64,000 nucleotides of DNA from Haliotis asinina (taxonomy: Eukaryota; Mollusca; Gastropoda; Lepetellida; Haliotidae): NCBI RefSeq assembly GCF_037392515.1, contig NC_090281.1:51748753-51812752 (forward strand), written 5' to 3'. Position 1 is the stretch's first letter, and the number at the start of each line of letters is the position of its first letter. Positions 1 through 64,000 of the stretch are shown in pieces. A program made the translations under genes and the position numbers. The notes under the pieces were generated by a model. That model saw only the letters and a list, made by a program, of their open reading frames with translations, did not search any database and was not told where the DNA came from.

Positions 1-252
1 TGTTGTTCTGAGTTATAAGGAAGGTTGTCAGTAAAATCACTGCAGCCACAACAGCTGCCCCCAGGTCATGATATGTTAGTATGACCGAAGACTACATCTA
101 TCTCTGGACCCTATGTGAAAAACATGGCTATGGAAATATGGAATCTGCTGATTTAATGATGAGGCCTCAAGTAAACCAAAGTGTAACTGTTGACCTAAAT
201 GGACATGATTTTCTGGTGTGGTGCACTGCATGTTTATCACCTACTGTTTCAG

Positions 253-2774
253 TGTGGAGCAGATTCCCTTGGTAGTGACAGACTGGGATGCTTCAACCTC
301 AGTATCAAGGGGCATGGGTGAGATGATGCTATTATGGGAGAATGTTAGTCAGAATAACACCACTGATTTGTGGTGACTGATAGGGGAGTGTTTCAGATCA
401 GTGTGGCACAACTGTTTACAACTGTTTCATGGAAAATGTAGATCGGCATGACAGTATGTGTTACTCTCAGGGTTCCCCTTGATGTGGAAAGCTGCAGTGT
501 TAAGTGAAAATACGCATGTAGAGCAAACTCAATATTGCTTCTGATGCAATAAAATCATTAATCAAAGCCACACAATTCAATATTAGGTAATAAATGTAAC
601 TGAATTGATTTCTGATTTCAAACTGATTCGAAAGTACACATGATAATTCTTTAGAATTCAGACTTAGAGGCATATGCATGACAAAAAAAAAGAAATTATT
701 AGTTGAAAATTTATTGTCTTTGTATATATTGAGTCTGTAACATTATGTATACATTTGTGTGTGAGTGCTGTAGTTTCAGTGTGTTTATGTTTCAGTGAGT
801 GTGTGACACTGTCTTACATTATGTATATCTTTAAGTGGGTCTGACACTGTTACACCATGTATATGTTTCAGTGAGTCACACACTAGGTTACGCTGTGCAT
901 ATGCCTCAGTGAGTCTGTGACACTATTTTTGTTTCAGTGTGTTTTTGAAACTGTTACACTGTGTATATGTTTCAGTGGGTCTTACACCATGCTGCACTGT
1001 GTATATGTTTCAGTGGGTCTTACACTATGCTGTACTGTGTACATGTTTCAGTGAGTCTGACACTATGCTGTACTGTGTACCTGTTTCAGTGAGTGTGTGA
1101 AGGTTGTCAAGGAGTATGGGCTGCCCATGATGGTCCTGGGAGGAGGGGGCTACACAAAGAGGAATGTGGCTCGATGCTGGACTCATGAAACAGCTGTTTT
1201 ACTAGATGACCAGATTTCTAACGAACTGCCTTACAATGGTAAGAATCAAAGGCGGAGGATCTTTTTAGGCACCAAGTTCATGAAAATTCTATGGAAGAAT
1301 ATCTCCTCTGTCTTACCAGATGTATATGTTAATGTCATGTTATTATGTTCACGAGCATAATAATGAATCGTCTGACCGTATGTGCTCCAGGTATGTTCAC
1401 GAGCATAGAAATGACTCTGTCATCCTGCTTTACAGAATACCTGGAATACTTCGCTCCAGATTTCTCCCTCCATCCAGACATTTCTACAAAACAGGAAAAC
1501 CTAAACACAAAACAGGTAGTGTATGAAGTCTTTTATCAGCACCTCTATATCACTGAACTACCCGTGAAGATTCGTCTTCAGCAACCCATGCTTGCCACAA
1601 AAGGTGACTATGCTTGTCGTAAGAGGCGACTAATGGGATTGGGAGGTATTGCTCACTTACTTGGTTGACACATGTCATCGGTTCCCAACTGCACTAATTG
1701 ATGCTTATGCTGTTGAACTTTGGATTGTCTGGTCCAGACTCGATTTTTTAAACAAAACAAAACTCACTCATCACTGAAGTGCTTTGACAGATGTATTTTG
1801 ATGATGAAGTAATAATGTACCTAATGTAACCAAATTGTTACTTGTAATCAAGTGAAATTTATTATTTTGTCATTTGGATTTTGAAAGTTTACCAGGACTG
1901 TGTCCAGTACATTTTAGCTATTGCATGCAAACTAAATGTGGCTTTTTGAGTCCGTTAATGTGATGATGTCTTGTCTGCAGTACCTGGACCACATACGTCA
2001 GACGATTCATGAAAACCTGAAGAACCTGATTCACGCCCCCAGTGTCCAGATGCAGGACATCCCGCCTGACCTCCTAAACCTGGAGAACATTGAGGAGCAG
2101 GACCCCGACATCAGGAACCACCAGGACGATGTGGACAAGAGGTGAGGAGATGGAAATTTTAATTATAATTATTGGTGCAGGAATTACAAGATACACTCGC
2201 TCATCCTAACACTACAGTGACCCTAGCTCCCATACACTAACATAGGCTTCAGATGGTCGTAGTGATGAAACTGCATACAGTTTCTTCAGACTTCCTTTGC
2301 TTATTGTTAGGAGGATTCTGCTAAATTTGTGAAGGTCCAGGGTAGAATAGACCTTCAGCAACCCATGCTTGCCACGAAAGGCAACTATGCTTGTTGTAAG
2401 AGGCGACTAACTGGATCGGGTGGTCAGGCTCAATGACTTGGTTGACACATGTCATCGGTTCCCATTTGACCAGATCAGTGTTCATGCTGTTGATGGCTGG
2501 ATTGTCTGGTCCAGACTCAATTACTTACAGACCGCTGCCATATAGCTGGAATATTGCTGAATGCGGCATAAAACTAAACTCACTCATTCTGCTAAATTCT
2601 TGGTTGCTAGTGTTACTGTCATTATTTTCTTCTCATATATTCCCATGTATCGTCCTTTCCAAACCAACAAATATACAGCAAGTGTTTCTCTTCTACAGGG
2701 TTGAGCCGGCCAATGAGTTTTATGATGGTGACAAAGACAATGACAAAGAGAACGATGGCTTCCTGGACGTGTGA
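253..2774 (+). CDS. HDAC3: Histone deacetylase 3, C-terminal five exons (5' end outside window)
   Basis: Zinc-dependent class I lysine deacetylase, catalytic subunit of the NCoR/SMRT corepressor complex in the nucleus. Exons 253-317, 1090-1238, 1436-1515, 1981-2141 and 2699-2774 join in frame (531 nt, 176 aa plus stop). The product begins [14 protein letters not shown], with the conserved zinc-ligand Asp region, runs through [15 protein letters not shown] (catalytic Tyr loop), [10 protein letters not shown], the HAPSVQM stretch, and ends with the acidic [16 protein letters not shown] tail. APNEFYDGDHDNDKES is the human HDAC3 ending, which separates it from HDAC1/2. All junctions are GT-AG. 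The middle of the linker before the tail ([18 protein letters not shown]) is more diverged than the rest. The first intron holds a junction-derived minisatellite (separate entry); introns 3 and 4 hold SINEs. No upstream exon was found in bases 1-252. The next gene, ERCC8, is convergent and about 8 kb away. Confidence 0.95.
772..1089 (+). repeat. Minisatellite built from the HDAC3 splice acceptor
   Basis: Diverged tandem copies of a unit of about 38 bp, each starting ATGTTTCAGTGAGT or close to it (for example near 787, 863, 902, 967, 1006, 1043). The last copy is the real acceptor CTGTTTCAG at 1081-1089 followed by exon bases TGAGTGTGTGA. The copy at 787-808 also contains TGAGTGTGTGA, so the unit includes about 11 exon bases. 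See findings. Confidence 0.85.
1560..1773 (+). mobile_element. SINE family A copy, 3' part shortened
   Basis: Starts with the family head (ACCCGTGAAG), continues with AACCCATGCTTGCC, GTAAGAGGCGACTAA and the tRNA-like box GTCATCGGTTCCCA, and ends AAAACTCACTCATC. The segment before the tail is missing relative to full copies. It lies in an HDAC3 intron, sense to the gene. Confidence 0.8.
2328..2585 (+). mobile_element. SINE family A, full length, with target-site duplication
   Basis: Best preserved copy of the roughly 260-bp family: head GTGAAGGTCCAGGGTAGAAT, central box GTCATCGGTTCCCA, then TCTGGTCCAGACTC, tail GGAATATTGCTGAATGCGGC and AAACTAAACTCACTC. It is flanked by 13-bp direct repeats ATTCTGCTAAATT at 2315-2327 and 2586-2598, which show LINE-assisted insertion. 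It lies in the last HDAC3 intron. Confidence 0.9.
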
Positions 2775-3635
2775 CCCAGGCACAAGTGACATCATCAACA
2801 TTGTTAGCTGACAGTAGCAGGCTACTGTCACATGCATTCACACATCTTCGCTAAAGGAGATCACTCTCATTTCACATTGATGGGCAAACAAATGAAGGAG
2901 AATTCTCTTAAAACATGCTGCCATAAGAAAACACCACCTCCATATCATGGCAGCTTGGTTCTTTCATAGCCACATCGTTATTGTGGCTTCATTCTTGTAG
3001 CACAGTGAGGTTAACCACACACATTGCACAACGATGACAAGAAATATTTCTTCCTAACATCATCTTGTCTCCAGATATAATTGCAAAAGAAGAAACTACC
3101 TTTTTCCAAAGGGGCCTGCTCTCAAGCTGACTGTCAGGCTGTTGAAATACACCTTTTGCTAAACTCGAATGTGATCCATCTGCAGTTACTGATCACCCTG
3201 CTAACCTTGTCCCTCTTCAGTATAAAACAAATTACTGTGTCCAGACTAAAACAAGGAGTGGACTCTACTGTAAGGAGTTGCTCCCCTTTGAACAATTACT
3301 GAATGTGTATTATGTCCTTCAAGCAAGTGTTTCTCGGTACCAGTAATTTTGACACAGTTGTATGTTGTATACAGTGTTGTATAGTTGTTGTCCTATAATT
3401 TGAGGGAAAATATTATTATTCACCATGACATATCATGTTTTGTGCGAAGAAGGCCTATGATCAAACTAGATAAAACACATGTTCATGCCAAAAGCTCTGG
3501 ATTGACCTTCTTGATGGATTATCTAGATGGTCTGGGGAAAGTTTTGTGCTGTGTTTGATAACCAGTACATCCTGGAATGGTCTCACATTTATTCCAGAGT
3601 TAAATAATTTAGACCACCCGCTAGTGACCAGGCCC

Positions 3636-3897
3636 CCATTTCTCAAAACAACTAAAGTTGTTACTCAAACTTCAAACTGAGTTTGACAATTTGAAACAAC
3701 TGAATTTTTAACTCAGCTGCATTTTCGAAATGAAAAAGCCCACAACAACTTATGTAATCTATCCACCAAACTCGAACTGTCTACTATGTTTAAGTATAAT
3801 ATCAATTCCAGTTTATTCAGGGAAATGCCTTTCCTCACATTTGAATAAAAACTGAAGTCAAAACTCAGTCTTAAGTTTGTTTCAAGAAATCAGCACC
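3636..3897. mobile_element. Possible degenerate MITE with imperfect inverted ends
   Basis: The left end CCATTTCTCAAAACAACTAA and the reverse complement of the right end (GATTTCTTGAAACAAACTTA) are similar, and both sides then carry an ACTGAGTTTGAC-like stretch. No clear target duplication was seen, so this is a weak call. Confidence 0.35.
3844..3849 (+). promoter_or_regulatory. Candidate poly(A) signal for HDAC3
   Basis: First AATAAA on the plus strand after the HDAC3 stop, giving a 3' UTR of about 1.1 kb. The only support is the motif; later AATAAA motifs exist, for example near 7297. Confidence 0.3.
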
Positions 3898-5104
3898 AGG
3901 TGAGAGAGAACAATCATAAGGAAGGCATTTTTGTACTTGTGCCATCTGACTCAAAAATTCATTTTGACCATCATCCAAGATATATTTTCTTGACAAGTTT
4001 ATCAGTAACTGATGTAAACAGGGGTGAAAGTACTTTATGACAATACATTCTGTCAAAGTCAGTGTAAGTTTGGAACCTAAGTTACCCTGACAAACACTGT
4101 TGGTAATAAGGTCAAAATGAAACAGGTCTGTTCAAACTGATATTTGTTTCACCTTGTCATATACGTATTCATTCTTTTAGTACGGCAAGTACAGATTCAT
4201 CTTTGGGTCAATTTACTGTTTGTGGTTACTCTAGAAATTCACTGGTGGTAATATTCTAATATTCACTGGTTCATTATAACTGTAGTTTAACATTAAAGAG
4301 ACTTCACAGTTATATTAAGTATAAATTACCAGTATTAATTTTCATCAAGATCTGTGAATATTTCAAAATTGAAAAAAGAAGGGGATATTGGATTTACAAG
4401 ATTGATACAAAGCAAATGATGAAGCAAGGGAGGAAACAGATGATGGAGAGAAATTAGGGATGTGACAACATAGTCCATTCCTTTAGAAATGTTTCATCTG
4501 TATGGATATATAATACCCTTTCACATATGCATTGGTATTGGTTGGTGGTATGCTCGCAAAAAGGAATATCCCTTACTTTTTTATGGTATAGTTTGAAGAC
4601 AAATTCCAATCATGTTGCATATGACCAATTTGAGTGTGCATGTGCTATATGACTTTATCAGTTTGAGGAATTATATTGGCAGCTTCAGTCATTTATCTAC
4701 ATTGTACATCATCAGTATCAACAAGTTTGTTGAACATTCATAGAGTCATGATGGGATGTGTAAATAACTTCAGAGTAGACAGTTCCTTTAGACCTGATTA
4801 TGAAGTAAATTCAAAGGTGCTATGATTCCCACCAATTATGTCATAAGATGATATTTCTTTTTAAATGGTGTACTACATCTGTCAATCCTTAATTTTCACT
4901 GTCTTATGTCATAGAAACCCATCACTGTCTAGTGGGTAAATGTGGTTTTAGTTAACTTGCATTCAGGAAGTGGTGCCCTAGAGTCTGATTTGCTTGGAGT
5001 TTTCATAGTTGTGATTAGCATTGTTTTTGTGTTATCTTAAGATTTCACATGGACTCTCAGGATATAGATACAACAAATAATGCACATTACGAATCCCAAA
5101 AGTC

Positions 5105-5252
5105 TTTGAGTGAGAGAGGTTTTATGTTGCATTTATCAATATTCCAGTGATATGATGTTTTGGGGACACCAGAAATGGGCTTCACACATTGAATCAAAAC
5201 AGGATCTTTAACAACCAAACACTTGAACCACTAGGCTACCCCACTGCCAAGG
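5105..5252 (-). mobile_element. SINE family B (tRNA-derived), degraded
   Basis: Read on the minus strand: GGGGTAGCCTAGTGGTTCAA (A-box-like head), a decayed B-box region, then GAAGCCCATTTCTGGTGTCC and an AATATTGATAAATGCAACAT tail. Family consensus from the other copies in this window. Confidence 0.75.
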
Positions 5253-6559
5253 TTTTGATTACGATGTGCATCACATAACTGGGCAGATTGTATTCATGTC
5301 AACTTATTTGTGATGAAACAACATTTCAGGGTGTAATATTATTTTTTATTTTATGAAGTAGGAATGTACTCCGTTTGTGTTCCTTATGGCAGATATGGTG
5401 ATGACCAATTTTCTCCAGTTCTTCCGAGTCTAAATTCTCTGAAGTGGTTAATACTAACAGAATTAGGAAATGGCACCAAGCCATCGACCAGATCCTGAAA
5501 ATCTTTGAGCCTTGACTCTAGGAAAGGTGTGGCTCTTCCCCACTGATTTGATCTTGCTGGTATGTTGCAAAAATCAGCATGAAACAATATTTATGCTGTC
5601 TCTCTCGCTCATACACACAGAGTCTTATCACCATCTTTACCGGAATACTAGAGAATCTGGTTTTGATAAGTATACTCTCGCCTCACCAAATATCCTTCCA
5701 TAAACATGTATATAAGTATCATGGAGTACAGGTCTTAGACATTCAGACTTCAGTAGCATCAGTTTATTGCCAAATATCCCTATGCAAACAGAAACATTGG
5801 TATACTTGGACAAAGAAATCAGAATATACCTCATAATCAGATCAATCCTGTTTGATACACCATGTTTTATACAGTTCACCTTATGCCACTGCCTACAAGA
5901 ATTTTGCTTTCTTAGTTCCTGTCAGGGACCCTCACCTTCAGGTGAAACTATGATGTTTCACAAATGAGAAAACCATATCGACACGTCTGTGAAATATTAA
6001 GTATTGCTATACAAGTCTCTGGTGTCCTGTTGCAAGCCCATTTCCAGTGTGCCTGATTGTGATATTACTAAATGAGGCGTGTAACCAAAATTCTCTTAAA
6101 AACTGGTAAGCCCAAATCTCTCAATTTAAAAAATAAACATAGAGATGAAGTTTGTTTGGAAGATTTTATTTACCATGATAACAAACATTTAATGCTTGTA
6201 AGGTATTGAAAGGTTTTGATGCTCTGTGGCCATTAGTCACATGCCCCTAAAAACCAAAACAGCCCACCCAATCATGAACACATGAAGGTATGGTCAGAGA
6301 GAGAATGGATGAAACTGCCCTCTGAAAATGGTGGATAGTTATTAGTTTTTTGGTCATTTTCAGTGAAAAAGAGATCATATTCTTATGATTTACCTGTTAC
6401 TTTACTTCTAACCTTTAACAAGATCTGACTTTACCTAGAATTACTTCTGGTATATTTTATTTATCTGAATATTACCAGTATTCTAAAGTACATGTTAGGA
6501 AGCAGAGAACTCAAGGTATACGTGGATTATGCAAGTAACTTTGGATTCTTACAAATGTA

Positions 6560-6735
6560 CAGTGGAAGCTGTCTAAACCGGCACTCATCTGGACTGAAGA
6601 AATAATCCAGTTTAGACAACATGACCGATTGTAGAGCTGATGATAAATGTTCAAGCCACAGACGGAACTGAGATTTTATGCTGGTGTTGACACCTTGCCG
6701 GATTGGACAGATGTCGGTTCAAACAGCTTCCACTG
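6560..6735. mobile_element. MITE with Tigger/pogo-like ends and TA target site
   Basis: The 176-bp element begins CAGTGGAAGCTGTCTAAACC and ends with the inverted counterpart GGTTCAAACAGCTTCCACTG. TA dinucleotides flank it (6558-6559 and 6736-6737), typical of Tc1/mariner-superfamily insertion. No coding capacity; internal sequence not palindromic. Confidence 0.8.
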
Positions 6736-6918
6736 TACATGGATACAATTCTGATTAGAATCACGCTTTAGTTGTTTGGTTTACAAAAAGGAAGTTGTGT
6801 ATTTTTTATGGTTCTTAGACATGTATTGTTGTTTGGACATATTCACACAAATCATATTTATACCCATGTGTACATCACATAAATTTGTTCCCACAGTTTA
6901 GTTACGATGATTCACAAG

Positions 6919-6964
6919 TCATCATTATCATCGTCACCATCATCATCTTCATCATCATCATCAA
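6919..6964. repeat. TCA-rich microsatellite
   Basis: Interrupted TCA/ATC trinucleotide run of about 46 bp in intergenic DNA. Confidence 0.85.
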
Positions 6965-7654
6965 TCAGTGTCATATCCATTGTGAATTCTCACTCCACAA
7001 CTGTAGACCATGCTATTTTTGGCCATGTTTAGGGATCTTATTAATTATTTGGATTCATAAATAGAATTATTACTGCCTTTTATACCTCTCTATTCTATAA
7101 TTTGTTATCAGCCAAATATTAGACAAATATTGCACTCTCAGATTTGTTGCCATAGTCACCAGTGTCTTGTTTACTTGACGAGTGCAGAGGAAACAGTAGT
7201 GTACTGAATGCTGATTGGGTAAAGGTTTTTTAAATGGAAATGCCATGGTTTACAGTACTTGTTCACAACATTAATGTTGATCATGTTGTTTTCAATAAAA
7301 TGTTGTAATATATTTCAAATTCTGTTTGTTTCCTTTTTGTCTGACTTTCATACAAATGAAGAAAGGGTAGCATACAAGAATATGTTAACTGGGATTTAAC
7401 AATTTCAACATTATTGCACACACATAGGAATGTGTGTCTCTGGCTTCTTGTACTCGTCTGAACATGGATTCCATGAGACACCAAAAAATGGTTAACCATG
7501 GACCTTATTATACCATCATGTTGTAGGAGGGGTGCACATATATCATGAAGTCATGGTTATCGGGGAAATGGGTGTGGGGGGAGATTTTGCCATGAGATAC
7601 CATGAGAGGTGCACAAAGTCTGTAGTCTGTCTGACTTCCAGTTTTGTGGAAGCC

Positions 7655-7800
7655 AATGTAGCTGAGTGAGATGGCGGCCAATTTTGTGTGGTGGCGATAG
7701 AAGCCAGATTTTGACTGTGTGTTCCAATCCCAGATAGCACTAAACCCAACAAAAGTACTAAAATCTGTACTTTACTGAGAAAGTGCGATCCCAAATATAA
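7655..7800 (+). mobile_element. SINE family C (tRNA-like head)
   Basis: Head TAGCTGAGTGAGATGGCGGC resembles a tRNA A-box region and GTGTGTTCCAATCCC a B box. The body shares AACCCAACAAAAGTACTA and GAGAAAGTGC with a second copy at 40478-40570. Confidence 0.6.
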
Positions 7801-7812
7801 TGTTACATCAGA

Positions 7813-7935
7813 CACAGGCAAACTGTAGTGCAAATGTGGTTGCGCAGCTTAGAGAAAATGACCAGCCTTCATATATGAACACTGGTAATATTCTCTACAC
7901 TGCGCAAACCCCACTTGTGCTACAGTTTGCCTGTG
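7813..7935. mobile_element. Short palindromic MITE with 7-8 bp target duplication
   Basis: The 123-bp element has ends CACAGGCAAACTGTAG and CTACAGTTTGCCTGTG; the inverted repeats extend about 44 bp with mismatches. CATCAGAC follows both sides as a direct repeat (7806-7813 and 7936-7943, 7 bp if the element includes the first C). An 8-bp duplication would fit hAT. Confidence 0.8.
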
Positions 7936-9042
7936 CATCAGACCATGTTCTAAATCAGAATCTCAAAATGCTAAAACAAACAACAGAATTATCTTCAAAC
8001 TTTTTTTATTTACAATATTTTTTTCCAATCCAGACTTGAAACATATCAATCATACTTCAATGCCACATGAACAAATATTCATTCCACACTATCACACACC
8101 ATCCTTCATGTGTCCAGGTCTTGCATTTCAGTGAACCTACTCTAATCCCTGGATCAGAGTGTGTTGTCAAAATCTCAAATTACCCATCCTCGATTTTCAT
8201 TCACATTTTACCAGTCAAACAAGCACTGAAATCAGGGAAAAAAGAAATGCGTATGGGAGCACCTGTTTGGGATGAGAGGACATCCTTTCCATCCAAACAG
8301 ATTTTGAAGGCTTACATGTTAGTCTGTTTTTCACTACTGACTTCATCACAATCCTGGGACTGGTCACAATGTTGTTGCCTTTTCACCAACCCAGTGTTGT
8401 GGTCATTTGCATTCTGACTGGTATGTCTGTCTGACCGAGTAGCTGGCTATCAGAAAATCAAGGGCACGTAATTAGAGGTTCCTTTAGATTTACTGAAATG
8501 TAATCTTGAGATACAGAGGGCTCTCCATAGAGGCTTAACATAAAATATACCCTGAGATAATGTCTCTTAGCAGCATTTGGACTGTTCAGTGGCTAGTTAC
8601 CTGATGAAGGGGTGTCTGAAATGACCCTGAAATGTTGTGTGTCAAAGAATTAATAGAAGATTTATCCATAAAAGATATTGGTCTTACCCTGAGATAGTAT
8701 AAAAATTACAGTTTCACAGAAAATGCCCCTATTAGCCAGTTATTCCTTTAACTGAATATCTTTCTCACAATAAAAATACATTCTTCATTCATTCACACAC
8801 ATGCACATAATATAATGAAATTCCATACCATCAGCAACAATGATATTAAGTAACATGCTGTGACAACACTACCTTAACACAGTCTTTTAAGTTACCATGG
8901 CAAAGTGATATGATTATTCAAATGAACATTCAGAATGATCAAGAACAATATTCAGCTGAAAATGATGAAAGGAAAACTCATCAGATTTACTTTTGTGTCC
9001 TCTTTACATGTCTTTCATTCCACACAGGATGTAGAAAGATCT

Positions 9043-9192
9043 GGGCCCCGTTTCACAAAACTCTCGTAAGCCTAAGATCTCGTAACTTTTCTCGTAGCAT
9101 TTGCACCTCCTATGTTACAGTATGCCAGGAACGAGAGCTACGAGAAAAGTTACGACATCTTAGGCTTACGAGAGTTTTGTGAAACAGGGCCC
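9043..9192. mobile_element. GGGCCC palindromic MITE, copy 1
   Basis: Nearly perfect inverted repeat of about 55 bp per arm around a 40-bp spacer: left arm GGGCCCCGTTTCACAAAACT, right arm AGTTTTGTGAAACAGGGCCC. It could fold into a long hairpin. Same family as 10104-10209 and 23665-23791. Confidence 0.85.
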
Positions 9193-9202
9193 TGGCTTAT
9201 AA

Positions 9203-9335
9203 TTGATTTTCAGTAACCCATGCTAATAGTAAGAGACAACAAACATGATCGGGTGGTCAGGCTCGCTGACTTGGTTGACACGTCTTTGTATCCCAGCTGC
9301 ACAGAACAATGCTCATGCTATCGAACAGTCATGGT
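9203..9335 (+). mobile_element. SINE family A fragment
   Basis: Contains AACCCATGCTAATAGTAAGA, ATCGGGTGGTCAGGCTCG and CTGACTTGGTTGACACG of the family, then stops. It starts about 10 bp after the palindromic MITE at 9043-9192. Confidence 0.75.
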
Positions 9336-10103
9336 ATCATCACTTTGCAGGTGCACTTGATTACTGAACAACTTCAAATATGTAAAGCAGGTATTGTGTC
9401 ATATGCTTCAATAAAGCCCATTACGCTAAGTATAGGTTAAAACACATTTCCGACGTTTTGATGAGATGACCTAATGTATAGTGAGAGGCATACTTCAGGT
9501 TTATATTACTGGATAGTGGCAGTATTTGCAGTCCATTTCTTCAGTATAAACACATCTTCTGAAAACCTCTCTGATAATACGAAAGGAACATTGGAACTTC
9601 CCTTTTGTTCTTAGAACAATGTAGAAACATTATTTAGATACATTAATATTTACAATAAATAGCATAAATACACTTTGAAAAGAAGATTCACACATGTTAA
9701 AGTAAACCTGATTTTGGAGATTTGATGTGATGTTCTGTATGTTAATTGATCAGTACACCTTCAATATACACTTGCTAAAAAGTTATGTACTCACTTAATG
9801 ACATCAACCTTCTTTGTTTCCATGTAGATCTTTCATGCATCTTAAGAATATATCTATAAATGACATTGATCTCACTTGATACATCTCATTCGAAAGGAAA
9901 TAATCCTGTTGAAAGAGGAGTCTGAGAACACTGTATATTTCCGCAAATGGTAACAAATACATATCCATGCACAAGTCATATATGATTCACACAAGCTGAA
10001 GCTATTGAAAGAACAGTTAGATGTTTACAGGCTCTGTGACCCTGTGAGACAGATACAGTCAAAAATAACTACTGTCATGGAACAGTTACAAATCACTTTA
10101 TCA

Positions 10104-10209
10104 GGGTCCCGTTCCACAGATAGATTGTAGAGCGAAGACAGTTACGTCTACGTAAAATATTGGACTTACGATCACCTTAGCTCTATGACCGCTTTGTGAA
10201 ATGGGTCCC
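10104..10209. mobile_element. GGGTCC palindromic MITE, copy 2
   Basis: 106-bp imperfect palindrome: left GGGTCCCGTTCCACAGATAG, right GCTTTGTGAAATGGGTCCC. Ends match the family of 9043-9192, but the arms are more decayed and the middle is shorter. Confidence 0.7.
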
Positions 10210-10229
10210 CTGAAGGTAATTTAGGTTTC

Positions 10230-10235
10230 TTTATT
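10230..10235 (-). promoter_or_regulatory. Candidate poly(A) signal for ERCC8
   Basis: Minus-strand AATAAA about 510 bp past the ERCC8 stop; if used, the 3' UTR would contain an antisense SINE. Motif evidence only. Confidence 0.3.
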
Positions 10236-10513
10236 TCGTATTTAGAATGTCACCTTGTAAATAGAAACACAAACATCTGGTAAAAACTTAATACTGGATC
10301 TGATACATGGATCAGGGAAACGTGTATAATCTCATGAGGAGATTCTTATCTATGGTCTTCATGTATAAAACAAAATGACTGAGACACTGTATTTGATCAT
10401 ATTGCTGTCCTTTGATCACTAGACAGCATTAATATAGTCGAAATAACTTAATGAATTACAAGACAAACCATTTATACCAGTTCACCATCCATATTCATCA
10501 TTCATTCTCACTC

Positions 10514-10750
10514 AAGAAGGTCTGCGTTAGAATACTGGCCTTCAATAACCCATGTTTGTCGTAAGATGTGACTAACAAAATTGTGTGGTCAGACTGACAC
10601 GTCGCTGGTTCCCAGGTCAATTGCATCATGCTCATCCAGGTGATCTCTAGATTGTTTGGTCCTGAGTCAATTATTTACAGACTGCCACCATATAGCTGGA
10701 ATATTGCCGGGTATGGCGTAAAAATAAACTCACTCATTCATTCATTCATC
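10514..10750 (+). mobile_element. SINE family A whose tail reaches the ERCC8 stop codon
   Basis: Diverged full copy: CTTCAATAACCCATGTTTGT, GTGGTCAGACTGACACG, TTTGGTCCTGAGTCAATT, CATATAGCTGGAATATTGCC, then AAATAAACTCACTCATTC and a CATT run. It is antisense to ERCC8, and the ERCC8 stop (10742-10744) lies inside the CATT run. See findings. Confidence 0.85.
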
Positions 10751-13464
10751 CTCATCACTACTCCAGGAGTCAGCTGTAGCTGCTATTCTTTTCACAAAAC
10801 TTGGATCTTGTTTGTTCTTAGAGTCATCCTTGAGATGATCATCATAGGCACTGTCTGTGTTGGGAACCCACACCAAAATATTGCGGTCACTTCCTCCGCT
10901 GAACAGTTCATGGCTGTTAGTGTTAAACAGACAACAGTTGACAACGTTATAATGCCCTCTCAATGTGTTGATGTAGTTGCCTTTATGAAGATCTAAGATG
11001 TCGATGTTACCGTCACTTGGCACAAATATCACATCCGGGCAGCCGTCGTGGGACAGACCAATCTGGATATGTTTCTTGCTGTCGTTTTCTATTGAGCCGT
11101 AATTCACCATGCAGTTTTTTCCAGTATATGTGTTCCACAAACGCAGTCTGTTGTCTGTGCCGAATGTCACCAGAAACAAGCCATCATGAGTAAAACTCAG
11201 GCCATTCACTCGTCCACCGTGGGCTGTTGTGGCTAAAGACAAGTAACACAACATTAAGATACAATCTAACTTTGGTTAAAATGTGTAATAATACATAACA
11301 ATGAATGAATGAATGAATGAATGAATGAATGAATGAATGAATGAATGAATGAATGAATGAATGAATGAATGAATGAATGAATGAATGAATGAATGAATGA
11401 ATGAATGAATTACAATATTTCATCTAAAATATTCTTAACAAAGATGAAATTACTAAACTAGTTTACTACATACCTGAAAAGTGATACACCTGAAAAGTGA
11501 TCTTTGAATGGAAAACAAGAACAAATACACAAATACTTGCCAGGACTGACAGGTTGGTGCTAAATGTTAGTACCTGCAAGTTGTTCAACAAGTTCAGTTC
11601 AACCACAATATCTATAGAAATATTTCCGGGACTGGTTCAAGACTTACAGCTGGCAACCGAAGATGCTGCCTCTCCATTGTGTTGATCTAGAGACATGAGA
11701 TGCCCCTTGGCTGTACGTACATCCCAGAGCAGGACACGATTGTCAGCACTGAAACAGAGTTGTGTAACCCCATCACTGCAACATCGTTAGATTTCAAATA
11801 TCTCCTCATGTTTGCTCATGTTTCATTCATATCCGCCATGTGACAGTGACAGTACACAATTGCATCTGAATCAGATAATATTCAGTGATAAATATTGTTA
11901 CTAATCAGGATATGATTTCAAGTCACCAAACCTGGCCACCAGATCAGTTTTGCCCCTTCTAATGACCGGAATAGTTTGGTAGGTACCTAGTCTAACTGTG
12001 AATCTTCATTGCAGATCCTATTAAATAACAAGTCAATCACATGCCAACCAATTTCTTTTTATCCAGATGGGTCGTATTATTTGCTTCCTCCCCTTTTTCA
12101 AAATCCTTGATCCATGTCTGGCATCAACATTGTATCACCGGCTCATAACTCCATTCTGTTAAGATAAGGGCTTGGGGCCTACCGGTATTTATACAATAAG
12201 ATGAAAAAAATCTGAATTAATGGGTTTTATTGAACTAACCTGCCTGTTGCCAAAATAAACTCATCCCTTGAAGACCACTTGACTGACATTACACATGACC
12301 TGTGTCCCTTGAGCATATGGGTTGCTGACCCAGCCTTCAGATCTACCAGCTTCACAGTTGAACCTTGACAGCCAACAGCAAGCAGGTTGTGTTTGGTGGC
12401 AATGGGAGACATGTGATGACTGTATACAATAGTGCTGAACTCAAATGTATCTGCTGGCTGTGGATAAAAAGAGATCTTGAACACCTGTTTTTATGAAAAC
12501 ATGTACATACCAAATTGAGTTCTGAGTTGACAATAAGAGTAATTTGACTTACTGTTTAACAAATTCTTTTTGTTTAAGTTGATCCAAAGGTCATTTGAAA
12601 TGATACATTGGTAGGCAATATGAGAACTTAAAAAACACTATTCTAAAATGATTTTGGCAAGGTTTGATGACATTAGACAACAGACAAGACAAATGATTAA
12701 GCATTCCAGACATATGTTATAATAATCACTACTGCACAATGAAAACTCTCACCACAAGCCTGTTGGTATCCCACACTTTCAACAGTTTATCAGTTCCACT
12801 GGAGGTGAATATGCCCGTGTCTAACGGGTACCACTGTACAGTCTGGATGCTGTGTTTGTGCATGTATCTATTGGATCTGTCCACTCCACAGACATACTTA
12901 TAGGAGTGCTTAACATTCCCACTGAAATTCTCCAGGTCATGAACAGATATTCCCCCAGTGGAGCCTCCGGATAACAAGCTGAAAACAAATGCAACAAAGT
13001 AAACAGTTGATTGGGTATAATGATACAAACAGATACCATTTCGAGATGGTCATGAATAAGGAAACAGAAACAAAGAAAACTTTTTTCAGAAATGTTTCTG
13101 ATACAAATCTTTCGGGAGATTTAATTATGTTAACCATGTAACCATGTAAATGTGAAGGATGAGATGAATCATATGAATGAATGAACGAATGTTAACGTCA
13201 GTGGGAAATCATTTGTAATCAATACGTAAAAATTCGGTGCCTTGGAATCTAATACCTACAGCCACCAGCGTTAAAAATAAATCATGCTTACTATCTTGAT
13301 TCAATCAAGTCGATGTCCATGGTGTTAATGCCACCATCATGGACTCGGTCGACATCTCTGTGTTTACTAAGTTCCAAACTAAATATTCTTCTGGTTGTTT
13401 CAGCTCTAGATAATATCAGAGGGTTGTTAATGCCGTATTCTCTGTCCGTAAATAGTCTCAGCAT
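10742..13464 (-). CDS. ERCC8: ERCC8 / Cockayne syndrome A WD-repeat protein, complete
   Basis: WD40 substrate receptor of the CRL4-CSA (DDB1-CUL4) ubiquitin ligase, which acts at RNA polymerase II stalled on damaged DNA (transcription-coupled repair). Exons in transcript order: 13292-13464, 12753-12978, 12240-12457, 11648-11748, 10742-11232, giving 1209 nt and 402 aa (human 396). It starts [15 protein letters not shown], with conserved [18 protein letters not shown] and the DDB1-facing N-terminus. WD blades include [28 protein letters not shown]...[32 protein letters not shown] and [14 protein letters not shown]. The tail is acidic (SWSSDEDE). Exon 3 is taken from the acceptor at 12458-12460 because [18 protein letters not shown] then aligns with human without a gap. 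Intron 4 carries a long AATG microsatellite. It is head-to-head with RCL1. The stop abuts a SINE tail. Confidence 0.96.
11300..11410. repeat. (AATG)n microsatellite
   Basis: About 27 uninterrupted GAAT/AATG tetranucleotides in the last ERCC8 intron, roughly 70 bp from the exon 5 acceptor at 11233. Translated, it gives an artificial Ser-Phe-Ile-His repeat on the minus strand. Confidence 0.97.
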
Positions 13465-13947
13465 TTTGATCCAGAACTAAACACAACCGGGAGACATCGG
13501 ACTCTCAATGAGATTCATAATAACATAAGAATGCTGCAAACATTGCAAAATGCTTTGTAAATCTCAATATAGTTTTGTTTAAAAGCTCTCACACAGCCCG
13601 AGTTCATGCCATTTTCCATTGCTTTACAAGTACTGCAATGCGTGCAAGGAGCTCACGAAATGATATAATCCGGACAATATTATTTCACGAACATGTTAAC
13701 CTGTTAATGATTATATGAAATTTCAATAATATTACAATATATCTAGTATATATTGTTGGTCAAATGACAATTATTTTGTTTAAACTAAGAAGTAAAAATG
13801 CCAATAATTTCACTATCACAACACTAGAAAGTATTGGCTTCATCCGGCTAGGGTCAGTTAACTTTATACCAGTTTTGTCAATTTTGAACTGTGCGCGATC
13901 TCCTCCCATTAGACGGAACACAGTGCAGACCACGAGGATCGACCATC
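13465..13947. promoter_or_regulatory. Shared head-to-head interval ERCC8 / RCL1
   Basis: Only 483 bp separate the ERCC8 start (13464, minus) from the RCL1 start (13948, plus). The interval must hold both 5' UTRs and probably a bidirectional promoter. A locally more GC-rich patch (GTGCGCGATCTCCTCCC) sits at 13891-13907. No TATA box is convincingly placed. Confidence 0.6.
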
Positions 13948-16900
13948 ATGTCAACAAACACGCTGACATTCGAAGGGTGTAATTTCTTTCGCCAGCGTCT
14001 TGTTTTGGCAACGTTGAGTGGAAAGACTGTTAAAATAAGAAAAATAAGAGTTACAGATGACAACCCTGGTCTTAGAGGTATACACTAATGTTTTGAATAT
14101 GGAAAAGATATGGACTTCTAGTGATGTAATCATATACATATATTTGGGTTTTAGTCACAATCGAACACATATATGGAAATTATATACCAGCATATGTATC
14201 ATACTGAGAAACGAATGTTTGAATTTAGCATTTTCCCCGGCAATTACGAGGATAATTTTGAAAATCAGTGTAAGGCCATCACAAGTACTATAACTTCTTT
14301 TTACTCATTACATTTAATTTTTGACCATTTTGAACTTCATAGTGTTGTGGTGAGAGCGTCCTCCTGGAGAATGGAAGGTCGTAGATTCGGCCACTGGCAG
14401 TGTCATACCAGAAGGTGTTAAAATATGGTACTTGATAGTCCCAGTTTGGCACTCTGCATTAATTAACGGGTTAACAAGGAGTGGTCATTGTCAGTATGTG
14501 TCTGAGCAGGGTATTCATGCTTAAGTGCATCATAATATCTCAGTGAGCGGGCACTATGAAACCAGCCCAGGTCTAGGCTAGTGCAAGCAGCCACAGATAC
14601 ACACGCATGCATGTCATCATATGAGCAAAATATTCTTAAGTGCGGCGTCAAACCCCATTTCATCTCACCTTGAGCTCTCCTCTAGGAAAATTCACTGCTC
14701 AAAAATCACACTTTGAAATGACATAGAACAAATGTACAGGTTTGATGTCCTTTCAAACTTGATGTCGTTCTGATGTTACTGATAATATTATGTGAGTGAC
14801 TTCAATATCAACACCAGGAAGATGTAAACATTGTTACACTGTCAGATGTGATATTTGCATGACTTTGCATGCTAATGTGTATTAGTATGCTGTTTCAGTT
14901 TGCTATTCGTGGGTGTTATTTATAATCCACTTCAGCTTCAGTTTGGTTGTCCCATTCATTTTCCTATGGATGTAGCTATAGATTTACCTTTAATTGGTGA
15001 CGTCTTATGTATTTGTCTTCTTATTATGAGGATAGCATTTTATAACCCCACCATGATGAATAGCTGGTATCAGAGACCATCTAATAAGATGTGGACTCTA
15101 CTGATATTGTGAATGTTTTTCTTTTCTTTTTTTTGACAGATTTTGAAGCTAGTTTTATCAGGCTTCTTGATAAACTTACAAATGGATCAAAAATTATTGT
15201 GAGTGAAACAGGTATGTGATTTATCCTTAAACTTTTGACTTTGCCAAGTAGCTAAATGAAAGTGAGGATATAAACTAATGAAGATATAACGACAATGGAA
15301 ATGAAAAGACAAAACAGACATTTGTTATCAAGTTCTCTATGAACTACCTCATTAATAATGTTAAGGTGATTCTGTTATTCAGTGATGTATTTGTTTGTAC
15401 ACATGTTCCTCCTAGGGCCATTTATAAGCATCAGATTCTCCAGAGCACATGCATGAAAACTCATGATTTGTTTTTTTCATAAAAGAGGTAACAGTTGATC
15501 TTAGTATATGTTTCTTACCATGTCAGTCTCACAGGTGTTTTCTTACAAGTGTAGCTACTTCTTACTTATCTACTGAGTTTAAAATACCAGAAAAGTAAAG
15601 TTAACTGATGTTAACAGAATCAAATGTTTCAATGTTTGTTAGGGTTTATCATTTATATTCCAAGAGACTGTCAGTATCGTATCCAACTTGTAATCCATAT
15701 TAGAATCTCTAATCTAAGTATGTGTGTGTTTATTCAGGAACCAGTGTGTTATATCAGCCTGGGTTACTGTCAGGAGGAAGTATTGAGCATGACTGCAGCA
15801 CCCAGAGATCCCTGGGATACTACATCGAGGGGCTACTGCTGTTGGCACCATTCATGAAACGACCTATCAAAGCTGTCCTCAAGGGTGTCACCAATGACAA
15901 GACAGATCCATCTGTAAGATTTAGCATATACAGAAACATACTATACACAGATACATCAGTACTCTTAAATTTTCACTAAAATATGCTGTATTCGTGTATT
16001 GGTAGTTTCTTTCATGTTTCAGGTTGATTCAATCAAATTGTCCACATTTCCTGTGTTGAAGAGGTTTCTGGGTACAGATGAGGGTCTTGAACTCAAGGTA
16101 GGTCATGTTTGTGGCCAACTTGTGTTATTCCGAGACATGCTGAATAGCAGCTCATGCCCCTCTGGAAGGATTTCATGTTCGTGAAAGAACGTCAGAACTA
16201 CTTCAAACAGGAAAGATAACACTTTTCCTGTTTGATTCCTGTGGTACTTAACATCACCAAGGCATTCGTACATTATATTGCTGTTTTTTATTATTTAAAC
16301 GGATGAAAACAGATTTATTAATGACATATTCTGGCAGGATTAATACCAGATGTTCACCTTATGTTCCAATTATATTTCTGAAAAGGGTTTAATAATCACA
16401 AATGGGATTTGATTTAGTGAATATGCAAATCAAATTTAATAAAAAAAAACCCAGCTACGTTAAAAATGACTTTAAAATATTTATCTTCCTGGAGTTTTAG
16501 ATGAATTGGCTGAAAAATGCATGAATGACTCCCAAAAGGTCAGACTGAAATATTCCTGGAGATGTGAAATATATAGAAAAGATTAAAGAAGAATTGTTAC
16601 ATACAGATATAATAGTATTCTTTTGAAACTTGTAGCAATTTATTAATACATTTCCTAAAACTGTTGGAAACACTCATACATTTGCCACAAGCCCTCAACA
16701 TCATCAGAACTACTCTCAGTTTGATCAGTGAGAGCCGTTATGTCAACAAACGCATGTTCATGTATTTGAATCTCTCACCGTCAATCTCATGATTCTTATC
16801 AAAAACTTCACGTTAGACTGCACAATTCTGTTAGCTATGTTCTTGGTACTTTCACAGTGATGATATATGTGGTTTCATGATTTTTATGCAATAACATAAA

Positions 16901-19900
16901 CTATGAAGTAGTCAGCATTATGTGTGTTCTGATTGGTTTGTCATATTTTTGCACATGACAAGCATTGAGAGGGGACGAGTTGGAGGTTATGGAAAGGGAC
17001 GAGTGGTGACGAATGGGTTGGTCAGTGACAACTGTCTACTTGAGAAGACATTGTTTGATACAAGTTGTGGTCAAGCGTGACGCTTAAACTGTTGGCTTGT
17101 TATGATGGCACCACCCTTTTATGCGACATCATGGCCACAGTTCCAGAGTTGCTTGTTGTAGTATGTTGTAACAAGGTGTGCCATTATGGTTCTGCTCATG
17201 ATGAGTTAGATATTAGAACACTGACTTGGGCATGTCTTGCTTCTGTGGAAGCCTGGACACAGCATACATACTACTGGCAAACAAGGATAAGTTGATGACT
17301 GACCTGACAATTGCTACATATTAGCATGTATGAGTGCTGCCCATTGGTGCTTGCCATTGTGAGTAAAGTGGCCCCTGATTGTCCAAACTCAAGTGTAGTT
17401 GCTACACTGACCACGTGAGAGTCTCTATGAGCAAGGTATGTGCAGCTTCATGCTTAATCAATTTCATCGTCATGCACTGCACATGCTCAAGCCTACATCT
17501 GCTCTCCCTTTCACTAAACAGATGTGTTTGCTCACTGCCATGCATCGCCTACTTCTCATGAACATGTTCTCTGTGCTTATCCAACTTATCCTTGCATACA
17601 CACTAATTTTTATGAGTGATGCAACACAAAACCAAACAATTCTTCTGATCATTAATTCTGAAATTCATCAGATAGTTGGTAGCTATATATTTTTAGGTTT
17701 ATGGCAACATAACAGAATTGCCTTGTTATCCAATCAAACGCCATGGATTAATTGCAATATGTATATTATTACCCATGGTGGAGTTACCACTGATCATTGA
17801 TGTCTGGTAACAAGTTCACCTTGTTGCCAGGTAACCTGTTGTAGAGACCCCCAATGGTGTCATCCTATGTTCGTGAAAATATTGTATCTTGTTCACCTTG
17901 ATGCCAGGTGACTCGGCGTGGTGCCGCCCCAGATGGTGGAGGGGAGGTTGTGTTGTGCTGCCCATGTCGTCAGAAGCTCCGACCCATACTGTTTACAGAG
18001 GCAGGCAAAGTGAAGCGGATCAGAGGTGTTGCGTATCCTTGACACAGAGAGTAACAATATTGAAAACAGATGCTGACCTGTTGTCTCCTAGCCAGTAATT
18101 TTTTAGCAGAGGAAAATTCTGTGAACAGAAAACATCAGTATAATATTTCAATAGTGTTGGGGTTTTTTTTTTGGTAAGTGTTTATGAAAATTGAAAAACT
18201 ACTGGCTTGATCATGGTTGTTGGCCAGGATTGCTAACTTACATGTTTGAGAAACTTAACTATCATCAGGTGGGCGACAAGAGTATCACCTTCCATCACCA
18301 ACAGGATTGTGGAGTCAACACGAGGGGTGCTCAACCAGTTCCTGCCAGATATCTACATCTACACAGACCACAGGAAGGGTGGACAATCGGGAAAGTAGGT
18401 CACATTTTGCTATAGCTAGTGATCATTGTCAGGAAAGTGGGTTACACCTGGTTGCAGCTCATAATCGTCAGGAAAGTAGGGCACACCTGGCTATAGCTGG
18501 TAATCCTGAGTGTGGAAAGTAGGGCACACCTGGATACAGTTGGTAATCATTATCAGCAAAGTAGGTCATGTCTGGCCTGGGTATTGCTGATAATTATCAG
18601 GAAGTAGGTCACATCTGGTACTCAGTCAGGAAGGTAGGTCACATCTGGTAATCATGGCCAGGAAAGTAGCTCACATCTGTCTATTACTGTAATCATTATC
18701 AGGAAATAGGTCACATCTGGCTAAAGCTTGTAATCATTGTCAGGAAAGTAGGTTACATTTGGCAATAGCAGGTAATCATTGTCAGGAAAGTAGGCGACAC
18801 CTAGCAATAGCTTGTTATCAGTATCAGGTTGGGAGGGCAAAGCTGGCAGTAGCTGGTTATCTTATTATAAAAGTAAGCTGAAGCTGACAATCACCGGTAA
18901 TCATGTGGAAAGTAGGCCACACCTGGTAATGACTGGAAAATAGACCACGATTGGCAACTGCTGGTATGTGTCCTTAGCACATGCATGCATACATATAGCA
19001 CCACAACCGCTGTGTATTATTGTATGTATCAATGTATACTGAAGACATTAATAGAGCATCAGGATCTTGTTATGCTTGTGTTATCATTGCATTCACTATG
19101 TCTTTCTGCTGTGTAGAAAAGGACATAGCATGTCAGAATAGGCATAATAGTCATGGCATTTTAAACAAGAAGAACTTTGAAAACAAACAGACTTCAGATG
19201 AAGTAAGCAGTGAACCGTAGAAAGACAGAGGGTTCTGTACAAAATATATTAAACCATACTATCAGAGATAGGAGTCTGCGGTGTACTAGAATGCAAGGCT
19301 GACTATGAGTATCCAGTTTCACTGTGATATAGCTGAAATAATGTTACATGTCTAATTAACTAAGTAATGTATTGATTAAGAGCCCTCTCATCATCCTGAA
19401 GCCCTGGGTCTATTTCTCAGCATGCTAGTATTGCAAGCATTCATACTAAGGCCATACTTGCTCATTCATTGAAGTCGGTGTTCAACCCAGCTAACAAACT
19501 TCCACAATTCCAGATCCCCAGGCTTTGGACTGACTCTGGTAGCTGAAACTCTGAATGGGGCGTTCCTGTGTGCAGAGTCCACCTCCAATGAGAAAGGATC
19601 AACAGAGGGTCCAACAGTGCCGGAAGACCTCGGCAGAAACACGGCTAAACTCCTCCTAGAGGAGATATACAGGGTGAGCTGATACGGATCTCACTGTTGT
19701 CAATAATGTCATGTGTACCTCTCAGATTCACACCCCATGGGGAGTCCAACTTAACACTAACTGATCAACTGATCAAGTATGGTTTTATGGTGCTTTTAGC
19801 AATTTTTCAGCAATATCATGGCGGGGGACACCAGAAATGGGCTACACTTATTGTACCCATGTTGGAAATCAAACCTGGTCTTTGGCATGACGAGTGAATG

Positions 19901-21839
19901 CTTTGACCGCTAGACTACCCCAACAAGCCATTTCGACTTAGAACTACTTCCCAGCATCCTATGTTGGTTGGAAGAGGTAACATAATGGATTATGTAGATG
20001 TGCCTTGGTTGATTGGAAGTCATTGTGCCCAAGCAGTATAGTTTGTTGCTCATGATATCTGTCACTTGTTTATCTGGTCCAGACTTGATCACAGGCCAGT
20101 CGTATGACTGAAATATTGGTGAGAATGGTGTTGAACAAGAAACAAATTGGACAAGCTTTTCCAGATGTGGTGTATGGTGTATGGTGTATTGGTTTGCCTG
20201 CTCGGAGTGTGTACTTGTTATGTATAGGAGAAAATACGCCTCCAAGGTTTTGGTAGACAAAACGGGGGGGGGGGGGGGGGAGAGATTTTCTCGACCCCAA
20301 TGGTTTTACATTGTCTACCCAAACCGAGGAGAAGTGTTTTCTCTAAGACATATACCGTCAATGATGGGTAATTAAAATTTAGATGATCATTTAATGAAGC
20401 TACATAACAACAATATTTGAAGCACCGTTAAATCAGTTTAATGAAAGTAACTATAAGTAGATAATTTAACCTCCCCACGTTTGTCGGCCACGTGGCCGTG
20501 TGGTAGAGCGTCTGACTTCTGATCTGATATTTGCACTTTCAATCCTGCCAGGGAAAGTATTTGTGTAGTGAGTTTAATCTTGAATGAAATTTTTCAATTG
20601 ATTTTAAATGCTCATGTATCATTTGAATGTTGATATTCATATAAAGTTAGGAAAAATAAGCAGTCTTACTAACGAAAAGTAAAACCTGGGAAGAGGTCTT
20701 TCTAGCGAAAGGTAAAACCTGTCCCTCCAAAACAAAAACCTAAAATGCAGTTATTCTGGGAAAACAAGAGATGACCTAATACATAGTGAGAAGCGCACTT
20801 TAGGTTTATATATCCACTACAAGGTGTGGATTCTGGGTTAGAATCGGTTCAGAGCCATCTAAGCTGGTCATACACTTTCACTAACAGATACTCAATCATC
20901 CTTTCACTAACTCACTGTTGCAGGGTGGCTGTGTTGACTCAAGTAATCAGAGTATGGCAGCCCTCTTCATGGTCCTGGGACAACAGGATGTCTCAAAGAT
21001 ACAGACTGGAACCTTGTCGTCTTACACGTATGGAAACACTACTTAAGTCACCAGTATTAATCTATGTTATGTTACTGTATACATCTTTGCAGACATGTTC
21101 AGTGAACTCCATTATAACAGTAATGAGCTTTAATGCATTCATTAACCATCAGCCATCCAGACAAATTTCACTCATATGAGAGAGTCTGAACTAAGTTAAT
21201 AATGGTCATGATGATACTATTCTTATGGTAGGTATGTGTAACAGTGTTGCCAGGATAGTTGTCAAAATATACTGATTTAAACATCACCCAGTTCTTTCAA
21301 ATTAGTACAGTTCTCATGTTTTGAGAGATTATGTATGGTAATTTGAAAGATTCTGGTGATCGTAGTGTATGAAATAAGCCAAACCCCCTGCCAGACATCA
21401 AGGTCGCTATCATCAAAATGTTACCAGGCTAGAATGGATTTAACCAGACCAATCCAAAGAATAGTACTGGAACATGTTTTCTAAAAAATTTCACCAGACC
21501 AATTGGCTGGCAAGCTGTAATTTAGATTTTTGACAGAAATCTAGCCCGTCTCAGGTGGTCGGACAGGCTTTTGTTATACACTGGCGATCCATAGTGTGTT
21601 TGAGGACTAGAGAAATACCTCTTACATTTGGAAACTGAGACTGACCCATGTAGAGTTAAAATGCCTGTTTCAGGATCCAGTTCCTGCGAGACATCCACCA
21701 GTTCTTCCAGGTTCAGTTCAAGGTGGATGTTGAGAGTCATGACCTAGAGGATGAGGAGGGGCTGCAGGAGGGAGGGGAGAAGCTTCTCTTGACCTGTGTA
21801 GGGGTTGGTTTTACAAATGTCAGTAAACCTGTTTTATAG
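13948..21839 (+). CDS. RCL1: RNA 3'-terminal phosphate cyclase-like protein RCL1, complete
   Basis: Nucleolar member of the RNA cyclase family without cyclase activity; binds BMS1 and acts in SSU-processome cleavage of pre-18S rRNA. Nine exons: 13948-14077, 15140-15211, 15738-15913, 16023-16097, 17908-18032, 18269-18394, 19514-19673, 20924-21027, 21674-21839 (1134 nt, 377 aa; human 373). Recognisable blocks: GCNFFRQRLVLATLSGK, KIRKIRVTDDNPGLR, YQPGLLSGGSIEHDC, LAPFMKRPIKAVLKGVTND, RRGAAPDGGGEVVL, RVSPSITNRIVESTRG, DIYIYTDHRKGGQSGKSPGFG, VPEDLGRNTAKLLLEEIYRGG, and the C-terminal KLLLTCVGVGFTNVSK. The exon 5 donor is a weak GC|GTATCC, chosen because it alone keeps frame and alignment. The exon 6 donor seeds a minisatellite. 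Head-to-head with ERCC8, tail-to-tail with NRDC. Confidence 0.96.
14338..14672 (+). mobile_element. SINE family D (tRNA-like head, AAGTGCGGCGT tail)
   Basis: Head GTTGTGGTGAGAGCGTCC with A-box-like sequence and GGTCGTAGATTCGG as B box. It ends TATTCTTAAGTGCGGCGTCA, a tail related to but distinct from families A and B. It lies in RCL1 intron 1. Confidence 0.6.
18390..18965 (+). repeat. Minisatellite built from the RCL1 exon 6 splice donor
   Basis: Begins at the true junction (exon GGGAAA, intron GTAGGTCACAT; junction after 18394) and runs as diverged units of about 46 bp, each carrying GGAAAGTAGG or a close variant, for example near 18433, 18472, 18506, 18557, 18630, 18660, 18741 and 18786. 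At least ten donor-like copies. See findings. Confidence 0.85.
19777..19926 (-). mobile_element. SINE family B
   Basis: Minus-strand reading: TTGGGGTAGTCTAGCGGTCA, GACCAGGTTTGATTTCC (B box), GTGTAGCCCATTTCTGGTGT, CCGCCATGATATTGCTG, then AAAAGCACCATAAAACC. It lies in RCL1 intron 7. Confidence 0.85.
19945..20125 (+). mobile_element. SINE family A, strongly decayed
   Basis: Only blocks such as TATCTGGTCCAGACTTGATC and GACTGAAATATTGG remain, preceded by a poorly matching version of the GGTTGACAC region. It follows directly on the family B copy. Confidence 0.45.
20262..20281. repeat. Long poly-G run
   Basis: Essentially pure run of about 18 G on the plus strand inside RCL1 intron 7, able in principle to form a G-quadruplex and prone to sequencing error. 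Confidence 0.9.
20478..20565 (+). mobile_element. tRNA-like SINE head fragment
   Basis: GGCCGTGTGGTAGAGCGTC reads as a tRNA A-box region, followed by TGACTTCTGATCTG and a weak B box TTTCAATCCTGCC. The rest of the element was not delimited. Confidence 0.5.
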
Positions 21840-22239
21840 CATACAAACAGGGCTTGTGTTTTCATTCCTGGATATTTCCAATGACTCATAGGATGAAATC
21901 AGTCCTCATCACGCTTTGCTCATTTTAAGAGTATGTTTAATGGATCTGGTTGTCAGACTTTGTTTTTGATGGAGTGTCATTGTGTAGATTGATATTCACA
22001 ATATCAATCACTTGTTTGTGTGGTCCAGACTTGATTATTTACAGGGCACCTTCATGAAGATGGAGGATTGTTAAGCACATTTTTAAACAAACATCTCTAG
22101 ATCTTACAGGATATATATAGCACACATATCCATGCAACTACTGTTGCTCAAGGCACTGGTATTTGTTTTCCCTTGATCATTGGATGTTCGTCTCAGTGTC
22201 ACATCGTATTATCAATCTCAAGTCCCTGGGGAGTATACA

Positions 22240-22612
22240 ACTCTTGCTGCCACTAGGCACACCGAGTTTATTGTGGCTCCCTCATCCTAATGTGGTACCC
22301 AATTCACAGTTGGGTGGACTGGGACACATAGTCACAGTGCTTTGTCCACGTTCTGCAACTAGATGTATGCATGTATGCACGTATTCATGTGGTCACCATC
22401 TGATCATATACCAAAAGATTTGAGGGTTCTTTTAAGTGCACAAGGTTGTGTACTGCACACTAGGGGTTGTGACAACACTGAAAGAGTCTGCACACCAAGT
22501 TGACTCCAAGGGATTTACACCCGGTAACAGGTGGGGTAGATCCTGACACCTCAACCTCGCTGGATCACTAGCCTGGTGCTTTAGCCAGCTTGCCCACCGT
22601 GCCCCTTAGATA
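22240..22612 (-). mobile_element. SINE-like repeat, minus strand
   Basis: On the minus strand it starts AGGGGCACGGTGGGCAAGC and continues TGGCTAAAGCACC and a GGTGTCAGGATC box, then ACCGGGTGTAAATCC. The tRNA-like head and single location make it a probable but decayed SINE; the far boundary is uncertain. Confidence 0.45.
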
Positions 22613-23664
22613 TAGGAATTAGAGGAATACGTTGTGCATCTGGTGGTCAGACATTTGAACAAAAGCTTCAAAAGTCAACATTCCCATACAAGATCAGCAT
22701 CTTGAATAGAAAATATAAAATGTGGTAAATAACTCTCTGCAGAACTTTCTATGTATACTCTAAACAGTGATGTGATATACGTGACCTACTCTTGAATGCT
22801 GTGATGCCATGGGACAATGATGTTCTGTTCTTCCATGGTCCGTCTCATGAGAATGAATGTGTCCGAAGTACCAGTAACTCATTCTTCATGATTAGACATG
22901 ATTATTTACAGACCACTTCCATATAGCTGGAATATTGCTGTGCACATGATTTAACAACAAACAGCACCATGTTTTCTTGTGCATGTCCCGAGTTTGAGAC
23001 TTGCCATTGTTGTCTTAAGGAATAACAAAACAAGTTCAGTAGTTATTGCTTTAGTTTATTGGATGCATGGACAGAACCATAACAAACATAAAATAAAAGA
23101 GTTTCACATATATCCATGCTTCCATTCAAAGATGAAGTGAAGATTTAAGATGTGTCCTTGACAGGAAACAGCAGTCAGATGAGTATTCATATCAAACTTC
23201 TCTGGGGAAACTTGAAATGTCAACTGTTGTCCACAACGTTGACTTGATGGACTTGAAGAATCACCCGACCACAACTGACATCTACTCATCAACAATCTTA
23301 TCAAAGACAATCTGAGTGTTGGTTTGAAAAATTTCTTATATTTGTTTTAATGAAAATGAAACATCATGACTGACCACAAGACCTACTTCATTTCATTTTG
23401 TTTTTTGTAGATTCCATCATGAAGGGTTGTGTACTGTGTAGAGCGTCTCTTTTGTGGGTTAACAACATAAACTTTGTTCAGTTTATATCAAGATTAACAA
23501 GTTAAATTATGATGAATTCCCTGCCCTCATTTACCACCATGGCTTGGTTTTGCATCATCTGTGTTGGCGCTAGTTTAGAACAGTTTCTCTTACTCATAAG
23601 CATCAGAGTATCAGTAAGCAATCAAGATGAGTCAGCCTTTGACATGGGTAATCAAATCAGACCA

Positions 23665-23791
23665 GGGTCCTGTTTCATAAAGGTCTCATGAGCCTTAGAT
23701 CTCGTAAATGTTTTCATAACATTGGAGGTAGGGATGCTAGGAGGAAACTTACAAGATCTTAAGCTTATGAGAGCTTTGTGACACAGACCCC
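23665..23791. mobile_element. GGGTCC palindromic MITE, copy 3
   Basis: 127-bp imperfect palindrome: left GGGTCCTGTTTCATAAAGGT, right AGCTTTGTGACACAGACCCC, inner arms CTTAGATCTCGTAA and its inverted counterpart. Same family as 9043-9192. Confidence 0.75.
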
Positions 23792-24569
23792 TGGACATTT
23801 CCTGGTCTCCATTACTCTAAGTGGTCTTAGCTCCACTATTTGTTGTAAGTCTTTGTTAAAGCATGAAGCACATTTCTGGTGTACCCTTCTGGGATATTGC
23901 TGAAATACTGCTCAATGCAGTATAAAATCAAGCACGAGACCTACATACTGGTAACATCTCTATGTGGAACAGGATAAAAGACTAAGGCACTACTTAAATA
24001 TTAACATGGTTGAAAATGAGTCCAGGTATTTATCATTACTGAATGAAGGTAAAACATACTGTCTAACAGAGGATGGGTGAACTTATGAGACTCCACAACA
24101 CCTCACAGTGATCCATACATGGTATCACTGCTTCACCAAATTCAAAAGGAATGTTGGGAACCAACATCAGATACAACTCCTGCGTGGCAATGGTGAGCAA
24201 AGAGGTTATGAACTACTTCTGGACCATTTTTAGCCATTTCACCACATAGGCCATCCAGAATAAGTACAACTGAGGGCAACTGGACCCTGAGATACCAAAA
24301 GTCAACCTCTGAAGCACTGGGTTTAATAAGCACAGCTCCACCAAATGTTAACAAATAGGTGATATAGAAGCACTATGTTCTAGCACATATCTTTTTCATT
24401 TCATCATGAAATTCAACGATCATATATGATAATGTAGTTGTTCACTTGCATATCAAGTAATAAATAAACCTTGAGCTTTTCATTACAAAGAAAAGTTCCA
24501 CATTGTTGACGTCTTCAAAAGTAAAACAGGATCACAGATGCTTTAAAACTACCTAACTGACTGGTTCTG

Positions 24570-27500
24570 TCACAAAGAGATTGTTGTGTATGGGAACTGA
24601 GCAAGTCCTTGTTTAAAGTGAGGTATGTCTGTGATGAAGGTCATCCCATTAACCTTAGGCTGCAGGAACACCAGAGCTTGTGCTTCCTTCTCATGCACAT
24701 CCGGCTCACCTTCCCCGCCCTTGTTTTCTACGGGTACATCACTACTGTCTGTCTTCCCTTCAACCTGGAATAGTTCAGAATATTGGTTTGAGTTGTATCA
24801 GCAACACTGTAATATTCTGTAGCAAATGTAATGCATCGTATTCTATATTGAAGCAATCTGTGACAAAAAGTCTATCATCCCCAACTTTGCACTTCTATCA
24901 CCCAGAATCATTCTGAGTACATTTGAGTGTTATTTGGATTTCAATGGTTGATCTCATTAGACTGAACATATTGTTACTAGACTTGGGCTTAGAATTAGTG
25001 GCCAGTGTCACAGAATGTGAATCTGTGGGATTAGGTCTGAAAGGTTTAACAAGTAACTAGCAGCTACACTAAATGCAGACTTGTCACCACTGGGGATTGG
25101 TTCTGACCCATGCAAGTCACACTGAAGGTATCCCTATTGTGTATGCACTAGTAGCTACACTAAATGCAGACTTGTTACCACTGGGGATTGGTTCTGACCC
25201 ATGCAAGTCACACTGAAGGTATCCCTATTGTGTATGCACTAGCAGCTACACTAAATGCAGACTTGTCACCACTGGGGATTGGTTCTGACCCATGCAAGTC
25301 ACACTGAAGGTATCCCTATTGTGTATGCACTAGCAGCTACACTAAATGCAGACTTGTCACCACTGGGGATTGGTTCTGACCCATGCAAGTCACACTGACG
25401 GTATCCCTATTGTGTATGCACTAGTAGCTACACTAAATGCAGACTTGTCACCACTGGGGATTGGTTCTGACCCATGCAAGTCACACTGACGGTATCCCTA
25501 TTGTGTATGCACTAGTAACTACACTAAATGCAGACTTGTCACCACTGGGGATTGGTTCTGACCCATGCAAGTCACACTGACGGTATCCCTATTGTGTATG
25601 CACTAGTAGCTACACTAAATGCAGACTTGTTACCACTGGGGATTGGTTCTGACCCATGCAAGTCACACTGACGGTATCCCTATTGTGTATGCACTAGTAG
25701 CTAGTTCGATAGTAGTCTTCCATCTCTAGAGTACCTATTTATTATTATGGTTTGTTTCATACTCTAAGCACTTGACCCATGAAGGTCCAGGGTAGAATAG
25801 GCCTCTAGTAACCCATGCTTGTCATAAAAGGTGACTATGCTTGTCGTAAGAGGCAGCTAACGTGATCGGGTGGTCAGGCTCACTGACTTGGGTGACACGT
25901 CATCGGTTCACAGTTGTGCAGATTGATGCTCTTGCTCTTGATCACTGGACTGTCTGGTCCAGACTTGATTATTTACAGACTGCCGCCATATAGCGGGAAC
26001 ATTGCTGAGTGCAGCATAAAACCAAACTCGCTCCCTTACTCTAAGCACTTTCTATTGTGAATGACTGTCATAACGAGAACCACCTGACCTACCTGCAAGC
26101 TGAGTTTCCTCTGTCTGTCATCAATATACTGGTTATACCACTCCTTGAGTTCATCTTGAGTTACAGTCTGCAGTATTGCAATCTGTCAACACATTGGCAT
26201 ATCTCAAGCCATGTCATACATGCTGGTCAACTCACATATTCATATAAATGCTTGACACTGAAGGTCAGGGTTATGCCTTACCACAGATTGCCATGATTTC
26301 TTTATAAGATATAGATCACAGTCATGATGAGGTATAAATATGATAATACTTCGTGTATTGTCCATCTTATCAGAAGTTAATATAATGAAATGTGTGGAGC
26401 ATATATTGAAGTATTCATGAAACATTTCCAAGGGGAGACAACCATCAACAATAATCAGTGGACCACTACTTGGACAGTTACAGACCATGTTGTCTACATT
26501 GACAGACCCACCTCCTTTTCCAGCACATCAAACACATACGACTTGTCATGGATCTCCCGCCAGAGTCGAGTCGCCTCCTCCCCAAGATGTGTGTCCTCAA
26601 TCATCTTGTTTGTAATCAGGGAATCAACCTAATAGACACATAGTGTTTTAGATGGTTGTTCAGCTATCGTATGTCAAACTCCATTTTGTTCATATTTCAA
26701 ATTCAGTGTTATTTCCTTTAGGTTTACAAGGCAGCATGGAAGCTGTTACCAACAATAAGTATCAGAAGGAAATCAACATACTGTGGGAATCCGTCATGTC
26801 ATGTCAGCTGGACCAGAGTTTGTGAGTGAGTGAGTGAGTGAGTGAGTTGGGTTCAGAAGTGCTTTGAACAGTATTATAATTACAGTATGTCAGGTTGATG
26901 TTGGAGGAAAGCCTTAAGTGATGTGGGTATCAGACATTTAGCACTGTCGAGAAATCTGTGATCACAGGTATGCTGCTTAGACACCTTAAAACAAAAACCA
27001 GGATGAGCCCACAATCCAAGTTCCTGACATCGCCAAGGGACACAACTCTACATAGGAGGAAAACTTGAAGGGAGGCAGGTCAGGGAAGTTTTGTGAAACC
27101 CACAAGTGTATGTATGGTGCTGACAAATGAAGGGTGAATGACAGATTAAAATCCTGACAATACAATTCAGCATGTCTCGCCTTGGACGATTGGACCCCTT
27201 GTCTGAATATCTGCAATGTGCCAGTGCTTTGTTTATATGCCATCTTGTGCAGTTAAATAACTTAGATATGTTTAGATAGTCAAGCTGGAAAGTCTCACCA
27301 AGCTGTCAAACTCTTCCTCAGTCATTGCATGAAGAATTCCTTGGAATTCCCCAAGAAAGTCTGCCATCAGCTTCTGCACATCATTCATGCTGAAATGAAA
27401 TAGCTGACGTAAATACTGAAGCTCCAATAACAAAAAATATCTCTCTCTATCCTGTGGATCTATGAGATACCTGGTTAAATGTATATAGCTGTGATATCAA

Positions 27501-30500
27501 CATGATAAACGTATCACAAAGAGCATGAGAAAGTGGGATTTGATGCCACAAACAGAATTTCAGGTACATGAGTTTACTTAATGCGTGAGAAAATCCATAG
27601 TTATAGATGTCTACCTCTTTGGTGAAACACATAAGCATCAGGATCAGTATAAATCGAAGATTCAAATACTTCAGAGGCAGATTCTAATGCAACCATGACA
27701 TGGATCTTCGCACATTAATTTCCACCTTTTCAACACATAAGCTACCATTCCTCAGTGTATCATTACCATCCCTAAGAACAACAGGATTTGATTACTTTCT
27801 ATCACATGTACCTTGTGTATGCAATACACATTTGCACCACTGATCATTTTAGACTTCCATGATATACTGGTTGCTCAATGGCACTGTCTCAGTCACCTGT
27901 GTTTGCTTGACTGGCTCTCAACAGTAACAGACAATCCCAGAATGCCATTGGTCAACATGGAGTAGCAGAAGACACTATAGCCTAGCTGGTGTTTGGTTCG
28001 TAGAAAGTCAAAACAGGGTTCTTTCATTCGTGTCTGAAATCATCCCAAACCAAGAAAATGAACAAAAGAAGAAGGTAACAGTTAGTTAAATACTTGTGAC
28101 ATCCAGCATCTTGGGGGTGGGAATAGCCTAGTGGTTAAAGTATTTGCTTGTTACACCAGGGACCAGGGTTCAATTCCCCATAAGGGTACAATGTGTGAAG
28201 CCCATTTCTGGTGTACCCTTCCATGATATTGCTGGAATATTGCTAATATAATATAATATAATATAATATAATATAATATAATATAATATAATATAATATA
28301 ATATAATATAATATAATATAATGAACAAAATTTACACATCCAGCATCCAGTTATGACAGCCTGTATATAATCTATGATAATCAACAACAACTCACTGACG
28401 TAAGATGCTACACAATCAGGTGGATTAGAGACAAAATGTCAACTCTAACTGTGGGTTCCTATCAAGCCTTGGAATTACTAGCCGGGTTTTAAGTATTAGC
28501 ATCCATTTTGAATCTGAAGTTAAAGATGAATGCATGCTAACAATAAATCAATTAAGGGAGGGGGTATATTTTCAGCTGTTACACGAACCAATAGTAGTTC
28601 ATTGATACAAGACTTCCTAAGGTTGCCTGGTTCAGACTGGTAGTAGTCTGTGATGCAGGAGTTGCAGTCGTCCCTGTTGACGCTCTCCACGCGGCAGGTC
28701 AGCTGGCCAGTAGGTAACTGTAGCAGCAGTTTCTGAAACATCCAAATGTAACCAGAATGTCTAATCACACAAGACTTACCTCTACAAAGTGAAAATGAGT
28801 GACAGTCACTAATTACAGGGCAAGTACTGTACATAAATAAACACCTATTTTATGTAGACAAAACCACAATACTTGTCAAGTTTTTTTATGATTCCCTACC
28901 TTTAAGCAGCAGATCCAAATTTAATTTGTTTGAAAAGAGAGAAATAACAGTAATTACTATACAATTCAAGTTTCTTTGATCCTCCCCTTCCCAGCCATGT
29001 CTTTCTTTAAGTCATTCTCTGGAATCTTTTGAAATGCAGTACACAGCTCATGTGAAAGCTATACCTTGGGTATACGCTCTGTTGGAAGTGGCTGGGAGCA
29101 GAGTCTCTTCTGAATGTAGTCTGCCATCTCAGTAACCTCCTGCACAGATGGTGGAACATAGAAATACATAAGGATTCAAAGTCTAGGAATGTTCTGGAGT
29201 TTGCTGAATAGTCATGCAAGAACGTGTTTCTGAAGTGTGAACACTTGTTGCTTTACAGATATTTCACATCATATAACCTGCGGAATAGAGATTTCAAGGT
29301 GTTTTCAACAGCATGTTCTTGATGATAGAATGTAGTAGACGAGTGGCAGTACATTTGATGGTCCCTCATGACATTAGTACATGATAGATATTTTGAAGTG
29401 TTTTCATTTTTACTCCTTCAGAGGAAATTAAGATATAAAATCAAAACCTGTTCGTAAAAGTTCATATTTTGGTAAGTTAAAATGGATTAAGGGAATAAAC
29501 ACACATACAGCGGGGAAGAAATTCCCTATGACAAATCCTTCAATGAAAAGTTGACTCTTGAATTTGCTGAGGAAGGCTGTGAGTTGGGGGAGAGTGAGAT
29601 CTGAAATCAGACGGTACCGGTCAGGTAGCGCCTGGGTACTTGGATCTAACATGGCGAACCGCAACATTCTGAAATACATTCATGGCTTGAGCAGACATGA
29701 AATCAGTTCATAAAGTAGGGTACATTCTGATTTCATCAACTCCTGAGATGTTTGTCTTTCCATCTTTTAAAATCATGTCATTTTTAATCATTAACATATT
29801 TAATTATCAATGCAGATATATAACAGTGACAGATATACAAGAGAGATCAGGCTTAACATCTATAACTTTAAAAAACTCCAATGTAGGAAACGTTCCAGAT
29901 ATACTGAACAGGGCAGTAAGTAATTACATTCAGACTACAAAATCTAGTGATTAATATTGAGTATATATCCATGCCGTTGGGGTATGGTTGCAAGGAAACA
30001 TGTCATCTCCTAATTGTCATTTTCGAACCCCAAATGTGGTCAAGCTGTATTCAGTACTATTTAGGTTCATTTTGCCCATTAAAAAGGTTTGATAATGATC
30101 TGACCCAATCTAATCCAGCTGTATTGTTATAATCAGGTTCAGTGACAAACCTTGCCAATTCAAAAGGTTTGATCATCTCATTGTAGAATGCCTTCTGTAA
30201 CTGTGTCTTGATTGCTTCAAACAACTCCAGGCTACACACAAAGTCAGCGATATGGTCGACCATACAACGAAATAATTGCTGCAAGAGTAGTAGAACACAG
30301 TTCAAAGTCAATATCAGTAACAAAGCAATTTTCCTCAATAAATATACTTCAAGAGTTTTTGTGGCATTGTATGGCAAACGAAGCAACATTTCCTTGCACT
30401 AATTTCTCATAAACGTACGGCATATAGTCCATGCCCATTAGTTGACTAGTTTCCAAACTGGTTAAACATAGAGTGGGCGCGGTTTGTGCTGCATTGTTGC

Positions 30501-33500
30501 ATTGATGATGTGTCTTGTTTATGTCCATATTTTATGTCAATTATGACTTGAGAAGTTATTGCAGTGTCATGAATGGGGTAAACCAGTTTTCTAACCTAAT
30601 ATATATATGTAATGTAATTAATTAAGTGTGCATCCTGAAAATTACAACTTACAGGCATCTTGTGACTAAATCCCTCCATGCTGATGACGATGCCAGTAGG
30701 AAATCCCTCCACCCAGTACCTGCAGAACACAAGCATTTCATGACTGCACACAGAAGAACTCTGCTCGACACAACACAGTTTTGTAATTGCTGATTTCATG
30801 ATCTGATAAACTAAAAAATAGCAAATGTAATGTCACACAACATTTGAAAAAATCCTCTTTAAATCAAGAGTAAAAGAGTGAGATTAGTTGTATGCCACAT
30901 ATTCCAATATTCCAGCAATATCAAGGCTTAAGACAACACAAATGTGCTTCACACATTGTACCCATGTGGGGAATCAAACTTATGTCTTTGGTGTGATGAC
31001 AAACACTTTAACCACTAGGCTACCCCACCACCCTTTTTACATCAAGACTATGAAATGAACAGAAAACAAAGTCAATCAATTTGAGAGGGGAGGGAACTCA
31101 TGGAATATTATTCCTAGAAATATTCTAAGTAGCATATTCCTGTGTTTTTGTTTCGCCACAACTTGTGTTTAAGAGACCATTTGTTTTTGTTCATGGGCTA
31201 GTGTGGGTCACAGTATGGAATGTTCAATGTTAGATATCAGAATGAGTGACCTACTCATATCCTGCCAGGACGGCAGGGTAGGCTGCCTCCGTCAGGATGT
31301 TCAGCAGGATGTTGATGAAGAGGTCATTCAGGGTGGCACTGTAACAGTATATGCAAGTATACACAAGGATTGTATGTGTAAAAGCTGAGGTTGTACACCA
31401 CAATCAAATGCAATGTTACAGCTATAAAATATACCGAAAGTGATTCTGTGGCATTTGATTGGTAAACTTACCCATTAGATTTCGAAATTGTTTCCAGAAA
31501 CACAAACATAATCTCTTTTCTTACTAGTGATTCCTACTTGACTGACAAAAAAGAGGACAAGGCAGGAAGTGCATGAAAAATGTCAATGTTTATGAATTGG
31601 CAGACTTCTTAATCCAGATGCCATTCTTGGTGTAAATATCTCGAGTGAGCGAGTTTAGTTTTACACTACACTCAGCAATATTCCAGCTATACGACAGCAG
31701 TCTGGAAATAATCGAGTCTGGACCAGACAATCCAGTGATCTGAAGCACGTGCATCGATCTAAACAATTGGAAACCGATGACATGTGCCAACCAAATCAGT
31801 GAGCCTGACCACCTGATCCCGTTAGTCGCCTCTTACGACAAGCACAGTCACCTTTTATGGCAAGCATGGGTTACTGACGACCTAATCCACCCTGGTCCTT
31901 CACGGGTCAAGTGCTGACCACACAATCCAGTGATCAACATCATGAGCATCAATCTGCACAACTGGTCAACAAGCCTGAGCACCCGATCCCGTTAGTTGCC
32001 TCTTACAACAAGCAGAGTTGCCTTTTATGACAAGCATGGGTTGCTGAAGGCCTGTTCTACCCCAGATTCTACAACAGGTCATAATATCTTGATGATGAAA
32101 CTGTGAAAATTATAAATCAACAAGCATATATAACGTCTAGTTAATGTCTACAGCCATCATATAAGGTACAGTAACGAAGTCCAACAGAGCTAAATCCTTG
32201 CTATGTAATTAGCTGGGAACAAGAACTGTACTTACTTCTCCAGAGATTCAGACACTGCTGGACTCATCAGATGAAGATATGTGTAGCCTGAAATATAGCT
32301 ATACATCATGTGGAGGCTGCTGTAAACACGATTTAGACTGATTTGGATTAGAGGCTGCAGTAAACACGATTTAGACTGAATTGGATTAGAGGCTGCTGTA
32401 AACACAAGTTAGACTGATTTGGATTAAAGGCTGCTGTAAACACAATTTCAGACACATCACTGTATTTCCACAAACATGGAAAGGAGTCTACCGAGGCATG
32501 TTTTGCATGTTTGTTATGTGACAAAATTCAAGCCAGGTTGATAGCCTTAGACCTTCATTGTGCTGAGGATACCCAAAGTCTATTGACGGTATTCCTCACT
32601 GATTGTGAACCAGTTCTAAATGCTTCACTTTCGCTAAATAAATAAATAACTTGAATAAATAAATAACTTGAACTGAATAAAACAGAGGCTAGCTACAAAC
32701 TCTGATGACTAGCGATATAAGGGTTACACTGGTTCACTGAAATAGTTGGATTTTTTCAAGTCAGTCCACGTGCATTAGGACAGTGTGAACATACACAGAA
32801 TAATAATATGGGCTAATGTCTGATTTCATATACTTGATAAGCAGATACTGGCACAAAATGACACACCTATCTATCGACAGTACCGCTTCCCTACCACAAC
32901 ATGTGAAGGTAATACCTACCTTCATCTCACATGAGACATGATTGTACACTGCACCTAATTTCAACATTACTTACGTGTAACCATAATAGTTCTTCATGTG
33001 ACATTTTTAAACTCTTCTTACCTTTAGGAACATTGAACTTGCTGTCTTTCTTGAACCACATCTTGCAGTATTCATTGTCCACTACTGGGTAGGGAAGCTG
33101 TACGACATAAAACTCTAAGTCAGATGGAGGTCATACACAGAGACTAGCAATCTCACACAGGTATCAACTTGTCAACCTTTCAAGAATTGCTCCTGTGCAT
33201 TGATAAGGTCTTTGTCATTAAAGGTTTAATTAGCTCCAACATACATTATTTTTTTGTAAAATTACAGTGCTAATGGATTGTTTCATTTAGTCATTTAATC
33301 TTTAACTAGCTTTAATATGCATCATATAACATTTGCGGGCTAGTTTAATAGTGTCAGTTAAGACTTTTAACGCAATACACTAAATGTTATGACCACACAT
33401 CAGACACACCTACCTTTGGAGTATCGTCACTGGATGGGTGCAATGTGAAGTCAGTGGCTACAATCAAACAACACACACATTGACAGAACACTGCTGTAGA

Positions 33501-36500
33501 GAAAGATAAACCTCTCAAAGACATATGCCAGCTTCAGTTTACATAAAATAACCAACCATAAAAACAAATCATTCCAAGAGGTGATTTCAAACATAATTCT
33601 GAGTTTCAAAAGTATTTTCTTTCATATATTCTGTTCAAATGAAGATCATCCATTACTTACAATGACGACAGTCAGTCTCTCATGCCATGACAGAAACTGA
33701 CAGTTCTCTAACATCTGTCGAGCTACATAATACTAGTTTGACTGACTCTTATACTAAATTACCCTTCTGATAAAAGTCAAGAAATGTGAAATGAAATTTG
33801 AGGACTTACATGATTCAGTAACAGTTTGGTACAGAATACAACAGAATGTGCAAGATGAGTACAGAATACAACAGAATGTGCAAGATGAGTACAGAATACA
33901 ACAGAATGTGCAAGATGAGTACAGAATACAACAGAATGTGCAAGATGAGAACAGAATACAAAAAGAGTACAGTTGTACATTTAAGTAGATTTGTGTCTGG
34001 ATTAATTGCAACATAGAAATAGTCTCAATAACCTAAAACATATGAATACATACCTATATAAATATTTGGTTCAGGAAAAAACAATTCTGGATTTTCTTTC
34101 AGATCTGAAAATATAATTGCATTATTTTAAAAAATATACATGTACCATGAAAAAGACGCCAAAGATCACAGACTATACCCATTCCTAACAAAAGAGAACA
34201 ATTGTTTGTTAGTCAGTTTGGCAATAAGCGGGATATCGAGCTTGGCATGAGCAGACCTCATACATTTTCACTTTCCATTACATTTTACAGGAAGACTGAT
34301 GATACTTACTTTCCCATGTCTTTCTCCATTCAGAATCAACTTCTGTAAACAAATAAATATGTTTTAATAGCTCATCCTTGGAAAAAAAATCAAACACTGA
34401 ATTACCTGCCAGATTGTATACAAAACCTCCACATTGTACACATGTTCTGCACCACCCACCTGTTATACTATACAACCACCAGCTACACTCTACACACCTA
34501 AAATACACTACACTTGCTATACTGTACACACCTGCTATACTATACAGTCATCTACTATACTGTACATCCACCTGCTATACTGTACACCTGCTATACTGTA
34601 TCCTTACTGGTTATACTGTGGTCCCATCTACTGTACTGTACCCACACCTGCTATACTGTACATCCACCAGTTATAATGTACCCTTACCTGCTATATTGTA
34701 CACCAACCTGCTGTACTGTACCCATTCCTATTATATTCTACCCACATCTGCTATAGTGTACCCTTACCTGCAATACTGTACACCCACCTTCTATACTGTA
34801 CACCCATCTGCTATACTGTACAAGCACCTGCTATACTGTACCCAAACCTGCTACATAGCACATGCATAGCACACCAACCTGTTAAATTGTATATACAGCC
34901 ACATTGCATGTCTCCCCTGCTACACTGTACCACAACGTAGTACACACACTTATTCCCCCTGTGTTAGACTGTACACCCACCTGTTACATTGTACTTGGTG
35001 TTGTACCATTCCTCCTCACAGTCAGTTTCACCTATGGCAGACTTGTCTGTAGACAGCAGGACAAAGTTTGCCTTGTCTGGTCCAAGATGTTTTGTGCAGT
35101 CACTAATCAACTGAAACAAATCTCTGTCATTTCAAAAGATAATCCAGATAATCCATTCAAAACATTTCATTTCATAACATGATCCACTTATCATCAGAAA
35201 CAATTTATTCTTTATATAATATACAGTGAAGCCTGCCTACACTGTCACCCCATGGAACCAAAATATGCTGTGATGCTTATTTTCCAACATGGCTGCCATT
35301 TGCAACCTTCAATCTCTATCTCTGTAATGCCTTTGATCTTGTACACAACAAATCATGCAACAAAACATGCTCATAGAAATGAATAAAGGAACACAGGAAA
35401 GTTCAAGTGCTTCTATACTCATTTCCAGGTTTCTTGTCATGCTTTAGATTGCACAGTGGGTGAAAAGATAAATAGAGAAACACTTGTACATGTCTTCAGT
35501 TATTCCTTTCCCTAGTAAATGCCCTCCTACCTCAGAGAGTATGTCAGTGTAATCTGTCACTAACCTGTGGGTCATACTCAAACAGCAGGTTCTTGCCAGT
35601 GAGGTAGTGCTCCGGTGTGTATGTCTGCATGCTCTCGGCTATCTCTTGAACATCTTCCATTGGCTCCCCCTATAAACATGTACCTGCATTAAAGTTTTGT
35701 TTAGACAAAAATAGTGGTCTAGAGAAATTCTTGCAATGAGTGAGTGAGGATGGGTTTATGTTGCCTTTTGCAATATTCCAGCAGAAATCACCTTACATCA
35801 GGGTATACCATAATGGGCTTTGACAAATGCTTTAACAACTAGGCTACCCTATGTCCCTCCAAAAAGACAATGATCCCCCAAAGAAGCTCAAAAACACCAA
35901 ATTCATTTCACCAAAGCCATTGAAGATTATACACTATAATATGAAAGAATCCGATGTTCTATGACTTCTTTTGAGGTGCAAATGTCTACATGAAATCCTG
36001 CTAATGAGATAAGTAGGAAACTCTTTACACCATGTTTGTGCTGATAGTCTGTCTGAATTATCCTTTATCTTTTCTTAACCCTTTGTCCTTAGGTCAGTGA
36101 AAACACCCATCTTCCTTCCGTCCAAACTATCTACTATCTGATGAAAAGGTTCCAAGGAAAACTATGTATCAAAACCTTCCAATCCTATAGATCCCAGCAC
36201 CCCATTCCTCAGATTCTAATACCTGGCACCATCGGGTCCTGTAACACTCACCTCTTCCTTCCATCTGAACTTGCAGTCCTCAATCTGTTGCAGTTCCTGG
36301 AACAATCTCTGCTGAGGGCCTTGGTTTTGTAGCATTAGGATGTACTCAAAGACTGCACTGCACACCTGAAACCAAATACAGTGCTATGCACAATAAAGAA
36401 GTTGACATCTGTAAATCATGCTTTTCTTAAGCAATTATCTGATGTGGAGTGGAAATCAGTTCAAACAGAAAATTGTTACTAGATCCCCTGAATCACAAAA

Positions 36501-39500
36501 CAATGGATACTTTTTTGTTTAGTTGTTTAATGCCATATTCAGCAATGTTCCAGCTATATGGACGTGGTCTGTAGATGACCATATCTGGTCCAGACAATAC
36601 ATTTATATACATCATGAATATCAGTGTATGCAGTTGAGACACCATCAAATGTGTCAACCAACTCAGCTGGTCTGACCACCCAATCCACTAGTTGTATCTT
36701 ACAGCAAGCATAGGTTGCTGAAGACCAATTCTAATGCAGATGTTCACAGATGACAAAGCCATGGAGTCAGCAGTAAGCAGTCATGGATTACCCATGTCAT
36801 TCCACAAGGACAGGCAGCTGGGGCATCTTGCCCCCAAACACCAAAGTAAACATGTCAGAAAAACATGTGACCATTTGCTTGATAATGGTGTTAGAACATA
36901 CTCTGAAATATCGCTCTCATAGCAATAAAGAAGTTGTTCATCCATATATTGTCATCCGTCCTTACTACTCCAACTTCTAAATGCCTCTCAAAGAAGTCAA
37001 ATGTGATGAGTCAAACTGATGATGTACTGGCACCTCACCTGTAGTATATTGTGCAGGCCTTTGGATGTAAGTGTGATGCTGACATAGAAGAGAGACCATG
37101 TAGAGTTGTGGCCAAACCCATCACTGTCACTGCCCCCTGTCATGGCCAGGGCATACAGCCTGAAGCGCAATGGACCATCATTACTCACTAGGTGCAGCAT
37201 ATTGTAGACATGGTTACAATCAGCATTCCTTGTTTCCTCTACGACTAATTAGGAGCCCCTCACCCAATACATGTGTTTCTCTAAAGTGACACAACAGTAT
37301 TTACCAAAAGCCATCCCTGTATTGTACATACTTGTGGCACTATTCATTATTTATGGCTAGAGGTGATGATGATTTTAAGAGGGGTGATGGTGACTAGGGA
37401 GGCTGTAACCCATTTTGTTCATCAATTCCATACATAAATACATTAAAAATCATGCTTAAAAAATATGGAAAGGGGGAAGTGGGGGAGGTGACTGATTGTT
37501 TACATGACATGCAAGGGGGTCACTTAGTACATGAATTTCATACAGAAACACTGAAGGTATTTCATTTGCAGATACAGAGTAGTGTTTAGTAGAGGAAGTA
37601 TACATTCATCTTTCCATGCTATATATACTGAGATAAACAAATAATTCAAGTGTTCCTTTAATATTTTGCAGTTTTCATCACCAGCTTTGAATGGCATTGT
37701 TTGAAGGCGGTCAAGGCTTGCTGATCATCTTGAATAACCAGGAATGAAATTCTGAGTAAACGAGATTGTATCAAGTGTGTCACATGTTCATTACTCAAAC
37801 AACATACAATGCAATATTACCTCAATTACAGAATACAAGGACTACAATGAAAATGGGATCAAACATTTCATGTATAATCTAAATGGCTACCTACTTTTTC
37901 TTGAGGTATGACAGAATGCTTCCCTTTCCTTCATGTAAAATCAGCATTGACAAATATTCTTGTGGCTTCTCCCTGTCACATACAAAACAAAATCATTTGC
38001 GCAACAAGAAAAAAAGGAGAAAGACTACAACCAGTATAACATTTCCTACACAAAAATTGAAGTTATAACTCAAGTCTATGAATAGCTACCATCTCAAATA
38101 AAGAGCATACAAACCTGCTTCATTCTGTGGATACAAAATACAGTAAACAATGGTTATACTAAACTAAAAGCTGTCACTAAATTTATTATGCAACAACTGC
38201 AATTGGTTATCCACATTTCAACTAAATCATACAGTAACTGACCATGGCTAAAAAACAGTGTCATAGTTATGAGTTTGTCATAAGCGTATTTATTATAAAC
38301 ATAGCTGACTAACTCAACTAAGCACATAACTTTGGTTTAATGCTGCTTTTAGCAACATTCAAGCAATATCATGGCAGGGGACACCAGAAATGGACGTCAC
38401 ACATAGCACCAATGCGAGGAATCGAACCTGTGTCTTCAGCATGATCAGCGAATGCTTTAACCACTAGGCTACCAAACCGCCGTTAACTTAAACTTAGACT
38501 GGTCCAGATACTAATGAGAAATGTCTGCGGAGGATACCTGATAATGATCTCAGGCAAAGTAAACTCACAGTGACATACTATCGACATCAGCTCACCTGTA
38601 CTTGTCTACCAAAGATGGCAAGGACCAGGATATCTCAAGTTTATGATTATTCTCCATTGGTACAACTGAAAAAGGAACATTTTGTATTTCTTGATTTGTT
38701 TCATTATCCCTTCTTTATACTTAACAGTTCAACTAACATATTATGCATGAGCCGTCTATTACATGAAAAGAAATACAGAGTTCTTAGACAAGCATAATTT
38801 TATCAACTAATTAAATACTGATTAATCAAATACAATTATTCCACAGTTAGGTACAGGAACATACACAAATGACCATAGGGTATTTGGTGCCATAATAGCT
38901 TAATGATAGCATCTAACCCAAGAAGCAGGAATGTTCACTTGGAGGATTGAGAAAGAGCAAGAAAAGCTACTCTTTCAAATACCATTTCAAGCAATGAGGA
39001 AGACTTATTACCATTAAAAGGCAAAATTATGTTTGGTCATGTGTTCATAACATCACAGGTTTTTCAGTAAGGAGTGAAAGTCTACTTTGATAATATGCTT
39101 CACATTCAGCCTTTTAGTAAGTCTCACTTGTATATATAAGATTAAGTCAGGCCAAATTGTACAATGTGCTTGTACAATACGTCTCACCTCTGTAAAATTT
39201 CTTGAAACCAGCAGTGTCAAATGGATCCTGAAATGAAATCAGCAAATAATCAAAACATGGACACACTACTCCATATGTTTAGTTTCAGGAAAGAAACAGT
39301 GGGCGAGAGACTGCTGTTTACACATTAATTCAACATATTTGGTCATAATTCTATTTGGACAAAGCCAAACTTTCAGTTTACAATTAAACACGATCATCAA
39401 AGCTCTAATCTGTTTGATTGGCATATTAGAAGTTGGTGAGCAATAAGAAAGTAAGATTCTTTAATGAAAAAAATGTCTTTATCATAAATGATGTCACAGT

Positions 39501-42500
39501 CAGTATGGATTTTATACCGTTCTCAAGCAAGAGTTCATAAGAATCCACACTTATCAAAGCTATACATTCTAACATGATACCAAATTTGGTTGGCTCTCAT
39601 GACAAGCATGAGAGATAATGGACCTTTTATCTTCTTGAATTGCATTATGCAAATAAAAGACATTAAAATTCATATCACACTGAGTCAGTTTTATGTGCAA
39701 AGAAAGTAATGCAGGTGTGGGATGTTTACCACTTTGGTGAAACAAATGATCACAGATATGAAATGTAACCTGGGTTCACAGGATTCAAGACCATGACCAA
39801 AGATTTTGGTTGTTATCATGAGACACAACTCTGCATGACAAGCTGAAGTGTCTTAGAAGAGTGAGCCACCCATGCCTCGATACTGACATTAGGGACGTTC
39901 ATAATTCAAGGCTAGGGGTGGTGATGGTAAGTTTTATATAGAAGCATGTACAATGTGAGTTTAAAGTATATGACCATGCCTATGTCATGAACAAAATCAA
40001 AGCCCCCCTACTCCCACCCCTCCCCCAACACACACACCTCTACAATCGTCATTTAACATGAAAATGACAATACATATACAATTATAAAAATCTCACAAAC
40101 TGACTACAGGTTCAAATCGGTGTAAACCAAGTTTACCTTTAAATGGCTGAATGTGGGCCGAGGTATGTTGCTGAAATAACACACAACAGCTGGTGAAACA
40201 ATCTTTACAGTCATTCTCATGACATGAAACAGAACTCTATCACTCAATCAGATGAAAACACTTTAAAAAATGTAATAAAGCTCAGAATTACACAATACAG
40301 TATGTCAAATTGAAAAGACCCTAAATAGGATTTGAAATTTTGTGTTCACAAGAACATCTGACTCTACTTTCAATTTGTTCATGGATATATGCCATAGAAG
40401 ACTCTTGTCCTCAGAGACTAGTACTTGACTAAACTTCACATTACTACATCACAAGACAATGAATCATTTAGCAATGGTGGCTGAGTGGGTTAGACAGCTA
40501 GGATTCAACCCAACAAAAGTACTAGAATTTGTACTTTACAGAGAAAGTGCAATCTAAAATATAACATGTTCCAATATTCTTAAAGTACCATATCAGTTAA
40601 TTTCACACACAATACTGGTGTAATTAACATAGATCTGCCAGAATACTTTCTCATCAAACAAATCTTTTTCCAGTTCTACTACTCACTTCGAAGGAATGTC
40701 TGAGAATATATCCACTGCCCATTCTTGTAGCATGTCAAGGCTGTCTGTCAACAAGAACAAGCAAGATGTGAAAAACTTTAGTCGCAGAATGTCTAATCCA
40801 CTGCTAAACAATGGAAATAGGTTATCATAATTTGAAAGAATCACACTGAAAATGTCCAGTGGGTTTATACCAGGCAATACTGCATCCATATTTACAAAAG
40901 AACAGCATTATCTGTTTATTTGTCTCATTCATTATTATTTCTTTGTTGCTTAGTAATACTCAGCCATATTCCAGACGTTTGATAGCAGCATGTAAATAAT
41001 CTGGTCTGCACCAGATAATCCAGTGATCAATGTTGAGAGAAACAATATATGGCACCTAAGTACATGCAATCAACAAAGTCACTGGATCTGATAATTTATT
41101 GATTCAGTCAAGACGAGTAATTACTTGACTCGGTTAACAAAAAGTGTGCCTCTCACACTGAAGAAAATGGCTTCCTGAGAGAACACCTTGTCCATTCCAG
41201 TGGATTGACAATGGTTACCTACCCATTGACTGCAGCACTAGGGTCATGTAGTTGGCACAGTACATCTTCTCATAGAAGTCTCTCAGTCGACCGTAAATGT
41301 CCAGGCCATTCTTTTCAGGATCAGTCTTCAAAGACTTAGCATTACCTGTTCAGGTAGAAATTAGGTGTACGTAGAATCATCTCAGGTTTCATCTGAATCC
41401 AATCATTACAGTAAATTTATACAAACCTGTAGAGGTTATGAATTCTTTGAAGAATGTCCTCCTTGGGGTACATATATAGCATTAAAATGTCCATGTTAAA
41501 ATGCCTATGACAGTTGTAACAATATTGCATAAATATTTTACCAAACAAAAACTTGTTTTTGTCTTGTGAGACCACTCCTACAGGGTCCCTACCTGGTCCC
41601 CCCCAACAGCCAAGAGCAGGTAACTCTCATCATCTACCTCGTACCTCACTTTTCATGCTGAACTAGTCAGACAGAATGTGGGTAGGTGGGTGGCTGTACC
41701 CCAAGGAGGACATTCTTCAAAGAATTCATAACTTCTACAGGTTTGTATAATTCTTTTTCAGAAGAAGTCCTCCCTGGGGTACATATATAGCATAAGACAG
41801 ACTCCCAACGAACGTGAGTTGGGAGTGGCATTCTGTCTGCTAATGTGCACCCTACACACACTCTCATATACTGCCGAAGCTGCGAGAAATAGAGAAATAC
41901 ACTTACCCAATCACCGAGACTGCTGATGTCAATCAGGCGGGGGCGAGGCAAATTAGGGTCGAAAGAGCCAATCAACAAAGAAGTCAACGGTGACGGACAT
42001 ATGGCCACACCTCCTTCTCTACACTGACAATATTACCCAAACCAGCAAAGCAGTGTGCCGGAAATAACAGTGCAAAATTGAACAATAGCGTATGTCGACG
42101 CTAAAGTGAAAAAACGTTTATTTTCTTTTATATAGGTATTGTACCACTACCAGTAAATACCCATCACCAATAAAAAATGGTTGAGATCACAAAAGCTCAT
42201 TCAGCTAGGGGAATCACAACCCTGTTCACTGGTGAGAACTGTATGGCCAAACCAAGCACGCTCCCGTGAATGTTTGTCCAACTGGTAGTGACGTATGAAC
42301 GTGCTCGACCGACAGACTTCCTCAGTGGGCAGAGCCCATAAGCCTGTGACGTAGCCACTGCCCTAACCGAATGAGCCTTTAACCCATTAGGGATTGTTAA
42401 CCCTTTATGAGTATAAACCATACAAATGGCAGAGACAAGCCACCTAGATATGGTTTGCTTGTAGGCCGGCAGACCAGCTCTCCCCTCACAATAACAGCAA

Positions 42501-45500
42501 AACAACTGTTTATCCTTCCGGATAACAGCAGTTCGTTTGATATACGCTCTGAGAGTCTTACGGACATCTAAGATGTGAGCACATCAAAGAGAGGTACCGG
42601 ACGAGGGAGGCTGCATCAGCATAGGTAGCTCGATAGGTGCTGTAACATGAAAAGCGATCTTAGGTCAGTAAGAATCCGGCAGTCTAATACTGACCCTGTC
42701 TTTGTGAAAGACGGTCGGGGCAGGATCTGCTGACATTGTGTCAATGTCGCTAACCCGCCTGCCGGACGTCACCGCCACAAGAAAGGCAGCCTTCCATGTT
42801 AACAGCTGGAGAGAAAGAGACGACAGCTGGTGAAAAAAAGGACCGGACAGCCAGTCAAGGATGACTGACAAGTCCCACGGGGGACTAATCCGCCAGATAG
42901 TTGGACGGATCCTATCAACACCTGCTAGAAAGCGCTGCACAAGAGGGTGCTGTCCCATGAGAGCACCGTCAACAGGAATATGAAACGCCGAAATGGCTGT
43001 GGAATAGCCCCGGATAGTGGACGCACCTAGACCTGACTCTAAGTGGGACTGCAAAAGTTCCAGCACTTCAACTAGAGTTGAAGAAAAGGGATCGAGAATC
43101 CCTCTGTCGGCACACCAGCGAGCATAACATGCCCATTTATCCTCATATTGAACGTTTGTCGAATACCTCCGAATCTGAATCCTGGGGTTTCGGGTGCAGA
43201 GCTCCTTTCTGGGACAGTAAGTCCGGTTGAAAGGGCAATAGGACAGGAAGCAGAGTCAGAAACCTTATTATTACCGGGAACCAGCCTTGACACAACCAAA
43301 GCTGTGCAAGGAACACAAGTAGTCGAGCTGGTTGGGTGGCAAGCTGCAAGAGGACCCTGGAAATAAGCGGTAGAGGCGGGAACACCCACAGTACCCTTCC
43401 CGTCCAATCGAGTTGGAAAGCTTCTCGGGCGATGACCCTCGGATCCGGTATCAGAGAGCAAAACACCGGAATCTGGTTCATCCACTCAGAGGCAAACAGA
43501 TCCACCTGGAATGACCCGAACAACTAGGAGATAATCCCGAATATCTCCCGATGCAACATCCACTCATGTGGGGCCAGGACACGTTGAGAGAGCGCGTCTG
43601 CTCGAACATTATCCACCCCCGGGAGATAGACGGGACACACCCGAACATTGAACCAGTCACACCACAGTAGAAACTGCCACGCCTCCTCGAGTAGGGACGG
43701 AGATACCGTACCGCCCTGTTTCAGGATATAGGTCATTGCTGTCTGGTTGTCCATTTCCAGACGCACTACACAGCCGCGAACCATCTCCCGAAAATGTTGG
43801 AACACTAGCTGGACAGCTCTCAATTAGAGCACATTGATGTGCAGGCGCATTTCGTGCTGTAGTAATTGACCCAAAACAGACTGAACGCCCAGTCCGCCCC
43901 CCCACCCTGTGAGGGAAGTGTCTGTCTGAATTGAGAGATTTGGTGAGGGAGCATCCAGGGGCAAGCCCTTGGATAGATTCCCTACCACCGTCCACCACCG
44001 TAAATGAGGAAGTAACCACTCCAGAGTGTGGGGAATAATCTCGTAACTCTGGGCATGGGACCACATCTGCACCAAGGCATACTGAATGGGTCGCATCCTC
44101 AACTGCGCTCTCCAAACAATGTCTACCGTCGCTGCCATGTTGCCTAGCAACTGGAGCCAAACCCGAGCCGAAGCCAAGGGGGACTCCAGAAATTGTAAAA
44201 CAACTCTCTTAACTTTGGAGATCCGATCCGGAGACAGGGAGACTAAGCCTCTCGCTGTGTCGAACCATGCGCCTAAGAAGACCAGGTCCTGTGTAGGAAC
44301 TAGGTCTGACTTCTTGAGATTGATAATCCAGCCCAACCTGGTGAGAATACACATCACCCCGAATGTTGCATCTCGACTCAAGTGAACGGCAAGTGCCCGT
44401 AAGAGCCAATCGTCCAGGTATGGGTGGCAACACCTGCCCTGTGACCTGGCCACTTGCGCTGGGATTTACATAAGTTTGGTGAACACCCTCAGAGCTGTAG
44501 CGATGCCGAAGGGAAGCACCCGAAACTGATAGCATACCCCGTTGAAGGAAAACCGAAGGTACTTCCAGAACTTGGGATGCATCGGAACGTGCAGGTATGC
44601 ATCCTTGAGGTCGATGGACGTGAGCCAATCGACTCTTTCTACAGATGAGATCACCGACCGTAGTGTCTCCATCTTGAATGAAGGTACCTGCAGCATATTG
44701 TTCAGGCCTTTCAGATTTAGAATAGGCCTGAACCCTCCGTCCTTCTTGGTGACCAGGAAATAAGTGGAATAAAATCCCTCTTGTTCCTGTCCCCTCAGAA
44801 CCACCTTGATGGCCGCCTTGTCCAGTAAAGACTGGACCTTGGCACGGAGAACCTCGGCTATCTCTGGAATCTACGTATCCCGGAAAAGGGAGGTGGGTCT
44901 CGTTTCCACTGTGGTAAGTGGCCGTCTCTGAGTGTGGACAGGATCCAGGGAATGGAAGTCACCTTTTCCCATTCTGACCGGAATCGAGAAAGGCGGCCAC
45001 CCAAAGGTATATCTGGCAGGAGACTATGAATCCCCGACTTCAGCAGTACTCCGACTGCTTGATTCGGGTTCACTTGCAGGGGCTCCAGAGGACAGCTTAC
45101 TGGGAAGCTGGGGCCGACTTCCCCTTCATCAGAAGAGGCTGCTGGGGCGCCGCAGCTTGCCCTTGCCCCTACCCTTACCCTTACCCTTTTGGGTAACCAC
45201 GCAAACTTGCAACATTTCATGAAAAAGAATGCCTTATGAATTCCTAATAACACCCGTGCGTTAAAAAAGGAACCATACATACAGATGTGGTAGCTTTCTC
45301 ACTCATTTCTCTTCAGAATCGTAAGCTTTCACACTAGTATGAGAGCTTCTTAGAATGGACAACTGTCCTCTACGACGACAGCATGAAAAGTGAGGTACGA
45401 GGTAGACGGCGAGAGTTGACCTGCTCTTGGCTGTTGGGGGGCCCAGGTAGGGGCCCTGTAGGGGTGGTCTCACAAGACAAAAATGAGTTTTTGTTTGGTA

Positions 45501-48500
45501 AAATATATATTCAATATTGTTACAACTGTCATAGGCATTTTAAAATGGACATTTTAATGCTATATATGTACCCCATGGAGGACTTCTGAAAAAGAATGAT
45601 CGAGGTGATGGAAAAATACCTTTAACGACCCTCATATAGCATCCTTTGAAGCTACATGAGAGTGGCCTTTAAATAATCAAGTATGGATCAAACAATCCAG
45701 TGATTCATCTCAGCAGTGGGGCACCATTGTGAGCAATCACCAAGCTTGACCACATACATGTAATTCACAAAACAGCCTCTTCAAACAGAATAGGCTGCTA
45801 GAACCTACTCAAACATGGAATCTCCATGGCAGTTATACGAACAAGCTGCGATCCAAATGAATTGAGTTTGTATTCATGAAGCTATAGTCATATCTAACTG
45901 GTTGCCTTTTATATCAGTATGACAAATAACAGCTTCATTATTATTTCATCAATCTAACTCCAGTGTATTCTTAGTTTTACACTGATTACCATATCAACAT
46001 GATTCAGCATCTCACCTCCCATGAACCTTGACATTGGGTGACCCCTCTTGGCCGTCTTGGATATCAGTTCATTTACTCTGTCGTTATCACTGGAAGTTGT
46101 CATCTGAAACTCTGAAGAAAAAGGTTGGACTTACTTGTGGCATTCATGGTGTTGGACAAAACAGTCATGATTTTATCATCATTACTTGTTGCTGGTCAAA
46201 ATATGTTTGTTCTAACAAATCATTAAACACGTACCTACAGTCTCCTTCTGCCCCACTCGTTACCTCCTACCACTTACCACTGTCAACTGCCTCAATCTCC
46301 CTGTCCACACAATCCTTCTTCAACAGTGGAGAGATGAAGAAATGGGCAAGCTTGTCCAGGCACTTCCGGAAATATTTACGCTGAATTTCAAAATAGAATG
46401 TTGTCTGAAAGAGAAACCAGGAAAACACATGCACTCTAAGTGTTGTACAATGGAGCTTTGTCATAATGTAAAAGGCAGTTTGTATTAGTATGTCTTGCAA
46501 GTGACTGTGAGTTCTGAGAACTCAATTAAATCCACATTCCTCTACATTATAGCAGCATGCAAATAGCAGTGGATAATAGCATGAGTATGAATCCAAGCCA
46601 TCAGGTCAGTCAAACAACTCAGGGAGGGTGATCTATTCCTCTCCTGAAACTTTAGGCAGTGTTATCAGACAAATATACTGGACAAAATAATTTAGGGATA
46701 TTGATATTTTTATGATTGATATTTCATCAGATTGTCAGTGAATAACAAAATCATTGTTTATAATTTCAAAATTTACATATATCTGTAACTAGTTCTGTCC
46801 AGTATGTCTGAAGAAGGCAGAGAATATATCCTTGGAGACATGGACAGTCTAACTTCTATTTGTATACCTTGTGCAGGCTATTTGTGACTTGCACATGTTA
46901 TGATAGTAGGAAAGGCAACTGCTTGAGTAAAAGTAACATGCTGCAATAACTTGTATTGCTACACATTCTCACACCCTTTTTTACACCAGTCCACCTACCA
47001 GTCACCATAGAAGTATGGCGGAGGCAGGGTTAGGATTGTTTCTCAATGCAGACAATGTCTGAAGGACTATCTCTCATGAAAATAAAAACATTCTGAGACA
47101 TACTAGTTAACAGAGAAGGTCAAGTCAGGCAGGGTTAGGATTGTTTCTCAATGCAGACAATGTCTGAGGGACTATCTCTCATGAAAACAAAAACATTCTG
47201 AGACATACTGGCTAACAGAGAAGGTCAAGTCAGGCAGGGTTAGGATTGTTTCTCAATGCAGACAATGTCTGAGGGACTATCTCTCATGAAAATAAAAACA
47301 TTCTGAGACATACTGGTTAACAGAGAAGGTCAAGTCAGGCAGGGTTAGGATTGTTTCTCAATGCAGACAATGTCTGAGGGACTATCTCTCATGAAAATAA
47401 AAACATTCTGAGACATACTGGCTAACAGAGAAGGTCAAGTCAGGCAGGGTTAGGATTGTTTCTCAATGCAGACAATGTCTGAGGGACTATCTCTCATGAA
47501 AATAAAAACATTCTGAGACATACTGGTTAACAGAGAAGGTCAAGTCAGGTATTACAACTCTATCTACCACACACTTACGAACACAACTAAATAACAATCT
47601 AATATTTTGTCTGTCACAGCAGCGACACGTCAGCGTAAGAGTGTGAGAGTGGGTATGGTTTTATGCCACTTTTAGCAATATTCCAGCAATATCCAGGTGG
47701 GAGACACCAGAAATGGGCTTCACACACTGTACCCATGTGGGGAATCAAACCCAGGTCTTCAGCATGACGAGTGAACTCTTTAACCACTAGGCTTCCTCAC
47801 TGCAAGAAATGGGCTGGCAATTTATGTGACATGTAAAGACTTACCATTTCACAATCAGTACAAGCGTTTGAATCTCCACCATGTTTGCCAAGATAATCGT
47901 CAAAATCATTCTCCTCTGGGTAGGCAGTACTGCCCATGAACACCACTGAAATGTGAAACAAAATCTAAAACAGCTATTTACGGTCTTCATGTCTGTGTTT
48001 TACAAGTGCTAATGGTATCATTAACTCAGTTCTGGAAATAAAAACACAAAGACTCTTAAACACAACTACTCCTAGATGATGAGCATTATATAAGCCAGAA
48101 ATAAGTTGGCATGAAACATGACGACCACATGAATTTGCTCAGTGTGATGCATGATTCACAAATAATATCTTGGAACTTTAAACTGGAAAAGGATGAATAA
48201 TCTTAATCAAATGGAAGAAGGCAAATTTAGTATTAACTGGATAATAACAAGTCATTATATCATGTCCTTACTTCCCATGACAAGCAGTTGTGCAAGACAA
48301 GTTGTAGAGTGCAAATAGCCAGCTGTCATGAAATGGCATCTGCCAAATTTCAAAGTTGGAAAAATGGAAAGTATAGTTCGTCTTGGTAAACGTGTCTCAG
48401 TGGTCACGCTTATGAAAGTGATTTCTGTTTCCTTGACCTTTGTATAATAATGACAATGTCCAAAGGTCAACATATCATCACTTCTATTCTACTCACTGTG

Positions 48501-51238
48501 TTCCAGAAAGTGAGCAAATCCTGGAATGTCGTCTGGATCACAGAAGCTGCCTGCACCAACACAGAGGGCTGCTGCTGACTGGGAAACAGGAGAGACACTA
48601 CTTTAGTTCCACATCACATCACAGGCTTCCATAATACAGCCATAGAAGCCGAAAAGGATTTTACAACACATATTCTATCACTTGAAATTAACAAAACTAT
48701 TCAACAATATTCTCATATATTTTGATCTACAGATTCAATTACAACAAGTAGTTGTCACTAAGGTGACATAATCCATCACTGTAAATTATCAAACTAAAAA
48801 TCTAATGAATGTGAAGATCGTAGCTTAAGATGAAGTTAAACGTCAACAGAAACATGACAAATAAACTCTCTTGATAGCTTGTTGCTCTGTAGCTATTCAA
48901 ACTGACATATATTTTCAAGACTCACTTTGACCCTGACATGAATGTCATGGTGTAAGAAATAAGCAACAAATAGTAAAAAAGAAACTGCTTATTAAAACCA
49001 TTCAAAAGAAGCCTTGAAAGTCTATGATGATGAGGCTTGGTGTCAAATATGAAGAAAATCAAATTCAGTGAACAGTTGATGAAATATCTCACTGACAATG
49101 GTAAAGATTTACGGTCCCCTCGTATTCTTGAAATAAAGGTCAAGGTCTGCAAACCTCACTGGGAAATTTCGTATACTGTGATGAACCTAAGTACCAAGTA
49201 TGAAAAGAATCTACACAATGGTTCTTAGGATATTTCAATTCATACATCTGTATGAACATATGGACAGACAAAGCCAAATACTTTTCCCCCGCCTAGTTCT
49301 AAACATGTGGCAGAGGGATAACAAGGACGTATATAGGAGATACGTAGATAAAGAAAATCATTGTTGAACTTAAATATCACTAATTCATTTAAAGGTCACA
49401 TGTAACGTAAAAAACAACTTTCAGTATGCACTTACTGAAACACATCAGCAAAAATGCTAATTCAACCAAAAACTTAAGAAAAAAATGCAATGAAAAAATG
49501 CCCAAGAAATCGGAGTTCAAACGATTTATTAATTTTCCCCCAGCCATAAACAAAGAGCCAGCTAATCGTATCGGCAAATGAACCAGTGGCCAATGACAAG
49601 GCTCCGTTACACATGAGTGCACACCCACTGGCCCTGACTGGGTTCAGTATCATGGCTGCTTCATTTCGAGGGAGGTAAACCCAAATATTGGTACAAATAT
49701 TAGAGGTACGAAATATTGAACTTGTGATTTGCGATTATATGCTTATAATTTTGTTTATTTGTTTTTTCACAATCATCAATGCATTTTATATATCATGAAT
49801 AAGTGACAACTATGTTTGATTTTTTGGTTGCATGTGACCTTTAGCCACTAGCCTAGCTTCTTGATTAGCAAATAAAGCAGTAATATAAAGTGTGTTTTGT
49901 CACCTTCTTCTCATTCATCTGTTTCTTCTTGTTTTCTGGCATGTCAATCTCCATCTCCTCCTCCCCACTGCTGCCACTACTTTCACTTTCACTCTCGCTC
50001 TCACTGCTGGACTCATCGGTGTCCATCAAATATCCCTCAGGTGTGGGATGGGACACCAACATCACTCTTATGCCATTCTTAAGGCGAATAATTCTGGAAA
50101 ATGATACATAAGTAAGATCACGTGATGAAAATACAAATTTATCAAATGATAAAATTATAAGTAATTTTGTATGCTCATGTTATGTAGGTACTGTGTATAC
50201 ATGGGCCTAAAGTTAGCAAGGCTGCTTTGAGCGTCACAATTTCTGGAACAGAGTCACTTTGACTTCTGACCTTGTTCAGCCAGCACTGCCACATTCTACA
50301 TTATTACTAGGGCTGCAATCATTCACCAAGACATCAGTTCAATGTAAGTTTCAATATTGGACCCTCCATTCGATCATTTTCAGTTTGATTCTTTAAACAA
50401 GTATATACATCAGATTTCAAACATTTACCTCTCAGAGTCAGCTTTTCATCATGAAATTCATTGTCAACTTGGCGATGTCTACTAACAACAATTGTCATTT
50501 AATAACTAGCCCCATGTCAACCAGCCACGATTTGCCTTATTTGAGCACTCGAAACTGCATTAGTTGGAGTCAAAATTATGTTATGGATGTGTTGAAATAA
50601 TTTCAATTTGTATACAAATTTCGAATTGAAACAGTGATAATGATTTTTGAAAATCGAAACTAAGGAGTCAGATTCAATTTTCGATGAAGCAACTCAAATT
50701 ACTGTAGTCCTGATCATTACAATCCTTTATTTGACAGTGTCATAAAAAAGCTTGTGGAAACATCTAGGACTGTAGACTCTCTCCTCCAAACAAAGTTGAC
50801 ATGTTATATGGTGTAACTGGATACTGTTTAACACAGAATTAAAGCTAAATTATTCACCACTACTCTCATGTTACATCAATCTTGTGTTGAGTAAAGTGAA
50901 ACCCTGTAGATGTGATGCTGACTAATCTCAAAACATGATACTTGTGATTCAAACCCATGACATGTTTCTAGCATATATTATAGACTCAACCCTGAATAGA
51001 GGCGTACAGAGCCCTAGTTCACAGGGCTACTTGCTGTAACTCAGCCATCAGCTTGCTTTTGTACAACAGGGGCCTGATGAATGCCTGCAGGTGTGATATC
51101 AATTTCCTATTTATGTAAATGTCAAATTTTTATTTCCCCTATAGTAAACAGTTCATCAGTTAAGAGGCGAACACTTCATTACCTGTAGTTCTTCTTGTCA
51201 TTTGCTGACTTGACAGGATCCATATTCAACACTTCCAT
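24570..51238 (-). CDS. NRDC: Nardilysin (M16 metalloendopeptidase), 32 coding exons, complete
   Basis: Zinc peptidase of the insulinase family that cleaves before Arg at dibasic sites. Exons in order: 51183-51238, 49904-50093, 48497-48578, 47845-47945, 46278-46404, 46016-46111, 41223-41345, 40687-40744, 40137-40170, 39188-39227, 38596-38665, 37895-37972, 37039-37159, 36252-36365, 35565-35669, 34981-35110, 34310-34342, 34054-34104, 33414-33457, 33022-33097, 32236-32287, 31255-31338, 30653-30719, 30151-30278, 29509-29668, 29065-29139, 28589-28732, 27897-28033, 27299-27389, 26512-26628, 26093-26182, 24570-24764: 3069 nt, 1022 aa (human about 1150). The zinc motif HFLEH is at 105-109 with Glu186 exactly 76 residues on. 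The acidic nardilysin insert is present but short (about residues 36-70, Ser/Glu rich). Other matches: HEGKGSILSYLKKK, FKSQLFIEGFVIGN, EPCFDFLRTKHQLGY. The exon 1 acceptor-like site (51266) leaves room for an upstream 5' exon. Confidence 0.95.
25062..25700. repeat. 91-bp tandem array, seven copies
   Basis: Seven nearly identical units starting AGCTACACTAAATGCAGACT at 25062, 25153, 25244, 25335, 25426, 25517 and 25608 (exact 91-bp spacing). Units differ by only a few bases, so the array is young. It lies in the last NRDC intron. Confidence 0.97.
25774..26036 (+). mobile_element. SINE family A, full length, with target-site duplication
   Basis: Complete head-to-tail copy (CATGAAGGTCCAGGGTAGAA to AAACCAAACTCGCTCC), flanked by the 14-bp direct repeat TACTCTAAGCACTT at 25760-25773 and 26037-26050. 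It lies antisense in the last NRDC intron, beside the 91-bp array. Confidence 0.92.
26821..26848. repeat. (GTGA)n microsatellite
   Basis: Seven GTGA/GAGT tetranucleotides in an NRDC intron, perhaps a remnant SINE tail. Confidence 0.85.
28110..28246 (+). mobile_element. SINE family B, sense copy
   Basis: GGAATAGCCTAGTGGTTAAA (A box), ACCAGGGTTCAATTCCCC (B box), GTGTGAAGCCCATTTCTGG, TGATATTGCTGGAATATTGC, then directly the AATAT microsatellite. This orientation shows that the family is tRNA-derived. Confidence 0.88.
28246..28322. repeat. (AATAT)n microsatellite at a SINE 3' end
   Basis: About 15 pentanucleotide units directly following the family B tail, probably grown from the SINE end. Confidence 0.95.
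30893..31036 (-). mobile_element. SINE family B
   Basis: Minus strand: GGGGTAGCCTAGTGGTTAAA, GTTTGATTCCCCACATGGG, GTGTGAAGCACATTTGTG, GATATTGCTGGAATATTGG. NRDC intron, sense to the gene. Confidence 0.85.
31645..31912 (-). mobile_element. SINE family A, full length
   Basis: Minus strand: ACCCGTGAAGGACCAGGGTG, AACCCATGCTTGCC, GTAAGAGGCGACTAACGGGA, GTCATCGGTTTCCA, TCTGGTCCAGACTCGATTAT, GCTGGAATATTGCTGAGTG, ending AAACTAAACTCGCTC. NRDC intron, sense. Confidence 0.9.
31913..32080 (-). mobile_element. SINE family A, 3'-shortened copy in tandem
   Basis: Immediately next to 31645-31912 and in the same orientation: GGTAGAACAGGCCTTCAGCA through GGGATCGGGTGCTCAGGC to TGATCACTGGATTGTGTGG, lacking the tail. 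The pair arose by insertion of one copy into another or by local duplication. Confidence 0.85.
32313..32446. repeat. 38-bp tandem repeat, about 3.5 copies
   Basis: Units start GAGGCTGCTGTAAACACGAT at 32313, 32351, 32389 and 32427. It lies 26 bp from the NRDC exon at 32236-32287 on its acceptor side, but the unit does not contain that acceptor. Confidence 0.9.
33829..33965. repeat. 30-bp tandem repeat, about 4.5 copies
   Basis: Unit AGTACAGAATACAACAGAAT plus GTGCAAGATG, nearly perfect. NRDC intron between the exons 34054-34104 and 33414-33457. Confidence 0.93.
34430..34990 (-). repeat. Minisatellite built from an NRDC splice donor
   Basis: Read on the minus strand, the exon ends GTACAATGTAACAG at 34981 and the intron begins GTGGGTGTACAG. 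The array that follows repeats GTACAGTATAGCAGGTGGGT-like units of about 17-24 bp across roughly 550 bp. See findings. Confidence 0.87.
35735..35860 (-). mobile_element. SINE family B, decayed
   Basis: Minus strand: AGGGTAGCCTAGTTGTTAAA, CATTTGTCAAAGCCCATT, then a decayed body and GCTGGAATATTGCAAAAGGC tail. NRDC intron. Confidence 0.75.
36514..36741 (-). mobile_element. SINE family A, diverged
   Basis: Minus strand: CTGCATTAGAATTGGTCTTC, AACCTATGCTTGCTGTAAGA, GGATTGGGTGGTCAGACC, TTGTCTGGACCAGATATGG, AGCTGGAACATTGCTGAATA. NRDC intron, sense. Confidence 0.8.
38335..38486 (-). mobile_element. SINE family B
   Basis: Minus strand: GGCGGTTTGGTAGCCTAGTG, GGTTCGATTCCTCGC (intact B box), GTGTGACGTCCATTTCTGG, CCTGCCATGATATTGCTTG, AAAGCAGCATTAAACC. 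NRDC intron. Confidence 0.9.
40478..40570 (+). mobile_element. SINE family C
   Basis: Head AATGGTGGCTGAGTGGGTTA (A-box-like), GGATTCAACCC in the B-box position, then AACAAAAGTACTAGAATTTG and GAGAAAGTGCAATC shared with 7655-7800. Confidence 0.65.
40942..41045 (-). mobile_element. SINE family A 3' fragment, decayed
   Basis: Minus strand: TGATCACTGGATTATCTGGT, GCAGACCAGATTATTTACAT, GTCTGGAATATGGCTGAGTA. Tail end only is clear. Confidence 0.6.
41417..45597 (-). mobile_element. DIRS-type tyrosine-recombinase retroelement, broken copy
   Basis: Element of about 4.2 kb in an NRDC intron, same strand as the gene. Long inverted terminal repeats of about 200 bp (left about 41450-41660, right about 45384-45588; begin TCCTCC.TGGGGTACATATA) are roughly 93% alike by eye. 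Next to the left repeat, about 41696-41790, lies a segment complementary to both outer ends joined together, the internal complementary region used by DIRS elements. In minus-strand order I recognise reverse transcriptase (LVTKKDGGFRPILNLKGLNN, WLTSIDLKDAYLHVP), an RNase H-like part (LEMDNQTAMTYILKQGG, NVRADALSQR) and a tyrosine recombinase (STIRGYSTAISAFH, VTSGRRVSDI). The set identifies DIRS rather than gypsy or Ngaro. The copy looks broken in several places and moderately young. Confidence 0.9.
47023..47548. repeat. 105-bp tandem array, five copies
   Basis: Units start GGCAGGGTTAGGATTGTTTC at 47023, 47128, 47233, 47338 and 47443 with exact 105-bp spacing and very few differences. NRDC intron 4. 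Confidence 0.97.
47643..47806 (-). mobile_element. SINE family B, well preserved
   Basis: Minus strand: GAGGAAGCCTAGTGGTTAAA, CTGGGTTTGATTCCCCACA, GTGTGAAGCCCATTTCTGG, TATTGCTGGAATATTGCTAA, AAAGTGGCATAAAACC. NRDC intron 4, about 95 bp after the 105-bp array. Confidence 0.9.
49390..49843. mobile_element. MITE-like element with TAAAGGTCACATG ends
   Basis: Left end TAAAGGTCACATGTAACG and right end GGTTGCATGTGACCTTTA are inverted copies of each other. The 454-bp interior has no coding capacity. It lies in NRDC intron 2, about 60 bp from an exon. Confidence 0.65.
50308..50712. mobile_element. hAT-like MITE with 8-bp target duplication
   Basis: Starts TAGGGCTGCAATCATTC, the familiar hAT terminus, and ends ACTGTAGTCCTG (inverse CAGGACTACAGT). 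Flanked by ATTATTAC (50300-50307) and ATCATTAC (50713-50720), an 8-bp duplication with one mismatch. NRDC intron 1. Confidence 0.75.
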
Positions 51239-51265
51239 TTTGTCAGATCGTTCCCAAACTAACAG

Positions 51266-52776
51266 CTGTATTAATAAAGAAGTAAAAATGCTACACATAT
51301 GAAATAATTCTTAGCTGTGTAGACTGTGGTCAGTATGGAAAATACAAGTTCATCAATTCATGATCAAGGCCACTTTGAGCAATAATTGTATTTGAAGTTT
51401 TTACATTCCACCAGGTTGTATAATGAATCAGTTAATGGTTTGCATCAGTCAGTTTGAGTCAATTCTCATGTGATCAGAGCCTGTACACAATATTTTAAAA
51501 CTTATCAGCAACACTGCATCAGAATTATGTTAATGATGGCAAAATGCTTATTATGTGCCACATAGAGAGATCATACGAGATCCCATGATAAAAATGTACA
51601 TGATGTACATATTTCCTTTGAAACTTTGAGATGTAACATATTGTTATCAATAAGCTTTATATACAACTTGTTGAACAACTACAAAAATTTGGGAAAATAA
51701 TGCTTATATTGATACATCATTAATAATTAAATGGTCTGATACAGAATTTTTTGTATGACAACCCACCTCACAAATAACACCTCAAATAAATATTACTGTT
51801 TGAATCTGGAAAATATATTCGCTGACTAATCTCACACATGGATTCTGATTCACTTCCCTGTGGTCACAGCTGGGTAGCCAGGGTAACAGGATGTAGATGT
51901 TGCCCCTGGGCATCAGACATAATCCACTCGACGAAAGTGTTGGAATATTAATTTTGAACATTGTGTTGTGTGAACGTCATGTCTTTAAATTATTGTCATT
52001 ATGGCTGAAACAGGGTAGAGTGTGTGTTTATCGGGTTTATTTAAGTCGGTGACATGGTTTGATGGGAGTACGATAAAGAGGATACTTCTGTCAAGTCAAC
52101 TGACAGAGTAGCAGGGCGGCAGCTTCTCAAGTTATTTTCAAAGCCCACGGTTTCATGTATATTTTGATTATACATACTTTTAAGCAACGTGTTTGACTCT
52201 AGTTCTGTGACAGTGACAAAGACTGTTGTGCATTATCCACGACAGCTCTTAGTACACGTGTGTGATCTTTCAATCTTTAAGGAAATGAACTCTGCAAGGT
52301 CAACCGGATGTTGCGTTTTCAGCAACACTGTAAGGATTTTCTGACCAATATTGTTCAAATCCTCAAATATATGTTGGTAAATATGGCAGTTAATCAGTGG
52401 CATGTTAACCTGAACTCTAATCCCCAATACTGTATAACAGTAGTTTCAGCTTTCCAGCGTTCAGCACCAACTTGTTATTTCGTTTGATTTATGACAGTGT
52501 AAGGAGCAGAAGGGAGGCACTGTTAACATGTATTGTTTATTTGGGTTTCTGCGCGTAATTCCAAATAAGATGTATCTTTAATTGCCTAAAAATACTATAT
52601 ACTTGTGTTTATATATAGCAAAGACCATTTTACGGTATATTAATTGGTTTTAATGAACATCTTTCTAACATTGTATCTGTACAATAATTGGTCCCCAACA
52701 TGGCCGACTTTTACATGTGAATTGTGAAATACTGCTTGTACATTTTCCTAAGAAGTACCAGCTGTGTTCTTTAAAG
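51266..52776. promoter_or_regulatory. Head-to-head interval NRDC / DOHH
   Basis: About 1.5 kb between the first visible NRDC exon (minus) and the DOHH start (plus). It must contain both promoters and probably a non-coding first NRDC exon, because an acceptor (TTAATACAG, 51266-51274) precedes the first coding exon. AACATGGCCGAC at 52696-52707, about 75 bp before the DOHH ATG, resembles a YY1 site but was judged by eye only. I see nothing else definite. Confidence 0.5.
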
Positions 52777-55700
52777 ATGAGTGACGTAATTTTTGATTCA
52801 AAATCCGTTAAAGAAGTCGGATCAATCCTAGAAAACAGCGAGAAACCACTAAATGATAGATTTCGAGCACTTTTTACGTTGAGAAACCTGGGTGGTAAAG
52901 ATGCGATAGACAGCATATCCCGGTGTTTTACGGACCCATCAGCTTTACTGAAGCATGAGTTGGCGTATTGTCTAGGACAGATGCAGGACAAATATGCAAT
53001 ACCAATTCTGACAACAGTCCTCGAAGATAAAAGTCAAGAACCAATGGTCAGACATGAAGCAGGTAAGTGATAATGGCACTTTTGGCATAGACGTCATTGA
53101 ATGAATGTGATTGATCAAAACGTTGCGCTGTCTGTCACGCTTGTAGCTTGAATGACATCAAATTAGCGGCATAACTGTAGAATATCAAGAAACATTCTTT
53201 TGGGGCTCCAAGTTAGCAGTTGAAGTTCTTGGAAGGCATTTATTAGTTGGACGAAAATAGATGCATGGCACGATTTATGGATTACATAATATTTGACGTT
53301 GGTTAATCCTATCTAATTACCGCATGATTAGGTTATCATCTTTGTGCTGTTATTATATTTCTTCCTTTCATTATGTAAACAAGTTGTAGGCATACACATG
53401 ATATCTATCAAGTCTGTGCATTCACCTGCTGAAGGAGTAACACTTGAATTAGCTCTGAAATGTCATGATGAAGAAAAAAAACATGTCACAAAAACATGGT
53501 AACAGGCAAATATTATGGATGACAACTTCTGCTTTGTTGTATGTCACAACATTTCTAGGCTATTCTTTGCCCTTTCATTGGGTGAAATGAAACAAACAAG
53601 ATACATCAATGAGTGTATGAACTAACTGAACAAGAAGCCAGTGTTGCATGTATATACAATATTATAATAAATTGGATAAAAAACAGGAGATGAATGAGAT
53701 GTTATGTATGGAAAATAGGCATTGGTTACACAAGGGAAGAGTTTATAGAAATGATTAGCAGATGTGGGTAATAGCCAGTAATGACCTAAATGACTGCCTA
53801 GGCACTAGGGAGGGATGCTCCTTGGTACCTGTGCGTCCCCAGTGCCTGGACAATGCTGGAAAGTCAATCCAAAATATTTCCCTTTTACTTGAGTTCCAAC
53901 TTCTAAATGCCTCGCTAGAATTCCAAAACATGTTGTGTATTCAAATTAGCAACTGTTGACGAAAGTAATGTAATAAGTAATAACCAAGATAACATCTCGA
54001 TATGTACTTCTTCACATAATTTTACTTGAGGGATGAAGATTTAGTCAACTCGCTCAGAAATTTTAGAGCAGTTGCTGTCTTTGTTGAAAGAGCAATTCCA
54101 AAGCTTATTGTTTGTAATCAGGGAGTGCAAAATCGTGAAAATGTATTACATGAGATAAGTATGGTGCTGTTTTTGCCATTTGATTTGATGACATTTGACA
54201 TGGTGCTATTTACCTAGATTAGTTGTGACCTGTTGAAGATCAAATTCAATGACATTTTTGATGACACTGTCACAACATGCAGTTTGTAAAATTACTCCTG
54301 TCACGCTATCAGTGTTTGCACAAATCTCATGCTTTTCATGCTCTTTATCTGACAACAACAGCTTAACATTGGTTGTTGAAATATTATTTTTGATGGACAA
54401 AGACATCCAAAGTACTCCGGTCAGGTTTTATTAATTTGTAATCAGGAATTATGTCCATTATCAGGAAGACATTTATGACAGAACTTATCAACATTCACAC
54501 TTTCAATGAATGTTTAGAAATTTTCCTTTGGGGACATTTTGTCATTGGTTTAAGAATTTCTTTGTTTCATATTTCACCTTATCAAATGTTCAAGTATTTT
54601 AACTTGTTGTTTAGTTGGTGGGGAATAAGAATTGTCTCATTCCAACTATTATTGCTTCAAAATTCAGGTAAGCATTGGAAACTGGCATTTGAGTGTTTTA
54701 TTTAGCTGGTAAACATGGTAAATCCTGAAGACAAATGATATTTTTACCCTACCAGGTGAAGCCCTTGGAGCTATTGGATGTGAGAGTGTCCTGCCTCTTC
54801 TGAAACAGTATGCCGAGGATCCTGTGATAGAGGTGTGTACAGTTGTATAAGGAAAGTAGGTCAAATTGCCATTTATACTCCCTATCAGCTGAAGACAATA
54901 TGTTTAGTCTTTGTTTGTCTGTAATGTCTTGAGTATTGTTTACAACTGTTGATGACAGCTAATTGTGAATAAAGTTTGGACCAGACTTTCTTGGGATTTA
55001 TATTTGTAATTAGTTAGATTCTGTGTTAGCAGTACCCCTTAAGATGAAGGTAAGAACTGGTCTTCAGTATGTTTGTCATAAGGGACTTGGACTTAGTTGA
55101 CACATCCTTGTACTCCAACAACAGTGTACATACTATTGGTCAATGAATTGTCTCATCCAAACTCAGTTGTTTATAGAATATTATCATGCCAAACAAAAGC
55201 AAAACATACATATGTCAACATGATTAAAACTGCTTGCAAATGATCAAATCTGGGTTAAACAAATCAACCAATGCTTGCAGCTGCAGCAAGTATAGAGTGT
55301 AACTAGACTGATGACTCCGTGATTGCTACATGCAACAAGCACTAGATCATTTTTCATTGTTTCTGAAGACATGCATATCAACCAGTTAGGGTCAGGTTAC
55401 CCAAGAGTGTTTTTATTCTAATGTGCAAAATGGCCCATAGCCCCTGCCTTTCCCAATCCCTGTCAGTGTGTACATGCATTTATCTGGTCAAGGACCTTTG
55501 TCATGGCACAATGTTTTGCATGTATGCATGCATACAACTTATTCACAAAATGTTTGAGATCATTCATACATTCAAAGAAACACAACTGTTTTCACTCCAA
55601 AGAAATGTCTCAAACTTTTCCTTGATCTGTAACCATGCTATTTTTTAGTCATTGTCAGTGCGTGTATATATGACATGTCCAGATACCTGTAGATTATGAG

Positions 55701-57281
55701 ACTGATCAGGCTTTAATCTGGACCTGGGATAGTGGGGTAGTGGTTAAAGCATTTGTTTATTTTCCTGAAGGCCAGGGTTGGATTCATGGGCCATGGGTAC
55801 AGTGTGTGAAGCACATTTCTGGTGTCCCCAGCTGTGATATTGGTGTAATATTGCTAAAAGCAGCATAGAACTTAACTCACTCACTCAGTTTGAACCTGCC
55901 TGGCACCCGTGAATGTCAGCACTAGTTGGACTCCCCTATATGTGCTGTGAAGTTATTATTAACTTTATGCTTAACTTTTATTGGTAATAATACCAGTAAA
56001 GAGTCTTTAACTCTTACTTTCACATTATAACATTAAATGCAATTTTAAGATATCTCTGCTTGATGAAAAAAAGGATTTGAAACACATTCTAGCTATGAAC
56101 AAAGTATCAATATACCATTCAAGAGAAGTTAGCTTTGAATTTTAGATTCATGCTTTGTCATGATATCCACAGGTTGCTGAAACGTGTCAACTGGCGGTTC
56201 AGAGAGTTGAGTGGCTACACAGCTCCAAGGGAGAGAAGCTCTCCAAGAACCCCTATGCATCTGTCGACCCAGCACCTCCTAATGCCGAAACTGATGTACC
56301 CAGTCTACGGACAGTTTTGCTGGACGAGACACGGCCTCTGTTTGACAGATATCGAGCCATGTTCTCACTCCGTAATGATGGGAGCAATCAGTCTGTGCTG
56401 GCACTTGCTGAAGGTAGATGTCTGTACTATTTTTCCTTAGCCTGACTATGCTTGTTATGCTTATCTCCTTCAATGTGAATCATAGTGGAACACTTGACTG
56501 ATATGTATTTCCCTTGGAAGAGGACATAAAAGTTCGCTCACCCACGAGTTGCCTCCCTTGAATACTTTTCCGCCAAAAGTCATATAGCTAACCATGCTTG
56601 TCACTCTCTCCTTCATTGTCCTAACTATCTGTACTATTTAAGCAGGTCTTTAAATTTCATTAAGTGATATGTTTCTGATGTAACTGCAAGTGGATTCAAG
56701 CGTTTTCTTTGAAAGTTATTGAAGAGAATAAATAAGCATCAAATCATTTTGTGATTTTTTGTCACGTAATCACAGTAATCATTTAGGTTTTAGTTTATTT
56801 ATGGAAAAGAGGAAAATTATTACATTTCCACTAATTTTTACCCAACAAAAATAATAAGTAGTTCATTTTCAAGGTTTTTAGTTTCATGTATGATGGTACC
56901 TCTAACATGACAAAAAAAACCCCTTTGTTTATATTTTGTATCATATGTATTATTGCAGGTTTGAAATGCAAGAGTGCACTTTTTCGTCATGAAATTGCAT
57001 ATGTTCTGGGGCAAATGCAGAATGCTGCATGTACACAACAACTGGTGGAGAACTTGAAGGACACTGAAGAGAACCCTATGGTGAGACATGAGTGTGCTGA
57101 GGCTTTGGGTGCCATAGCAACAGAGGAGTGTATGGACATCTTACAGAAGTACCTAAAGGATAAAGAACAGGTTGTGAAAGAGAGCTGTGTTGTTGCTCTC
57201 GATATGAGCGAGTATGAAAACAGTGACCAGTTTCAGTATGCTGATGGTCTAACCAAACTTCAAAATGGCCAACACAGCTGA
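52777..57281 (+). CDS. DOHH: Deoxyhypusine hydroxylase, complete, four exons
   Basis: Di-iron HEAT-repeat oxygenase that hydroxylates deoxyhypusine in eIF5A, the last step of hypusine formation (cytosol). Exons 52777-53062, 54756-54832, 56173-56413 and 56959-57281 give 927 nt, 308 aa (human 302). All four His-Glu iron-binding pairs are present: His60-Glu61 ([14 protein letters not shown]), His93-Glu94 ([15 protein letters not shown]), His212-Glu213 ([14 protein letters not shown]) and His245-Glu246 ([15 protein letters not shown]). The two halves are therefore the expected internally duplicated HEAT blocks, and the end [10 protein letters not shown] matches the human ending. Start chosen at MSDVIF; an in-frame ATG 60 bases earlier would add a tail not seen in the family. 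Head-to-head with NRDC, tail-to-tail with the RNF14-like gene. Confidence 0.97.
55040..55195 (+). mobile_element. SINE family A fragment, decayed
   Basis: Blocks AACTGGTCTTCAGTATG, GACTTGGACTTAGTTGACAC and CATCCAAACTCAGTTGTTTA match family A with many changes. DOHH intron 2. Confidence 0.5.
55727..55890 (+). mobile_element. SINE family B, full, sense
   Basis: GATAGTGGGGTAGTGGTTAA, CCAGGGTTGGATTCATGGG (changed B box), GTGTGAAGCACATTTCTGG, GATATTGGTGTAATATTGC, AAAAGCAGCATAGAACTTA, CTCACTCACTC. DOHH intron 2. Confidence 0.88.
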
Positions 57282-57327
57282 TTCTTTGAAGAAATGAACT
57301 TCCTTTGATTTTAATGTATCAACTGTA

Positions 57328-57333
57328 AATAAA
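57328..57333 (+). promoter_or_regulatory. Poly(A) signal of DOHH
   Basis: AATAAA 47 bases after the stop codon, giving a very short 3' UTR. Confidence 0.7.
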
Positions 57334-57552
57334 ACGGTGAAGATTTTTTGGTGTAATTGTTCATTTTACTTCTGCTAACAAGACTTAAATGGTCTCGGTT
57401 TTCAGACCAACCATTGGAGAAGTGTTGGTCCTTTAGTAGAAATTTCTTAAACTGATGCAATATGAGGAGTTGTCTCCCTTCGGCATGACAGAACCCTAGG
57501 ATTGTGGGTCTAAATTCTGGTTCACCCATATTGTATTTTAGATATGTGAGCA

Positions 57553-57564
57553 TGCATGCACGCA

Positions 57565-57596
<32 letters not shown>

Positions 57597-57652
57597 CACA
57601 CAGACACACACACAGACACACAGACACACACACAGACACACACACTTATAAT
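57553..57652. repeat. (CACG)n/(CA)n compound microsatellite
   Basis: GCACGCACGC run followed by CACACA and CACAGACACA repeats, about 100 bp; produces a false Val-Cys-rich open frame on the minus strand. Confidence 0.95.
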
Positions 57653-57757
57653 CATCCACCCCACCTATAACCATGAATTATGAACTGTTCAAAGTGATGT
57701 TAAACTAAGTTCACTCAGAGCAAATCAACCAACATGATATTGCTCAAAGCAATGTAA

Positions 57758-57790
57758 AACCTCACTCACTCACTCACTCACTCACTCAGG
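57758..57790. repeat. (CACT)n run
   Basis: Eight CACT units preceded by GATATTGCTCAAAGCAATGT, so this is the expanded tail of a mostly lost SINE. Confidence 0.8.
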
Positions 57791-58470
57791 GCACACTTGC
57801 ACACTTGCATCATGGAAATGCTATAATTACAGATCCTTGACAGACTGATCTGTACCATGAGATTCAATGATGGTTCACTTTAATGAATATATGCAAGAAA
57901 CAACTTGTAACCAAGGTAACAATTTACTGAACATATGACGATTGATTTCTATGTATAGCTGTAATTACAGTGTGAACACAGTGTATATCAACAGTAACTT
58001 CAAATGCTGGTTTTTGTCACATCACAAGCCACAAAGTGGGACAGGAGGTATTTCAACAGAGTTGTCTATCTTCCATTGTATTTGTTCTGTTCTCAGTGGG
58101 ACAAATGTTCTCAAGATGAAGAACGGTAATTGTTCACATTAGTGGCACTGGCATAAAATGACTTGCAGAGAACACACTTACTTTGTTTATCTGCTGTCAA
58201 CAGCAAAATCTTGTTTCTAACTGCATACCATTATGCAATCTATTGATTTTCACTATTACCAGGTCACAAAAAACTTTGGATGTTTTTCCACTTTACAAAT
58301 ATATGCCATTCTCTACAGTATGTAAATAATGGATGTTACATATTCATTAAGCATATCTGGGACATACACCACATGGGTAAGAAGTGTTTTGCTTTTATAA
58401 TGAACAGTATTTCAAGAATAATGGTCAGCAGTTGACATAACTGCATTATAAAATTTGAGTAAACTTGTGA

Positions 58471-58585
58471 GTGGATATGGCTTCACGCCGCTTTTTGCAA
58501 TGTTATAGCAGTAACATGTCAGGGGGGCGTCAGAAATGGGCTCCACACATTGTAGCCAACAGGGAAACTGAACCCAGGCCCGCCC
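58471..58585 (-). mobile_element. SINE family B, shortened
   Basis: Minus strand: GGGCCTGGGTTCAGTTTCCC, GTGTGGAGCCCATTTCTGA, then ACATGTTACTGCTATAACAT and AAAAGCGGCGTGAAGCC. It lacks the A-box end. Confidence 0.75.
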
Positions 58586-58604
58586 CTTGTGTAAACTAAT
58601 CATG

Positions 58605-58955
58605 TTACATCAGGTGGGTGGGTATGGTAGTGTAGGTGTGGCATCATGTGAGTGGGAGTGGCTGTGTAGACATGTCTGGGTGTGGCATCATGTGAGTGGG
58701 AGTGGCTGTGTAGACATGTCTGGGTGTGGCATCATGTGAGTGGGAGTGGCTGTGTAGACATGTCTGGGTGTGGCATCATGTGAGTGGGAGTGGCTGCGTA
58801 GGCATGTCTGGGTGTGGCATCAGGTGAGTGGGTGTGGCAGTGTAGGTGTGGCATCATGTGAGTGGGAGTGGCTGTGTAGACATGTCTGGGTGTGGCATCA
58901 GGTGAGTGGCAGTGGCTGTGTAGACATGTCTGGGTGTGGCATCAGGTGAGTCGAT
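58605..58955 (+). repeat. Inverted sister array of the RNF14-like donor minisatellite
   Basis: About seven units of roughly 46 bp with TGGGTGTGGCATCATGTGAG or GGCATCAGGTGAGT and GGCTGTGTAGACATGTC. The core GGCATCAGGTGAGT equals the splice junction at 61974 on the minus strand, but here it stands on the plus strand, 550 bp beyond the gene's stop. See findings. Confidence 0.85.
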
Positions 58956-59399
58956 TTTTACATGGTTATCAGTAAAAGGTAAAATATTTATTGGAAACTG
59001 TGTTATGAACTATCTCCCAAGTATGTGATGTGACAAAATTATTCAGTATGTCCAGATAAACACAACAGGAGTAAGAAGCATTCAGATTTGCATAAATTTC
59101 ATTACATACTGAATATGTATTTGTCGAAACATGGTGTAAACATCTATCAACATGTATCAGTAATTAATATCTATACTGAACGGCAAAAAACCCACAATTT
59201 TAAAAATAATGAAGTCTCATAAAAGTAAGCATTCATGTTTATGTCTTCTGTTTGAAAATTAGACAAAAAGCCAGAGTTGCATTTCTTTTACTGTTCAGTA
59301 TATTATCACAGTTTTTGGTTTTAAATATACTAGGAGTAAAGATTTTTAAATGTACAATAAATATTTTCTGACTCCACCTATCCACTTAAAACATATATA

Positions 59400-59405
59400 T
59401 TTATT
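59400..59405 (-). promoter_or_regulatory. Candidate poly(A) signal of the RNF14-like gene
   Basis: Minus-strand AATAAA about 100 bases after the stop at 59505. Confidence 0.5.
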
Positions 59406-59504
59406 TGTGAATGTTCTTGACGTTTATCACTTTGAACATGAATCCAAAATTAAGTTGCCATGGACTCAGTCACTCACTCGCTCCATATAGGAGAGGAATT
59501 TCTG

Positions 59505-62500
59505 TTAGGAGTGTTGCTCACACAAACCGGCGGTAAAGTGTGCTGTTACTGTTCCCAGAATTCTTTTTTTGCACAGGAAGCAGAAATTTGATTTGCAACC
59601 CCAACACTTAATGTGATTATTTCTCTGGTTTTTCAAATTCCTTTGACCACAAGTTGGACAAGCACAGACAAGTTTCCGGGCATCAGGATTTACTTGCAAT
59701 GTTGCCTCTATCAGCAAGACAGCCTGAAATATCAAAATACATTTAGTGAGGTTTTAAAGCATCTAATCAGAATAAACATGGTACACAACTGTCAGTGGGA
59801 CTATCATGTCGATTATTCTCCATTCCTATGATACATCAAACTTACTATTCATGTCATCAGTAACCATGGTAACATCGTTCCACACAATATAAACATGCAT
59901 TAATCAAGGTAGCAAGTCTGACCAACCAATCCTAATAGTAGGTTATTTAAAAAAGCAATTCTAACTTGGATGTTCAAGAGAATTAATTTGCTAAACTGCT
60001 ACAGATACCTGGTAAGCCTGGTTTTGCAATTTGCTCTGAGTAGGCAGGAGCAGACATCATTATCATTAGTTTAGTGAACAACATACATGTGATAGACAGG
60101 GTACAATCAACATGGCAATGGGGATGGGATAGTTTCAACCAGACCACCAAGAAGCCTGAACCAGTATATTTGTGGAACTTACGTCTGGTAATTCCTTTGC
60201 TGGTGTTACAACCCTCATCTGTGTGTCAGACAGTCCACATGAACCACTATAAAAATGGTCATATCCTGTTATCGATTTCCCACACAGCCAGCAGAAGGAC
60301 TTTCCACAGCGGCACGTCATCTTGTTACACCTTCAGGAGGGAGAGTTGCATCAGCACAGGACACCACACAAATAAAGGACATTTAGGATTGTTTGTATGA
60401 CTGCTTGTACTTCTAAGGACTTTTTGACAGTTCTAGCTTGAGCTTAATTTAACCGACGTAACACAGACTCTATGTTCACACTCCAATCCAGCTGTAATTA
60501 TATGATTACATGGCTGGGGAAAAGTACTGTTTTGAATCTCTTTTGGTATGAGAAGTCACTGATCAAAGCTATGATCGTCTGCTCCCAAGGCAGACGCTCC
60601 ATTTAACAGATCAACATTGGAGGTCACAAACATCTTAACCACAGGCTTAATATATCTCTGTGCAGCATATTTTAGCTTCTGTATGGAACCTTTTGATGTA
60701 AACCTAGATACCCAAAACTTCATGTGATCATATGAGACCAGGCCACTCTCTGACATGCCTGGACGTGTAATTCAAGGACATAACTCTATACCATTGATGC
60801 ACTTATACAGGAAGTCATCAATGTGGATTCTTTTAGGGTTAACATTGTAGGTCAACATAAATTTGGTTTAACAACCTATATTCTTACCCCGCAATCTTTT
60901 CAATAGGTACCCTGCAACTTGGACATACTCTTGATTTTTTAACCATCTCTAACTTTGTTTTGAGCTCTTCAGCCAATTTCCTTTTGATTGCCTCCAATCT
61001 CTGACGATCAACATCATTAGCACTCGGGGCCTTTCTCTCCATTGCATCTAGCTTCTCCTCTGCACTTTGGCATGGTTCTCCCTGAAATTGTCATCACAAT
61101 GGATAATGGTTTGAAATGCTGGTTATAGGAAATAGTTTGTTGTTCATGTCACTCCTTCAAACCAATCCACCTTCGACGGCTTCACTACTAGCAATACCCA
61201 ACCACTCAGCTGATGCCATACCCACCTACCCAATGTCATGCACAGCCACACCAACACAGCCATGTGAACCCTACCCACTCGCCTGATGTGATGCATTCAA
61301 GTCCAGTCCTTCACCTGATGCCACACCTAAACAGCCACACACATTCACCTGATGCCACACCTGCACAGCCAGACACACACTCACCTGATGCTGCACGGCA
61401 ACACCCACTCACCTGATGCCACACCTACACAGCCACACACACACTCAACAGATTCCACACATACACAGCCATACACACTCACCTGATGCCACACCTACAC
61501 AGCCATGCCCAGTCAAATGATACCACACCTACACAGCTACACCTCAGGCCACACCTACACAGCCACACACACACTCACCTGATGCCACACAGCCACACCC
61601 ATTCACCTGATGCCACACCTACACAGCCACACACACATTCACTTGATGCCACACAGCCACAACACACTCACCTGATTCCACACCTACACAGCCATAAACA
61701 CACACTCACCTGATGTCACACACCCACTCACCTGATGCCACACCTACACAGCCTCACCCACTCACCTGATGCCACACAGCCACACCCACTCACCTGATGC
61801 CACACCTACACCCACTCACCTGATGCCACACCTACACCCACACACCTGATGCCACACCTACACAGCCACATGCACACACTCATCTGATGTCACACAGCCA
61901 CACCCACTCACCTGATTCCACACTGCTACACCCACTCACCTGATTCCACACTTACACAGCTACACACACTCACCTGATGCCAAGGGTCCCTGCACAAGGT
62001 ACAGAAGGAAAAGAAGCAGGTCGTGCAGTGCCCTAAATTCAAATGGTCCTCCTCTTCTCGAATCACAGGGTTGTTGCATCTGGGGCACCACTCCACATCA
62101 CTCATACTCTCCAAAGTTTTCTGAAAATACCACAGTCAGAATCAACTCCTGGGCAATACACTCCTCTTCTTAGGAATGATACAGATAATAATTTCCCATG
62201 TGCATGTGTGAAACAATTAAAGCAAGGCTAGGTACTTTTTAAAGCGGTTTTGCTTGATGAAAATGTATGATTCCTTGCTCCACTGATCTACCACTTAAGT
62301 GTACGAACATTTCCAAATGATTGTTCAAGTTGTGCAGAGCTTAAGAAATACTTTACATTCCTTTATATAAATCAGTGAGCTACATCATCAGTTTTACAGA
62401 CAGCTACAACATAGAAGCAACAGTACTTGTATACCATCACAATTATGATAAGCATGGGTACAGCTTGTAAACGACAAACCTGTAGAAGCAGTCTCTCCCA

Positions 62501-63278
62501 TCTATCAAACTCATCAGCAGGTAGGACACTCTGTATGATGTGGGGAGGAACAAAAGCATCACAGTCTGTGTCAGGACACCTGGAAATAAAGCACTGTGAC
62601 AGTCATTGGCAATTATCAGAAAGAGTTTAAAATATTGAGCTCCAGTATGACAAAGTCGAGGTAGCAGCATAAGAAGCTCCTAAATTAGAATTACTGCCCT
62701 AATGTTAGCATATAAACATGACAGAGTTCAGGATGGGATTATTTCTATAAAGCTTGCTGTACCTATATCAATATATGGCTACAAGTTATCACCCAGGACA
62801 ATATAGCCACCAATGGTGACAACCACAAGTGGTTTGGGATCCATCTTATTTTTAAAAAAACCCAGTGAATTGGGTTTTTGCAGCTTTGAATGGCATTCCA
62901 ATATTATGGCAGGGGACACCAGTGATGGGTTTCTGTGACATTCTGTGCTGATGTGGAATTAAACTTGGGTTTTCAGCATGATGAGCAAATAGTCTCTAAT
63001 CACCTGACTTGGGCTACAAACACACACACCCCACCCTCAACCCCCACCTCACAGTGGGAAGAGGAAACACTTGTTGACATCATGTATGCTCCAACCTGAG
63101 ATTTTCTACAGTTCCCAAGGTGACATGATGTTCACAGTATGCTGTCATGCAGTCTCTGCAGTAATGATGCTCACAATCCTTCATTCGGTAAAACTGATTC
63201 CCTGGCAATTCTTCATAACAAACATGGCACTCGTGGTTGGAACGGTAAAATTCTATGTCTGTTTGAACTTGATTGAAT
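59505..63278 (-). CDS. RNF14: RNF14-like RBR E3 ubiquitin ligase, 3' six exons (5' end beyond window)
   Basis: RING-between-RING ligase passing ubiquitin through a catalytic Cys. Exons in order: 63096-63278, 62480-62579, 61974-62120, 60888-61081, 60183-60330, 59505-59723 (991 nt, about 329 aa). RING1: [27 protein letters not shown], then [41 protein letters not shown]. Helical linker [19 protein letters not shown]2: [33 protein letters not shown]; the Cys after AG is the presumed catalytic one and is the first full codon of exon 60183-60330. Human RNF14 ends shortly after RING2; here a further Cys-rich module follows ([35 protein letters not shown]). The RWD domain should lie upstream of 64000. 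RNF14 is the closest match by linker and RING2; orthology is inferred. Confidence 0.87.
61205..61973 (-). repeat. Minisatellite built from an RNF14-like splice donor
   Basis: On the minus strand the exon ends TTGGCATCAG (61974) and the intron starts GTGAGTGTGTGTAGC. The next 770 bp repeat GGCATCAGGTGAGTGGGTGT with short CACAC/TGTGTAGG spacers, about 20 copies of the CATCAG-GTGAGT junction with small changes. See findings. Confidence 0.9.
62860..63020 (-). mobile_element. SINE family B, decayed
   Basis: Minus strand: TTTGTAGCCCAAGTCAGGTG, AACCCAAGTTTAATTCCAC, CATCACTGGTGTCCCC, TGCCATAATATTGGAATGCC. Intron between exons 63096-63278 and 62480-62579. Confidence 0.7.
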
Positions 63279-63499
63279 CTGAAAATATACAATTACTTTT
63301 CATATTTTTAAAAATGATACCTATATTACTTGAAATAAATATCAGACCCATACTTCATTGAAAATAAGTATCATTTCATACTTGCACAAATCACTCCATA
63401 GGAAAATGTTGAGCAGGATCACAAGTTTCCCCACAGATTCTCATTCAGGTACATTCATAATCTAGAACCTTGATGCTGTAATATGAACTGTAACAAATT

Positions 63500-64000
63500 C
63501 AGACACTGTCACAGTATGCACTCAATAACAACATGGACACTGCCTGCACTAGGGCTGTATAATCAGGAAGTGCTGTTATACTCACTGTAACAATGCGGAC
63601 ACTATATATTATAAACACTGTAACAATATGGGCACTGTATGTTATACTCACTGCAACAATGTGGATACTGTGTGTTAATATTGTCATACTCCTAGTAACA
63701 ATATGGACACTGTATGTTATACTCACTGCAACAATGTGGACACTGTTTGTTTTCTCCCTGTAACAATGTGGACACTGTAAGTTACACTCACTGTGACAAT
63801 GTGGACACTGAATGTTATACTCACTGTAACAATGTGGACAATGTATGTGATACTGTAACAATGTGGACACTGTATGCCTTGTAGTCATTGTAAAAGAGTG
63901 GACACTGTATATTACACTCACTGTAACAATGTTGACACACTGTATACTCATTGTGGCAATGTGGACACTGTAAAATACACTCACTGTAACATTGTAGACA
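63500..64000. repeat. Minisatellite with CAATGTGGACACTGTATGTT unit, runs off the window
   Basis: About 13 diverged units of roughly 30-36 bp; plus-strand core TCACTGTAACAATGTGGACA, minus-strand core TGTCCACATTGTTACAGTGA. It lies in the intron upstream of the RING1 exon and is unfinished at 64000. The long minus-strand open frame through it (Cys-Pro-His-Cys-like) is a by-product. Confidence 0.9.

Follow-up and report, generated by a model that had tools for sequence, protein, structure and literature searches.

Minisatellites whose units are copies of the adjoining exon-intron junction occur in introns of HDAC3, RCL1, NRDC, RNF14 and a tandem RNF14 paralog of the abalone Haliotis asinina. These arrays are probably mirages, that is, tandem duplications of a splice junction that are tolerated since the exon-proximal site still works, and that undergo minisatellite turnover. 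Mirage arrays of this kind appear to recur in this abalone genome.

Tandem arrays spanning exon-intron junctions

The DNA analysed was a stretch of 64,000 nucleotides of H. asinina contig NC_090281.1 (hereafter the window), where negative positions and positions over 64,000 denote flanking sequence. Codon bias is weak in this DNA (0.16 bits per codon). All four arrays of the original prediction, in HDAC3, RCL1, NRDC and RNF14, are present (Table 1), and each holds copies of the adjoining junction with exon bases included. In the junction test, 24 bases (12 of exon and 12 of intron) were searched for their best intronic copy, which was compared with 300 dinucleotide shuffles of the intron; the four arrays gave 19 to 21 matching bases and no shuffle was as good, confirming that they are copies of their own junctions. 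The exon bases matching next to the boundary (at most one mismatch, best copy) numbered 11 for HDAC3, 5 for RCL1, 6 for NRDC and 9 for RNF14, in agreement with the 5-14 or so foreseen, and the assignment of three arrays to donors and one to an acceptor was correct for the window. The contact with the exon, also claimed for all four, is real at the junctions but weakest in NRDC, where the main TRF row (34511-34853) stops 128 bp before the exon end at 34981, the gap being bridged by degenerate copies only. The count of four cases in the window likewise holds, but it had left out two relevant arrays: the RNF14 junction unit repeated in inverted orientation some 560 bp downstream of the RNF14 stop, with no exon attached, and an array at the window end, whose splice-like unit was noted before the flanking sequence showed a donor at its end, on the preceding RNF14 exon (last exon base 65072).

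Table 1. Junction arrays and adjoining exons; a caret marks the exon-intron boundary, and scores are matching bases of the best intronic copy and shuffles as good
Feature	Position	Strand	Unit or boundary	Evidence
Second HDAC3 acceptor junction array	-1711..-1338, just outside window			junction test
HDAC3 acceptor junction array	754..1094	+	repeat row 784-1094	20/24, 0/300
HDAC3 exon adjoining array	1090..1238	+	authentic start 1090	matches PDB 4a69
RCL1 exon adjoining array	18267..18394 (start approximate)	+	ends ..CAATCGGGAAA^GTAGGTCAC	matches PDB 7mq8
RCL1 donor junction array	18390..18950	+	~42 bp, CAGGAAA^GTAGGTCACA	19/24, 0/300
NRDC donor junction array	34404..34985	-	20 bp, GTACAGTATAGCAG^GTGGGTGTACA	20/24, 0/300
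NRDC exon	34981..35110 (boundaries read from sequence)	-	ends ..AAGTACAATGTAACAG^GTGGGTG	
Inverted array of RNF14 junction unit	58635..58951	+	GTGTGGCATCA[G/T]GTGAGTG	
RNF14 donor junction array	61200..61982	-	variable, TGTGGCATCAG^GTGAGTG	21/24, 0/300
RNF14 exon adjoining array	61974..62121	-	ends ..CCCTTGGCATCAG^GTGAGTG	protein model P0121
Second RNF14 donor junction array	~63574..64000 in window, on to 65087	-	33/66 bp, TGTCCACATTGTTACA^GTGAGTATAACATACAG	21/24, 0/300
Tandem RNF14 paralog donor array	79228-80435, just outside window		38 bp, same donor as RNF14	

Sequence beyond the window adds three junction arrays, namely the window-end RNF14 array, a second acceptor array of HDAC3 and a donor array of the RNF14 paralog. 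Three marks of a mirage were found in this enlarged set. First, the unit spans the exon-intron boundary in seven of eight candidate arrays (19-24 of 24 bases, 0/300 shuffles each). Second, both exon boundaries are represented, by five donor and two acceptor arrays. Third, copy number is unstable: the five junction arrays other than the HDAC3 pair were compared between contig C2 and a near-identical copy of the region on C7 (allele or duplicate). Two of them differ by whole units, one junction array by 2 units (66 bp) and the array of the paralog by 6 (228 bp, split into 152 and 76 bp), and the RCL1, NRDC and 61.3 kb RNF14 arrays show no such difference. The eighth candidate, a 51-bp intronic array at -77734..-77255 in a gene which we take to be lipase-like from reading its exon, failed the junction test (13/24, with 254/300 shuffles as good) and was not counted.

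Near the exon, the HDAC3 copies are spaced at about 38 bp; they carry TTTCAG^TGAGT, the farthest lying 336 bp upstream. In the paralog array GGGACCCTTGGCATCAG^GTGAGTG is free of mismatches in 22 of the 24 copies listed, the authentic one among them. The NRDC exon belongs to the insulin-degrading-enzyme family, aligning to insulin-degrading enzyme through EEWYNTKYNV. The RNF14 exon ends in WHQ in 9 of 13 homologs examined, including Patella, Aplysia, Biomphalaria and the annelid Owenia, its boundary (..WHQ^G..) fits the H. cracherodii and H. rubra protein models (P0121, P0122), and PDB 4a69 shares the residues of the HDAC3 exon. That WHQ is common in homologs, and that the HDAC3 residues recur in 4a69, indicates exons older than their arrays; for both genes, with exon residues conserved far outside abalone, the direction from exon to array can be read from the sequences. 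When three exons of RNF14 and its paralog were compared by equal-length identity counts, the array-bearing exon proved identical at 144 of 148 bases (97%) and the neighbouring exons at 69-74%, a pattern that suggests gene conversion between the paralogs.

Frequency of junction arrays

Between -10 kb and +84 kb, 7 of the 15 arrays in 94 kb (period of at least 20 bp, at least 2.5 copies, overlapping TRF rows merged) are junction arrays, against 0.34, 0.60 and 1.01 expected for 100, 180 and 300 junctions. The corresponding P(≥7) values are 1.5e-8, 8.2e-7 and 2.4e-5, and P(≥5) is 2.2e-4 at 180, all of them for junction numbers that were assumed rather than taken from annotation and for a window itself chosen for this feature. 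The 30 kb of flank alone hold two junction arrays among five (P = 0.016 to 0.043). Across the genome, patterns of three CAGGTRAGT sites matched 704 times and the reversed motif, the one control used, 85 times; these are counts of matches, not arrays, irrespective of exon adjacency, and the two RNF14 arrays on C2 account for at least 30 of the 704. The suspicion that four cases were more than chance is thus borne out locally at the assumed junction numbers, and the proposal of a recurrent class, whose duplications apparently start at junctions, is supported by further cases outside the window and by the genome-wide excess.

On the other hand, none of 70 kinesin junction sides bore such an array (95% upper limit 4.2%; flanks of 160 bp, which longer units would escape, and some uncertain boundaries, with the family model ending near the exon end). 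Of 128 matches, the first 41 were taken and 40 of these used, C9:2976242 being omitted for its four internal stops, and TRF returned 8 rows in 7 of the 40 fragments. Two arrays near an exon end were scored negative: in C14:2005597 the repeat begins 37 bp beyond the donor and is somewhat ambiguous, in C9:2976936 it begins 45 bp beyond the model match, and neither clearly carries the junction. The rate is therefore low or uneven, and the frequency of junction arrays is modest.

These figures bear on an alternative in which minisatellites are common, a few of them abut exons by chance, and the window was noticed as an extreme. The choice of the window, the assumed junction counts and the kinesin result lend it some weight, with p = 0.042 (100 junctions assumed) or 0.20 (180 assumed) for the difference between kinesins and region. 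Chance nevertheless seems unlikely, since the local share of junction arrays is many times that expected, more cases lie just beyond the window, donor triples far outnumber their control, and mere adjacency would not place exon codons inside the unit.

Reading frames and internal splice sites

In all five donor arrays, the set to which the reading-frame test was applied (the two HDAC3 acceptor arrays being outside it), the frame past the authentic donor closes at a stop 1, 14, 45, 1 and 21 nt on. As many as 104 of the 106 internal copies that keep their GT lie beyond this stop, and the remaining two, at 34 and 20 nt, are out of frame. Judged from reading frames, internal donors would not give usable coding transcripts of the IFI6 type. 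In that human gene (6-16), a minisatellite of donor-like 12-bp units at the end of an exon reportedly supplies multiple splice donors, as Turri et al. are said to have found in 1995; going by the title of that report, the extra donors are used there, whereas here they would be unproductive, by stop or frame shift, in all five donor arrays.

The idea that selection keeps the arrays, with extra sites buffering or competing with the real one or yielding alternative transcripts, had been put forward for these introns. The splice dinucleotide does survive in many copies: 10/13 in RCL1, 16/21 in NRDC, 20/26 and 28/44 in RNF14, 32/33 in the paralog, and 5/6 and 9/13 in HDAC3. Some copies score near or above the authentic site, those at most 1 bit below it or better numbering 9/13, 5/21, 12/26 and 26/44, 28/33, and 1/6 and 4/13 in the same order. 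The RCL1 copies, moreover, preserve the donor side far better than the exon side (0.85 versus 0.61). However, the exon and intron parts are kept about equally in the RNF14 arrays (0.80/0.85 and 0.84/0.84) and in the paralog (0.93/0.91), as expected from homogenisation, and the closed frames leave the proposal of buffers or alternative transcripts unsupported, so that selection is a quite improbable explanation.

Origin of the arrays

The probable origin of these mirages would start with the tandem duplication of a short segment across an exon-intron junction, for which the splice consensus or cryptic sites may have offered the seeding microhomology, producing a minisatellite whose extra copies all lie on the intron side. 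The duplication would be cheap, as the exon-proximal copy stays spliced and the remaining ones are removed with the intron. Unequal exchange and gene conversion would then make the array grow, shrink and homogenise, and purifying selection, by fixing the exon copy, could preserve it as a durable template for an array that would otherwise decay. The identity of copies to the junction declines with distance in six of the seven arrays, with nominal p<0.05 in two only, which leaves the template idea weak. The sequence itself shows that units span junctions, that array lengths differ by whole units between the two closely matching copies of the region, and that frames past the authentic donors are closed; we further infer that splicing uses the exon-proximal site and that the arrays are neutral.

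A third alternative regards the arrays as traces of intron birth or remodelling, in which duplicated junctions supply material for additional introns or displaced exon ends, a model proposed for amphioxus globins. The anatomy is the same as that of the structures behind that model (PMC3087553), and AG/GT sites are multiplied, but an unsystematic look turned up neither a new intron position nor a captured exon here, and the RNF14 boundary agrees with the models of two other Haliotis species, which makes this reading very unlikely. Dispersed mobile repeats, whose pieces would bear splice-like sequence by accident, are scarcely credible: an inverted RNF14-unit array does sit 3' of the gene, and other contigs contain weak matches to the RNF14 array, but outside the C2 region and its C7 copy these matches are 65-78% identical among the best candidates listed, and each array bears exon bases of its own gene, which are conserved coding sequence for HDAC3 and RNF14.

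Relation to known systems

That no such class had been described, as the original prediction held, is wrong. The term mirage was introduced for such arrays of Adh3 in amphioxus (Canestro et al. 2002, as cited in PMC3087553), and two papers extend it to the amphioxus globin genes BflGb6 and BflGb9 (PMC3087553) and to PGBD5 (PMC3902484). In these two papers, mirages are treated as an amphioxus phenomenon and reportedly leave splicing undisturbed; somatic length variation is also reported for the Adh3 mirage. In contrast to what these sources describe, the present arrays belong to a gastropod mollusc, with seven cases in 94 kb, a genome-wide excess of the donor pattern, and an array-bearing exon sharply conserved between paralogs. 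The mirage structure itself is already known; the mollusc host, the density and the paralog-conserved exon are new.

Two further systems are comparable. Intron gain via tandem duplication of AGGT-containing exon sequence (PMC4974935) also multiplies splice sites by tandem duplication, whereas here no new intron was seen and an existing junction is multiplied within its intron. In Haliotis discus hannai, intron 3 of a TSSK1-like gene holds a polymorphic 27-bp minisatellite with copy number varying among individuals (PMC6905558), likewise in abalone, intronic and differing in copy number, a likeness that concerns these traits.

The presence of several mirages in one gene neighbourhood of an abalone, together with the genome-wide excess of donor patterns, suggests that in large invertebrate genomes minisatellites may commonly arise at splice junctions, which renders seeding at junctions testable in any annotated mollusc genome. 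A bolder and rather doubtful extension is that junctions constitute a standing nursery of minisatellites, where the exon copy, held unchanged by selection, re-seeds its array, the array turns the exon into a conversion hotspot, and array-bearing exons evolve concertedly between paralogs as other parts of the gene diverge. If so, the first example would be the RNF14 pair, and, should array-bearing exons be such hotspots, an adjacent repeat could shape coding sequence.

Tandem Arrays at Exon-Intron Junctions

The window comes from an abalone, the gastropod Haliotis asinina, and corresponds to C2:51748753-51812752 (C2 being the contig that holds it) in a 1.143-Gb assembly of 159 contigs. The exons of its DOHH gene match P0001, a protein record titled 'deoxyhypusine hydroxylase-like [Haliotis asinina]', with differences confined to alignment overruns past exon ends, and the array-bearing exons were identified through PDB 4a69 (HDAC3), 7mq8 (RCL1), the insulin-degrading-enzyme family (NRDC) and P0121, a protein of H. 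cracherodii (RNF14). According to the original prediction, arrays in these last four genes touch an exon and repeat its junction. When 12 exon plus 12 intron bases were compared with the intron, the best junction copy agreed at 20/24 positions for HDAC3, 19/24 for RCL1, 20/24 for NRDC and 21/24 for RNF14, and none of 300 dinucleotide shuffles equalled it in any of the four cases. The units therefore copy the junction and align with the exon bases across it, as predicted, whereas contact with the exon is made in NRDC through degenerate copies only, which span the 128 bp between the end of the main TRF row and the exon.

Three further junction arrays lie partly or wholly outside the window (see table). 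The unit of the array at 63576-64000, whose exon is absent from the window part, contains TTACAGTGAGTATA, and its splice-like character had been noted before the neighbouring sequence was retrieved. In the array of the tandem RNF14 paralog, which is young, the motif GGGACCCTTGGCATCAG/GTGAGTG is mismatch-free in 22 of the 24 listed copies, the authentic (exon-proximal) one included. An eighth candidate failed the junction test and was dropped.

Features of the locus in window coordinates (negative values and values over 64000 lie on the contig outside the window; a slash marks the splice boundary)
Feature	Position	Strand	Boundary	Remarks
HDAC3 acceptor array	exon from 1090		..CTGTTTCAG/TGAGTGTGTGAAG	sequence reading
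RCL1 donor array	exon to 18394		..CAATCGGGAAA/GTAGGTCAC	sequence reading
NRDC donor array	exon to 34981	minus	..AAGTACAATGTAACAG/GTGGGTG	sequence reading
RNF14 donor array	exon to 61974	minus	..CCCTTGGCATCAG/GTGAGTG	sequence reading
Second RNF14 array	63576 to 65087		..TCAACAATGTTACA/GTGAGTATAG	adjoining contig sequence; terminates at the preceding RNF14 exon's donor
Second HDAC3 acceptor array	-1711 to -1338			exon upstream of window; copies at 43, 86, 129, 169, 212 and 255 bp
RNF14 paralog donor array	about 18 kb away			same donor as RNF14; 38-bp unit, 96% matches
Array-bearing RNF14 exons	61974-62121 and 80431-80578	minus (C2)		paralog pair
91-bp array	25056-25703			98% matches
Inverted RNF14 unit array	58635-58951			downstream of the gene
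GC-richer element	42665-44958	minus		open frames resembling reverse transcriptase and recombinase (translation reading); we take it to be, perhaps, a DIRS-like retrotransposon
Satellite array	-63403 to -31364			C2, upstream; 32 kb, 73-bp unit, 435 copies, 90% matches
Dispersed repeat pieces	1582, 2359, 2544, 10694, 25809, 25992, 31643, 31851, 32021			presumably SINE-like vetigastropod repeat

Frequency of Junction Arrays

Between -10 kb and +84 kb (94 kb), 7 of the 15 arrays that have a period of 20 bp or more and no fewer than 2.5 copies, overlapping rows merged, are junction arrays. With assumed numbers of 100, 180 or 300 junctions, 0.34, 0.60 or 1.01 arrays would be expected within 10 bp of one, and the probability of seven or more is 1.5e-8, 8.2e-7 or 2.4e-5, respectively (2.2e-4 for five or more at 180 junctions), so that the predicted excess over chance is upheld under these assumed numbers. 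Genome-wide, three CAGGTRAGT sites spaced 11-40 bases apart occur 494+210 = 704 times and the reversed motif 48+37 = 85 times, figures that count pattern matches rather than arrays and score the motif alone, irrespective of exons. At least 30 of the 704 come from the pair of RNF14 arrays on C2, to which copies on C7, the contig with a near-identical version of the region, may contribute more; among the matches listed, about 19 separate arrays were found across C1 and the initial 72 Mb of C2. On the other hand, no clear junction array was seen at 70 kinesin junction sides (40 acceptor and 30 donor sides of 40 exons, which were selected on homology alone and make up all but one of the first 41 among 128 matches), which sets an upper limit of 4.2%; compared with this sample, the seven arrays of the region give p = 0.042 or 0.20 at 100 or 180 assumed junctions. 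The local and genome-wide excess, together with the kinesin result, therefore indicates that the class recurs but probably at a low rate, a few per cent of junctions at most and perhaps unevenly.

Origin and Turnover of the Arrays

Of 13 homologs examined, nine carry the residues WHQ at the end of the RNF14 exon (two Haliotis, Patella, Aplysia, Biomphalaria, Bulinus, Physella, Lottia and the annelid Owenia), and Antedon, Lingula, Branchiostoma and Corticium lack them; the exon residues of the HDAC3 unit are those of PDB 4a69. On these comparisons, the exon bases within the RNF14 and HDAC3 units are old coding sequence, and copying must have run from the junction into the intron, not the reverse. 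In six of the seven arrays, copies farther from the exon resemble the junction less (nominally significant in two), and there is a faint hint that the exon copy may have served as template.

Most of the region (window 9.5-88 kb) is present a second time at C7:50041000-50129999, colinear and on the reverse strand; this copy is either a misplaced haplotype or a recent duplication. Five of the six aligned segments of at least 800 bases show 99.1-99.85% identity, and the sixth, with the paralog array, 96.8%; the copy also has a 14.3-kb insertion near window 32.7 kb and a 176-bp deletion at 62227. Between C2 and C7, the length difference amounts to 66 bp (two units) in the junction array at 65 kb and to 228 bp (six units, in steps of 152 and 76) in the paralog array, and therefore the younger arrays are still changing length; no length difference was found for the RCL1, NRDC and 61.3-kb RNF14 arrays. 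The 91-bp array is about 544 bp (six units) shorter on C7. The inverted array of the RNF14 donor unit, separated from the junction array by about 2.4 kb, is possibly an ectopic inverted transfer.

RNF14 and its paralog share 144 of 148 bases in the array-bearing exon, compared with 73/99 and 100/145 (69-74%) in two other exons aligned over equal lengths and 50-73% in another four (rough global alignments); in protein, 48 of 49 residues agree, versus 41-79% for five other exons. The DNA similarity starts at the exon start and extends into the array, and the upstream intron does not align between the paralogs. Constraint, however strong, would by itself leave silent sites free to differ; gene conversion of exon and array together would be the simplest reading.

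Potential Roles and Known Counterparts

Internal copies of the splice sites often retain their core dinucleotides: GT or AG is kept in 5/6 and 9/13 copies of the HDAC3 arrays, 10/13 of RCL1, 16/21 of NRDC, 20/26 and 28/44 of the RNF14 arrays and 32/33 of the paralog, some copies scoring equal to the authentic site. The RCL1 copies are more closely preserved on the donor side (0.85) than on the exon side (0.61); in the other arrays both sides are within 0.07. An in-frame stop lies 1 (RCL1), 14 (NRDC), 45 (RNF14), 1 (second RNF14) and 21 nt (paralog) past the authentic donor. Since 104 of the 106 GT-keeping internal copies in these five donor arrays fall past the stop and the remaining two (34 and 20 nt) are out of frame, internal donors would give truncated or frameshifted messages. 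This speaks against the proposal that the arrays are kept as buffering, competing or alternative sites, and no good sign of function was found in the sequences. A human IFI6 minisatellite with multiple splice donor sites is reportedly a precedent.

The original prediction also knew of no described class of this kind; however, minisatellites whose unit spans the exon-intron junction were already named mirages in amphioxus Adh3 and are also known from its globin genes, and they are reported to leave splicing apparently undisturbed (PMC3087553). A further paper adds PGBD5 to the cases and mentions troponin C (PMC3902484). A minisatellite in a TSSK1-like intron of Haliotis is not described as junction-spanning in the available portion of its source (PMC6905558), and no mollusc report of such repeats was found among the papers listed on abalone or mirages, in which subscription journals were thinly covered. 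The junction arrays are real, they recur, and they belong to a class already described; what appears to be new, as far as seen, is the phylum, their local density, the genome-wide excess of the donor pattern and the apparent homogenization of an exon together with its array.
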